Assembly: GCA_900110635.1 (NCBI GenBank)
Contig: FOEK01000004.1
Coordinates: 186,270 to 231,764 of the forward strand
From: Lachnospiraceae bacterium NE2001
GTDB lineage: Bacteria; Bacillota; Clostridia; Lachnospirales; Lachnospiraceae
DNA: 45,495 nt
Reading direction: 5' to 3'
Made by a program: the position numbers and the translations under genes. This document shows positions 1 to 45,495 of the stretch, one piece after another. Below the pieces are notes generated by a model. It was not told where the DNA came from. It searched no databases and saw only the letters and a list, made by a program, of their open reading frames with translations. The number at the start of each line of letters is the position of its first letter. The stretch's first letter is position 1.

Positions 1-2763
1 TCGATTCTGCAGGTTATTGTTGTTCTGCATTGGATTGCCGCCCTGCTGCATTGGATTGCCGCCCTGCTGCATTGGGTTACCGCCCTGCTGGAAGTTTTGG
101 TTATTATTCAGGTTACCTTGGTTGTTATTAAACCCTGGCTGATCTGCATTCAGCCGTTGCTGCAGATTATTGTTGCCCATATTGTTATTGGCCATATTAT
201 TGTTACCCATGTTGTTGGCCATATTGTTATTGGCCATATTATTGTTACCCATGTTGTTGGCCATATTGTTGTTACCCATATTACCCTGCATTGGGTTACC
301 GCCCTGCCGTGGGCCTGGGTTATTGTTGTTATTCATATTACCAAGGTTGTTCTGGTTATTGCCAAGACCTTGCTGATCAGCATTGAGACGCTGATCCAGG
401 TTACCTCCCTGTGGTGGTCCCTGGTGGTTACCCTGCATAGGGTTACCATCCTGTACAGGACCTTCAGCATCTGCATTTAATCTCTGCTCAAGATTTCCGT
501 CCTGCGGTGGACCTTCTACTGGATTATTATCATCCACATCTATCTGTTGGTTCTGGTTTCCAGGAAGATTGTCGTCGTCATCTCCGTTGCCGTTGTTGTT
601 ATTGTTGTTATTGTTGTTATTGTTGCCACCACCAACACCATTATTATTATCATTATTATTATTGTTGTTATTATTCAATCCACCGCCGCCAGGCGGCCCA
701 TCATTGTCGTCATCTCCTCCACCTGGTTGATTCTTCTGGCTGTTAGGAAGCTGGAAATTATCTCTATCTGGAGGTGGATTCTTAAGCTGCTTGACCTTGT
801 TAGCCTCTTCCTGCTTCTTATCAAGCTTATCCTGCTTAACATCCTCTTTACCAGCCTTCATAGCATCCTTCTTGCTCATGCCATCATTTTCCATATGTCT
901 GATAGCATGTCTCATCTGAGCCTTATCATCCTTGCTAAGCTGTTTGCCATCAAGAGTCTTTCCTGTGCTTTCAGCGTGTGCCAGGTTGTCCTTCATATTC
1001 TTGATCTCACGATCATGCTTACGCGCATCTTTAGTTTTCTGCGTAGCAGTCTTCTCGCCAGATTCTATATCTTTTCCAGTAATCGCTGAGTACGCTTTAC
1101 CTATTGTATTCTTATATGCCCAGTTTTTAGCAGCACCTACGCCAGCACCAGCTAAACCAACAACCTTACCACCTGTCTTATCCCATATACCTTTGCCGAC
1201 ATTTGAAGCTGACATAGATCCAAGCATTCTTCCTGCTGTGGAATCCTTAACTGTGCTTCTCATATCACCGGCTGTGATTGCCTGCCATCCTGCACTATCT
1301 GCCAGGATACCAGTCAGCATACCGTTAACTCGTCCTACAGCTGTAAGACCTCCATAGGTAATGACACATTTAATTATTATAGAAAGGATCAGGCTATCTG
1401 ATACTATAAGCGACGGACTCCATATGATCGGCAGGAACATTAGGAAAAGTCTCATAGCGAGAACCATTCCGACTACTCCAAGCAGCTGTACAAGGAAAGC
1501 CGTGGTCCACTGCTTCAGCTTACCGCCGTCATCCAGTGGTAATGCCGATATTACAAGTGGAGACGCAAGATACAGTGTAAGTAAGCTGAATATACGAACT
1601 GAACAGGTTACTATGATAACCAGCATCTCTGAGATCATAGATATAGCTGTAGCATATACAAGCACATAATTCGTCTTCATAGGTGACGGATCAAAAACCG
1701 CTTTAACCTGGTCATACTCATACATATCGCTAAAGCCATAATAAAATGGCTGACGAACCGCATCATAGAAGGAAGGCTCTACGTTATACTTCTCTGTACG
1801 AGCTGCTGCCTTTCCATTGAAGTTACCCATGGTTGCACAAATAAAGAGAATTCTATCCATGGACACCTTGTTATTATTATACTTTACTTCACGACTGTAA
1901 TGATCAAGCACTCTCATATTAGGATGTGCTCGCATCTCCTCCATAACGTCAAGCATAGCACCAGTGAGTCCATCATTGTATGCGTCAAGAGGCATCTCCT
2001 GCGAGTAATCCCAGGCTCTCGCAAGTCTCTCGCACATACTCTGCCAGGTGGGTTCTATCTCACCATTTTCCTGATCATCATTGGTATAGGATACGTAGTA
2101 ATAATTGAAAACTCCCTGCTTACCTAGATATTCCAGATCACCTCTTATATCGTTATAACAGGCATTCAGGTTATACCTTGTTCTATATGAAGGGTTAAGG
2201 GAATAATTTCCTATCGTGTTAAATATTCGGCCCATAGCCGCGTATTGTTCATCGGTAAATGTAATCTCCTGCGGTCCCTGGGCAATACTCGGGGCATTTG
2301 TAATCGCGGTTCCAATTGCTGTAATCAGCGTATCTGATGCATCGATTGCCACAAGCATTATAAGCTGCATTCCTGCTATAAGAAGTATACTCTTTATGAG
2401 ATTTCCCAGGATAGCTCCAAGAGTTATACCTTGCTGCTTATCACGAAGATCGAGAACCTTTCTAATTACTGAAACTACAGCAAAACAAAATGCAAAGATA
2501 ATACCTATTAAACCCATAGCTCCGTATATTCCCCGGACATTCTCGTGGGTAAAGAACACTCTGATCAGGGTCATATTGGGCTTATCGGCATTATAAGTAA
2601 CCTTGGTCTCACCAGTAAAAACTTCCATAACGGATTCCATAAAAGCAAGAATCCGACATAGGAATACTTCTATCAAGTAGAGCAATCGCCATATTGTAGT
2701 TTCAAGGAAGGACGTCCACCAATTGTTGATCATCTCTCCTATATCTAAATTCAGTAGAATCAT
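1..2763 (-). CDS. TrbL/VirB6-like conjugal transfer membrane protein, partial
   Basis: Open reading frame with no stop before the left edge: 921 codons are visible and the C-terminus is missing. The start is ATG at 2763, preceded on the minus strand by AGGAG six bases away. The first ~480 residues hold five or more hydrophobic segments (about 80-100, 114-140, 360-410, 420-446 and 460-480) around a large polar loop, which is the plan of VirB6/TrbL-type inner-membrane channel proteins of Gram-positive conjugative elements. From about residue 660 to the edge the protein is low complexity, dominated by Asn, Gly, Gln and Pro, with repeated QRLNAD, GNPMQ and MANNNMGNN units. It is the third gene after virD4 and a secreted protein, 16 bp beyond the latter, which fits a transfer operon. 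The assignment rests on topology and neighbours, not on a diagnostic motif. Confidence 0.72.
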   Translation of the reverse strand, partial: MILLNLDIGEMINNWWTSFLETTIWRLLYLIEVFLCRILAFMESVMEVFTGETKVTYNADKPNMTLIRVFFTHENVRGIYGAMGLIGIIFAFCFAVVSVIRKVLDLRDKQQGITLGAILGNLIKSILLIAGMQLIMLVAIDASDTLITAIGTAITNAPSIAQGPQEITFTDEQYAAMGRIFNTIGNYSLNPSYRTRYNLNACYNDIRGDLEYLGKQGVFNYYYVSYTNDDQENGEIEPTWQSMCERLARAWDYSQEMPLDAYNDGLTGAMLDVMEEMRAHPNMRVLDHYSREVKYNNNKVSMDRILFICATMGNFNGKAAARTEKYNVEPSFYDAVRQPFYYGFSDMYEYDQVKAVFDPSPMKTNYVLVYATAISMISEMLVIIVTCSVRIFSLLTLYLASPLVISALPLDDGGKLKQWTTAFLVQLLGVVGMVLAMRLFLMFLPIIWSPSLIVSDSLILSIIIKCVITYGGLTAVGRVNGMLTGILADSAGWQAITAGDMRSTVKDSTAGRMLGSMSASNVGKGIWDKTGGKVVGLAGAGVGAAKNWAYKNTIGKAYSAITGKDIESGEKTATQKTKDARKHDREIKNMKDNLAHAESTGKTLDGKQLSKDDKAQMRHAIRHMENDGMSKKDAMKAGKEDVKQDKLDKKQEEANKVKQLKNPPPDRDNFQLPNSQKNQPGGGDDDNDGPPGGGGLNNNNNNNNDNNNGVGGGNNNNNNNNNNNGNGDDDDNLPGNQNQQIDVDDNNPVEGPPQDGNLEQRLNADAEGPVQDGNPMQGNHQGPPQGGNLDQRLNADQQGLGNNQNNLGNMNNNNNPGPRQGGNPMQGNMGNNNMANNMGNNNMANNNMANNMGNNNMANNNMGNNNLQQRLNADQPGFNNNQGNLNNNQNFQQGGNPMQQGGNPMQQGGNPMQNNNNLQNR

Positions 2764-2779
2764 AATCCAGCTCCTATTG

Positions 2780-3883
2780 TTATCTAACTCTAAGTCGCTT
2801 TCTGGTAATATAAAGTGCCACAATTATTCCGGCAATTAGTACTACAAATGCTATAAATAAGAATACGGACTTAATGTTTAGATAGAGCGATATCTCAAAG
2901 TCCTTCTGAGTAACATTTCCAGCCTGATCATAAGCGAGTACTTTGTAAGTGCCACTTTCTGTCAGTTTATTTCCTGATTTGAGACTGGTCTTTTTATCAT
3001 CAAGGTATACAACAACACTGTCTCCATTCTGAAGCCCCTGTATTGTTACCGGCCCCTTAGCCTTATTATTCTTATCTACGCCATCAATTGTTATCTGCGG
3101 TGGGATGTGGTCAACTGATACCACCAGATTATATACAATACCTGTCGCATTACAGGCATATCTAATATCATAATATCCCTCACGTGTCATATCGACCATT
3201 CCAAAGCCCTTATCAGCTTCGACTCCGTCGATTTCCACTGACTGAACTGAAAAGCCACTTGGAATTACATACTGAGCGAGCTTACCCGTTGTGCTCTTTA
3301 CTATCTGAAATGTCATCACCTGCTTCTCACTGTTATCATCCCAGGTTATCGCAGTGTAGGAACCAGGCTCTGAAACTGTCTGCGGTATGCCATTCAGCTT
3401 AACTCCATCCTTATAGATGGCCATGTTGAACTCTCCAGCTGCTGCAAAGTTGACTGGTGCGGTAGTTACCATACCGTCAACTACTGAAGCACAAAACTTG
3501 TCATCTGCACCTATCTGATATACAAAGTAATGATTGGTAAGGTCGTAGGTGCAATCATCATTTACCTTAACTATGCCAGCCTGACTAGCTTCTTCAACTC
3601 CAACCGGAAGTCCGGTATAGATATCCAGCTCACCTGTGTAATCGAAGTAAGCATCGTTGCCTTCTTCTACAGTGTTGTAATCCTCATAGTAGCTGTCGTC
3701 CAGACTGTCTGTATCATAAATAGTGTCATCTTCTGTACTACCTGTATCCATGCCGAGTCCATCTGCTGCATAAACTGCGTTCAGAGGCGCAGAAGGCCAG
3801 ATTGGAGCTGTTACACTGGATAGTGTGATGCCGCCAATCGCTAGTATTGTTGTTAATGCATAAGATACAAATGTTTTTTTCAT
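2780..3883 (-). CDS. Membrane-anchored extracellular protein with Ig-like region
   Basis: 367 residues. An N-terminal signal peptide (about 1-40, with a likely cleavage after VYAADG-type alanines) is followed by an acidic, Tyr/Asp-rich stretch (43-80). The body looks like beta-sandwich, Ig-like domains (about 190-335) and contains phrases such as DHIPPQITIDG and AYDQAGNVTQKDF that are typical of bacterial Ig-like surface domains. A C-terminal transmembrane helix (about 337-360) ends in basic residues RKRLRVR, so the body should face outward. Start ATG at 3883 has an AGAGGT ribosome site. The gene lies between virD4 (15 bp upstream) and the TrbL-like gene (16 bp downstream), so it is probably co-transcribed. 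I infer a surface role during mating or cell contact; the exact function is unknown. Confidence 0.72.
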   Translation of the reverse strand: MKKTFVSYALTTILAIGGITLSSVTAPIWPSAPLNAVYAADGLGMDTGSTEDDTIYDTDSLDDSYYEDYNTVEEGNDAYFDYTGELDIYTGLPVGVEEASQAGIVKVNDDCTYDLTNHYFVYQIGADDKFCASVVDGMVTTAPVNFAAAGEFNMAIYKDGVKLNGIPQTVSEPGSYTAITWDDNSEKQVMTFQIVKSTTGKLAQYVIPSGFSVQSVEIDGVEADKGFGMVDMTREGYYDIRYACNATGIVYNLVVSVDHIPPQITIDGVDKNNKAKGPVTIQGLQNGDSVVVYLDDKKTSLKSGNKLTESGTYKVLAYDQAGNVTQKDFEISLYLNIKSVFLFIAFVVLIAGIIVALYITRKRLRVR

Positions 3884-3898
3884 TTATGATACCTCTAA

Positions 3899-5926
3899 TT
3901 ATGCGGATTCGTCGAACTCCCCGCCTTCTTCATTCTTGCCCAGAACTATCTCGTTACGGAGGTCCAGGTCGTAGAATACTTCGTCGGCTCTGAACATGTG
4001 ACTACGTAACTCTTCCATATCCATACGGCCAAACTTGTAGAATGGGCAGAGATATGAAGGTGTGTACTTTGTCTTGAGCGGGTAGTTACCAAATGTAACG
4101 ATAATTGAGTTACCCGTACTCTCTTTGTTGTTCAGCATCTGAAGTTCTGACGGATAGATAAGTGGTCTTACCTGGGTCTGTGATGATATATTCATCTCGC
4201 CTGCCTTGGAACCTACATTTGAAGATGTGGAATTAGTACGTACTGTCATATTTCCACATAGCTTTGAGAACTCTTCACAGGTTCCGATATCATTTGATCC
4301 GATAAACATCTTCATACCACAGTTAGACTTAACGATATCAGCTACCTTCTCACCATATACGTTGTTAAGCTGTGAGTAGGACTGTACAACCATGTTGAAC
4401 CAGATCTTTCTTGAACGTCCAACAGTGATCATCTTATCGAACTTCTCTATCTTTGGCATATTACCGAACTCATCAAGGATGAAGTAGACATTTCTTGGAA
4501 GAGAAAGGTCTTCTCTTGCTGATGCAACCTTGATAAGTGCTTTATACATACAGAGAATAAATACTGCCGCCAGTCCGTGACGTGTATCCTTCTCATCAGG
4601 TATCTTCATAAAGAGTGCAGTTGGCTCTTCAGCGAATCTCTCAGCCTGCACGTCTGTTGCTGATGTCAGACCGCAGAGTCCACGGTCGTTGAACATATTC
4701 AGCTTATCAAATGTAATAGACATATACGAAGAAAGTGTTGTATCTGCTGCTGACATAACCTGACGTGACAGTGTGTATGCCTGTGACAGCTTGCTTCTTC
4801 CTTCAAAGTATTCCTTAAGAGTTGCAAACTCATCTTCGGAATTAGTAAGTGCTTTATTAATATTGAAGAAGTTAAACTTGTCCTTGGTCATTCCAAGACG
4901 TTCATCCTCTGAATCCTCAAGCATCGCGAGGCAGGTTGACATAATAATGGAACGTGCACCTTTTTCCCAAACAGGGTCTTTTTCATTTTCAATAGGACAT
5001 ATAACTGATATAAGGTCGTTCAGGTCCTCATACATTTCATCATAGTACTGCTGACGTGTAACTGATACATCATCCTGGCAGTGGCTGAGATCTGTATAAG
5101 CTCTGCCTCTCCACTCAACCCAAGGCTTTCCAGGTTCTCCTTCACCATCCATACGCTTAAGGTCTGGATATTTCTTCATATCATCCTTATGGAACTTAAT
5201 ACCCTTGCCAGCCTCAGCATACTGCTGATACATATCCCAGATACCATCAAGCGGATTCCAACGTGATGATGAATAGGTATCACGGAGATCTAGCAGCAGC
5301 ACTTTGTAACCTCTGGATACGAGATACTGGCTGTGAAGATCAAAAAGCTCTCCTTTAGGGTCAGTCATTATCATTGAGCTGCCTGCTGCTGTTGAAGCAA
5401 GAAGCTGAATCATAGGATTGATAAATGTGGTTGTTTTACCGGAACCGGTAGCACCGATGATCAGTGAGTGTGCACCTGGAAGGAAATTAACCTGAAGCTG
5501 ATTCTTTTTATCGAGAACGGCTCTTACAGGGATACCATCCTTCTTTACTTCGTTAAGTGCACTGTACACATGATGAGGGAAGTACTTATCTCTTTCCTTA
5601 TCTGTAAGGAAACGGCTGTTCTCCAGAGAACCTCTTACTACATCAGGCTTACCCTTCTTTGATCCAAGAAATGTGCCACTGTGCTCCATAAGGAGTGAAT
5701 CCAGGTTGCTTCCTGACAGAAGCCATATAAGGAACACAGCTGTTCCACCAAGGGCACCGAATCCCCAGGTCTTCCAGTCCAGCAGAAGCTTCCAGTCGAA
5801 CTTATAGCCTTCTCCGCTTATACTTCCTGAGATCATTGGAAGCATGGACCTCATAAAGAAGCCAAGCAAGCCAGCCAGGATTAAAAACACCATTACATTC
5901 AGAAGAACCTTATGCCATGTTTTCAT
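3899..5926 (-). CDS. virD4: Type IV coupling protein (VirD4/TraG family)
   Basis: 675 residues, normal length for Gram-positive VirD4/TraG ATPases that deliver the relaxase-DNA complex to the secretion channel. Two N-terminal transmembrane helices (about 7-25 and 55-72) are followed by the cytoplasmic ATPase. The Walker A motif GATGSGKT lies at 158-165 and the Walker B motif FILDEFGNMP near residue 480. The GRSRKIWFNMVVQSYSQL region after Walker B is typical of the family. Start ATG at 5926 follows AGGAGA by five bases. It is the first gene of an apparent operon with the secreted protein and the TrbL-like protein. Its leader carries two SARP-type promoters and a strong stem-loop followed by a T-run just ahead of the ribosome site, so attenuation is possible. 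No relaxase gene is visible in the window. Confidence 0.93.
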   Translation of the reverse strand: MKTWHKVLLNVMVFLILAGLLGFFMRSMLPMISGSISGEGYKFDWKLLLDWKTWGFGALGGTAVFLIWLLSGSNLDSLLMEHSGTFLGSKKGKPDVVRGSLENSRFLTDKERDKYFPHHVYSALNEVKKDGIPVRAVLDKKNQLQVNFLPGAHSLIIGATGSGKTTTFINPMIQLLASTAAGSSMIMTDPKGELFDLHSQYLVSRGYKVLLLDLRDTYSSSRWNPLDGIWDMYQQYAEAGKGIKFHKDDMKKYPDLKRMDGEGEPGKPWVEWRGRAYTDLSHCQDDVSVTRQQYYDEMYEDLNDLISVICPIENEKDPVWEKGARSIIMSTCLAMLEDSEDERLGMTKDKFNFFNINKALTNSEDEFATLKEYFEGRSKLSQAYTLSRQVMSAADTTLSSYMSITFDKLNMFNDRGLCGLTSATDVQAERFAEEPTALFMKIPDEKDTRHGLAAVFILCMYKALIKVASAREDLSLPRNVYFILDEFGNMPKIEKFDKMITVGRSRKIWFNMVVQSYSQLNNVYGEKVADIVKSNCGMKMFIGSNDIGTCEEFSKLCGNMTVRTNSTSSNVGSKAGEMNISSQTQVRPLIYPSELQMLNNKESTGNSIIVTFGNYPLKTKYTPSYLCPFYKFGRMDMEELRSHMFRADEVFYDLDLRNEIVLGKNEEGGEFDESA

Positions 5927-5966
5927 ATACTTCTCCTATTTAAGATACACAAAAAAACTTTCTGCA

Positions 5967-6005
5967 ATTGCTGAACCCGTCTCTTCGAGACTCCTGTTCA
6001 GCAAT
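5967..6005 (-). terminator. Nested stem-loop plus T-run in the virD4 leader
   Basis: Perfect 10-bp arms (ATTGCTGAAC at 5967-5976 and its complement at 5996-6005) enclose an inner stem GTCTC/GAGAC (5979-5991). On the minus strand the structure is followed within about 12 bases by TTTTTTT (5950-5957), which is the form of an intrinsic terminator. A second small hairpin (GAGGC/GCCTC, about 6009-6020) precedes it. It sits between the proximal promoter (about 6051-6084) and the virD4 ribosome site, so it would act as a leader terminator or attenuator for the transfer operon. Confidence 0.6.
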
Positions 6006-6050
6006 GATGAGGCTTCGCCTCATAAACTCGCTTTATCACACTATATGCAA

Positions 6051-6084
6051 AGTTTAACATCTAGTGTGCAACAAAAGCGCAACA
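6051..6084 (-). promoter_or_regulatory. SARP-type promoter P3, proximal virD4 promoter
   Basis: Minus strand: direct half-sites TGTTGCGC and TGTTGCAC with an 11-bp period (6065-6084), then exactly 8 bp, then TAAACT (6051-6056) as -10. No -35 hexamer is evident at 17 bp, as expected where an activator replaces it. The site lies about 125 bp upstream of the virD4 start. Confidence 0.7.
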
Positions 6085-6230
6085 AGTTTTTTCTACATAT
6101 TTTATATGTTAATTAAATTCTTGTTAACATAATAGATTTCACCAACTATATATTGTAGCATTATACTTTCTATTTAGCAAGAATTAACAAAATATTGGTT
6201 AAAAACGCAAAAAAATGTAATGAAAGCATA

Positions 6231-6264
6231 ATTATAATGAGAGCTGTCCAACAAATGTCCTACA
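6231..6264 (-). promoter_or_regulatory. SARP-type promoter P4, distal promoter ahead of virD4
   Basis: Minus strand: 20-bp element with GGACA repeated at an 11-bp period (6245-6264), then 8 bp, then TATAAT (6231-6236). The 20-mer is identical to the one at 16425-16444. It lies just beyond the 3' end of the small broken gene and would give a leader of about 300 bases into virD4. Confidence 0.7.
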
Positions 6265-6270
6265 AACCCT

Positions 6271-6677
6271 TTATTTCTTTATAGTCTCGTTCTTGACTAC
6301 ATTTGTTTTTTTTGCGTTTTTCAGATTCTTTTGATACTGAATCTCAGCATATTTGTCATTGCTTTCCTTAATGATCTTCGTAAGCTTGTTGGTATCCTTA
6401 GCCATTCTTATAATGTCATTACCTGCTTTATACTTTCCAGGACTCTTCTCAGATTTTAACAAATCTTCGAATATAGGATTATTCATCTGCATCTTAACAT
6501 ATTTCTCAAGTGGAACATATTCTTAAGTATCCTTTCCACCTGGCTTAAGTCATTCTACTTAGAAAGATTATATAAAGCCTTAAGGGAAGCCTCGTCTTGC
6601 TTATTAATAAGCCATCCATTGTCAGACGCTTTCTTCAGAAAATCATCTAATTTTACTTCATTTGCAAAATCACCCAT
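6271..6677 (-). pseudogene. Small gene broken by a stop codon and a frameshift
   Basis: An ATG at 6677, 65 bp downstream of SARP-type promoter P2 and with a GAGG site, opens a 40-codon frame (MGDFANEVKLDDFLKKASDN...) that stops at TAG 6555-6557. The same frame continues plausibly after that stop (NDLSQVERILK). The sense then shifts by one base into EYVPLEKYVKMQMNNPIFED and runs to the stop at 6271 as a Lys/Asn-rich helical tail. Read together this looks like one protein of roughly 125 residues with one nonsense and one frameshift change. The downstream 73-residue piece (ATG 6492) has only a weak ribosome site. I do not recognise the family. The alternative is two real small proteins. Confidence 0.45.
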
Positions 6678-6748
6678 CACAAATACCTCAATTAATAATC
6701 TATAAATACAAGTGGGTTTCAAATAACCCTAATTCCCAATTTATCATC

Positions 6749-6782
6749 ATTATATAGACCTAGGCATAACAAAAGCGCAACA
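6749..6782 (-). promoter_or_regulatory. SARP-type promoter P2 of the small broken gene
   Basis: Minus strand: TGTTGCGC followed 11 bp later by TGTTATGC (6763-6782; the second half-site is degenerate), then 8 bp, then a perfect TATAAT (6749-6754). The small gene's ATG lies about 70 bp downstream. Confidence 0.65.
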
Positions 6783-6783
6783 C

Positions 6784-6847
6784 AAAAAAAAGACACAACG
6801 TGACAACTTGTCCCGGTTTAAGCTCAGACAGGCAGTCACTTTGTGTC
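6784..6847 (-). terminator. Intrinsic terminator of the pilin/phosphatase operon
   Basis: Minus strand: arm GACACAAAGTGAC (about 6835-6847), a loop region that can pair further, arm GTCACGTTGTGTC (about 6792-6804) with one mismatch, then eight T residues (6783-6790). It sits 25 bp after the stop of the last phosphatase gene and just upstream of promoter P2, so it separates two transcription units. Confidence 0.8.
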
Positions 6848-6872
6848 AATCTTTTTTCATCATTTTTCAGTT

Positions 6873-8453
6873 TTAAAGATAAGTGAAGGTGAGCATGGTA
6901 ATGTCGTCGAACTGAGGCTCGCCGTCGGCAAAGTCAGCCACCGCCTTCTGCATCTCAGTAATGAGAGTGCGGCTGTCGTCAGACTTGTGGGCGTTTAGCA
7001 CTTCCAACATTCGATCGGCACCAAATCGTTCAGCCTTGCTATGCTTTGTTCCAGAATGAACGGGGTCAGTTCTTTTTGCTTCAGTAAGCCCGTCGGTATA
7101 AAGGAATATACGGTCCCCAGGCTTTAAGTCAAATGATATACCAGGAAATGGCATACCTGGAAGAAAGGCTATAGGTGGGCCGTGCTCTGTCTTCTCTATA
7201 ACAAAGCCTTCCGATTTTTCTTGATCAGTTTGCGAACGAAGTATGGCCGGATAGTCATGGCCTGCGTTGCAGGCTTCTACGTGACCATTCGCCAGATCTA
7301 TGATTCCAAGCCACATGGTAACAAACATCAGAGACGTATTGGCCTTTGTCATTCTATCATCTACATATTTGATGATCTCAGATGGCGTTCCGCCAAGCTC
7401 TGCCTTTGTTTTGATCAACACCTTAGTTATCATAACAAAGAAAGCCGCTCCCAATCCTTTGTCTGAAACATCCGCTACCAGTATAGCGAGATGAGTTTCG
7501 TCAATCATAAAATAATCATAGTAATCACCGCCTACCTCCTGGGCAGGTGTCATCAATGCATATATATCATAATTCTTACGGCCAGTCATTCTGGAGGCAT
7601 CCTTTGGAAGAATTCCTTTCTGAATATTTGAAGCAATCTCTATCTCGCCCTTGGCTTTCGATATATTTACATCACGCTTAGCCACAAGTCCTACATAATT
7701 CAGGACAATAGCAAGCATGGATGCCGTCGGCTTAGTTGACATACCGAACCGGAAATAGGAAAGAACTTCAGCCAGAAGCGGCAGAGCAATAAATGAACTA
7801 ACTATGATTCTTTCCCTAATTGAGACCTTATCACTAAAAATAATTTCAACAACACCAGGTATCAACGCAATGTAGCAGAACATTCTAAAGGAATAAAGGG
7901 GTGCCCTGCTATAAACTCCTGCTGCATCTATGGTGAAATATATCGGAAAGTATATATTCATCACACATATAAATGAAGCAATCAGATATAGGGCAAAGAA
8001 TACCTTTGTAGATAATCTGACTATCTTTGTTTTTACTTCCAGAACGTTATAAGCATATATCCAGAACATCAGTCCCATAGTATAGGTGTTGATGTAAAGA
8101 AGAACATTTGAAGCAACGTTTTCTACACGCCTTTCAGGAACCCCCTGAACCAGCCAGGACCACTCATCCAGGAACAGGCTCAGTGCCGCGGTAACAAGAA
8201 GGGCACAGAATCTGTTGGTCATAGAACCGTAGGCATACTGGTTCTGCATACAGCTGTAATATACTACGAGACAGGTAACTATACCGAAGATTTCCATACC
8301 GCAGGTGAATTCCCAGGCATTCTCCATATTTTCGGTGCCTCTATGTATAGTAAGAAGGTTTATAGCCACGAAAAGAAAGCATATGAAAATAAAGCCCGCC
8401 TGGATTGTCTGTCTGGAGTATTTCATTATGAACGCATTAAATCTTCTTTCCAT
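6873..8453 (-). CDS. Membrane PP2C-type serine/threonine phosphatase (SpoIIE family)
   Basis: 526 residues. The first ~260 form about seven hydrophobic helices, resembling a 7TM sensor module. The C-terminal part (about 290-526) is a SpoIIE/RsbU-type PP2C domain with its metal-binding acidic motifs visible: GGDYYDYF near 307, ADVSDKG near 330, CNAGHDYP, FLYTDGLTEA, and FDDITML at the end. Such enzymes dephosphorylate Ser/Thr-phosphorylated proteins, classically anti-anti-sigma factors. It lies 14 bp after a paralogue (8468-10069) and ends the pilin/surface-protein unit just before a strong terminator. No kinase or STAS partner is encoded nearby, so the substrate is unknown. Confidence 0.88.
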   Translation of the reverse strand: MERRFNAFIMKYSRQTIQAGFIFICFLFVAINLLTIHRGTENMENAWEFTCGMEIFGIVTCLVVYYSCMQNQYAYGSMTNRFCALLVTAALSLFLDEWSWLVQGVPERRVENVASNVLLYINTYTMGLMFWIYAYNVLEVKTKIVRLSTKVFFALYLIASFICVMNIYFPIYFTIDAAGVYSRAPLYSFRMFCYIALIPGVVEIIFSDKVSIRERIIVSSFIALPLLAEVLSYFRFGMSTKPTASMLAIVLNYVGLVAKRDVNISKAKGEIEIASNIQKGILPKDASRMTGRKNYDIYALMTPAQEVGGDYYDYFMIDETHLAILVADVSDKGLGAAFFVMITKVLIKTKAELGGTPSEIIKYVDDRMTKANTSLMFVTMWLGIIDLANGHVEACNAGHDYPAILRSQTDQEKSEGFVIEKTEHGPPIAFLPGMPFPGISFDLKPGDRIFLYTDGLTEAKRTDPVHSGTKHSKAERFGADRMLEVLNAHKSDDSRTLITEMQKAVADFADGEPQFDDITMLTFTYL

Positions 8454-8467
8454 AGTAGTTCCCTAGA

Positions 8468-10069
8468 TTATTTATTACCAAAATAAGTAAAGCTGAGCAT
8501 AGTCATATCGTCGAACTGTGGTTCTTCCTGCACGAAGGCGGCCACAGCCTTCTTCATATTATCTATTAGATGATCGCCAGCCGCGGAGATTTTTGTCTCC
8601 GTATCAGTCATTTTTTTTGTGTTTTCTGTATCTGCTGATCTGCCAGCAGTTCCCGAGTTAAGGACCTCCAGCATACGGTCTACGCCAAAACGAGCACCGT
8701 CCTTTCTCTTCGCCTCCACAAGACCGTCCGTGTAAAGGAATATGCTATCCCCAGGTTCAAGGTCAAAGCTGACCTCTGGGAATTGCATTCCCGGCAGAAA
8801 TGCAATAGGCGGACCATGGGGAGTCTTCTCCACCTTGTAGCCCTCGGAAGCACTGGAAATAGCAGGATAATCATGTCCCGCATTGCAGGCCTCCACGTGT
8901 CCTGTTTCAAGATCTATAATTCCTAGCCACAATGTTACAAACATACCCGCATCATTTTCATCAGCAATATGTTCATCCGCATAGGCAATTATCTCTGAAG
9001 GAGTTCCGCCCATTTCAATACAGGTTTTCATGAAAACCTTTGATATGGTCATGAAAAGAGCTGCTGGAATACCTTTATCTGATACATCAGCAATGAGTAT
9101 GGCAAGATGTGTGTCATCTAACATAAAGAAATCATAGAAGTCGCCACCCACCGTCTGAGCTGGTGTCATTGAGGCGGATATGGAGAAATCCTTTCTATCC
9201 GGAAATGCACCTTCCGATCTAGGAAGCATTCCTCTCTGAATCTTTGTAGCGATATCCAAACCATTTTGAGTAATGGAATATTTCTTCTCTCTATTTGAGA
9301 TTACAACGCAATAATTCAGGCCAATAGGAATCATAGTACAGATAGCTGATGTGGAGATTCCAAACATATAGATAGAAACAATTACGCCCAGGATTGGAAA
9401 TACATAGAACGAAAATGCAGAAAGCTTCTCGATAATAGTAACCTTAGCTCTGATAATACCAACAGAGGCTATAGGCGTAGCAAGCATATAATATAGCATA
9501 TTCAATGGATAAAGTGCCGTATGCTGATAGGTTCCAGTACTATCCACGAAGAAATAAATAGGAAAGAATATATTTAATAAAGCAAATATCGACGCAGGAA
9601 CCCAGCATATGACAAGAATACGAGTTGTTATCTCTGCCAACTTTGATCTGATGTTAAAGAAATACACAAGATAGCCCCAGAACATCAGGGTTATAGTATA
9701 TGAATTGATATATAGCAAAGAGTTAGAGATACGATTAATTACAGAAAATCTAGGAATGCTCTGAACCAGCCAGGCCACCTCATCCCAGAATATACAGAAG
9801 GCACTTGTAACTAGCAGTGCCGCAAATATAGTACGTATGACCTTAGCATTTTCCCTTATTTGAAGAAAGCCATAATAAATGACAGCACTCACAAAAAGAG
9901 CCAGAACCTCCATACCGATGCTGATTGCCCAGGATGCTTCCATCCCATCAAAACCACGTATGAGCTGGAGTGCCATACCAAGAACAGCAAGACCGACCAC
10001 TATATAGAAGCCGATCTTTACTATAATATCTTTTTCAAATATAAATCTAAAATTTGAATTAATTAACAT
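8468..10069 (-). CDS. Membrane PP2C-type phosphatase, paralogue of the next gene
   Basis: 533 residues with the same layout as the 6873-8453 product: an N-terminal block of about seven membrane helices (to ~residue 260) and a C-terminal SpoIIE-type PP2C domain. Visible motifs are GGDFYDFF, ADVSDKG, CNAGHDYP, FLYTDGLVEAK and FDDMTMLSF. It differs by a Ser/Thr-rich insertion (about residues 465-495) between YTDG and the final FDD motif. The two genes are adjacent and similar throughout, so a tandem duplication is likely. Start ATG at 10069 has only a weak ribosome site. It lies 71 bp after the large surface-protein gene. Confidence 0.88.
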   Translation of the reverse strand: MLINSNFRFIFEKDIIVKIGFYIVVGLAVLGMALQLIRGFDGMEASWAISIGMEVLALFVSAVIYYGFLQIRENAKVIRTIFAALLVTSAFCIFWDEVAWLVQSIPRFSVINRISNSLLYINSYTITLMFWGYLVYFFNIRSKLAEITTRILVICWVPASIFALLNIFFPIYFFVDSTGTYQHTALYPLNMLYYMLATPIASVGIIRAKVTIIEKLSAFSFYVFPILGVIVSIYMFGISTSAICTMIPIGLNYCVVISNREKKYSITQNGLDIATKIQRGMLPRSEGAFPDRKDFSISASMTPAQTVGGDFYDFFMLDDTHLAILIADVSDKGIPAALFMTISKVFMKTCIEMGGTPSEIIAYADEHIADENDAGMFVTLWLGIIDLETGHVEACNAGHDYPAISSASEGYKVEKTPHGPPIAFLPGMQFPEVSFDLEPGDSIFLYTDGLVEAKRKDGARFGVDRMLEVLNSGTAGRSADTENTKKMTDTETKISAAGDHLIDNMKKAVAAFVQEEPQFDDMTMLSFTYFGNK

Positions 10070-10140
10070 CTAAAAACCTAAAACTATATTTTATTAATGT
10101 ATATAAACCTAAAGATAATTTATTAATATATATATCAATT

Positions 10141-12222
10141 TTAGTATTCCGGAGTAATGATATCGACTCGAGAAGCAGGAGCAATATCCTCCCCATTTGC
10201 ATTAACATGCTCAAATGTAGCTGTTTTCTCGTTAACCACCAGTGCTCTTTTACCATTAAAGCTATATACACCTGATTGATTACATGTTCCATCCAAATAG
10301 CCGTGGGATTTTAAGAATTCAAGCATTATATCGTTCGGAATAAATTGAACTCCGTTATATTGCCTTGATATAGGAGCAAGATCAGCTTCATGCTCTTCCT
10401 CAACATTAGTACAAATTATTATTTTATTATTTCGATACACTTCAATATGCACCCTGTCTCCAGAGTTCTCCATTGAAGCCAACACCTTCATATTGGTAGT
10501 AGTAAGACCTTCTACAAGCTCTATATTATCCTCATGATTATACATCATGCTAGTAGTGTCTTTTATTGTATAACCTACTGTAAAGTTTCCATTCTGACGA
10601 TTTTCTATCTTACAGCCGTCTGCAACCCTCGTGCTTGTAACGTGAAGTCCTCCATAATTTATAAGGGTGCTGCCATTTGTTAGTGAAAGAGGAGACTCAT
10701 TCATCTCATTTTCAAAGCAGTAGCATCTTCCACCTGGCATTATGATGATATTTCCATCATCACATCTGATGTTCCCCTGCTTAGTACTGAGATACGGAGA
10801 TATACATCCACCATCCTTTATAATAAGGGTGCCGCCATTCTTTATCTTGATTGTTCCGTTATTGATAAGATTACCACTTACAACTACAGTTCCACCATCT
10901 ATTTCAATGGTATAGTCCTCTGGAAGGATGTAGCCCTCAAACTCAGCCTCATTATTGTTAGCATCTATAAAATGATTCTTCCCGTATGGCTGCAGCTTTC
11001 CCTCTGGAATATACTGATTCTTCAGAGTTGTGAAATTGTGTGGAGTTCCTATATACAGGCGCTGAAAATATTCTCCATACCAAGCCTCTTCATCGCCATG
11101 AAAATCTGTGCTTAAAAGTCCATAGGATCCAACCGTAGTGAGTGCATCAGCGAACTTATCCCAGCCGCTCTTAGGATACTTCTGTATCAACGGATTGAGC
11201 CACTGCCTGTTATCCGTCCAGCAAAGATTTGCCCAAGGCGGATTAGCATGGTCGCTTCCACCAGGATTCCAGCAGGGATTTGACTTATAATTATTTATTG
11301 AAATAGTAGCGAAGGTTCCAGCCGAGTCTGTTGATGCCTGGAGCCTCCATCTGTCCCTTCCCGATGTATCATTTATTGCTTTATACTGAACTGCAAGAGT
11401 TGGCTCATCTGATTCGCCACTACGATTCATATTACGGCAATATAAAAACAGATCTTCCTTTTCATTTAAGCCTGTACCTATTGACTGATAGGATGTATCA
11501 AAATCATTTCCATAGGCCGAGCCTCTTGATAGTGCAACCTGCATATAATTATATATCTTGTCTCCAGTAAGTGCTGTATTTTTCGGGAAGCAGGTTTCCT
11601 CCAGTTTTATCCACAGACACCCAAGACACCCCCCTTTAGTGGTAAAGAACTTGGCCGGATGATCGGTAGGAACCTTATTATCTCCTATAGAATCCTGTTT
11701 GATATAGACGGAAGAATACTGATCCATAAAATAGGTATGCTGACATACCTGACCTATACAGGCACCCCAGTCATTATTCTTATAATATTCCCTGAGGCTT
11801 TGGGTTTCAAAGCCAATACTAGAGGCTTTATCGGAGCTCTCACTAGTGAACACATGATTCTTGTCTGCGTATGTAGCTATATGACGCGTACTGGTAATCT
11901 TGTTATTTGTATAATACACCTGTGTGAAAAGTGCCGCGTGAAACTGACCATCTTCCAGGAGTTTTCTCCAGTTTTTCTTAGTGAGCGCCTCCCACTCCCA
12001 GAAGGTTACACGACCTTCTGATGGTGTGAGTATATTGCTCTCTCCTTCTTCCTCGCCAGTAGTTCCCGTAGTTTCAGTGGTTTCTTCAGTCACTCTCTGA
12101 TATGCAAAAACACTAGCTCCAGAAGTGTTTAAGCTAAAAGCAGAAAAAAACAGGACAAATGCCAATGCAAATGCCAATTTTCTATACTTTTTATTCAGTT
12201 TTAAAATCAGGTGTTTCTTCAT
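10141..12222 (-). CDS. Large secreted surface protein, possible beta-helix C-terminal half
   Basis: 693 residues. A long basic N-terminus followed by a hydrophobic core (about 15-38) is a clear secretion signal. A Thr/Glu/Gly linker (42-62) precedes a globular region rich in Trp, Cys and aromatic residues (65-430). Residues 440-560 contain short strands with repeated NNGTIKIKNGGTLIIKDGG-like phrases and many Gly/Asn turns, typical of parallel beta-helix or pectate-lyase-like folds. No anchor helix or sortase motif is visible. It lies 110 bp after the pilin gene and 71 bp before the first phosphatase, so it probably belongs to the pilin transcription unit. I infer an adhesin or mating-surface role; the family is not recognised. 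Confidence 0.7.
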   Translation of the reverse strand: MKKHLILKLNKKYRKLAFALAFVLFFSAFSLNTSGASVFAYQRVTEETTETTGTTGEEEGESNILTPSEGRVTFWEWEALTKKNWRKLLEDGQFHAALFTQVYYTNNKITSTRHIATYADKNHVFTSESSDKASSIGFETQSLREYYKNNDWGACIGQVCQHTYFMDQYSSVYIKQDSIGDNKVPTDHPAKFFTTKGGCLGCLWIKLEETCFPKNTALTGDKIYNYMQVALSRGSAYGNDFDTSYQSIGTGLNEKEDLFLYCRNMNRSGESDEPTLAVQYKAINDTSGRDRWRLQASTDSAGTFATISINNYKSNPCWNPGGSDHANPPWANLCWTDNRQWLNPLIQKYPKSGWDKFADALTTVGSYGLLSTDFHGDEEAWYGEYFQRLYIGTPHNFTTLKNQYIPEGKLQPYGKNHFIDANNNEAEFEGYILPEDYTIEIDGGTVVVSGNLINNGTIKIKNGGTLIIKDGGCISPYLSTKQGNIRCDDGNIIIMPGGRCYCFENEMNESPLSLTNGSTLINYGGLHVTSTRVADGCKIENRQNGNFTVGYTIKDTTSMMYNHEDNIELVEGLTTTNMKVLASMENSGDRVHIEVYRNNKIIICTNVEEEHEADLAPISRQYNGVQFIPNDIMLEFLKSHGYLDGTCNQSGVYSFNGKRALVVNEKTATFEHVNANGEDIAPASRVDIITPEY

Positions 12223-12245
12223 AATAAGACCTTTGTATTATGACA

Positions 12246-12280
12246 AAAGGGAATATAGCTCAATATACTATATCCCCTTT
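12246..12280 (-). terminator. Stem-loop between pilin and surface-protein genes
   Basis: Arms at 12246-12258 and 12268-12280 pair almost perfectly (AAAGGGAATATAG against CTATATCCCCTTT) around a 9-base loop. On the minus strand the stem ends in CCCTTTTGTC, a weak T-run. This would let the abundant pilin transcript end early, with partial readthrough into the surface-protein gene. Confidence 0.5.
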
Positions 12281-12332
12281 GCCTTTATGATTATAATACC
12301 TTCTTCTTTATTGTAACCATTTATCTCAACTA

Positions 12333-12779
12333 TTACTTAGTAGTTGTGATCTCAATTGTTGTGTTAGCGCCTGCTGTTGAGTTCTGCATCCAGGTTGTAA
12401 GTGGCTCGATAGAAAGCTTAAGTGCTACTACTAGGATAAAGATAAGTAAGTATCCGATAAGTGCAGTCTTAAGTGCCTGCTTTCTCTTTTCCTTCTCCTG
12501 TGGCTCCTCAGCTGTTGCAAACTTTACACCGAGCATTATGCAGAAGAGAACTCCACCTGCTCCAACGATTGCAAGAAGTGGATTGATAAGTGAATTGATA
12601 AGATCCACGATTGGTGATGCTACTCCGTCGAGGTCAGCACCTGCTGCAAAAGCAGTTCCACTGTATGCAAGTGCGGTAATCGCTGCTGCGATACCTGTTC
12701 CAGCTGTCTTAGCTGCCATACAAGCCTTCTGGCTTCTTGTTAATCCTGTTACGCTCTTCATAATCTTGTTAGTTTTCAT
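12333..12779 (-). CDS. VirB2/TrbC-like pilin subunit
   Basis: 148 residues. An extended basic N-terminus with a hydrophobic signal (about 28-46) ends at an Ala-rich cleavage site (TAFAAGAD). It is followed by two long hydrophobic helices (about 58-85 and 105-125) separated by a short charged cytoplasmic loop (EEPQEKEKRKQ). This is the classic size and topology of VirB2/TrbC pilins of type IV secretion. ATG at 12779 has an AAGGAGG ribosome site seven bases away, the strongest in this part of the window. Promoter P1 (SARP-type, perfect TATAAT) lies about 80 bp upstream. It heads a unit that continues with a surface protein and two phosphatases. Confidence 0.82.
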   Translation of the reverse strand: MKTNKIMKSVTGLTRSQKACMAAKTAGTGIAAAITALAYSGTAFAAGADLDGVASPIVDLINSLINPLLAIVGAGGVLFCIMLGVKFATAEEPQEKEKRKQALKTALIGYLLIFILVVALKLSIEPLTTWMQNSTAGANTTIEITTTK

Positions 12780-13146
12780 TCTCCCATCCTCCTTGGATAA
12801 TTTTTGATTATAGTGTTTTTTTTGCTTGTTCTCAAAGCTTTTTTGTATCTTATGGCCTCATTATAGCAAGCAATGTGCAACAAAAGCGCAACACGGAAAA
12901 AACTTTTTTTAATTTTTTTTATATTTTTTTTGAAGATGGTCAAAAAATGGCTAAAATAGTGGGTTTGCGAGAATATATTTTTTTGAATTTTTTTAAAATA
13001 TTTTTATTTTTTTTATTTTTTTCTTAAAAATCTCATATTTTTTTGTTGCTATTTGGGATAATTTAGCATATTTTTGTTGCTCTTTTTTTATTATTTTTTT
13101 ATTTTTATTCCAATCATATTTTTTCTCTCAATATATCGGTTATCAT
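12780..13146. other. 367-bp very AT-rich intergenic region
   Basis: No gene is supportable. It contains the pilin ribosome site and promoter P1 at its left end. The rest (about 12900-13140) is long T-runs on the plus strand, broken by two copies of TTTTTGTTGCT (13040-13050 and 13071-13081) 31 bp apart. The A/T tracts could bend DNA or bind a nucleoid protein upstream of P1. Confidence 0.6.
12860..12893 (-). promoter_or_regulatory. SARP-type promoter P1 of the pilin gene
   Basis: Minus strand: TGTTGCGC and TGTTGCAC at an 11-bp period (12874-12893), 8 bp, then TATAAT (12860-12865). The 20-bp element is identical to that of the proximal virD4 promoter P3. Confidence 0.72.
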
Positions 13147-14346
13147 CTATAATCTGGCACGCTCGTATGGGATCTTAATGACCGCTTCTGTGCCTTCTTC
13201 GGACTTGTTGAGTGACATTTCACCATCACAAAGAATCTTGAGACGGGTCTTCACGTTGGCAGTACCCACGCTTTTATGCTTTTTCTGGGTTGCAAGCTCG
13301 GTCTGCTTGCCATGGCCGTCATCAATTACCTTTACAAGGATGAAGCCGCCCTCTTCTTTAGTCTCTATGCGGATAACATCCCCCTCCTCGCTCATTCCAA
13401 TGCCGTAATAGATAGCATTTTCCACAAGGGGCTGTACGGTCAGGGCCGGAATACGGAAGTCTGTCAGTTCAAAGTTCTTTTCTATCTCAAAGTTTCGGGA
13501 TGGAAGTATCTTGGACAGCTTCACATAGGCATCCACATGCTCCATCTCCTGGGTGAACGGGATCATCTTCTCGTTGGTCAGCGCCTCAAAGTTTTTTCTA
13601 AGGTACTGGGAGAAGTTGAGGATTGCTGGTTTTACAGCTGTGGCATCCTCGTCAGAGAGCAGCGCTATCTGCTGGAGTGCATTGTATATAAAATGTGGAT
13701 GTATCTGTTCCATAAGGAGTGAGACCTTGTTCTCAGAAAGCTCCACCTGCTTATCCAGGAGTTCTCGTTCCATATCGGACTGATAACCGAAGAAGACGAT
13801 AAGAAGCATCATTGACAGGCCTGAACCCTGAAGCCTCAGATCATAATAGATCATTCCAGACAAGGCCGCAAAGATCGGAAACATGGTAGCCAACAGGAAG
13901 CCGACGATCTCCACCAGGTTCTTGGAGGATATCAGGAGCATAACGATAAGAACCACATTCTGGGCTGTAAATGCTGCACTAATGAGATACCCGCCACGAC
14001 CGTAAACGATCATCATCATTACTATAACAGAAACAAGTGTCTGGAGAAACATCCAGAAGAAGCCGTCCCAGTTCTGTCCTTCGTCACGCTCTGTTTCTAT
14101 AAAGTATAGGGTGAACATGGGGATGACCAGAGAGTAGATCACATAAGCATAGGTCACATAGTCAGCTATCTGGAACATCAGACCGCCAAGACATATGGCG
14201 ATACAGGAAAGGAAGTAACGAATCCTGCGGCTGCGGTGCTTAACCTGAAATGCCACAATAAAAACAACGATTGACAGCACGATGCATATCAATGTTGTTA
14301 TGTGATTTATTAAGACAATTACTGCCGCCTGAGGGATAACGTACAT
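13147..14346 (-). CDS. LytS-type membrane histidine kinase
   Basis: 399 residues. About six membrane helices (10-190) precede the His_kinase domain: phosphoacceptor region LLMEQIHPHFIYNALQQI near residue 213, N-box PLVENAIYYGIG near 310 and a G-type motif VIDDGHGKQ. No separate dimerisation PAS or HAMP domain is seen. It is the last gene of a unit that also has a receiver protein, a receiver-SARP regulator and a six-helix membrane protein, with an 11-bp gap to the latter. It is therefore the likely kinase for the 15126-15917 regulator. Start ATG at 14346 has AAGGAAT upstream. Confidence 0.87.
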   Translation of the reverse strand: MYVIPQAAVIVLINHITTLICIVLSIVVFIVAFQVKHRSRRIRYFLSCIAICLGGLMFQIADYVTYAYVIYSLVIPMFTLYFIETERDEGQNWDGFFWMFLQTLVSVIVMMMIVYGRGGYLISAAFTAQNVVLIVMLLISSKNLVEIVGFLLATMFPIFAALSGMIYYDLRLQGSGLSMMLLIVFFGYQSDMERELLDKQVELSENKVSLLMEQIHPHFIYNALQQIALLSDEDATAVKPAILNFSQYLRKNFEALTNEKMIPFTQEMEHVDAYVKLSKILPSRNFEIEKNFELTDFRIPALTVQPLVENAIYYGIGMSEEGDVIRIETKEEGGFILVKVIDDGHGKQTELATQKKHKSVGTANVKTRLKILCDGEMSLNKSEEGTEAVIKIPYERARL

Positions 14347-14357
14347 AATAATATTCC

Positions 14358-15047
14358 TTAAAGTTGGTTGTTGTAGGAGTAGAGATAATAGTCGTAGCAG
14401 AACAGCTTGATCCGCATGTAGAAGATGAACATCATTGATATATTGAACAGATATATAATACCGATCAATACTCCGTAGAATATTGTAAACTTAGTGCTTG
14501 ATGGTTCAACGCTCAAAATTATGTTCAGCATCATCTGTGTAGCAAAAGCCGCTATCATGTGCACTTCAAGCTTTAAACAGGCTGTACGGCTTTTCTTTTT
14601 GTCTATTTCTCCATAAACCTCAGCCGCGCCGTGCAGTACGAAGACTATCATCATCATAAGACAGGCGGTGGGTATCAGTTTCATAATAAGCATAAAATAC
14701 TTATAGCCATCGGGGATCCCCTTGAATGTGCCAATCCATTTCAGCACATATACCACTGCCTGGGCTATGATGTAGCCGCCCAGGATGTTGCAGGCAGCAC
14801 CGAACCATTTGGTGATCATTGTCATATGATACAGACAGGACAGAATACCGACAATCGACAGATAAGTGAATAGATAACACAGCATGAAGAGCGAGTTATT
14901 CATCTGATACATACTGGTATCATTAAAGCTGCGCGTCACAAAGAGCATTGCCAGCGGTGACAGCATGCTGATCATTATGGCAAACAGCATCGAAAATATT
15001 ACATACGGGAAGAGCCGTAAGGTTTTGTAGTCGAGTTTTTCTTTCAT
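14358..15047 (-). CDS. Six-helix membrane protein of unknown function
   Basis: 229 residues, nearly all hydrophobic, with about six predicted transmembrane helices (roughly 14-36, 52-72, 80-100, 118-142, 165-185, 190-212) and a short cytoplasmic loop with EIDKKKSR. No motif is recognised. It sits between the receiver-SARP regulator (78 bp upstream) and the histidine kinase (11 bp downstream). That position suggests a sensory or accessory partner of the kinase. Confidence 0.65.
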   Translation of the reverse strand: MKEKLDYKTLRLFPYVIFSMLFAIMISMLSPLAMLFVTRSFNDTSMYQMNNSLFMLCYLFTYLSIVGILSCLYHMTMITKWFGAACNILGGYIIAQAVVYVLKWIGTFKGIPDGYKYFMLIMKLIPTACLMMMIVFVLHGAAEVYGEIDKKKSRTACLKLEVHMIAAFATQMMLNIILSVEPSSTKFTIFYGVLIGIIYLFNISMMFIFYMRIKLFCYDYYLYSYNNQL

Positions 15048-15125
15048 ATACTGGTTGTTATATCGGTTAATTGTTTTTTACTACTTTATGTGTTGGTGGT
15101 TCTTTATGATTATCTTTATATCGTC

Positions 15126-15917
15126 TTATTTCATGATTAGTTCGCCCAGGGTCATCTCAGCCCAGGAGAACTGGATCATATATTCGCCCATGAAGGAGTT
15201 AACTGCGTAGCTGTCGCCCTTCAGATAGTTGAGGTAGTCGCAGTCAATGAGCGAGCAGTCCACGCCGTAAGCGTTCCAGCCCTTAACGAAAACATTTGCC
15301 GCTCCCACCTTGGCCAGATCATCCCTAAGACTTGATAGGAATACGCGGAGCTGCTTCTTTAGAGCACGGTCCTCATCACGGTCCTCAAACAGGATACCGC
15401 AGAGCTCACCGATGGAGCAGAGTGCACCTCTTCTATCTATCATATATGCAAGGAGCTCCTTGCTCTTATTACGCTTGAACTTGAGCGGATGGTCGTCCTT
15501 GTCGAATACCTCAAAGTTTCCAAAGCACTGAACTCTGAGAAGACCCTTTCTCTCGTGCTCGATCGGAGTACGGAGATTGTCCAGCTCTCTTTCAAGTGCT
15601 TCCTTTGTGGCTGGTTTTAAAACGAAGCCGCTGGCATGTGACTGAAATGCCTGATAAGCAAACTTCTCGTGACCAGTAACGAATACAATATTAGTCTTTG
15701 GAGAAAGCTTCTTGACCTGCATTGCCATCTCAAGACCTGACATTTCCGGCATCTCTATGTCGAGCCAAGCTACATCCGGCTTTGCTTCTTCGGCAAAACT
15801 AAGGGCTTCCTTGATATTCGAGAAGGCCTTGTGTGTGCCATCCGGGTCAATCTCACCCATAATCTTCATTATCTCCTCAGCCACATTTGGCTGATCATCG
15901 ATTGAAAATGTAATCAT
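15126..15917 (-). CDS. Response regulator: receiver plus SARP-type DNA-binding domain
   Basis: 263 residues. The N-terminal receiver (1-115) has the acidic pocket (IDDQ), the phosphoacceptor Asp in AWLDIEMP near residue 53, Thr in VFVTGH and Lys in VLKPAT. The C-terminal part (about 127-263) starts RVQCFGNFEVF and continues with FKRNKSKELLAYMIDRRG. This is the OmpR-like winged helix of SARP/DnrI regulators with a shortened BTAD segment (CDYLNYLKGD, GEYMIQFSWAE). SARPs bind direct repeats of 11-bp period placed 8 bp before the -10, exactly the layout of promoters P1-P5 in this window. AAAGGAG ribosome site. The gene is downstream of a stand-alone receiver and upstream of a membrane protein and a LytS kinase. 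Confidence 0.88.
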   Translation of the reverse strand: MITFSIDDQPNVAEEIMKIMGEIDPDGTHKAFSNIKEALSFAEEAKPDVAWLDIEMPEMSGLEMAMQVKKLSPKTNIVFVTGHEKFAYQAFQSHASGFVLKPATKEALERELDNLRTPIEHERKGLLRVQCFGNFEVFDKDDHPLKFKRNKSKELLAYMIDRRGALCSIGELCGILFEDRDEDRALKKQLRVFLSSLRDDLAKVGAANVFVKGWNAYGVDCSLIDCDYLNYLKGDSYAVNSFMGEYMIQFSWAEMTLGELIMK

Positions 15918-15975
15918 ACGCTTCTCCTTTCGATTCTTTATAAATTCGTTAGAACCCTGTTCACATATTATGATC

Positions 15976-16335
15976 TCACATATCAGACAGAACGTGAGTT
16001 ACTTCACGGGTGAGCGACTCCTGGTTCACCGGCTTTAAAAGATAGCCATCCGCGTGAACGTCAAATGCATCCACAGCGTACTTTTCGTACGCGGTAACGA
16101 AAATAATCCTGATATACGGATTTACCTCTCTCAGCTTCGCGGCGAGAGATATACCATTTATATCAGGCATATTAATATCAAGCATCGCTATATCAACCGG
16201 ATTGGCAGAACACCACTCCAGCGCTTTCCTGGACTTTGTAAAGCCCTTGATATCTGTTAGCTCCGGGATATTGCTGCAGAGCTCCGTTAGATAATCCAGG
16301 CCCGATTTTTCATCATCAACTAAAATAGCCTTCAT
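15976..16335 (-). CDS. Stand-alone response-regulator receiver domain
   Basis: 119 residues from ATG 16335. I chose this start because AAGGGG lies six bases upstream and the longer frame to 16434 would run through promoter P5. It is a complete receiver: VDDEK acidic pair, phosphoacceptor Asp in AMLDINMP, Thr in FVTAYE, Lys in LLKPVN. It ends right after the fold, with no output domain. The 59-bp gap to a full receiver-SARP regulator makes it either a CheY-like phosphate sink or a paralogue that lost its DNA-binding half. It is the first gene after promoter P5, so it would respond to the same SARP-type activation as the transfer genes. Confidence 0.8.
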   Translation of the reverse strand: MKAILVDDEKSGLDYLTELCSNIPELTDIKGFTKSRKALEWCSANPVDIAMLDINMPDINGISLAAKLREVNPYIRIIFVTAYEKYAVDAFDVHADGYLLKPVNQESLTREVTHVLSDM

Positions 16336-16410
16336 CATATTCCCCTTAATACTACCACTTTTCGTAGATGTAATGCAAATCAGACGTGAGATTTCCACGC
16401 CTAATTCGGG

Positions 16411-16444
16411 ATTATAATGAAGACTGTCCAACAAATGTCCTACA
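16411..16444 (-). promoter_or_regulatory. SARP-type promoter P5 of the regulator operon
   Basis: Minus strand: 20-bp element identical to that of P4 (16425-16444, GGACA repeated at 11 bp), 8 bp, then TATAAT (16411-16416). The receiver gene starts about 75 bp downstream. It suggests autoregulation of the receiver/SARP/kinase unit. Confidence 0.72.
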
Positions 16445-16491
16445 TAAACAACGAATTTCGAAGAAAAATCGTTGTTTAAAATATTAAATTA

Positions 16492-17331
16492 TTAAGATAA
16501 ACGGGATGTAATGAGGCCTTCGGTGATGGTACCCCAGGAATACTGGTTCATATATTCACCGCGATAGTGATTGATAACCTCAATATCGCCAGCCAGAAAT
16601 CGATACAGATCGCAGTCCAGCTTTTCAGGAACGATACGAAGCTGTCCCTTCTCAACACTGAGAATGTCGCTAACCTTGTAGTCTCTTAGAGTTTCCCTGA
16701 GGCTTCGGATGATAACGTCTATTCTCTTCTGGCCTTTGCGGTCGTACTCGTCATCCTCCCAGAGAACAGCAAAGGCTGTAGCTCTGGAGATGGTCCCGCC
16801 CTCGCGGTCCACGAGATACGCCAGAAGCTCCTTGGACTTGGCCCTTTTGAAATTAACAATCTCGCCATCTACAAAGATATCAAACTCGCCAAAGGTCTTT
16901 ACAAGTATACGCTTTGTAGTATCCGGCTGAATATTGTCCTTTTCGTCATCAACCGGTTTCTCAGTATGCCTGTTTCTTCTCTCTATCGCATACTTTAGTT
17001 CATTTTCCAGTTTTTCTTTACTTATTGGTTTAAGCAGATAGCCTGTGGCGTGGAGGCTGTATGCTTCCAGAGCATACTCCGAGTAACCTGTCAGAAACAT
17101 AATGGAGGCGTACGGATGGCAGTTCTTGATGATGCGCGCCATCTCGATACCATTTTTCTCTGGCATATCAATATCAAGGATTGCTATGTCAATCTGATTT
17201 TCCTGCACAAAGGCTATGGCCTCGTTTGCATCAGAAAAACCGTGGACCTCAGAAAAAAGTCCCAGCTCCTGACACATTTTTACGGTCATATTCAGGATTA
17301 ACTCCTCGTCATCGACACAAATTGCTCTCAT
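16492..17331 (-). CDS. Second receiver-SARP response regulator
   Basis: 279 residues. Receiver at 1-120 (VDDEE, phosphoacceptor Asp in AILDIDMP near 53, LTGYS, LLKPIS). A charged linker (about 125-145) follows. The C-terminal SARP-type winged helix begins ILVKTFGEFDIF and has FKRAKSKELLAYLVDREG, then a short BTAD-like tail (CDLYRFLAGD, GEYMNQYSWG). AAAGGT ribosome site at start ATG 17331. It lies 28 bp after a LytS-type kinase gene, which is its likely partner. It is similar along its whole length to the 15126-15917 product, so the two loci look like duplicated kinase/regulator systems that could bind the same promoter elements. Confidence 0.88.
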   Translation of the reverse strand: MRAICVDDEELILNMTVKMCQELGLFSEVHGFSDANEAIAFVQENQIDIAILDIDMPEKNGIEMARIIKNCHPYASIMFLTGYSEYALEAYSLHATGYLLKPISKEKLENELKYAIERRNRHTEKPVDDEKDNIQPDTTKRILVKTFGEFDIFVDGEIVNFKRAKSKELLAYLVDREGGTISRATAFAVLWEDDEYDRKGQKRIDVIIRSLRETLRDYKVSDILSVEKGQLRIVPEKLDCDLYRFLAGDIEVINHYRGEYMNQYSWGTITEGLITSRLS

Positions 17332-17359
17332 AACATACCTTTCAAACTATCACGATCTG

Positions 17360-18772
17360 TTACATTTCAGGGATACGGAAGGTAACCAGGGTACCTTCGC
17401 CAGGTGTACTCTCGATAATAAAGGTTCCTTTACACTGATCCTCGATTCGTTCCTTTACGTTTTGAATACCTATATGGCTGTTGTCCTGATTCATCAGGAG
17501 ACTTGTATCGAAGCCCTTACCGTTATCTCGAATTGTAATAACGTAGTTATCATCAACCTTATGGGCCGCAACCACTATCTCGCCATGCTTTCTCGAACGA
17601 ACTCCGTGGCGGATAGCATTTTCCACCATTGGCTGAATGGTCAGTGCTGGAAGGTCAAAATCCACGTCTTTAACATCATCTATATCATAACGCACTGATA
17701 TTGAAGGGAATCGAATCTGCTCGATATCCACATAAACACGGGTATGCTCTAATTCCTTGTTAAATGGTATAAGCTCAGTCTGGTTCAGCGAATCGATATT
17801 CTGTCTCAGATAAGTACCGAACTTTTCAACCGTGTCAGCTGCCTTCTCAGGATCCGAATGACACAGTGCCTGAATGGTCGACAGCGTATTATATAGGAAA
17901 TGAGGCTGAATCTGCGACACCATAATCTGCACACGCTGGTGTGCCATCAGGTCATCCTCGTGTTCACGAACGAAGTTGAGGTGAAGCCATATATAGTAGA
18001 AAAGATTGCAGCTCACTATAGCCATTGTAAGAAATGATATATTTAGATTCGGCGAATATATGCGGGAGTCCATCTCCACTGCGCCAACAATTACAAGAGC
18101 ACACCACACAGGGATGAGTCCCTCAAGTCCGTAGCGATAGCGGGCAACCTCATAACGCCAGTCTACAGGAGACGAGGATTGTCTGGCCTGACCATTAGAA
18201 AGCTGGCCGCCTCCCATTTGTCCCGATGAAGCAGTACCATTTGCTCCTGGCATTGGACCCGTCTGAATATTGCTGTGATTTTTACCAGTCAGAGCGATAA
18301 AAGCATCTCCAGACAGCCATAACAGATAAAGCAAAAGAAGCGCACTTACGATATGACAGGTATAGCCCAGTGGTCCTCGATGAAAAGAATTATTCTCATC
18401 AATCGTAAAGCATAGACTAGTGAAAAATGCCGTACAATGAATGATAGTATTTATCGCCACCAGAACCCAGGCTATGATAAGCTTCTGGTTTTTACGAGTC
18501 AGATATAACCACATTACGATAATAAGCGGCCTCAGAGAGTAGCCGATCACACCGGTTATGATTCGGTCGTGCCATCTTGCTGGTTCAAGGGCAAACTCAG
18601 TATCCCAATAATTCTGCACTATCAACAGTGTTGTCAGTACAGTATTTATAAGTATAACTCGTCCATGTTTTCTACTGATATAGGGGTCGATTATGACTGC
18701 AAATGCCAATCCAAGCACCTGCAGAAACACCGCAAAATATATAACTAATCCAAAAATCGTATAATCACTCAT
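17360..18772 (-). CDS. LytS-type membrane histidine kinase
   Basis: 470 residues. About six to seven membrane helices occupy residues 5-275. They are interrupted by a Gly/Gln/Ser-rich loop (about 168-205) that the other kinase lacks. The kinase core has the phosphoacceptor region MVSQIQPHFLYNTLSTI near 277, N-box IQPMVENAIRHG, IRDNGKGFD and a HIGIQNVKERI segment. It lies 18 bp after the SleB-like hydrolase gene and 28 bp before its probable partner regulator, so hydrolase, kinase and regulator probably form one operon. AGGAAA ribosome site. Confidence 0.88.
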   Translation of the reverse strand: MSDYTIFGLVIYFAVFLQVLGLAFAVIIDPYISRKHGRVILINTVLTTLLIVQNYWDTEFALEPARWHDRIITGVIGYSLRPLIIVMWLYLTRKNQKLIIAWVLVAINTIIHCTAFFTSLCFTIDENNSFHRGPLGYTCHIVSALLLLYLLWLSGDAFIALTGKNHSNIQTGPMPGANGTASSGQMGGGQLSNGQARQSSSPVDWRYEVARYRYGLEGLIPVWCALVIVGAVEMDSRIYSPNLNISFLTMAIVSCNLFYYIWLHLNFVREHEDDLMAHQRVQIMVSQIQPHFLYNTLSTIQALCHSDPEKAADTVEKFGTYLRQNIDSLNQTELIPFNKELEHTRVYVDIEQIRFPSISVRYDIDDVKDVDFDLPALTIQPMVENAIRHGVRSRKHGEIVVAAHKVDDNYVITIRDNGKGFDTSLLMNQDNSHIGIQNVKERIEDQCKGTFIIESTPGEGTLVTFRIPEM

Positions 18773-18790
18773 AATTTTTCCTGTTTCTTC

Positions 18791-20023
18791 TTAATGGAAG
18801 ACATTGCCTCCAATGTTGACACCCGAGATTCCGTGTTCCTCGGCATACCAGGCCGCTTTAAAATAGTAATTAGGAACATTTCGCTTTCCCTCCAGAACCT
18901 CCTGGGCAGCCATATAGCAGTTGGAGTTTGGACCTCTTGCCAGCACAACCGCATAGGTTCCAGTGGAAACCGGCTCAAACTGATAAGGTGCGTAGATAAC
19001 TCCCTCAATGGTGTTCGAGAAGTTGGGGCTCTCGACTCGGTTCATTACCACGCTTCCAACTGCGATCATTCCGGGATAGCTCACGCTTCCCGCCTCGCAC
19101 TCTATAATACCTGCAAGGAGGGTCAGCTCCTCGTCAGTGTAAGGATATGCATCCACATAATAGTAATCCGTTCCATCGCCGTCGTATACTATATTACTGG
19201 ACTCTCCATTGTAGCTCTTTCCGCTAAGCAGTTGACGCTCCTTAGCCTCCAGCTCAAGCACCTTGGCTCTGAGAGAGTCTGCAAACTCCTGTGCATCATC
19301 TGCTTTCTCCTGGGCGGTCTGCATCAACTCAGACATTTCAGTAATCTGCTCACCCAGCTCGGACTGTTTCTCCTCCAGTGCCTCAACCTCTGTCTCACGT
19401 TCATCCTTTAGGCGGAGAAGATCATCACCCTTATCGTACTTGTCATCCTCCATCTCCTCCAGTTCGGATATCCTGTTATCTACGTAGGTAGTAAGACTGG
19501 TGAAATATTCATCCCTGGTAAGAAACTCAGACGTATCATTTGCCCTAAGTATTACAGAAAGCTGATCCTGACTCAGGGTGGATTCGTACATCACACTTAT
19601 AACAGAGCCCAGTTCATCCCTCTGGCTGGCAATTTCTTCCTCGACCTTCACAATCTCCTGCTCTGAAAGTTCAATCTCTCTATCTATCTCGGCAATCGAA
19701 GAATTCTGCATTTCAATCTCACGTGCCAGCTCGGATATCTGGTCGTTAACCTCCTGGATATCCTCCACCAGCTTGTCAGCCGTGTTCTGCTGCGCCTCCG
19801 CAGTATTCTTCGAATCCTCGTAGTCCTTCCTCTCATCGTGAAATGTAGTCTCTACCGAGTCTCGCCCCTGAGCTAATGTAGTCTCTGCTGGGGTTGTTCC
19901 CTGGGCTAATGTAGTCTCTACCGAAGCCTCACCAAGATCAACTGACTCCATAGATACCACAAGGCCAGCTATCAGAACTACCGCCACAGCTTTATTCAGT
20001 TTTCGAAATCTTTTCTTATTCAC
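18791..20023 (-). CDS. Secreted SleB/CwlJ-type cell wall hydrolase with coiled coil
   Basis: 410 residues from a GTG start (20023; only a weak ribosome site). A signal peptide (about 8-35) is followed by three short Thr-rich repeats of the SVETTLAQG type (33-60). Then comes a long coiled coil (about 62-265, heptads rich in Glu/Gln/Leu), as in PcsB-like proteins. The C-terminal Hydrolase_2 (SleB) domain (about 290-410) has LLAGIIECEAG with the presumed catalytic Glu, MIAVGSVVMNRV and PYQFEPV. It should cut peptidoglycan outside the membrane. Its 18-bp spacing to a kinase-regulator pair suggests co-expression. It could provide the wall opening for the transfer apparatus or act in ordinary wall turnover. 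Confidence 0.85.
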   Translation of the reverse strand: MNKKRFRKLNKAVAVVLIAGLVVSMESVDLGEASVETTLAQGTTPAETTLAQGRDSVETTFHDERKDYEDSKNTAEAQQNTADKLVEDIQEVNDQISELAREIEMQNSSIAEIDREIELSEQEIVKVEEEIASQRDELGSVISVMYESTLSQDQLSVILRANDTSEFLTRDEYFTSLTTYVDNRISELEEMEDDKYDKGDDLLRLKDERETEVEALEEKQSELGEQITEMSELMQTAQEKADDAQEFADSLRAKVLELEAKERQLLSGKSYNGESSNIVYDGDGTDYYYVDAYPYTDEELTLLAGIIECEAGSVSYPGMIAVGSVVMNRVESPNFSNTIEGVIYAPYQFEPVSTGTYAVVLARGPNSNCYMAAQEVLEGKRNVPNYYFKAAWYAEEHGISGVNIGGNVFH

Positions 20024-20162
20024 TGCTCGTACGTTCGAAGTTTTATCTTACTTATTATGCATGTATTGGTTTTATATGTATACCGTTTTTTTATCTATAT
20101 ATGTCGATTTTTTATCTTTTTATAATGATTTTATGTTGTTTTGACATTTTCACTTGGTTACA

Positions 20163-21263
20163 TTAGCAGATACGTGGAAGAAGCTCGCCGCTTGGTCGAG
20201 ACAGCATGGTCTTTGCGCCTACTGCGGTTTCAACCACAACCTTGCCTGGATTCTCCTCAGTGACTTCACCGATTATACAAGCGCCCTCTGAGTTAGGCTG
20301 TGCCTTAAGGGCTTCAACTATCTTGTCTGCCTCTGATGCAGGGGCAAATATCACAAGTCGTCCTTCACACGCAAGATAAAGCGGCTCCAGTCCCAGCATT
20401 CCGCAGACGCCCTTTACGCCGTCAGCAACTGGAATGCTTTCATAATCGAGAAGTATTCCCACATTACTTTCACCAGCTATCTCATACAGCACAGTTCCCA
20501 CGCCGCCACGGGTTGCATCCCTGATAACGTGAACGTCCTTAGTAACATTTAACATGGCCTCTATATTTTTATTCAACGGCGCACAATCGCTGGTAATATC
20601 CGCATCAATCTTGAAATCATTTCTTTCTAGCAAGATAGTACAGCCATGACGACCTATATCGCCTGTCACTATGATCTTATCCCCTGGCTTTGCAAATGCA
20701 CCTGATGTGGCCACACCTTCGAAGATATGGCCGAAGCCGGTGGTGGTTATGAATATCTTATCAACCTGTCCGCGACCTGCAACCTTGGTATCGCCAGCCA
20801 CCAGATAAACGCCCGCCTCACTGGCAGTCTTTGCCATTGCAGCAGCTATCTCATCGAGCTTTGCAACCGGGAAACCCTCCTCGATCACCATAGCACAGGT
20901 AAGATACTCTGGTTTTGCGCCCATGCAGGCAATGTCATTTACCGTGCCACAGATTGAAAGCTTGCCGATATTTCCACCTGGAAACTCGTAGGGTGACACA
21001 ATGAAGCCGTCTGTGGACATAGAAACCTTGTTGGTCAGCTTGAGAGAACTGCCCGCTGGACTTCCTGTTTCTGTTTGGGCTCCTGTCTCTGTTTGGGATT
21101 CTGTTTCTGTCTGAGCATCATTTTCAGCTGGTGACAGATCAAGAACTGCGGCATCGTCAGCTGTTAAATATGGATTATCAAAATGCTTTTTGAAAATGTT
21201 ATTTATCAGTTTATTTGTCTGAACTCCGCCAGAACCGTGAGCAAGTGTTATCTTTTCTTCCAT
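20163..21263 (-). CDS. hypE: HypE, carbamoyl dehydratase for cyanide ligand synthesis
   Basis: 366 residues of the AIR synthase/PurM-like family. HypE takes the carbamoyl group from HypF onto its C-terminal Cys and dehydrates it to a thiocyanate, the CN donor to the HypC-HypD complex. The essential C-terminal motif PRIC is intact. Family signatures are LAHGSGG at the start, MSTDGFIVSPYEFPGG, VNDIACMGA and VIRDATRGGVG. A species-specific insertion of QTET repeats lies at about residues 50-75 in a loop before the STDGF motif. It is the last gene of the hyp/nif-like run, 239 bp after hypD. AGGAGA lies 11 bp before the ATG. Confidence 0.95.
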   Translation of the reverse strand: MEEKITLAHGSGGVQTNKLINNIFKKHFDNPYLTADDAAVLDLSPAENDAQTETESQTETGAQTETGSPAGSSLKLTNKVSMSTDGFIVSPYEFPGGNIGKLSICGTVNDIACMGAKPEYLTCAMVIEEGFPVAKLDEIAAAMAKTASEAGVYLVAGDTKVAGRGQVDKIFITTTGFGHIFEGVATSGAFAKPGDKIIVTGDIGRHGCTILLERNDFKIDADITSDCAPLNKNIEAMLNVTKDVHVIRDATRGGVGTVLYEIAGESNVGILLDYESIPVADGVKGVCGMLGLEPLYLACEGRLVIFAPASEADKIVEALKAQPNSEGACIIGEVTEENPGKVVVETAVGAKTMLSRPSGELLPRIC

Positions 21264-21333
21264 TTTGTCTTTTATCTCCTATTTCTTTTTCCCCATTATT
21301 ATCGAAAGATTTCTATTTCTGAGGAACCATTCT

Positions 21334-21407
21334 TTTTTATCTATCGAAGAATTATTCTTTTTTATCAAGTTTTTTATCTATCGAAGAATTATTCTTTTTT
21401 ATCAAGT
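21334..21407. repeat. Perfect 37-bp tandem duplication between hypD and hypE
   Basis: Two adjacent identical 37-bp units (21334-21370 and 21371-21407), each containing ATCGAAGAATTATTC, followed by a partial third start. They lie in the 239-bp gap between hypD and hypE; no gene is present there. Confidence 0.9.
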
Positions 21408-21502
21408 TTTTTATCGAGGAACTCTCCCTTTCTTTCTATTGGGATACATATATTGCTCTTCGAATATAGCTTTCAAAGCAACTATGTGGCAAATATGCTT
21501 CT

Positions 21503-22561
21503 TCACAGCAGGTTTAAACTCGAACCGTAATGATAGTAGGCAGCACAGGCACCCTCGTCAGACACCATGCACGCACCAACCGGATGTATCGGATCACACA
21601 CCTTGCCAAAAAGTGGACAATCCGTTGGTTTACAGTTACCCTGAAGAACCTCTCCACACTGGCAGGCAGGATTCGGCTTACCCTGTATATCTGGCACCTC
21701 ATATTTCTTACGAGCATCAAAAAGAGCATATTCCTCTCTCAGCTTCATTCCAGACTTTTCAATCATTCCAAGACCGCGCCACTCAGTATCACAAGGCTCC
21801 ATTACACTTTCAACAAGCTTCTGTGCAGCCGGGTTTCCCTCGTCCTTCACAACTCTCGGATAACAGTTCACGAAGAAAGGCTCGCCCTTCTTGGATTCTT
21901 CTATAATTACAGCAAGCGCTGTCATCAGCTCACTGGCTGTGAAACCAGCAACAACTCCTGAGACACCCTGTCCCACCAGCTCCTTGCAAACACTGTTGCC
22001 TGCAATTGCATTTACGTGACCAGGGAAAAGAAATGCATCTGCACTTCCTGCCAGCTTTGCATAAGCACTTGGCATAGTCTTGTTGGCAGTTAGTATCGAA
22101 AAGTTACTAAGTCCAAGACGCTGAGCCTTCTTCACTGCAAGGCAGGATGATGGTGTTGTTGTCTCAAAACCGACAGAAAGGAACACAACCTGCATATCAG
22201 GATTCTCCTTTGCGAGCTCCACAGCGTCATCTGGAGAATATACAGGACGAACGTCAGCCCCCTCTGATCTTGCGCCAGCAAGTGACATTTTAGTTCCAGG
22301 CACCTTTATAAGATCGCCAAATGTAGTAATGACGCATCCCTTCTCGAGAGCAAGGTAAATTGCCTCATCGATAAAGCCAACTGGTGTCACGCAAACCGGA
22401 CAACCAGGACCAGATATCAAATCTATATTCTCCGGAAGCAGATTTCTGATTCCCATCTTGAATATCTCGTGAGTATGAGTTCCACAGACCTCCATAATTC
22501 TAAGCTTGGGGCCATTGTAGTTCTGTATTATCTCGCGAGCATTTTTTATCACTTCACTCAT
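21503..22561 (-). CDS. hypD: HypD, Fe(CN)2CO assembly scaffold
   Basis: 352 residues, normal for HypD. With HypC it holds the iron on which two CN and one CO ligand are built. Signature regions are present: MEVCGTHTHEIF (Cys near 25), SGPGCPVCVTP (Cys near 54 and 57), FLSVGFETTTP and FPGHVNAI. The C-terminal [4Fe-4S] cysteines are CQCG, GNCKPTDCPLFGKVCDP and GACMVS. The AGGAATG ribosome site precedes ATG 22561. It is 256 bp downstream of hypC, across an intergenic region carrying two 46-bp palindromic repeats. Confidence 0.96.
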   Translation of the reverse strand: MSEVIKNAREIIQNYNGPKLRIMEVCGTHTHEIFKMGIRNLLPENIDLISGPGCPVCVTPVGFIDEAIYLALEKGCVITTFGDLIKVPGTKMSLAGARSEGADVRPVYSPDDAVELAKENPDMQVVFLSVGFETTTPSSCLAVKKAQRLGLSNFSILTANKTMPSAYAKLAGSADAFLFPGHVNAIAGNSVCKELVGQGVSGVVAGFTASELMTALAVIIEESKKGEPFFVNCYPRVVKDEGNPAAQKLVESVMEPCDTEWRGLGMIEKSGMKLREEYALFDARKKYEVPDIQGKPNPACQCGEVLQGNCKPTDCPLFGKVCDPIHPVGACMVSDEGACAAYYHYGSSLNLL

Positions 22562-22703
22562 TTTTTCATTCCTTTTATACGTTTCTATAATCTTATATGT
22601 TTATTTGTTTATATGTTTATTTGTTTATCTGTTTATTTGAAAGACCTTTTTCTCTGGGCTTTTTTTAACGCTTTTTTCTAATACTTTTTTAGGTCCTTTT
22701 TTC

Positions 22704-22749
22704 CTGGTCCTTTCGATTTCTCAATTTTCGAGCATTTTGAAGGGACCAG
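22704..22749. repeat. 46-bp palindromic repeat, copy 1
   Basis: Begins CTGGTCC and ends GGGACCAG, so the termini are inverted repeats. It differs from copy 2 (22759-22804) at five positions. A 46-bp relative lies in frame in hydF (35798-35843). Confidence 0.85.
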
Positions 22750-22758
22750 AGATTTCAT

Positions 22759-22804
22759 CTGGTACCTTCGATTTCTCGATTTTCGGGCATATTGAAGGGA
22801 CCAG
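22759..22804. repeat. 46-bp palindromic repeat, copy 2
   Basis: Nine bases after copy 1 and in the same orientation, just before the stop of hypC. Stem-forming termini CTGGTACC/GGGACCAG with one mismatch. It could act as an mRNA 3' hairpin for hypC. Confidence 0.85.
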
Positions 22805-22817
22805 AGGTTTTTATATA

Positions 22818-23042
22818 TTATGCACGTGGATGGGAAGCAAGGCCAGCCATCACGCCCTCTGACTCTGTCTCATCGTCTGATGTGATCTTCGCAATCGCAA
22901 CTCCGGCGTGAACCATTACGTAATCCCCTGGCTCAAGATCCTCGAGAAGCTCAGCGCTTACATCTCTCTTTGCACCGCTGGCATCAATCACAGCTGTACC
23001 ATCCTTCACACTTACAACCTTAGCAGCAAGTCCTACACACAT
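22818..23042 (-). CDS. hypC: HypC, small chaperone for the Fe(CN)2CO unit
   Basis: 74 residues, OB-fold protein that partners HypD and delivers the iron unit to a hydrogenase precursor. The ATG is followed directly by the essential Cys2 (MCVGLAAKVV). The usual Pro of the MCLxxP motif is replaced by Ala, a minor deviation. AGGAGG lies eight bases upstream, so the start is secure. The rest (DYVMVHAGVAIAKI) matches the family core. It is 170 bp after hypF and 256 bp before hypD. Confidence 0.93.
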   Translation of the reverse strand: MCVGLAAKVVSVKDGTAVIDASGAKRDVSAELLEDLEPGDYVMVHAGVAIAKITSDDETESEGVMAGLASHPRA

Positions 23043-23212
23043 TATTATTTCCTCCTGATATCTTATCTATATTCTTCTTACTTATATATATCTTTTTTCG
23101 ATTATTTATAAATCGACTTTTTGATCCTTTATTAATCGTTTTTTCAACTCGTGAATGCCCAGTCTTTAGAGGGACAGATTCTAACCATAATTGGATTATA
23201 CCGATGATCGGA

Positions 23213-25783
23213 TCATACATGAGCAAGTCCGTAGAGAGCTTGTCCCACTGCTATGCCTCCATCATTTGGCGGAACCAGACTATGCAGCAATACCCTGAGT
23301 CCACTTTTCTTGAGTCTCTCACTTACGAAGAGAACAAGCAGTTTATTCTGGAACACCCCACCACTTAAAGCTATGGTTTTTATACCAGTCATCTCGCTAT
23401 ATCTCATCGCCTCATCAGATATCATTTCAGCAAGCTTCATATGGAATACCATAGCCAGCTCATCTGGATCAGCACCCTCAAGATAAGCAGCTGCTATCTC
23501 CCTTACCAAATGATTGGTGTCCTTGTACGAATCACGAATTATATAATTGGTCACAATATGTGCCAGCATATCGCCATAGCCAAACCGGCGCAGGAAACGC
23601 TGGGCTGCGTACATCAGCGCAGTTGCAGCTTCGCCTTCAAATGTGGACGAACGCCTGATACCAAGTATAGCGCTGACTGCATCAAAAAGCCTTCCGGCGC
23701 TGGTGGACAGAACACTGTTTATACCAGTGCGAGCCATATTCGATAACATTTTATATTCATTTTCTGAACAGAGGTCGAGGCGTCCCACCATATCCGAGTA
23801 ATCTGTTTGGTTTAAGCCTGCGAAATCGCCAAGAATTGACGCCGCGATCCGCCACCCCTCCTTCGATGAGAGGTCGCCTCCACATTGAATAAACGGAGCT
23901 ATGTGGCCCAGTCTCTCAAAACCTTCCAGGCTGCATCTGAGATACTCGCCGCCCCAGATGGTACCATCCGTTCCATAACCTGTACCGTCAAATGAAACTC
24001 CGATCACCTCGTCAAGGTAATCATTTTCCGCCATACAGGAAAGTATGTGGGCATAGTGATGCTGAATCTGCAGCAGGGGCACATCATTTCTTTCAGCATA
24101 ATCTTCTGCTACAGAAGTAGTATTATACTTCGGATGAAGGTCCGCGACAACTATTTCCGGTTTTGCCTCAAGAAGGGTCTGCATCCTGTCCACAGATTCT
24201 TCCAAGGCCTGAACGGTTCTTATATCAGCCATATCACCCACGTAGGCGCTTGGATATAGCAGGCTGTTCTTTGCTATGCAAAATGTATTCTTAAGTTCGC
24301 CACCGATTCCTAGCACTGATTTTATGCAGGCTTCCTTATCTGTTGATCTATGTATATCTACCGCTATGGTATCATCTATTGTTTTTGATGGAATATGATT
24401 ATCATCATCAATTATTGATTGGAAATGTTTTGCATCGTCCATACGAGTTAGTAGTGATTCGCTACTAACCATAATAGGAAGTGGCGCGTAGCCCCTGGAA
24501 CGACGGATCATATATGGCTTCCCATCCAGGATATCCATAACCGTGTCATCCGCTCTTGTACGGATAGTTCTGTTATTTGATAAAACCAGATCTGTAAAAC
24601 CGGATATTTCCTTTATTGCATCCTCATCAGTTCGACAGATTGGAGCACCAGATGCATTTGCACTGGTCATCACAAGAGCTTCCGAGACATTTAATTCATC
24701 CTCATAATCAAAAAGGAGAAGATGTATTGGCGTATAAGGAAGCATCACGCCGATGCTCAGGTTATCCGGAGAAACCGATTCTGCAACCCTTGTTTCCTCG
24801 CGCTTATCAAGTAAAACTATCGGTTTCTCATGGCCGTTCAAAAGCTCGGTAAAATATGATTCCCCCTCTGGAAGCCTGCACTCCTTTCGGACGGTTTCAA
24901 GATCCTTCATCATCACTGCGAAAGGCTTCATAGGGCGATTTTTGAGAGTTCTTAGACGTGTAACCGCATCTTCATTTGTTGCATCACAACATAGATGGAA
25001 ACCACCAATACCTTTTATTGCAACAATACGTCCTTCGCAGATAGCCTGCCGCGCAGCAGTAATTGCTGTATTACCAACTATTATATTTCTATCCAAAGTC
25101 TGAGCAGAGTCCTTGTTGCTTTCTAAACTATGATCAGTGTTCTTATTGCTTTCTAAAATCTGATCAACGCTCCTGTTGTAGGATGAAAGACTCTTCTCTA
25201 TATCACTAAAGGTATGCTTCTTGGGATCAAATGCATAAACCACCGGACCGCAGTTTGGACAGCAAACCGGCTGGGCATCGTAACGTCTGGTCTCAGGGTG
25301 GGTATATTCATACTCACACTCCGGGCACATTTCAAACTCCTTCATACTCGTACGTTCGCGGTCATACGGCATGGATTCCAAGATTGTCAACCTGGGGCCG
25401 CAGTTAGTGCAGTTGATAAAGGGATGCATATACCTGCGATTGTTCTTATCAAAAAGCTCCGCCTTGCACTCGTCGCAAATAGCTATGTCTGGTGACACAA
25501 AGATATCGCCTGTGTCGCGTTCGCTCTCAATTATCTCAAAGTTTTCAAACTCAGGGAGATCTATCTCCTTATCGATCACGTTAAGGATCACCGACCTGGC
25601 TGGCGGATTGTGCTTCAACCCTTGCATAAGCGGCTCAACATCCCCCTGTGCAAATATTTCAACGTAGGAACCCTTGTTAGCAACAGTTCCCTTTATATCA
25701 TTTTCAAGACACGTCCTGCTGACGAAAGGTCTGAAGCCCACGCCCTGAACTATGCCGTATACTCTTATCTTGTGTGTAATCAC
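23213..25783 (-). CDS. hypF: HypF, carbamoyltransferase for hydrogenase cyanide ligands
   Basis: 856 residues from GTG 25783, which follows AAGGAGG by about eight bases. A longer frame from 25828 would translate a REP element (VPIAHERERRG) and is rejected. Domains in order: acylphosphatase (about 1-90, VYGIVQGVGFRPFV), two zinc-finger pairs (CDEC/CTNC and CPEC/CPNC, about 105-180), YrdC-like domain (about 240-430) and Kae1-like carbamoyltransferase (about 480-856, HHYAH, SFDGTGYGTDG, ALSGGVFQN). It makes carbamoyl-AMP from carbamoyl phosphate and transfers the group to HypE. Two species-specific polar insertions lie after the zinc fingers (with an ESNK repeat) and between the YrdC and Kae1 parts. 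Confidence 0.96.
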   Translation of the reverse strand: MITHKIRVYGIVQGVGFRPFVSRTCLENDIKGTVANKGSYVEIFAQGDVEPLMQGLKHNPPARSVILNVIDKEIDLPEFENFEIIESERDTGDIFVSPDIAICDECKAELFDKNNRRYMHPFINCTNCGPRLTILESMPYDRERTSMKEFEMCPECEYEYTHPETRRYDAQPVCCPNCGPVVYAFDPKKHTFSDIEKSLSSYNRSVDQILESNKNTDHSLESNKDSAQTLDRNIIVGNTAITAARQAICEGRIVAIKGIGGFHLCCDATNEDAVTRLRTLKNRPMKPFAVMMKDLETVRKECRLPEGESYFTELLNGHEKPIVLLDKREETRVAESVSPDNLSIGVMLPYTPIHLLLFDYEDELNVSEALVMTSANASGAPICRTDEDAIKEISGFTDLVLSNNRTIRTRADDTVMDILDGKPYMIRRSRGYAPLPIMVSSESLLTRMDDAKHFQSIIDDDNHIPSKTIDDTIAVDIHRSTDKEACIKSVLGIGGELKNTFCIAKNSLLYPSAYVGDMADIRTVQALEESVDRMQTLLEAKPEIVVADLHPKYNTTSVAEDYAERNDVPLLQIQHHYAHILSCMAENDYLDEVIGVSFDGTGYGTDGTIWGGEYLRCSLEGFERLGHIAPFIQCGGDLSSKEGWRIAASILGDFAGLNQTDYSDMVGRLDLCSENEYKMLSNMARTGINSVLSTSAGRLFDAVSAILGIRRSSTFEGEAATALMYAAQRFLRRFGYGDMLAHIVTNYIIRDSYKDTNHLVREIAAAYLEGADPDELAMVFHMKLAEMISDEAMRYSEMTGIKTIALSGGVFQNKLLVLFVSERLKKSGLRVLLHSLVPPNDGGIAVGQALYGLAHV

Positions 25784-25804
25784 GTGGCCCCTCCTTTCTC
25801 TTTC

Positions 25805-25858
25805 ATGTGCAATGGGGACTGTCCCCACTCACACATAGGTCCGTCCCTTTTTGCACAT
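25805..25858. repeat. REP-A palindromic element between nifK-like 2 and hypF
   Basis: Starts ATGTGCAATGGGGAC and ends TTTTTGCACAT; inverted arms around a middle with a second GGTCCGTCCC segment. It directly abuts the stop of the second nifK-like gene and ends about 20 bp before the hypF start. Confidence 0.85.
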
Positions 25859-27054
25859 TAGGTGTTGAAGAACATTATAGAATCATCGTTCATTCTTCCG
25901 GACACTGCAAAATGTGGAAAGTCCACAAAATGTCCGGTATAGCCTGATACATCCAGCAGCCTCTTTATGTCTGCATCAGCGATGATCAGGTCATAGTAGT
26001 TATTTGCTACTAAGTCGGATAGATCATCCTCACCTGTCAGTTTTATATCTCCTGGTTCCATAGCATAATCGCTACTTTGCATAAAGAATGTTGCACAGTT
26101 TATATTTGTAGAGTCAAGTATATTACCACTCGCGGAATCTGTAAGTTTTTGTCTTATTTTTGTTCGTAATTCATTTGACGCAAGCTGCGAATGGATAATC
26201 AAAACGCTAAGCGACTCTTTATTTGAAGCATTGTTTTCATCTAATAATGAATCTCCATTTGATGATAGTTTTTTACTTAGTAGTAAATCAATACTATCAT
26301 TCACTTCATTAATAACAGATTCAGGTATAAATGGAAAACCTATATCGTATGGAATGCCATACTCTTCTTTTAAATACTCAGCCGTCCTTAATCCTGCCAC
26401 GCTAACAACTAGGTTTTTTTCAATATTCTGAATGTTTTTTATGGCATCTAGTCCTGAACCAAGACCATAGATTATCGGATTATCTATACCTTCTTTTTTT
26501 GCCATTTCAAGCAAAGGCTCAGCAGTAGCAAATCCTGTTTCAAGTGGTGTTGCGCCAAGAATTCCCGTGAAAGACAGGGGACGGTTCTCTGTCTTTTCGG
26601 TCCCTGTCTTTCCGGCGAACTCTTTGAAAAGGTTCAGCCAGGCCTCCTGCTCACCCTCGTCATAGTAACGAGTACCGATTGCATTTATGGTAATAGCTGG
26701 TATACCTAGTTTTTTCTCAGCCATACGTTTAAGCGCTTTCATATCGGTTCCGATTACCGCAGGGACGGGAGTTGCGATGATAGCTGCGAACTCGCCCCCA
26801 ATCTGGTCGTATGCCTTGGACAGTTTTTCGATCAGGCGGTCGTCGCGACCCATTATGGCGTCCATATCGCGAAGGCCTGCACTGAATACAGCACTTTTCT
26901 TCGTGAACCAGCGAGGTTCATCGAAACCGCATATGTTTCCGGAGCAGCCTCCCGCATCGCATATGACGATGAGGCCTCCTAGTTCATATAGTACTCCGCA
27001 GGCGCCAGACTGATCTGGTGCGAAGGGAGACAGATATTTCAACATTTTCTTCAT
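25858..27054 (-). CDS. NifK-like nitrogenase component 1 protein (set 2)
   Basis: 398 residues of the oxidoreductase/nitrogenase component 1 superfamily (NifD/K, BchN/B, CfbD relatives). The N-terminal region carries Cys19 (SGACGVLYELGG) and Cys37 (DAGGCSGN), matching the first two cluster cysteines of NifK, plus extra Cys32 and Cys42. FDEPRW and DAIMGRDDR follow as in NifK. The third NifK cysteine position is Pro (TPVPAVIGTD). An in-frame REP-B element encodes part of residues 148-162. A polar Asn/Ser insertion lies near 265-285. It is 28 bp after the nifD-like gene of set 2 and should pair with it. Function is unknown; not a true dinitrogenase. Confidence 0.85.
   Translation of the reverse strand: MKKMLKYLSPFAPDQSGACGVLYELGGLIVICDAGGCSGNICGFDEPRWFTKKSAVFSAGLRDMDAIMGRDDRLIEKLSKAYDQIGGEFAAIIATPVPAVIGTDMKALKRMAEKKLGIPAITINAIGTRYYDEGEQEAWLNLFKEFAGKTGTEKTENRPLSFTGILGATPLETGFATAEPLLEMAKKEGIDNPIIYGLGSGLDAIKNIQNIEKNLVVSVAGLRTAEYLKEEYGIPYDIGFPFIPESVINEVNDSIDLLLSKKLSSNGDSLLDENNASNKESLSVLIIHSQLASNELRTKIRQKLTDSASGNILDSTNINCATFFMQSSDYAMEPGDIKLTGEDDLSDLVANNYYDLIIADADIKRLLDVSGYTGHFVDFPHFAVSGRMNDDSIMFFNT
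26569..26612. repeat. REP-B element in frame inside nifK-like 2
   Basis: Arms GAAAGACAGG (26569-26578) and CCTGTCTTTC (26603-26612) with GGGGACGGTTCTCTGTC between them, the same core as the intergenic copy at 34968-35027. It encodes a linker (about KTGTEKTENRPLS) where the set-1 paralogue has a shorter unrelated loop. Confidence 0.85.
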
Positions 27055-27078
27055 GTTTATTCTTCCATCTTATAAAAA

Positions 27079-27107
27079 GTTGTCAGTTGTTACGCTCCCG
27101 TGACAAC
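27079..27107. repeat. Repeat C, copy at the 3' end of nifD-like 2
   Basis: 29-bp element starting GTTGTCAG and ending CCCGTGACAAC, with inverted termini. It overlaps the stop codon and the last seven codons (LSRERNN) of the nifD-like gene of set 2. Two tandem relatives lie at 37891-37948. Confidence 0.85.
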
Positions 27108-28417
27108 ATCTCGTCAAGGCGTTCGAAGAGTTTGATTACGGCGTCGTATCCAAATGGCTGGTTGTCGTCGCACCACTCCACTGCAGGTTTATCTGGGTGA
27201 TAGTACATAGCGTCGGAGCCAATACATATATCAATCTTATCTTTATCGGATGTTTCATCGTTCAGACTCTTAGAGTGTTCTGTTCCAAAATCCATCATTG
27301 TCGGTGAAAGGTTGGAATAAACCTTTGTATCCGGACTGAGCTGGGCCAGACGTTTCAGGAATCGGAAATTGAGTTCACCCACCGTGGCGAAGATCTCACT
27401 CACCTTAAAGCCTTCCTCAACCAGCATCAGCGAAAGCTCGATAGGATCTGCATTTGTAATCTCTCCAACCGAGAAGGTAAGGGCGCCATATTTTGCCCTG
27501 AAATCATCTATAGTTTTCCTTGCATTCTGGTAGTACACTGAGTCATCAAGCTTTGCCCCCAGTGCATCTCCCAGAGATTTGTATTGGTTATGAATCTTGT
27601 CAATCCTGTAAAGCCGAAGGAGCTCGATAAATGGTATTCCCAGTCGTTCCTGCATATTTTGCGCAGCCGCACGAGCTTCAGGGTTAAGAACAAGATTGAA
27701 GTTCGCCTTTGACATTTCACTATAATCATCAAATGTCTCGCATCTGGAAAGCTCCCGGATGTTTTTCACGCCAAGGGATCTCATCAGCAGATAGATCTCC
27801 GAGGAATCAAAAAGCGGAGTGAAATATCCCATAATGTTTATATCCGCGGAGTTCCTCTTCTCCTGCTTCTCCAGGAGGGAATACACACTGGTTCTGACCG
27901 CGGCCATAGGCGGAAGGCGCATCTCACGAGTGAGGGCATACATATAGCAGGCAACCGCTGGCACTCCAGTCTTTTCAGTCACCTTGCGGCAAACCCGCTC
28001 CATATCCGTGCCCAGCAAAGCATCGACGCAAGTGATGCAGATCATAATCGCTGAAGGCTTCTTCTTCAGAACTTCAAGAAGTTCCTCAGCAGCCTGTGGG
28101 ATCTTGGTCAAATGACGGCCTGTTACGATATCTGTGTCATCCAGCAGCTGAAAGAAAAACTTATCTTTATACTCAGGCGCTGTTCTGAAAAGCGAGGTGT
28201 TTCGGCCACAGCAGCCTGGTGAAACAAGCAGCATCACAGACTCCGGCACGGCAAGTCCCGCCCTTTTTACTCCGAAACCCTTAGCGCCAGGCGAATTAAA
28301 ATACAAGGTTGCTGGCGAGCTGTAGATAAGGTGATCTGAAGATTTCATTTCACCTGGAAGCCCCGAAAGGCCAAGCTCCGCCAATTCTTTAGTTGTCTTA
28401 CAAAACGGTTTATTCAT
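27083..28417 (-). CDS. NifD-like nitrogenase component 1 protein (set 2)
   Basis: 444 residues, nitrogenase component 1 superfamily. The position of the first NifD cluster Cys appears to be Asn/Ser (NSPGAKGF). The second is present as Cys69-Cys70 (SPGCCGRN) and the third as Cys130 (CVDALLGTD, matching the NifD CxxxxxGxD pattern). The FeMo-cofactor Cys position falls in NPEARAAAQ and the cofactor His position in NQPFGYDAV (Phe), so both ligands look absent. This protein therefore resembles a reductase half rather than a dinitrogenase. It is 84 bp after nifH-like 2 and 28 bp before nifK-like 2. The last residues come from repeat C. Confidence 0.83.
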   Translation of the reverse strand: MNKPFCKTTKELAELGLSGLPGEMKSSDHLIYSSPATLYFNSPGAKGFGVKRAGLAVPESVMLLVSPGCCGRNTSLFRTAPEYKDKFFFQLLDDTDIVTGRHLTKIPQAAEELLEVLKKKPSAIMICITCVDALLGTDMERVCRKVTEKTGVPAVACYMYALTREMRLPPMAAVRTSVYSLLEKQEKRNSADINIMGYFTPLFDSSEIYLLMRSLGVKNIRELSRCETFDDYSEMSKANFNLVLNPEARAAAQNMQERLGIPFIELLRLYRIDKIHNQYKSLGDALGAKLDDSVYYQNARKTIDDFRAKYGALTFSVGEITNADPIELSLMLVEEGFKVSEIFATVGELNFRFLKRLAQLSPDTKVYSNLSPTMMDFGTEHSKSLNDETSDKDKIDICIGSDAMYYHPDKPAVEWCDDNQPFGYDAVIKLFERLDEMLSRERNN

Positions 28418-28449
28418 CTATTTTTCCATCTATCATTCATTATCGTAAA

Positions 28450-28502
28450 ATGTGCAAAAGGGGACAGACCTATGTGCAATGGGGTCTGTCCCCATTGCAC
28501 AT
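28450..28502. repeat. REP-A element, 53-bp exact copy 1
   Basis: Starts ATGTGCAAAAGGGGACAG and ends CCATTGCACAT; identical in all 53 bases to 39793-39845. It touches the stop codon of nifH-like 2. Confidence 0.92.
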
Positions 28503-29257
28503 TATTGGTCTTCGTCGATGAGGAGCTGGGCCAGAGCCAGGAAGCGTTTGCTTACTTCCAGGGTTGGGTCGCCTTCGATGACTGTCTTGCCCATATCCTC
28601 GTAGTGGATTATATCGTTGGTTCGTGGGATGTCTGCCACGATGTCAAGACCGGCAGACTCAGCGAAGGCGCGTACCTTCTCTTCTTCTCCCTCAACTGCA
28701 CGGCGATTCATTACAATACCACGAACCTTTGCGTAGCTTCTATCCTCAAAGTTCTTCACTGCAGTATTTATGTTATTGGCAGCGTAAAGTGCCATCTTCT
28801 CGCCAGAGGTTACTATCAGCACCTTGTCAGCATATCCTTCTCTGATCGGAGCAGCGAATCCGCCGCAGACTACATCGCCCAGGACGTCATAAAGAACAGC
28901 ATCAGGCTGATATTTTTTGTAAAGCTCCAGCTCTTCTAATAGGGAAAATGTAGTGATTATGCCTCGTCCTGCGCAGCCAAGTCCAGGTGTTGGGCCGCCT
29001 GTTTCGATACACACGACTCCACCGAAGCCTTCCTTTGTGATTTCATCAAGGGACGTTGGTTCCTCGCCAGTATCGCGCATATAATTCATAACCGGAGTTA
29101 CTGGCTCACCATTCAGCAGATTTGCTGTGGAGTCAGCCTTCGGATCACACCCTATCTGAATTACCTTTTTTCCAAGTGTAGCAAGGGCTGCGGAGAGGTT
29201 GGAGGTCACTGTGGACTTTCCAATCCCGCCTTTGCCATAAACTGCAATCTTTATCAT
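28502..29257 (-). CDS. NifH-like ATP-dependent iron-sulfur reductase (set 2)
   Basis: 251 residues, NifH/BchL/CfbC family. P-loop GKGGIGKS at 8-15, switch I CDPKADST, cluster ligands Cys95 (GLGCAGRG) and Cys131 (GDVVCGGF, in the switch II DVLGD region). The Arg of CAGRG, the ADP-ribosylation site in true NifH, is kept. As a homodimer bridged by one [4Fe-4S] it should pass electrons to the NifD/K-like pair that follows with ATP hydrolysis. It lacks the C-terminal extension of nitrogenase NifH, as do short maturation-type relatives. GAGGAAAG ribosome site. It is about 60% identical by eye to set 1. Confidence 0.92.
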
Positions 29258-29305
29258 ATCTTTCCTCTTCTATCTGTTATATTTATGTCCAGCACGATTA
29301 TCATT

Positions 29306-29890
29306 TCAGTCTTTTTCTCGCACCTCGAGTTCAACTGTCATAGTTTTACCTCTCCTGGTTTTAATAGGAGGAAGTATTATAACATCTTCATTAAAGTCTC
29401 GCACCTCGATATGGCCGTCCCGACCTAGTTCATCTGTCAGGAGGAAACGATTTCCTTCCTCATCAATGCAAATGGAAAAGACAAGCTTTGGAATATATAA
29501 CCTATAAAAATGTCTTGTGATATATTCCCACTGAAGCTCTTCTTCCCGTTCCTTGATTCTGACATAAAGGAGCCTCGTTTTATCGAAAAATCGCTCCTTA
29601 TACTTATTCTCTTCGAAAACGGGCGTAAACCTTTTTATATTTCTCTTCGCATCTATTCCTGGTGAAATGAGAGCGTAAGGAAGCGCCCACACGCCGTAGT
29701 CAAGAAGTCCGAGTAGGGCAAACCATTTCCATGGGGATATCAGAAAACCAACGGCTACAATAATACCCCCGAAAAATGGTACTCCTGAGCTTTTCGTAAA
29801 AAATACTGTATAATAGCAAAGCCCCATAAAGAAGAAGCCAATAAGCTCGATGAGTATATATAATACTATATGTCCTGTCGTGATGATCAT
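29306..29890 (-). CDS. Unknown membrane-anchored protein between the two nif-like sets
   Basis: About 194 residues. I prefer ATG 29890 (GGAG five bases upstream) to the GTG at 29896. Three hydrophobic helices occupy about residues 3-80, followed by a charged cytoplasmic domain (90-194) rich in Arg/Glu (KEREEELQWEY) with beta-like strands (KLVFSICIDEEGNRFLLTDELG). No cysteine cluster motif is present, so no obvious metal site. It lies 17 bp after nifK-like 1 and 48 bp before nifH-like 2, clearly inside the run. It could anchor the reductase to the membrane. I do not recognise the family. Confidence 0.68.
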   Translation of the reverse strand: MIITTGHIVLYILIELIGFFFMGLCYYTVFFTKSSGVPFFGGIIVAVGFLISPWKWFALLGLLDYGVWALPYALISPGIDAKRNIKRFTPVFEENKYKERFFDKTRLLYVRIKEREEELQWEYITRHFYRLYIPKLVFSICIDEEGNRFLLTDELGRDGHIEVRDFNEDVIILPPIKTRRGKTMTVELEVREKD

Positions 29891-29907
29891 ATTCACTCCA
29901 TACGATT

Positions 29908-31140
29908 TTATTTCAACGCCTCAGCTAGTGCACGACCCAAAGAAGTTTCGCTAAGAGGCCTTCCAATCAGCTGAACTTCCTCTTTAAGAAAGCATCTTCC
30001 GGAAAATGCCATATGAGGCAGTCTGATAAATGTCTTCCCGCTGCAGAGAGGTTCAAACAGCGGATCCCCGATGATTATATCTGACTTAGATATCTCCTGT
30101 TCCAGGATATCCTCATCATCGCACGATACGTCGTCTAACGCATCATTATATAGTTGCATTTCATTCTCATTATGAATCTCTGGATTACTATTCTTGCCAG
30201 AGATTAACACTTCCATATATCCGTCTCCAACACTTTCCAGAACCCTTGCAGGCACCTTGTACTCAGCATAGATGGCATTTGCCAGAGACCTGGACAATAT
30301 GCTTTCGCCAATTACGGCAATCCTCTTTCCACAAGGAACCATCATCTTAACGCCCTTAAACCTGGCGCCTTCTTTCACGGCAATCTTCAGATTTATACAG
30401 AGCACCGACGTGGCTTCCTCACCACCAAGAGGGGCACCGACCACATATGGAATCCCGTAGGTTTCAAATAGATACTCCGCAAGCGGAATCCCCGTGGAAG
30501 CAACCACCAGACTTGCGTCCGCCTCAGAAAGATGCTGAATCTGTTCCAAGGAAGAATCAATTCCAACTGTTGCATTTATCTGAAATTCATGCTCTGCCAG
30601 CCATTTTCTGATATCCTGGACAGTACCCTCCAACGGAAAATCCAGAGGCGTAAGTCCCAGAACATTTACAAGTCCTGCGTGCGCCTTGTCAGCTGGTTTT
30701 GTAAAATGCTTCGCCAGCTCGAGATATGCATTTCCAGCGCCAGTAATATAGCTCTGCATTCCGTTGGTCTTCACGTTGAAACTGGGGATGCCAGTCTCCG
30801 ACTCAACCTCGTAGGCTATAGCCTCCAGATCTACGCCCGTCATAGCGGGAAGCGGTGAAGCGCAGATTGCCACAAAGTTAGGTTTCAGCTCCTCTGCCGC
30901 CAGCACGAGATCGTGAACGAAACGTTCGTCATTCCCCATTATTGCATCCTTCTCAGTGAAACCGGAAATGTACATCATGCTATCCTTATCGTACCATCGG
31001 GGCTCGTCGTGAGTCGTGTAGGTAGAGTTGCAGCCCGACGCGTCGTGAATCACGGTCATCCCGCCGTACTCATATAGAGCCGAGCAGAACCCTGAGGTGT
31101 CTGCGGCATATATTGATATTCTCCTTGCAGTTTGGTTCAT
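29908..31140 (-). CDS. NifK-like nitrogenase component 1 protein (set 1)
   Basis: 410 residues, paralogue of 25858-27054. Cys19 (SGFCSALYEYGG) and Cys37 (DASGCNST) match the first two NifK cluster cysteines; HDEPRWYDK and EKDAIMGNDER follow. A third Cys93 lies in AICASPLPAMTG, three residues before the NifK Cys153 position, which is Pro. Set 2 lacks Cys93. A polar acidic insertion (about 310-345) separates the last two domains. It begins 9 bp after the nifD-like gene and is certainly co-translated with it. I infer it is the beta partner of a heterotetrameric reductase; substrate unknown. Confidence 0.87.
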   Translation of the reverse strand: MNQTARRISIYAADTSGFCSALYEYGGMTVIHDASGCNSTYTTHDEPRWYDKDSMMYISGFTEKDAIMGNDERFVHDLVLAAEELKPNFVAICASPLPAMTGVDLEAIAYEVESETGIPSFNVKTNGMQSYITGAGNAYLELAKHFTKPADKAHAGLVNVLGLTPLDFPLEGTVQDIRKWLAEHEFQINATVGIDSSLEQIQHLSEADASLVVASTGIPLAEYLFETYGIPYVVGAPLGGEEATSVLCINLKIAVKEGARFKGVKMMVPCGKRIAVIGESILSRSLANAIYAEYKVPARVLESVGDGYMEVLISGKNSNPEIHNENEMQLYNDALDDVSCDDEDILEQEISKSDIIIGDPLFEPLCSGKTFIRLPHMAFSGRCFLKEEVQLIGRPLSETSLGRALAEALK

Positions 31141-31149
31141 ATTTTCACC

Positions 31150-32628
31150 CTATAAACAGCTGGCACAGCCAATTCCCTTGTGGCTGATGAGCTTCTTTGT
31201 ATCCTTTGGTGTGTTAAATGCTTCTACTAACGCCTCTGCCATTCGGCATATACCATCCAGCCCATACATTCCACCGCCATCCGCAATGTTGACGAAGTAT
31301 GGTGTATGTGTGAAGTAGGCAGCCTTCTGACCGATGGCAAGATGCTCAACCGTCTGGCTGGATGCCTTTCTCTTTTCATCAAATGGCGCCTGGCCCGATG
31401 ATTCCCCTTCATACTCGTTGTCAGCAAATCTCATAGCCGGATCCATTGTTGGATATATCTTCATTTCCGGACAAAGCTTAAGCAGTTCATCGTAAGCCGC
31501 ACGCTCCTCCTTCTGGAAGATATCCGTGTAGATGGTTGTAACATTGAAACCATACTTAGTAAGAAGCAGCGCAAGCCCCAGCGGACGAGGGGTAGCTGAG
31601 TAATCGATTACGATCGGTGTATCCTGTATCAGTGCCTGAGCCTCTTTCAGTGCCGTTTCAGCCAGCTTCTTTTTCTCCTTGATATATTCCGCCACCTTTG
31701 ACCTTATTTCTTCAGATGCTATCTTTTCTACATATTCTTCGTTTATTCTGTTATCTTTGCTTTCTTTATTTTCTATGTTTTCCTCATCTGCTCCCAGAAG
31801 AAATCCGACTAACTTCCAGACATTTTCCTCGCACTCGTCAAAATCATAGCTGATAGGCAGATAGCTCCACTCAGCTCCTATCTTGGCACTGAGCTTCCTA
31901 ACTCCCACATTTGCTACGGGCAGATATGAAATGAGTCTCGAAGCACTCCCTAGCGAGAGATACTCGTCGTAGCTCTGGCAGGAATTGATCTCCCATATCT
32001 CCTGCCCAGCCATCCGGGCTATCTCAAATATATCCGACGTTCTGTCAGTCTCCCTGTCACAGCCAACAAGCCCCACAAGCTTCTCGTTCTTTGGAAGAGG
32101 CTCAATCGGTGCATAGAGACTGGCCTTCATCATCGCATCCGGCGAGATAGACTTTCTCATAGTCGGTGTCATATAACAGTCCACAAATGTGGTTCCTGGA
32201 AACCTCTCCGACAGCTCGTCGGCAATCACTCTGAAATCACAGCCTTCGAACATATGCATACAGCTAAGGTACACCAGTACGCACCTTGGGCGGTTTTCCA
32301 TCTTTTCTACAATATGGGCGACACCCTCGACTACCCTCGATTCCATTTCACCATTCCACATATCCTTCTCGCGAAGAGACACCCAGGACATGCGGTCCAT
32401 CAGGTTCATCTCGGCCGCGGTAAGGATTACGCCGCGAAGGCAGCCCTGAGCACAGACGTAGACCTGATGTGCCTCAGGAATCAGCATTCCGGTGTGGACG
32501 ATGTTCCACACGCCACGTGCCGGCGGATTGTACTGGAGACCCTCGTAAAATGGGCAGTCAAAATCTATATCCCGCAGAAGCACCGGCTCTGGTATTCTAT
32601 TTTTTTTAGTTCTTAAAGCTTCCAGCAT
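31150..32628 (-). CDS. NifD-like nitrogenase component 1 protein (set 1)
   Basis: 492 residues. Cluster-type cysteines: Cys25 (DCPFYEGL), Cys59/Cys63 (VYVCAQGCLRG) and Cys123 with Cys130 (SCMHMFEGCD). All three NifD P-cluster positions are therefore occupied, unlike set 2. The FeMo-cofactor Cys position falls in PVANVGVRK and the His position in GGGMYGLDG (Met), so those ligands look absent. A charged insertion (about 270-320) and an unusual C-terminus ending GCASCL (two cysteines within the last five residues) are extra. GGAG precedes ATG 32628. It sits 89 bp after nifH-like 1 and 9 bp before nifK-like 1. Confidence 0.87.
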   Translation of the reverse strand: MLEALRTKKNRIPEPVLLRDIDFDCPFYEGLQYNPPARGVWNIVHTGMLIPEAHQVYVCAQGCLRGVILTAAEMNLMDRMSWVSLREKDMWNGEMESRVVEGVAHIVEKMENRPRCVLVYLSCMHMFEGCDFRVIADELSERFPGTTFVDCYMTPTMRKSISPDAMMKASLYAPIEPLPKNEKLVGLVGCDRETDRTSDIFEIARMAGQEIWEINSCQSYDEYLSLGSASRLISYLPVANVGVRKLSAKIGAEWSYLPISYDFDECEENVWKLVGFLLGADEENIENKESKDNRINEEYVEKIASEEIRSKVAEYIKEKKKLAETALKEAQALIQDTPIVIDYSATPRPLGLALLLTKYGFNVTTIYTDIFQKEERAAYDELLKLCPEMKIYPTMDPAMRFADNEYEGESSGQAPFDEKRKASSQTVEHLAIGQKAAYFTHTPYFVNIADGGGMYGLDGICRMAEALVEAFNTPKDTKKLISHKGIGCASCL

Positions 32629-32671
32629 ATCTACTCCATAAGTATATCATTCTAATTTATCAGGCCTCTCA

Positions 32672-32703
32672 ATGTGCTATTAGGGACAGTCCCGACTGCA
32701 CAT
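32672..32703. repeat. Degenerate REP-A element
   Basis: ATGTGCTATTAGGGACAG...GACTGCACAT: the same termini as other REP-A copies with a shortened middle (32 bp). It lies between nifH-like 1 and nifD-like 1. Confidence 0.7.
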
Positions 32704-32717
32704 TCATCTGATGTATC

Positions 32718-33458
32718 TTACTGAGAAACCCTGTCAGCCAGCGCCAGCAGCTTTGCAGCCACATCGCTGTCTGGGAATAGCTCGATAACCGTCTTTCCAG
32801 CCGCCTCAGCCTTTTCAAAGAGAGGACTCCTTGGAATAACTGTGAGGACTTCTGTGTCAAAGTCCTTCGCAAGAGTCTCGGCATTTTCGACCTCATTTTC
32901 CACGCCTCGGCAATTGAGGATGATGCCTCCTAATCTAGCGTAATCACGTTTCTTAAAATTCTCCACCGCCATAGCGATATTGGCCGCAGCGTAGATGGCC
33001 ATCTTCTCACCCGAGGTCACAATGTAAACCTTGTCGGCGTATCCCTTACGCATTGGCATAGTGAAGCCGCCACAAACCACGTCGCCCAGCACGTCGTAGA
33101 TCACAACGTCAGGCTTATATACCTCGTAGGCGCCTTTTTGCTCCAGGGACTCCAGGGCGTTGATGATACCTCGGCCTGCGCAGCCAAGTCCTGGAACTGG
33201 TCCACCAGCCTCAACGCAGAGAACCCCTGCTGTGCTCTCCTTCACCATATCCTGCAGATCAAATGGTTTCCCACTCCTTACAAGATCCAGCACGGTTGTT
33301 ATCTTTTCCTTCGGGCAAAGAAGGGATGTGGAGTCCGCCTTGGGATCGCAGCCAATCTGCATTACTGTGAGGCCCCGCCTCGCAAGCGCCGCAGAAAGAT
33401 TCGATGACAACGTGGATTTACCTATTCCGCCTTTACCATATATTGCAAACTTGATCAT
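32718..33458 (-). CDS. NifH-like ATP-dependent iron-sulfur reductase (set 1)
   Basis: 246 residues, NifH/BchL/CfbC family. P-loop GKGGIGKS at 8-15, CDPKADST switch, Cys93 (GLGCAGRG) and Cys129 (GDVVCGGF) for the bridging [4Fe-4S]. Extra Cys48 and Cys81. Like set 2 it lacks the nitrogenase C-terminal extension. AAAGGAAT ribosome site. It follows the ACT-domain regulator by 36 bp and precedes nifD-like 1. Expected role: ATP-gated electron donor to the D1/K1 pair, possibly also to the second pair. Confidence 0.92.
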
Positions 33459-33472
33459 ATCTTTATTCCTTT

Positions 33473-33519
33473 CAAGACAGGGGACGGTTCTATATTATTC
33501 TGGGGAGTAAACTGTCTTG
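33473..33519. repeat. Diverged REP-B element over the 3' end of the ACT gene
   Basis: CAAGACAGGGGACGGTTC (33473-33490) followed by an imperfect second arm CTGTCTTGG (33511-33519). The ACT-domain gene's stop (33495-33497) and last codons lie between the arms. Confidence 0.6.
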
Positions 33520-33740
33520 GTAGTTACTCCTTCAATTCGACCGATCTTACCAGCAAGGGTATTGATAATATCCTGCTCTGCATCAATGGCGATGCTGATG
33601 ATGCTGATATTCTTCTTCTGGTAGGGAATACCCATTCGGCCGATTATGTACTTGCCATACTCGTGAAGCACGTTATTAATCTCATTTGCCGACTCAGTAT
33701 TCTTAACTATAATTGCGATTACCGCTGCTCTTGTATCCAT
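33495..33740 (-). CDS. TM1266-type ACT-domain iron-only hydrogenase system regulator
   Basis: 81 residues forming one ACT-like alpha/beta domain: strand AAVIAIIVKN, a helix, GKYIIGRMGIPYQKKNISIISIAIDA, and a final strand GVTTKTVYS. The GRMGxPY motif is typical of the small regulator family found next to [FeFe]-hydrogenase and HydEFG genes. AAGGAA lies upstream of ATG 33740. It sits 127 bp after hydE, across a REP cluster, and 36 bp before nifH-like 1. It supports the view that the HydEF genes and the nif-like genes form one regulated unit. Its ligand is unknown. Confidence 0.85.
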   Translation of the reverse strand: MDTRAAVIAIIVKNTESANEINNVLHEYGKYIIGRMGIPYQKKNISIISIAIDAEQDIINTLAGKIGRIEGVTTKTVYSPE

Positions 33741-33826
33741 AAATCATTTCCTTCTCATTTAATTCTTCTATATTCGCCCCGTACCAATCATCTCACGACG
33801 CAACCAAACTTAACATTTATTCAAAA

Positions 33827-33900
33827 ATGTGCAATTGGGGACGGACCTATGTGCAATGGGGACGGACCTATGTGCAATGGGGACGGACCCCATTGCACAT
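33827..33900. repeat. REP-A cluster with three head-to-tail units
   Basis: ATGTGCAATTGGGGACGG, then two ATGTGCAATGGGGACGG units at 21-22 bp period, closed by the inverted arm CCATTGCACAT. Its distal part encodes the last 10-11 residues of HydE. Confidence 0.92.
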
Positions 33901-34950
33901 TTTGTAGTCGCCGCGGGTGATGGCAACTTTGTAGCCGATGGATTCCATTCGGCGTTCTATGCAGCCTCGACACTCGTTGGAGGTGTCGCCTGTACATATC
34001 TTGTTGTCGTAAAGCATATATTTATCGCGCACCGTCAGGGGTGAGAGATTTGGCATTATAACATTTGCACCTGCAAGTATTCCCTGCTCGCGGCCATTTG
34101 GCCTGATCGTTCCCAGAGCCGTTGTGGCTGGGATAAGTGCATTTGGAAGCATCAATCGGCACAGGCTTATCAGGAATAGGGTCATTTCATAGGAACCCTT
34201 GTCTTTATCTCTGAATGGTGTATCTGAATGTGGTAAAAATGGACCAAGGCCTATCATTTCCGGCTTAAACTCCTGCATAAACATCATATCGTCCACCAGG
34301 CATTCCACCGTCTGCTCGGGCGAGCCGATCATTACGCCGCACCCTGTCTGGTAACCCAGTGATTTCAGGTCTTTCAGGCAGCGCATACGATTGGACCAGG
34401 ACATATTTTCTGGATGAAGCTTTCCGTAATGCTCTTCATTTGCAGTCTCGTGACGCAGCAGATATCTGTCCGCTCCTGCCTCACGATATGCCTTATACTG
34501 CTCGTAGGACTTTTCTCCTATTGAAAGTGTCACGGCACATTCAGGGTAATCCTTCTTAAGTCGTCTGACCAGGTCGCATATCACATCATCAGTATAATAA
34601 GGATCCTCACCGCTCTGGAGAACGAAGGTTCTAAAGCCATATTTATAGCCGTCCTCACAGCAGGCCAGGATATCCTCTTCTGTCAGACGATAACGGGTGA
34701 GCTTCGAATTGCCCGCGCGGAGTCCACAGTAGTAACAGTTTTTGTTGCAAATGTTACTGAACTCCACTATGCCTCGAATGAAAACCTCTTTGCCGTATAC
34801 CTGGTCGGCAACCGCCCGCGCCTTTGAAGCCGCGTACTTCAGCAGCTCTTCATCTTCTCCTGCTCCATCTAGCAGAATCATCCACTCCTCACGGGAGAGC
34901 TCATTTGTCTCAGCCAGTTTATCTATTAAAATGTACTTCTCATTATTCAA
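33868..34950 (-). CDS. hydE: HydE, radical SAM maturase of [FeFe]-hydrogenase type
   Basis: 360 residues from a TTG start at 34950, with GGAG ten bases upstream; no suitable ATG is near. Radical SAM motif Cys68-x3-Cys72-x2-Cys75 (CNKNCYYC) with the SAM/GGE-like region LQSGED. A second-cluster motif CX7CX2C (ICTGDTSNECRGC) is present near 325. HydE acts on the HydG-made Fe(CO)2(CN)cysteine complex on the way to the 2Fe subcluster. The native end seems to be ITRGDYK; the remaining MCNGVRPHCT is encoded by the REP-A cluster. It is 48 bp after hydF. No hydG is present in the window. Confidence 0.94.
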   Translation of the reverse strand: MNNEKYILIDKLAETNELSREEWMILLDGAGEDEELLKYAASKARAVADQVYGKEVFIRGIVEFSNICNKNCYYCGLRAGNSKLTRYRLTEEDILACCEDGYKYGFRTFVLQSGEDPYYTDDVICDLVRRLKKDYPECAVTLSIGEKSYEQYKAYREAGADRYLLRHETANEEHYGKLHPENMSWSNRMRCLKDLKSLGYQTGCGVMIGSPEQTVECLVDDMMFMQEFKPEMIGLGPFLPHSDTPFRDKDKGSYEMTLFLISLCRLMLPNALIPATTALGTIRPNGREQGILAGANVIMPNLSPLTVRDKYMLYDNKICTGDTSNECRGCIERRMESIGYKVAITRGDYKMCNGVRPHCT

Positions 34951-34967
34951 TCTATACTACTCCTATA

Positions 34968-35027
34968 TCAAGACAGGGGACGGTTCTCTGTCTTTTTTTC
35001 AAGACAGAGAACCGTCCCCTGTCTTGA
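34968..35027. repeat. REP-B perfect 27-bp inverted repeat
   Basis: Left arm 34968-34994 (TCAAGACAGGGGACGG...), 6-base loop, right arm 35001-35027, perfectly complementary over 27 bp. The stop codon of hydF (34999-35001) lies in the loop. The right arm supplies its last codons (KTGDGSLS). Confidence 0.95.
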
Positions 35028-36303
35028 AGATTGGTGAAATGGTACGGTCGAGAATGCCTTTCATAAAAGCAATGGCGATGCCGTAGTTAGTAAATGGTAT
35101 GCCAGCATCCTCGGCGCATTTCATACGGTAAATCATTTCGCGGTAGCTAAGCATACAGCCGCCGCAATGTATTATCAGTTTGTAGTCTTCAAGGTTCTCC
35201 GGAAAATCAGCACCTGAGGAAGTCTCGATCACAAGACTCTTTTGCGTACGCTGAGCCAGCCAGTTTGGAAGCTTCACCGTGCCTATATCGCCGCACTGTC
35301 TGTGATGGGTACAGCCCTCGCTGATCAGCACCCTGTCTCCATCCTGCAGACTATCAATTGCTCCAGCACCCTTAACAGCTGTATCCAGGAAGCCCTTGTA
35401 TCTTGCCATCAGTATCGAAAATGAAGTAAGTGCCACATCCTGAGGAACTATCTTATTTACCTTCTCAAAAACCTGACTATCAGTGATCACAAGGTCTGGC
35501 TTCTGGCCTGCATTTGACATTCTTTCAAGAAGTTCGGCCAGCTCAGTTTCTCTGGTTGTGATGGCAAATGCACCTGTATCCAGTATGTCTCGAATAGCCT
35601 GCTGCTGCGGAAGAATGAGTCTTCCCTTAGGTGCAGCTTTATCGATTGGGATTACGAGAACGATGGTCTGGCCTGGTTCTATAATATCGCCAACCAATTT
35701 CAGCCCGTTATCTCCAGAAGGAACTATGTGGCCGATCATCTCCTTCAGTTCCTGTATACCGGTCTTCTCTGTAGCACTCACAAATATGGTATTAGTCCTG
35801 GTCCCTTCGATTTCATCGTTTTTGCCAATTTCGAGAGGACCAGCCTCAGGAGCACCAGCAGCCTCCTCTTTTTTTTCAGTTGCTTGAGATCCAGTCCCAA
35901 GAGAATCCAGTAAATCAGATTTATTCTTTGCTATGATAAATGGTATCGACTTCTCCTCAAAGATCCGAAGAAGTTCTTCTTCTGACACATCCATTTCACG
36001 GGTTGCATCAGTCACAAGAATCGCAATGTCCGTCTTGTTCAGTATCTGCTTAGTGCGCTTAACGCGAAGCTCGCCCAAAGTTCCTGAATCGTCGAAGCCC
36101 GGAGTATCTGTGATCAGAACCGGCCCCAGCGGAAGCAGCTCCATCGCTTTCGAAACAGGATCAGTCGTGGTCCCAAGGGTATCTGAAACCACTGCCAGCT
36201 GTTGGTTTGTTACTGCATTTACCAGGCTGGACTTGCCTGCATTTCGCTTTCCAAAGAAGCTTATTCTTAGACGCTCGCCTGAAGGTGTATCATTTAAACT
36301 CAT
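34999..36303 (-). CDS. hydF: HydF, GTPase scaffold for the 2Fe subcluster
   Basis: 434 residues. N-terminal GTPase: P-loop GKRNAGKSS at about 14-22, DTPGFDD, NKSDLLD. The dimerisation and cluster-binding domains follow, with the HydF signature CTHH...(about 330) and HCGGC near 392 (CxH and HCxxC ligands). The C-terminus GIAIAFMKGILDRTI is typical, then a REP-encoded tail KTGDGSLS. A 46-bp palindromic repeat sits in frame at 35798-35843 and encodes GPLEIGKNDEIEGT in a low-complexity loop (about 138-165) of the G domain. AGGAGA ribosome site. It is the first gene of the 14-gene run. Confidence 0.95.
   Translation of the reverse strand: MSLNDTPSGERLRISFFGKRNAGKSSLVNAVTNQQLAVVSDTLGTTTDPVSKAMELLPLGPVLITDTPGFDDSGTLGELRVKRTKQILNKTDIAILVTDATREMDVSEEELLRIFEEKSIPFIIAKNKSDLLDSLGTGSQATEKKEEAAGAPEAGPLEIGKNDEIEGTRTNTIFVSATEKTGIQELKEMIGHIVPSGDNGLKLVGDIIEPGQTIVLVIPIDKAAPKGRLILPQQQAIRDILDTGAFAITTRETELAELLERMSNAGQKPDLVITDSQVFEKVNKIVPQDVALTSFSILMARYKGFLDTAVKGAGAIDSLQDGDRVLISEGCTHHRQCGDIGTVKLPNWLAQRTQKSLVIETSSGADFPENLEDYKLIIHCGGCMLSYREMIYRMKCAEDAGIPFTNYGIAIAFMKGILDRTISPIFKTGDGSLS
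35798..35843. repeat. 46-bp palindromic repeat, in-frame copy inside hydF
   Basis: Exactly 46 bp, with the same CTGGTCC start, CTTCGATTTC stretch and GGACCAG end as the two intergenic copies at 22704-22804. Because 46 is not a multiple of three, neighbouring bases must have compensated to keep the reading frame. Confidence 0.85.
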
Positions 36304-36672
36304 AACTAATCTCCTACTGCAATCATTTCACTCAATTAAGATTGTCATATCAGCATATACAAATAAAATAGCGCTCTTCCGACATACGAAAGAGCGCGAA
36401 AATAAACATATCCAGGCCGCTACGAGCCATTCATTTGTTCCACGTGCTTCTATCTCAAGCAGAGCACTCGCCAAAGTCAAACTCCTTAATTAAATATACT
36501 TCAAATAAGAATACCTCAAATAAGGATGCCTTAAGCAACGAACTCCAGTTTCGATGTCAGGATGGTTTGTACGACTATTATACGACTTTTCTCATAGAAA
36601 TACACTACTAATTTTTCGTCTTATTTAGAAACTATCTGCACATTTTTAGCCGAGACAGCACCTCTATGTGTG
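36304..36672. other. 369-bp leader upstream of hydF with hairpins and short repeats
   Basis: No secure gene. On the minus strand it holds a TATAAT (36577-36582) as a possible -10. Two clear and one weak 15-bp repeats follow (ATACTTCAAATAAGA-type, 36496-36540), then AAGGAG and a 48-codon frame from TTG 36474 to the stop at 36328. The same stretch can fold: TGCTT/AAGCA hairpin (about 36445-36461) and an 8-bp stem GCGCTCTT/AAGAGCGC (36371-36397). It may be a small protein, a leader peptide or a structured regulatory RNA for the run that follows. Confidence 0.5.
36577..36582 (-). promoter_or_regulatory. Possible -10 of the hydF-hypE transcription unit
   Basis: TATAAT on the minus strand within CGTATAATAGTCG, about 275 bp upstream of the hydF start. 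No good -35 hexamer is seen at the usual distance, so activation or a different start point is possible. Confidence 0.35.
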
Positions 36673-37875
36673 CTAGAGTTTGAGGCCGATCAGGAAGGCT
36701 TTTTCGTAGCCTCCCGGGATCATATATTTTTCCAGACGGTTTCCCTGCACCAGTTTGATGTCGAAGCCATGCATTTCAACTACCTTCTTCGCAATTGAAA
36801 GGCCGAGACCCGTCCCCCCCTTGGAGCTTCTTGATTCGTCGCCCATCACAAATGGCTCAAATATGTGCTCCGCATTTTCCTTATCAATGCGGTCACCGTT
36901 ATCGGCTACCAAGATTCGGACATAATCATCCTCGCGATAGAGATAGAGGCCAATGTCCGTTCCCTTCTTGTTGTGCTTTACGGCATTTGTCAGAAGATTC
37001 GTGATGACGCGGGACATCTGGAGCCTGTCCAGAGGAACCATAATTACCTCTTCTGGGATATCCACGTCGAGGGTCATACCAGCGTCCTCAACATCCTTAT
37101 AGACAAATGCACCTGCTTCTCTCACCAGTTCGGCAATATCTGTGTCCTGTTTCGCCAGCTTGTAGCCTTCAGTATCCAGCTTCACATAGTCAAACAGAAG
37201 GGTGATAAGGTCATTCACACGCTTCGACTTACGCTGGATAGCATCCAGGTACTCCGGTTTCTTCGCCTCAGGAACCATTCCATCAGCGAGAGCTTTTGAA
37301 TAACCTGAAACCGTTGTCATCGGGGTCCTTAGGTCGTGGGCAATATCCGAAAGCATCATATTTCGGCGCTGCTCGTACTTTTTCTCAGTAGTAAGCTCCG
37401 CCTCCTCGATCTTCTTCACCTCTCTGACAACCATCCTGGCATAGAAAAATGCACCAACTGCATAAGGAATAATTAGAACTACCGAGATAACCAGCACTGT
37501 CCACAAAAGACCTGCACGGTCCCTGGCTCCCATTTCCTGAAGAATCATTTCAGCCATATTTGAACCGTTACCACGAGTATTGGCACCGCCAAACAAGTTG
37601 TTTGCTATAGTGCCGATAGGTAGTCCTACATTTTCCGGAAGAATGAATTTAAAAAATGCCAGGATCAGTGTTCCGATGATTCCAAGAATTATCGCTGCTA
37701 TTCCCAGGGCGCTCACCGATTCAACATCTGCCCCATCGAAGTATCTACCCAGCAGATAAGGAATCAGCGTGCGGCTCAGGATCTTTGAAATCCCGAATTC
37801 CGCCACACTGACTAGCACTATAACCAATATAAATTTCCTAATAAGGAAGATTTGTAATTCTCTATATCTACTCAT
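36673..37875 (-). CDS. HisKA-type sensor histidine kinase
   Basis: 400 residues. Two transmembrane helices (about 12-35 and 128-150) flank an extracytoplasmic loop with a third hydrophobic stretch (55-75). The cytoplasmic part has the H-box SDIAHDLRTPMTTVSGYSKA near 177, N-box ITNLLTNAVKHNK, VADNGDRID, FEPF and the G-box GGTGLGLSIAKKVVEMHG. The layout resembles VanS/PhoR-like kinases. It follows its likely partner, the OmpR-type regulator, across a 76-bp gap filled by two copies of repeat C. The stimulus is unknown. Confidence 0.92.
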   Translation of the reverse strand: MSRYRELQIFLIRKFILVIVLVSVAEFGISKILSRTLIPYLLGRYFDGADVESVSALGIAAIILGIIGTLILAFFKFILPENVGLPIGTIANNLFGGANTRGNGSNMAEMILQEMGARDRAGLLWTVLVISVVLIIPYAVGAFFYARMVVREVKKIEEAELTTEKKYEQRRNMMLSDIAHDLRTPMTTVSGYSKALADGMVPEAKKPEYLDAIQRKSKRVNDLITLLFDYVKLDTEGYKLAKQDTDIAELVREAGAFVYKDVEDAGMTLDVDIPEEVIMVPLDRLQMSRVITNLLTNAVKHNKKGTDIGLYLYREDDYVRILVADNGDRIDKENAEHIFEPFVMGDESRSSKGGTGLGLSIAKKVVEMHGFDIKLVQGNRLEKYMIPGGYEKAFLIGLKL

Positions 37876-37890
37876 ATTTCATCTTAAAAT

Positions 37891-37948
37891 GTTATCAGCT
37901 GTTACGTCCCCGTGACAATGTTGTCAGTAGTTACGTCCCCGTGACAAC
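37891..37948. repeat. Repeat C, two 29-bp tandem copies
   Basis: Units 37891-37919 and 37920-37948, both GTTxTCAGxxGTTACGTCC-type with termini GTTGTCA/TGACAAC. They fill the gap between the response-regulator and kinase genes. The third copy is at the end of nifD-like 2. Confidence 0.9.
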
Positions 37949-37951
37949 TTT

Positions 37952-38650
37952 TTATTTGTCGAGGCGGTAGCCCAGGCCTCGGAGTGTCTTTATGTATGCT
38001 GATGGGTCTGGTGATAGCTTGGCACGAAGCTTGCTGATGCAGACCATAATGTTGTTGTCGGCGATGAAGAAGTCCTCACCCCAGCCATATTCATATATCT
38101 GCTGCTTGGTGAACACCTTTCCAGGGTGGGTCATAAACAGTTCCATGATCCGATACTCGATGGATGTGAGTTCGATAGACTCCCCAGCCCTTTCCAATGT
38201 GCAGGACTCTGGATCCAGCACCAAGTCGCGAACTGTAATCTTCTGCTTTGTAGTCTCCTGCTCCTGTGAGCCCTTGGTTCCCAGCGCATAGAATCTTCTC
38301 AGATTTGATTTGATCCTTGCCACTGCTTCAAGCGGGTTAAATGGTTTCGCTATATAATCATCCGCCCCGAGATTGAGGCCCAGTATCTTCTCCGAATCCG
38401 CATCCTTTGCTGACAGAAATACGATAGGAACATTGCTTTCCTCTCTTATTTTCTTCAGCACCTGGTAGCCGTCCATTTCTGGCATCATTATATCCAGCAC
38501 ACACATATCCGGAGCATTCTCTTTAAACTGGATAACCGCCTCAGCGCCATCCTTCGCTTCAATAACTGTATAGCCCTCATTTTCCAGGTATAATCCAAGG
38601 AGAGATCTTATCTCCGCCTCGTCGTCTGCGATCAATATCTTATATCCCAT
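37952..38650 (-). CDS. OmpR/PhoB-type response regulator
   Basis: 232 residues. Receiver domain 1-118 with DDE pocket, phosphoacceptor Asp in CVLDIMMPEMDG near 53, Thr/Ser in VFLSAKD and Lys in YIAKPFN. The C-terminal trans_reg_C winged helix (about 135-230) has LTSIEYRIMELFMTHPGKVFTKQQIYEYGWG and a last strand IKTLRGLGYRLDK. AGGTGG lies before ATG 38650. It is upstream of the HisKA kinase gene and probably co-transcribed. Target genes are not identifiable, although the hydF run lies directly downstream of the kinase. Confidence 0.95.
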   Translation of the reverse strand: MGYKILIADDEAEIRSLLGLYLENEGYTVIEAKDGAEAVIQFKENAPDMCVLDIMMPEMDGYQVLKKIREESNVPIVFLSAKDADSEKILGLNLGADDYIAKPFNPLEAVARIKSNLRRFYALGTKGSQEQETTKQKITVRDLVLDPESCTLERAGESIELTSIEYRIMELFMTHPGKVFTKQQIYEYGWGEDFFIADNNIMVCISKLRAKLSPDPSAYIKTLRGLGYRLDK

Positions 38651-38691
38651 CTTTCCACCTCATTTTAAACACTTTATATAACATCACTAAC

Positions 38692-38729
38692 GGGGACGGT
38701 TCAGAAATAACCATTTGAGAACCGTCCCC
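38692..38729. repeat. REP-B short hairpin between DUF975 and OmpR-type genes
   Basis: GGGGACGGTTC (38692-38702) and GAACCGTCCCC (38719-38729) are perfect 11-bp inverted arms. They are followed on the plus strand by TTTTT; on the minus strand there is no T-run. Confidence 0.88.
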
Positions 38730-38740
38730 TTTTTGTTGAT

Positions 38741-39616
38741 CTATTCTTCAGCTGCACCGTAGCGAATTGCTTCGTAAAGTGCTGCGTTTGTTGAGCATCT
38801 GTAAGGTGTTACATAGAAGATGTCGAGTAATCCACAGGTAAATGCTGCAAGGATTTCCCATCCGATGAAGCTGAGATCAAGTACGAATGCTCTCCACTTC
38901 TGACCCTTCATAAGCTCACTACTCTTTGCAAGAACTGTCTTGTAATCCATTTCAGGATTCTCAGCTAAGAGATATGGTACAAGTCTGTACTCATATGTCT
39001 TTACAATACCAGGGATGATGAAGAGAAGTGACCAAAGGAATATGAACAGATCTCTCATAAACATACCCTTAACGATTGACTTATAGTTATGCTCAAAGCC
39101 ATAAACTACATTTGACAGGCTTGCTGGCTCATCAAGATTCTTGAAGAAGAATCTGTCGCATCCAAGCTCAAGTGGGTTAACGATAAATGCATCAAATACA
39201 AATGCTAACGCGATAACTACTCCTGTTACTACGATTACTACTACAACGAATGCTACGCCAATTGCTACAGCATCTTCATCGCTGATGCCATCGCTCTTTA
39301 CTGTAAATGAACCATCTTCATTCTCAATGATTCCGTCACCGTCTGTATCAAGATCAGAATTAAATGTTACTGATACGCTCTCATCATAAGACTCATCATC
39401 ATCTCCATCAACCACTACTGTTGTGTCACTGCCTTTTTCATCATCATTTGATTCGGAAACATTACCAAATGTCTGTCCAAGTGAAGTTCCCATACCTGAG
39501 AAGCCTCCGCTTCCTCCTGCAATGAACGCCAGGATCAGTGCTGCCAGCACGCATTTCCAATAAGCTTTCTTAAATGATGCCTTACCTTTTTCCTTTAACT
39601 GTTTTCTTGTCCACAT
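38741..39616 (-). CDS. DUF975-family membrane protein with possible calcium loop
   Basis: 291 residues from ATG 39616, chosen because GGAAGG lies eight bases upstream; the longer frame to 39649 runs through this site. The N-terminus MWTRKQLKEKGKASFKKAYWKCV is typical of DUF975. Helices lie at about 21-38, 112-140, 190-212 and 245-270. An acidic segment (55-110) carries a D-x-D-G-D-G-I-I-E loop (residues 90-101) like EF-hand or thrombospondin-type calcium sites. The end (YVTPYRCSTNAALYEAIR) fits the family. Function is unknown. It is followed upstream, after a REP-A copy, by a calcium-type P-ATPase. Confidence 0.8.
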   Translation of the reverse strand: MWTRKQLKEKGKASFKKAYWKCVLAALILAFIAGGSGGFSGMGTSLGQTFGNVSESNDDEKGSDTTVVVDGDDDESYDESVSVTFNSDLDTDGDGIIENEDGSFTVKSDGISDEDAVAIGVAFVVVVIVVTGVVIALAFVFDAFIVNPLELGCDRFFFKNLDEPASLSNVVYGFEHNYKSIVKGMFMRDLFIFLWSLLFIIPGIVKTYEYRLVPYLLAENPEMDYKTVLAKSSELMKGQKWRAFVLDLSFIGWEILAAFTCGLLDIFYVTPYRCSTNAALYEAIRYGAAEE

Positions 39617-39792
39617 AACCTTTACCTTCCTTTCTATTTTCTGAGGCAAATCACTTGCTTCCCTCTTTTAAACATTCTATATGTTTTCAAGTGATCTCTG
39701 TTTGTTATGTGCACATCTTAACAAACCAACCTTACCATAAAAATCTCTCTTCCTTAACCTTATCTTAACAAAACTGCCCCACATTCTTAACA

Positions 39793-39845
39793 ATGTGCAA
39801 AAGGGGACAGACCTATGTGCAATGGGGTCTGTCCCCATTGCACAT
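39793..39845. repeat. REP-A element, 53-bp exact copy 2
   Basis: Identical to 28450-28502 over 53 bp. It lies 13 bp beyond the stop of the calcium ATPase gene on the minus strand. Confidence 0.92.
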
Positions 39846-39858
39846 GGCCAATTGCATA

Positions 39859-42588
39859 TTAACGGTGTCGATGGATCAGCTTGGAGATTTCGACAATCGG
39901 AATGATGAGGATTGCGATACCTACAGCAATTCCGAATTCTTTCGCGTCAATATAGCTGAAGGAGAACAGGGTTCTGAGGACTGGTACGTAAAGGATTGTG
40001 ACTGTAAGCACAAGTGAGAATACCAGTGTTGCCCAGAGTGTTTTGTTCTGCCTCTTCAGACTGAACAGAGACGCACGTCTTGAACGCATATTAAAGCTGT
40101 GGAAGATTTCCATAAGAGAAAGAGTGAGAAATGCCATAGTCATTCCGTCTGGTGATGTCTGGATAGCCCAGCTTCCACTCTCCATATAATGGCCCACAGC
40201 GTAGGATACTACAGTAAGGATTGCGATGACTGCACCCTGAAGCACTACGTCAACACCCAGTCCGCCTGAGAAGATACCGTCTGTCTTCTTACGTGGTGGC
40301 TGTGTCATAGTGTCAGCCTCAGCCTCTTCCATTCCCAGACCGATAGCTGGGAAGCAGTCTGTGATCAGGTTGATCCACAGCAGGTGTGCAGGTTTAAGTA
40401 TAGTAAAGTTCATTATGGTTGCTATAAATATGGCAATGACCTCTGCAAGGTTCGAGGACAGCAGGAACTGTATTGCCTTACGGATGTTGTCATAGATCCT
40501 GCGTCCTTCAGCTACTGCCGCAACGATAGTAGCAAAGTTATCGTCAGTAAGGATCATATCTGCCACGTTCTTTGTAACGTCGGTACCAGTGATACCCATG
40601 CCGACACCGATATCAGCGGACTTTATAGAAGGAGCATCATTTACACCATCACCAGTCATGGCCGTTACGCGGCCATTTGCCTTCCAGGCATTTACGATAC
40701 GAACCTTATGCTCTGGCTGAACACGGGCGTAAACAGAGTAGTCTCCAACGTGCTCTTTGAAATATTCATCGGAGAGCTCTTCAAGCTCCGCACCGGTTAT
40801 AGCCTCGTAGGTTACTGCATTTCCCCCTTCATCTACTCCGTCCAGGATTCCCAGTTCCTTTGCAATAGCAACTGCTGTGTCACGGTGATCACCAGTTATC
40901 ATTACTGGACGGATACCAGCCTTACGGCACTCGCCGATAGCAACCTTAACCTCAGGACGGATAGGGTCGATCATACCGCAGAGACCGATATATATAAGTT
41001 CATTTTCAATAAGCTTTGGTGATAGGTCTGATGGAACCTTGTCCATCTTCTTAAAGCCCAGAGCTAGCACACGGAGGGCTCTGTCAGCCATTCCCTTGTT
41101 GGACTGCTGTATCTTCTTCAGTACCTCAGGAGTCAGCTCGTGTACCTCGCCGTCCATCAGATACTTGGTGCAGGCATCCAGCACACAGTCTGGCGCACCC
41201 TTGGTGAACTGAATATAGCCACCCTCAAGATCCTTATGGATCGTCGTCATCATTTTACGAAGAGAATCAAATGGAGCCTCTCCGACTCTTGGGTATTTCT
41301 CCTTAAGCTCAGCCTTTGGAAGTGAGTTCTTCGCTGCATCTGTAACCAGAGCGCACTCAGTAGCCTCACCTACAGCCTTGTCTGTCTCCCACTCAGCATC
41401 TGAGCAGAGAGCCATACCAAGGATCAGCTTCTTGCCGTCGCCAGAGAGATTATCGTCTGGGAGAAGCTTTCCAGTGCTGTCCTTGTCTACTTCAACCTCG
41501 CCATCAGTGATGGTAACGTGCTCAACAACTGTCATCTTGTTCTGTGTCAGAGTTCCAGTCTTGTCAGAGCAGATGATCTGGGTACATCCCAGAGTCTCAA
41601 CCGCTGTAAGACGTCTGATGATGGCGTGATTCTTTGACATATGTGTAACGCCGATGGAAAGAAGCACTGTAACAACTGCAGCAAGTCCCTCAGGAATTGC
41701 GGCAACCGCCAGTGATATAGCGATCATAAATGTATTGATAAAGAACTCTCCTGAAAGGCCTGTGCCTGTCACAAGATTCCTTATGATATTTATGGCAAAG
41801 ATTACAGCACAGATTACCAGTACCATAATCGAAAGTATCTTTGAAAGCTCGTTCAGCTTGATCTGAAGTGGAGTCTCATCATCAGCTGCCTGTGAAAGCT
41901 GATCTGCGATCTTTCCCATTTCAGTTCCCATACCAGTCTCAACTACAACTGCCTTGCAGCGTCCGTACTGAACTGAGGAGCCCATATAGATCATATTGGC
42001 TCTGTCGCCCAGAGGAATATCTGTTCCACCACCCAGGTCCAAAACGTCTTCTGTCTTCTCTGATGGAACCGACTCGCCTGTGAGGGCCGCCTCTTCCACC
42101 TTCAGAGAAGCAGCTTCGATAATACGGGAGTCTGCTGGCACCGCATCACCTGCTTCAAGTGAAATGATATCGCCTGGCACCAGGTCTGCTGAAGGGATGA
42201 CCATAACCTCGCCGTCACGGATTACCTTGGACTGTGCTGCAGCTATCTCCTGCAAGGCCGCTATGGCTGACTCTGCCTTCGACTCCTGATAAACGCCGAG
42301 AATAGCATTTACTATTACAACCACAAGGATGATAAATACGTCTGCAAAGCCTTCGTGGGAGAATACAGCTGTGATAGCTGAAATGATAGCTGCCACGATG
42401 AGAACGATGGTCATAGGCTCACAGATTTCCTTCAGGAACTTCTTTATCAGACTTTCCTTCTCCTTCTCCACCAGCTTATTGGGGCCGAACTCGGCGAGAC
42501 GCTTCTCGACCTCAGGCTTCTTTAGACCGGTTTCGGAGGTGTTCTTCTCTTTTAATACATTATCAACGGTTTCTAAGTAGTACTTCAT
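39859..42588 (-). CDS. Calcium-transporting P-type ATPase (type II)
   Basis: 909 residues, full length. In order: N-terminal cation-ATPase domain, TM1-2 (about 55-100), actuator motif LTGESVPSEK near 168, TM4 AAIPEGLAAVVTVLL (calcium-site PEGL motif), phosphorylation site ICSDKTGTLTQNKM near 345, MITGDH, MTGDGVNDAPSIKSADIG near 640. TM6 has LLWINLITDCFPAIGLG with the Asn and Asp of type II calcium pumps. A C-terminal four-helix cation domain ends the protein. It exports Ca2+ from the cytoplasm using ATP. AAGGAG ribosome site. It is 10 bp after the AgrC-like kinase gene and may share its transcript. Confidence 0.94.
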   Translation of the reverse strand: MKYYLETVDNVLKEKNTSETGLKKPEVEKRLAEFGPNKLVEKEKESLIKKFLKEICEPMTIVLIVAAIISAITAVFSHEGFADVFIILVVVIVNAILGVYQESKAESAIAALQEIAAAQSKVIRDGEVMVIPSADLVPGDIISLEAGDAVPADSRIIEAASLKVEEAALTGESVPSEKTEDVLDLGGGTDIPLGDRANMIYMGSSVQYGRCKAVVVETGMGTEMGKIADQLSQAADDETPLQIKLNELSKILSIMVLVICAVIFAINIIRNLVTGTGLSGEFFINTFMIAISLAVAAIPEGLAAVVTVLLSIGVTHMSKNHAIIRRLTAVETLGCTQIICSDKTGTLTQNKMTVVEHVTITDGEVEVDKDSTGKLLPDDNLSGDGKKLILGMALCSDAEWETDKAVGEATECALVTDAAKNSLPKAELKEKYPRVGEAPFDSLRKMMTTIHKDLEGGYIQFTKGAPDCVLDACTKYLMDGEVHELTPEVLKKIQQSNKGMADRALRVLALGFKKMDKVPSDLSPKLIENELIYIGLCGMIDPIRPEVKVAIGECRKAGIRPVMITGDHRDTAVAIAKELGILDGVDEGGNAVTYEAITGAELEELSDEYFKEHVGDYSVYARVQPEHKVRIVNAWKANGRVTAMTGDGVNDAPSIKSADIGVGMGITGTDVTKNVADMILTDDNFATIVAAVAEGRRIYDNIRKAIQFLLSSNLAEVIAIFIATIMNFTILKPAHLLWINLITDCFPAIGLGMEEAEADTMTQPPRKKTDGIFSGGLGVDVVLQGAVIAILTVVSYAVGHYMESGSWAIQTSPDGMTMAFLTLSLMEIFHSFNMRSRRASLFSLKRQNKTLWATLVFSLVLTVTILYVPVLRTLFSFSYIDAKEFGIAVGIAILIIPIVEISKLIHRHR

Positions 42589-42598
42589 TTTCTTCTCC

Positions 42599-44200
42599 TT
42601 ATTTACGAGGAATCATGATCGACAGCGAGAAAGAGTTTTCGTCGGACTCGGCTTTAACCAGGCCGTCGTATTCCTCCACTGCCATTCTTATATTTCTAAG
42701 CCCAAAGCCGTGGTGTTCTTTGTCCTTTTTCGAGGTGTAGCCCGAGGACATAAAGAGCTTCTCCACGTCCACCATCTGGCTTGATGCATTTGCTATCTTT
42801 ATAACAAAGAACTTCTCTGTACGCCTGATGTTCATATCAACCCAGGCGGACGGCTTACTATCTTCTTTATCTATGTTAGAATTCTCTGAGCCTGCATCTT
42901 CTATGTTTGCTTTCTCTGAGCCTGCATCTTCTATGTTTGCTTTCTTGGAGCCTGCATTCTCGGTGTTCGCTTTCTTGGAATCTGGCAACAGCTTGGAGGA
43001 CGCTTCGATGGCATTATCCAGCGCATTTGCGAAGATGCTGCAGACATCCATGGGCTTCATATGAAGACCCCCGTCCACAACGCCGTCCAGGTTAAATCCG
43101 ATTCCGCGTTCCTTCATCTTGTCAGCCTTCATAGCAACGATGCAGTCTAACATTTCATCACCAGTGATAATAGAAGGGGAAAGTGCACGCACATTTCCAA
43201 GGAGCTGCTTCAGGTGTTCGTTTGCATCCTCTGTCTTGCCCTCCTCCAGCATCATTTGGGTCAGCGACAGATTGTTGATGATATCGTGACGGAAGGCACG
43301 AGTCTCCTCCTGGCTATGCTTGTAGCGCTCGATATATTCAAGCTCCGCAGTAAGGTAGGTCTCCTGGTATTCGTTCTTCTCTTTCAGGTTCTTCTCTGCC
43401 GCGTTCATGATCAGCAGGATTGGCGCCAGTCCACCCAGGACTGGTATCAAAGAGCCGAATATCATGGATAACATTTTATACTTATCTTCTACTCTTTCTA
43501 TGCCAAATGGCATAGCCGGGAATATACTGAAGATGACCAGCCATACGATGAAGAGGATTCTGTCTCTGACTCGGACCACGTAGAAGCGTTTCTTCTTGAA
43601 ATAGCCAAAATAAAGAATGAGGAGAAGCGCCACATATACCACTATATCCACGCCCACAGCAACAGCAGTATATATCCATTTATCCTTTCCTCCAAGGGTG
43701 TACAGTGCATCCTCAAGGACCTCATATTTTCCGCCGTTAAAGTAGACATACATATACTGGACCATACTGTTAACGTAGTAATATAGCAGGTACAGGCAGA
43801 TGGTTGATTCCACTGAACGGAGGAATCGCTTCTCTTTATATGCCAAAAGATAGAAGATAAACGCGTAGATAAATACGCCGCTGTTTATAACAATACTGGT
43901 AATAGCGCTGTATAACGCAATCCCTTCATAATATGGATTATCCTCGGTAATATAATCAAAGGTTCCCACATTATCAAGGTATTTATACATATCAGGATTT
44001 ACAGCCTTTATTATCAAATCGAGGGCAATTATAAAGATTATCTGAAAGGCCAGTATTCCAAGGGTGGCGATCACCATCTTTCTGGTTATCACCACGTAGC
44101 GTCCGAGAAAACAGGCCGACACCAGTACAACCACCAGCATCGCCAGCATAAAGTTAATATCTGACAAAAATGTCAGTCCATACGATAATACTTCTTCCAT
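42599..44200 (-). CDS. AgrC/LytS-like membrane histidine kinase (GHKL type)
   Basis: 533 residues. About six to seven membrane helices (10-275) precede a coiled segment. The phosphoacceptor region is TRAFRHDIINNLSLTQMML near 305, followed by N-box IFANALDNAIEAS and the C-terminal FGLRNIRMAVEEYDG. Between N-box and the next ATPase motif sits a run of four 10-residue repeats (SKKANIEDAG type, about 405-442) not expected in this fold. It lies 23 bp after a LytTR regulator gene, its likely partner, as in Agr-type systems. No peptide precursor or AgrB gene is seen here. Confidence 0.88.
   Translation of the reverse strand: MEEVLSYGLTFLSDINFMLAMLVVVLVSACFLGRYVVITRKMVIATLGILAFQIIFIIALDLIIKAVNPDMYKYLDNVGTFDYITEDNPYYEGIALYSAITSIVINSGVFIYAFIFYLLAYKEKRFLRSVESTICLYLLYYYVNSMVQYMYVYFNGGKYEVLEDALYTLGGKDKWIYTAVAVGVDIVVYVALLLILYFGYFKKKRFYVVRVRDRILFIVWLVIFSIFPAMPFGIERVEDKYKMLSMIFGSLIPVLGGLAPILLIMNAAEKNLKEKNEYQETYLTAELEYIERYKHSQEETRAFRHDIINNLSLTQMMLEEGKTEDANEHLKQLLGNVRALSPSIITGDEMLDCIVAMKADKMKERGIGFNLDGVVDGGLHMKPMDVCSIFANALDNAIEASSKLLPDSKKANTENAGSKKANIEDAGSEKANIEDAGSENSNIDKEDSKPSAWVDMNIRRTEKFFVIKIANASSQMVDVEKLFMSSGYTSKKDKEHHGFGLRNIRMAVEEYDGLVKAESDENSFSLSIMIPRK
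42871..42990. repeat. Four 30-bp tandem repeats within the kinase gene
   Basis: Units 42871-42900, 42901-42930, 42931-42960 and a diverged 42961-42990. Each encodes ten residues (KANIEDAGSE-like), so copy-number change would stay in frame. Confidence 0.9.
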
Positions 44201-44223
44201 ACAAATATATCCTGTGACTTAAG

Positions 44224-44934
44224 TTAAAATGCGGAGTTTTCTACGTAGGCGTAGAGTGCTTCTTTGAGGGGTTTTACGTTGGAGCGGCTGACTGGGACGT
44301 CAATCTCGCCATCAGGAGTTTCCATCAGTACCCCATTTTTCACAAGCTTCTTTACTTTAGCCAGTGAGATAAGATATCCTCTGTGGACTCTAAAGAATCC
44401 GTCGGTCTTCAGCTGTTCTTCGAAATCGCCAATATTGTAACGAACCAGATGCTCTCCGTCGGTTGCGTAGATCATTACGTACTGGTTCTGTGCTTCCATG
44501 TAAATGATATCGGATACATTTAACAGAAGTTCTTCTCCGTCCTCTTTGATCATCAGCTGTCTCTTGCTTGTTGACTGATCCATAACAAAACGGAGCACCT
44601 CCCGGAGCTTGTCCTCCTGTACTGGCTTTGTGAGATATCTGAGGGCGTTTACCTCATAGCCCTCCAGCGCATACTCCACGTGACCGGTAAGGAACACGAT
44701 ATATATCTTGTCGCTGCGCTCTCTCAGCTTCTTAGCCAGTGTTATGCCGTCCATCGCTGGCATTTCAATATCAAGAAAAAGAACGTCGTAGGGATTGGTA
44801 TCGAAAGCCGCAAGCAGCTTCCTGCCGTCCTCATACGCATCTACAATCACATCTATACTGCCTGCGAGCTTGTCTATCATCTCTCTCGCCTGAGTACGGA
44901 ACTTCTCTTCATCATCACAAACTGCAATTCTCAT
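44224..44934 (-). CDS. LytTR-family response regulator
   Basis: 236 residues. The receiver domain (1-118) has CDDEE, phosphoacceptor Asp in LFLDIEMPAMDG near 55, VFLTGH and YLTKPVQ. The LytTR DNA-binding domain (about 132-230) has YMEAQNQYVMIYA, FRVHRGYLISLAKVKKL and VPVSRSNVKPLKEAL. It is first in an apparent unit with the AgrC-like kinase (23 bp) and the calcium ATPase. A perfect 7-bp palindrome (44961-44978) lies just upstream of the start. Confidence 0.94.
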   Translation of the reverse strand: MRIAVCDDEEKFRTQAREMIDKLAGSIDVIVDAYEDGRKLLAAFDTNPYDVLFLDIEMPAMDGITLAKKLRERSDKIYIVFLTGHVEYALEGYEVNALRYLTKPVQEDKLREVLRFVMDQSTSKRQLMIKEDGEELLLNVSDIIYMEAQNQYVMIYATDGEHLVRYNIGDFEEQLKTDGFFRVHRGYLISLAKVKKLVKNGVLMETPDGEIDVPVSRSNVKPLKEALYAYVENSAF

Positions 44935-44960
44935 ATTACGCCCCCTTCATATACTAAGGT

Positions 44961-44987
44961 AGTGTCAATTCTGACACTCCTTTTTTA
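44961..44987. terminator. Palindrome plus T-run upstream of the LytTR regulator gene
   Basis: AGTGTCA/TGACACT arms with a 4-base loop (44961-44978) followed on the plus strand by TTTTTT. As read on plus it is an intrinsic-terminator shape. As it lies 27 bp upstream of a minus-strand start it could equally be an operator. Confidence 0.45.
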
Positions 44988-45038
44988 TTTCTAAATCCTT
45001 TATTTTCAAGGGTTCTTAACTTTTTTTACAATAAAAAA

Positions 45039-45110
45039 GTGATTACCCCCTAAATAACCAGTATAATTGAATCTGCGAAAACACAATTATCCGTATAGAA
45101 AGGTAATCAC
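45039..45110. repeat. Inverted repeat flanking the transposase promoter
   Basis: GTGATTACC (45039-45047) and GGTAATCAC (45102-45110) are perfect 9-bp inverted copies. Between them lies a TATAAT (about 45062-45067); the right copy overlaps the ribosome-site region of the transposase. It is probably part of the left end or self-regulatory site of the insertion sequence. Confidence 0.5.
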
Positions 45111-45112
45111 CT

Positions 45113-45495
45113 ATGGACATTATAATGTATCTGATTCAATTAGTACAACAACTCTATAAACAGAATTGCTTTTTAATTCAATTTATCTGCAAATATATTC
45201 CTATAAAGCAATGGGCTTTCGATGATTCCCACTCTCCAAAGTATCAGAAATTTAAGATTGATAATCTCCCTAAAGTCATCTCTTTTAAGCAGGAATGGAA
45301 CTGGACTGATCTTATTTCCTATTACCAGAAACGCTATGGCAAAACTATCAAGCCGGTATTCCGCCATGGTGAATGCAATGTTCCAACTGACTGTACCTGT
45401 CCTCAGTGCAATGCTCCTTACCACTACCTCATGTGGAATGATGGCAAGAAGCAGAGTCAGCTTTTATGCAAAGTCTGTCATTCTTTATTCTCTGT
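45113..45495 (+). CDS. Insertion-sequence transposase, N-terminal part
   Basis: Starts at ATG 45113, after GAAAGG nine bases upstream, and runs open to the right edge (127 codons). The N-terminus contains a WAFDDSHSPKYQKFKID phrase and a zinc-ribbon pattern CTCPQC...LCKVC (about 97-123), as in the DNA-binding part of several DDE transposase groups. The catalytic core is outside the window. It is the only plus-strand gene that can be supported. I cannot name the IS family with confidence. Confidence 0.7.
   Translation, partial: MDIIMYLIQLVQQLYKQNCFLIQFICKYIPIKQWAFDDSHSPKYQKFKIDNLPKVISFKQEWNWTDLISYYQKRYGKTIKPVFRHGECNVPTDCTCPQCNAPYHYLMWNDGKKQSQLLCKVCHSLFS

What the first reader, a model, noticed from the sequence alone, without database searches (positions are those of the whole stretch)
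20163..36303. Hybrid HydEF / double nifHDK-like / HypCDEF gene run: a candidate new metallocofactor system
Seen: 14 co-oriented genes in the order hydF, hydE, TM1266-type ACT regulator, nifH1, nifD1, nifK1, membrane protein, nifH2, nifD2, nifK2, hypF, hypC, hypD, hypE. Known: HydE/HydF build the 2Fe unit of [FeFe]-hydrogenase, HypCDEF build Fe(CN)2CO of [NiFe]-hydrogenase, and NifH/D/K relatives are ATP-driven reductases (BchLNB, CfbCD, NifHDK, Mar). Inference: the three modules act together, either to make an iron-CN/CO cofactor by a new route or to run a nitrogenase-like enzyme whose cofactor carries CN/CO ligands. I do not recognise a described pathway with this content.
Basis: partly seen in the sequence, partly recalled or inferred. 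Interest (0 to 1): 0.92.

Follow-up and report, generated by a model that had tools for sequence, protein, structure and literature searches.

The report
Nitrogenase-like substitute for hydrogenase maturase HydG
Some gut and rumen bacteria appear to build the active-site metal cofactor of their hydrogen-producing enzyme without the usual carbon monoxide and cyanide maker, using instead a gene block that combines nitrogenase-like proteins with parts borrowed from a different hydrogenase's assembly line.

Summary
The 14-gene run is real and conserved. Profile scans confirm HydF, HydE, a TM1266-like regulator, two NifH/NifD/NifK-like sets, one unassigned gene, and HypF/C/D/E. A scan of species genomes matched 229 loci; the 80 kept are all consistent with one gene order, including two Ruminococcus albus strains.

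The key fact is outside the window: HydG, which normally makes the CO and CN ligands of [FeFe]-hydrogenase, is missing. In the genus, 32 of 61 genomes have HydF: 22 have this cassette, 10 HydG, none both. In the R. albus family, 106 of 197 have HydF: 85 HydG, 14 nitrogenase-like genes, 7 neither, none both. HydG is in 0 of 50 cassette genomes from the scan. No [NiFe]-hydrogenase large subunit was found in 23 cassette genomes of the genus. In one relative the hydrogenase genes hydCBA directly follow hypE.

Best explanation: the cassette replaces HydG, feeding HydE and HydF. Replacement is well supported; the chemistry (HypEF making CN, nitrogenase-like reductases supplying CO or electrons) is inferred. 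A shorter form lacks set 2 and hyp genes nearby and has an iron-type importer.

The parts
34999..36303 (-). hydF, H-cluster scaffold GTPase; its three conserved Cys (331, 380, 383) are kept
   Evidence: TIGR03918, 540 bits over cut-off 326
33868..34950 (-). hydE, radical SAM maturase with its CxxxCxxC
   Evidence: TIGR03956, 556 bits over cut-off 255
33495..33740 (-). TM1266-type (ACT-like) 'iron-only hydrogenase system regulator'; in most relatives that show it, it stands upstream of hydF
   Evidence: PF21699, 107.9 bits
32718..33458 (-). nifH-like Fe protein 1 (H1), conserved Cys kept
   Evidence: PF00142
31150..32628 (-). nifD-like D1; C59, C63, C123, C151 and a C-terminal CxxC conserved in 73 rows that include 6 of the shorter variant
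   Evidence: PF00148, 41.7 bits
29908..31140 (-). nifK-like K1; C19, C37, H32, H44, H376 conserved
   Evidence: PF00148, 104.5 bits
29306..29896 (-). membrane protein of unknown family, found only in some relatives; probably accessory
   Evidence: no match over cut-off
28502..29257 (-). nifH-like Fe protein 2 (H2), the least diverged of the 11 proteins compared
27083..28417 (-). nifD-like D2; C69, C70, C127, C130 invariant; Asn245 aligns with the cofactor-Cys column of a solved nitrogenase alpha chain
   Evidence: PF00148, 103 bits
25858..27054 (-). nifK-like K2; C32, C37, C42 conserved
   Evidence: PF00148, 63.9 bits
23213..25828 (-). hypF, carbamoyltransferase
   Evidence: TIGR00143, 720 bits over cut-off 466
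22818..23042 (-). hypC, N-terminal MC and His45 kept in the 54 rows aligned
   Evidence: TIGR00074, 58 bits over cut-off 48
21503..22561 (-). hypD, C26, C54, C57 kept; the only hypD match of the genome
   Evidence: TIGR00075, 404 bits over cut-off 193
20163..21263 (-). hypE, C-terminal Cys366 kept in the 52 rows aligned
   Evidence: TIGR02124, 408 bits over cut-off 252

Best explanation
The run is a HydG-independent maturation cassette for [FeFe]-hydrogenase. In the known pathway HydG makes CO and CN from tyrosine and hands HydE an Fe(CN)(CO)2(cysteine) unit; HydE turns it into the [2Fe] precursor and HydF carries it to HydA. Here HydE and HydF are kept and HydG is replaced. Shown by sequence data: HydG is missing, HydG and the cassette exclude each other among HydF-bearing genomes, no [NiFe]-hydrogenase large subunit was found for HypCDEF to serve in cassette genomes of the genus, the key Cys of HypCDEF, HydE and HydF are conserved, and the block keeps its order across groups. 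Inferred: HypF/HypE make cyanide from carbamoyl phosphate; HypC/HypD hold the Fe that receives it; the ATP-driven H2-D2-K2 set (next to hypCDEF) and H1-D1-K1 set (next to hydE) do the low-potential step(s) that give a CO-rich Fe unit, most simply reduction of CO2 to CO and/or reductive remodelling of Fe(CN)x(CO)y, and pass it to HydE. The order of steps and the split between sets 1 and 2 are guesses.
For: HydG: the own genome has none over cut-off (best profile hit, 178 bits, is a ThiH-like gene in a thiamine cluster). Genus, 61 genomes: HydF over cut-off in 32, of which 22 cassette, 10 HydG, 0 both, 0 neither (Fisher p 1.6e-8). R. albus family, 197 genomes: HydF in 106 (one just under cut-off), of which 85 HydG (2 as fragments), 14 nif-like at 74 bits or more, 7 neither, 0 both (p 1.1e-12). 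These p-values ignore kinship; over all genomes, HydF or not, p is 0.029 in the genus and 2.5e-4 in the family. HydG is in 0 of 50 cassette genomes from the D2 scan (50 of 80 chosen for long contigs; some are also in the two sets above). HypD: 22 of 23 cassette genomes (G063 only a fragment under cut-off) against 2 of 38 others, and those 2 are the only genomes with a [NiFe] large-subunit match. HydE from the two backgrounds intermix in one tree. The own genome has hydC-hydB-hydA with intact H-cluster motifs; in G068 hydC-hydB-hydA (82, 91, 96% identical) start 176 bases after hypE. Reviews describe H2 formation by R. albus through [FeFe]-hydrogenase HydABC (PMC6288185, PMC8924675; passages), and two R. 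albus strains carry the cassette and lack HydG. A review calls the anaerobic CO source unresolved and notes that CO2 reduction would need ATP (PMC12134894, passages), which fits a NifH-driven reductase.
Against: No biochemistry was available. Genus genomes with no HydF or HydG over cut-off and no cassette still carry HydA; 16 were shown with intact H-cluster Cys motifs, so HydA alone does not prove maturation. One genome, G004, has both HydG and the cassette; its HydG is on a 3128-base contig, and its best match among 21 HydG compared is from the R. albus family (84%; the 7 from the genus 72-80%), so contamination is likely but not proven. HypCD normally builds Fe(CN)2CO, not Fe(CN)(CO)2. Added CO2 was ruled out as direct source of the [NiFe] CO ligand in R. 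eutropha (PMC12134894, passage), which speaks against the CO2 version. The shorter variant shows no hyp genes beside it, so its CN source is unexplained. Seven of 106 HydF genomes have neither HydG nor a counted nif-like set. Seven more family genomes have weak D2-profile matches (51 bits or less) that I did not count; four of these (G182, G189, G221, G307) have HydG, and the two loci I looked at, G182 and G225, show other kinds of nif-like set. 9 of 46 loci with enough upstream DNA lack hydE nearby. hydC-B-A beside the cassette was seen in 1 genome only, of 144 loci scanned. HydA was not searched in the R. albus genomes, and the type strain R. albus 7 was not identified among those searched.
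Confidence: 0.8

Rival explanations
1. The cassette builds a CN/CO-bearing iron cofactor for the nitrogenase-like proteins themselves, and HydE/HydF serve that enzyme rather than the hydrogenase.
For: Four conserved component-1 proteins in two sets, and HypCDEF without a [NiFe]-hydrogenase large subunit. Some cassette MAGs of the genus have no HydA match (G021, G022, G077) or only a fragment (G026, G080), though these are 69-88% complete.
Against: It does not explain why HydG and the cassette exclude each other among HydF genomes, why HydE of both backgrounds intermix, or why hydCBA follow the cassette in G068. D1, K1 and D2 align a non-Cys residue with the cofactor-Cys column of solved nitrogenase or NifE chains. 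R. albus is described as using [FeFe]-hydrogenase.
Confidence: 0.08
2. The nif-like genes are unrelated tetrapyrrole, coenzyme or metallophore reductases that merely sit beside two maturation operons.
For: NifH-D-K-like genes with an iron-type ABC importer and no Hyd/Hyp genes nearby occur in Treponema saccharophilum; the shorter variant also has a FecCD importer.
Against: Order consistent in 80 of 80 loci; exclusion with HydG. CfbC, BchL and BchX cut-offs not met.
Confidence: 0.06
3. HydG has simply been lost; HydE and HydF work at low yield on environmental CO and CN, and the nif-like and hyp genes do something else.
For: HydE plus HydF without HydG gave about 1% activation in vitro, doubled by free CO or CN (PMC9431212, passages). 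Seven HydF genomes lack both.
Against: Only 7 of 106 HydF genomes of the R. albus family and 0 of 32 of the genus show this; it does not explain the cassette in the other HydG-less genomes; R. albus is described as making H2 as a main product.
Confidence: 0.04
4. The block is a misassembly or contamination artefact.
For: The window's genome has 62 contigs and 3.23% contamination; some relatives are fragmentary MAGs.
Against: The same order is on single contigs of named strains, such as R. albus KH2T6 and AR67, Ruminococcus FC2018 and Lachnospiraceae AC2031, the last on one contig of 3.19 Mb.
Confidence: 0.01

Closest known systems
HydE-HydF-HydG maturation of [FeFe]-hydrogenase
   Same: HydE and HydF over equivalog cut-offs with conserved cluster Cys, TM1266-type regulator, [FeFe]-hydrogenase HydABC in the genome
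   Different: No HydG; its place is taken by NifH/D/K-like proteins and HypCDEF
HypCDEF, the Fe(CN)2CO machinery of [NiFe]-hydrogenase
   Same: All four proteins over cut-off, key Cys conserved
   Different: No [NiFe] large subunit match in any of 23 cassette genomes of the genus; no hypA/hypB among the genes of the run; the likely client is HydE
Nitrogenase and NifEN
   Same: Fe protein plus two-subunit component 1; AlphaFold models of D1 and D2 match nitrogenase and NifEN chains (TM by query length 0.51-0.67 in the listed rows)
   Different: Below nif equivalog cut-offs; identity 11-18% over the listed structural matches; cofactor-Cys column not Cys in D1, D2, K1
Nitrogenase-like reductases: BchLNB, CfbCD and methylthio-alkane reductase
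   Same: ATP-driven Fe protein with a heteromeric component 1 (recalled)
   Different: Cut-offs for BchL, BchX, CfbC and BchB not met; the gene neighbours are hydrogenase maturases
NifHDK-like plus FecBCD importer clusters (Treponema saccharophilum plasmid pTS1, and the shorter variant here)
   Same: H-D-K set; in the shorter variant also hydE, hydF and the TM1266 domain, which is fused to the importer ATPase in L218
   Different: The shorter variant has neither H2-D2-K2 nor hypCDEF beside it; the Treponema stretch has no Hyd genes annotated

Membership tests
HydEFG [FeFe]-hydrogenase maturation | HydE and HydF present | tested here: met
   both over cut-off
HydEFG [FeFe]-hydrogenase maturation | HydG present | tested here: not met
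   absent from the own genome, from 22 of 23 cassette genomes of the genus set (G004 excepted) and from 50 of 50 cassette genomes of the D2 scan
HydEFG [FeFe]-hydrogenase maturation | client [FeFe]-hydrogenase with H-cluster motifs | tested here: met
   (own genome and genus); not tested in the R. albus genomes
[NiFe]-hydrogenase maturation (Hyp) | HypC, D, E, F with catalytic residues | tested here: met
[NiFe]-hydrogenase maturation (Hyp) | client [NiFe]-hydrogenase large subunit | tested here: not met
   0 of 23 cassette genomes; partial matches only in G071 and G032, which have no cassette
[NiFe]-hydrogenase maturation (Hyp) | HypA and HypB nickel insertion | not tested
   none among the 14 genes of the run; no genome-wide search made
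Nitrogenase | NifH/D/K over equivalog cut-offs | tested here: not met
   nifH 306 and 309 bits against 394; D and K far below
Nitrogenase | Cys ligand of the catalytic cofactor in component 1 | tested here: not met
   the aligned column is Asn in D2, Leu in D1, Ser or Ala in K1 (profile alignments; the role of that Cys is recalled); K2 not examined
Nitrogenase | nifB in the genome | not tested
   no search made
CfbCD (coenzyme F430) | CfbC and CfbD over cut-off | tested here: not met
   CfbC 305 and 291 bits against 402; CfbD model at best 23.6 bits against 268
DPOR/COR (BchLNB, BchXYZ) | BchL, BchX, BchB over cut-off | tested here: not met
Methylthio-alkane reductase | sequence membership | tested here: inconclusive
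   only remote profile and fold similarity to 9fmg and 9d9u; no family cut-off available

The most novel reading that the evidence does not exclude
The two nitrogenase-like complexes are ATP-driven enzymes that make the CO ligand (CO2 to CO) and shape an Fe(CN)(CO)2 unit on a HypCD scaffold, so that H-cluster assembly proceeds without tyrosine and without HydG. That would be a categorically new organometallic pathway, a first nitrogenase-family carbonyl-ligand synthase, and a candidate answer to the open question of the anaerobic CO source. The shorter variant would replace the Hyp half by importing an iron compound.
Probability: 0.35. Interest if true: 0.97.

Novelty: new variant of a known kind. 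Interest (0 to 1): 0.9.

Why it matters
[FeFe]-hydrogenase maturation is described as needing HydE, HydF and HydG (PMC12752695, passages). A branch of rumen and gut bacteria, including strains of R. albus, a well-known H2 producer, seems to do without HydG, using parts that link three iron-metalloenzyme assembly lines (nitrogenase, [NiFe]- and [FeFe]-hydrogenase). The source of CO in anaerobic [NiFe] cofactor assembly is called the most pressing open question of that field (PMC12134894, passages); these gene sets give a short list of enzymes in which to look for an answer in a related pathway. It also bears on rumen hydrogen and methane formation and on heterologous production of hydrogenases.

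Tried and rejected
Considered and rejected: nitrogen fixation (below nif cut-offs, no cofactor Cys in D1, D2, K1); F430 or chlorophyll-type reductases (below cut-offs); HypCDEF for a [NiFe]-hydrogenase (no large subunit match in cassette genomes of the genus); a HydG hidden elsewhere in the own genome (the 178-bit hit is ThiH-like, beside thiG- and thiE-like genes, names by recall).

Led nowhere or of little use: viral-contig scan with D1, no relative; Rfam scan of the window, 0 matches; promoter and terminator scan found more sites than shuffles (42 against 28.4; 20 against 12.5) but did not define transcripts; genes lying between hydF and hydE in G001, G068 and G022 look unrelated by eye only; plasmid search found a distant Treponema set and otherwise mostly rhizobial nifE in the rows listed (20 of 188 records). 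The correlation of divergence among 11 cassette proteins, 0.61-0.93 over 25 loci, had no control gene from outside the block, so shared species history may explain it; I do not count it as evidence for function. Literature searches listed no title or abstract describing this cassette; preprints and most subscription papers are not held, so this is no proof that it is unpublished. Zheng et al. 2014 on R. albus 7 is not held; I rely on passages of two reviews that cite it.

Fisher p-values treat genomes as independent; kinship inflates them. The HydE tree needs 4 changes of the cassette label (1 forced by well-supported branches) and 5 of the HydG label (2 forced), and three HydG-background HydE rows form a distant clade of their own; the number of independent switches is uncertain. 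The limit of 74 bits for counting nif-like D matches in the R. albus family was set after seeing the list (next value 51 bits); the six matches between 74 and 122 bits were then each confirmed as D1-like by comparison of the loci.
Full report
OBSERVATION. Profile scans give HydF, HydE, HypF, HypD and HypE over their equivalog cut-offs and HypC over its subfamily cut-off. The 81-residue gene is TM1266-like, and the two NifH-like and four component-1-like genes match the broad Pfam families; no NCBIfam nitrogenase, protochlorophyllide reductase or CfbCD cut-off is reached. The protein between K1 and H2 has no family and is optional.

CONSERVATION. A search of species genomes with the D2 alignment matched 229 loci, of which the best 80 were kept. 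By record title they come from Lachnospiraceae, Eubacterium, Ruminococcus including two R. albus strains, other Clostridia, Lentisphaerae and one short contig of a Synergistaceae MAG. In all 80 the genes present follow the order H1-D1-K1-H2-D2-K2-HypF-HypC-HypD-HypE; 44 show all ten, the others being cut by contig ends or flank length. Of 46 loci with at least 9 kb upstream of D2, 37 carry hydE; of 50 with more than 8 kb downstream, 50 carry hypD and 47 hypE. In the 9 loci with enough upstream DNA and no hydE, hydE may lie elsewhere: all 50 cassette genomes searched with the HydG profile gave weak matches, most in frames of about 350 residues that fit HydE; this was not checked further.

HydG IS MISSING. 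The own genome's best HydG-profile match scores 178 bits (cut-off 312) and is ThiH-like, beside thiG- and thiE-like genes (gene names by recall). In the genus set of 61 genomes, HydG passes the cut-off in 11, the nif-like D family is found in 23 (G016 through D2 only) and HydF passes in 32; G010 has a HydF fragment under cut-off and neither of the others. Each of the 32 HydF genomes has exactly one of the two: 22 the cassette, 10 HydG. The single genome with both, G004, is 58% complete in about 310 contigs, has no HydF over cut-off, and holds its HydG on a 3128-base contig; that HydG is 84% identical to one from the R. albus family, its best match among 21 compared, and 72-80% to the seven of the genus, so I take it as a likely contaminant. 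In 197 genomes of the R. albus family, HydF is found in 106 (105 over cut-off): 85 with HydG (two as fragments), 14 with nif-like D proteins, 7 with neither, none with both; two more genomes have HydG without HydF. The 14 are those at 74 bits or more; seven further genomes match at 51 bits or less, four of them with HydG, and the loci of two (G182, G225) show other kinds of nif-like gene set. HydG passes the cut-off in 0 of 50 cassette genomes of the D2 scan, chosen out of 80 for long contigs and partly the same genomes as in the two sets. Fisher tests among HydF genomes give 1.6e-8 and 1.1e-12 but ignore kinship; over all genomes the values are 0.029 in the genus and 2.5e-4 in the family.

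HypCDEF WITHOUT [NiFe]-HYDROGENASE. HypD is in 22 of 23 cassette genomes of the genus (in G063 only a fragment under cut-off; not found in the 73% complete G022) and in 2 of the 38 others, G071 and G032; these two are the only genomes of the 61 with a [NiFe] large-subunit match, over the first 69 profile positions. In cassette genomes the Hyp proteins therefore have no visible usual client, while key residues are kept: HypE C-terminal Cys (52 rows), HypC Cys2 (54 rows), HypD C26, C54 and C57 (62 rows), each in every row with a letter there.

THE CLIENT. [FeFe]-hydrogenase genes (PF02906) are found in 57 of 61 genus genomes and in all 31 of at least 90% completeness and at most 5% contamination. 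The own HydA is the third gene of a hydC-hydB-hydA unit with the usual domains and has intact H-cluster motifs. In G068 a hydC-hydB-hydA unit (82, 91 and 96% identical) begins 176 bases after hypE; this was the only such case in 144 loci scanned, many of which are cut short downstream. Reviews describe R. albus as making H2 with an electron-confurcating [FeFe]-hydrogenase HydABC (PMC6288185, passages) and name a putative sensory RaHydS (PMC8924675, passages). I did not search HydA in the R. albus genomes. HydE proteins from cassette and HydG genomes intermix in one tree, apart from three distant HydG-background rows, which fits an unchanged HydE substrate.

A SECOND FORM. The six R. albus-family genomes with D matches of 74-122 bits show H1-D1-K1 sets (D1 38-41% identical in five, 33% in one) without H2-D2-K2 or hyp genes nearby. 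Besides H1-D1-K1, hydE is seen in L216, L218 and L221, hydF in L216, L218 and L219 (on another contig in G164 and G288), a TM1266-like domain in L216, L218, L220 and L221, and a FecCD permease in L218, L220 and L221 by profile; the sixth, L217, is a 3.3-kb contig with the set alone. In L218 the importer's ATPase is fused to a TM1266-like domain. None of the six has HydG over cut-off. In G308, hydF-hydE-D1 stand together with no nifH between, and H2-D2-K2 lie on another contig, which suggests that one Fe protein can serve both sets. Set 1 thus seems tied to HydE, and set 2 more to the Hyp genes.

STRUCTURE. AlphaFold models of D1 (mean pLDDT 87.8) and D2 (86.6) match nitrogenase and NifEN chains at 11-18% identity. 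Conserved Cys suggest an iron-sulfur cluster at the subunit interface (inference), but D1, K1 and D2 place Leu, Ser/Ala and Asn in the column of the nitrogenase cofactor Cys (the meaning of that column is recalled). They are therefore likely reductases of the family without a FeMo-type cofactor ligand.

MECHANISM. Known pathway (PMC12752695, passages): HydG cleaves tyrosine, gives an Fe(II)(CN)(CO)2(cysteine) synthon directly to HydE, HydE makes the dinuclear precursor, HydF finishes and delivers it. Proposed here (inference): HypF and HypE make CN from carbamoyl phosphate, HypCD holds the iron, and the NifH-driven sets supply the low-potential electrons to form CO or to change Fe(CN)x(CO)y to the CO-rich form that HydE needs. 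The 2025 review of [NiFe] cofactor assembly calls the anaerobic CO source unresolved and notes that CO2 reduction at -530 mV would need ATP; it also reports that added CO2 was ruled out as direct CO source in R. eutropha (PMC12134894, passages). Against the proposal: Fe(CN)2CO, the known HypCD product, has the wrong ligand ratio, and the shorter variant has no hyp genes beside it.

WHAT STAYS UNEXPLAINED. Genus genomes with no HydF or HydG over cut-off and no cassette keep HydA; 16 were shown to have the H-cluster Cys motifs, six of them a subgroup at 56-58% identity that ends the third motif in Ser rather than Pro. Seven HydF genomes of the R. albus family have neither HydG nor a counted nif-like set, and none shows one within the stretch fetched around hydF. 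Both show that maturation is less uniform than the standard scheme.

VERDICT. The replacement of HydG by this cassette is strongly supported by presence and absence in two groups; the chemistry is open. I file it as a new variant of [FeFe]-hydrogenase maturation. My ten literature searches listed no description of it, but the library excludes preprints and most subscription journals.

Noticed in passing
28474-28500, 33872-33898, 39817-39843: Three copies of a 27-base palindrome (GTGCAATGGGG-5-CCCCATTGCAC): one in the H2-D2 gap, one inside the last codons of hydE, one in the gap at 39650-39858; 0 found in 100 shuffles. Possibly a mobile repeat or a regulatory hairpin.
   Followed up: partly
genus genomes G003, G009, G013, G017, G028, G036 and others; loci L050-L079, L124-L126: [FeFe]-hydrogenase HydA genes with intact H-cluster Cys motifs in 16 genomes with no HydF or HydG over cut-off and no cassette. 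How or whether they are matured is unclear.
   Followed up: partly
L216, L218, L219, L220, L221: Shorter variant: H1-D1-K1 with hydE and/or hydF, TM1266 and a FecCD-type importer in varying combinations, no hyp genes nearby; in L218 the importer ATPase is fused to a TM1266-like domain.
   Followed up: partly
L133:12481-16638: In G068 the hydrogenase genes hydC-hydB-hydA directly follow the cassette's hypE.
   Followed up: yes
L248:7920-10111: In G176 (R. albus family) hydF follows a 331-residue gene only 28% identical to HydE, with no HydG and no nif-like set found: perhaps a third maturation form.
   Followed up: no
L257 (Treponema saccharophilum plasmid pTS1): NifH plus two component-1 genes with an iron-type ABC importer on a plasmid, without Hyd or Hyp genes annotated in the stretch.
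   Followed up: no
6873-10069: Two adjacent SpoIIE-phosphatase proteins of similar length (526 and 533 residues) downstream of the run, near several two-component systems and a type IV coupling-protein gene at 3899-5926.
   Followed up: no
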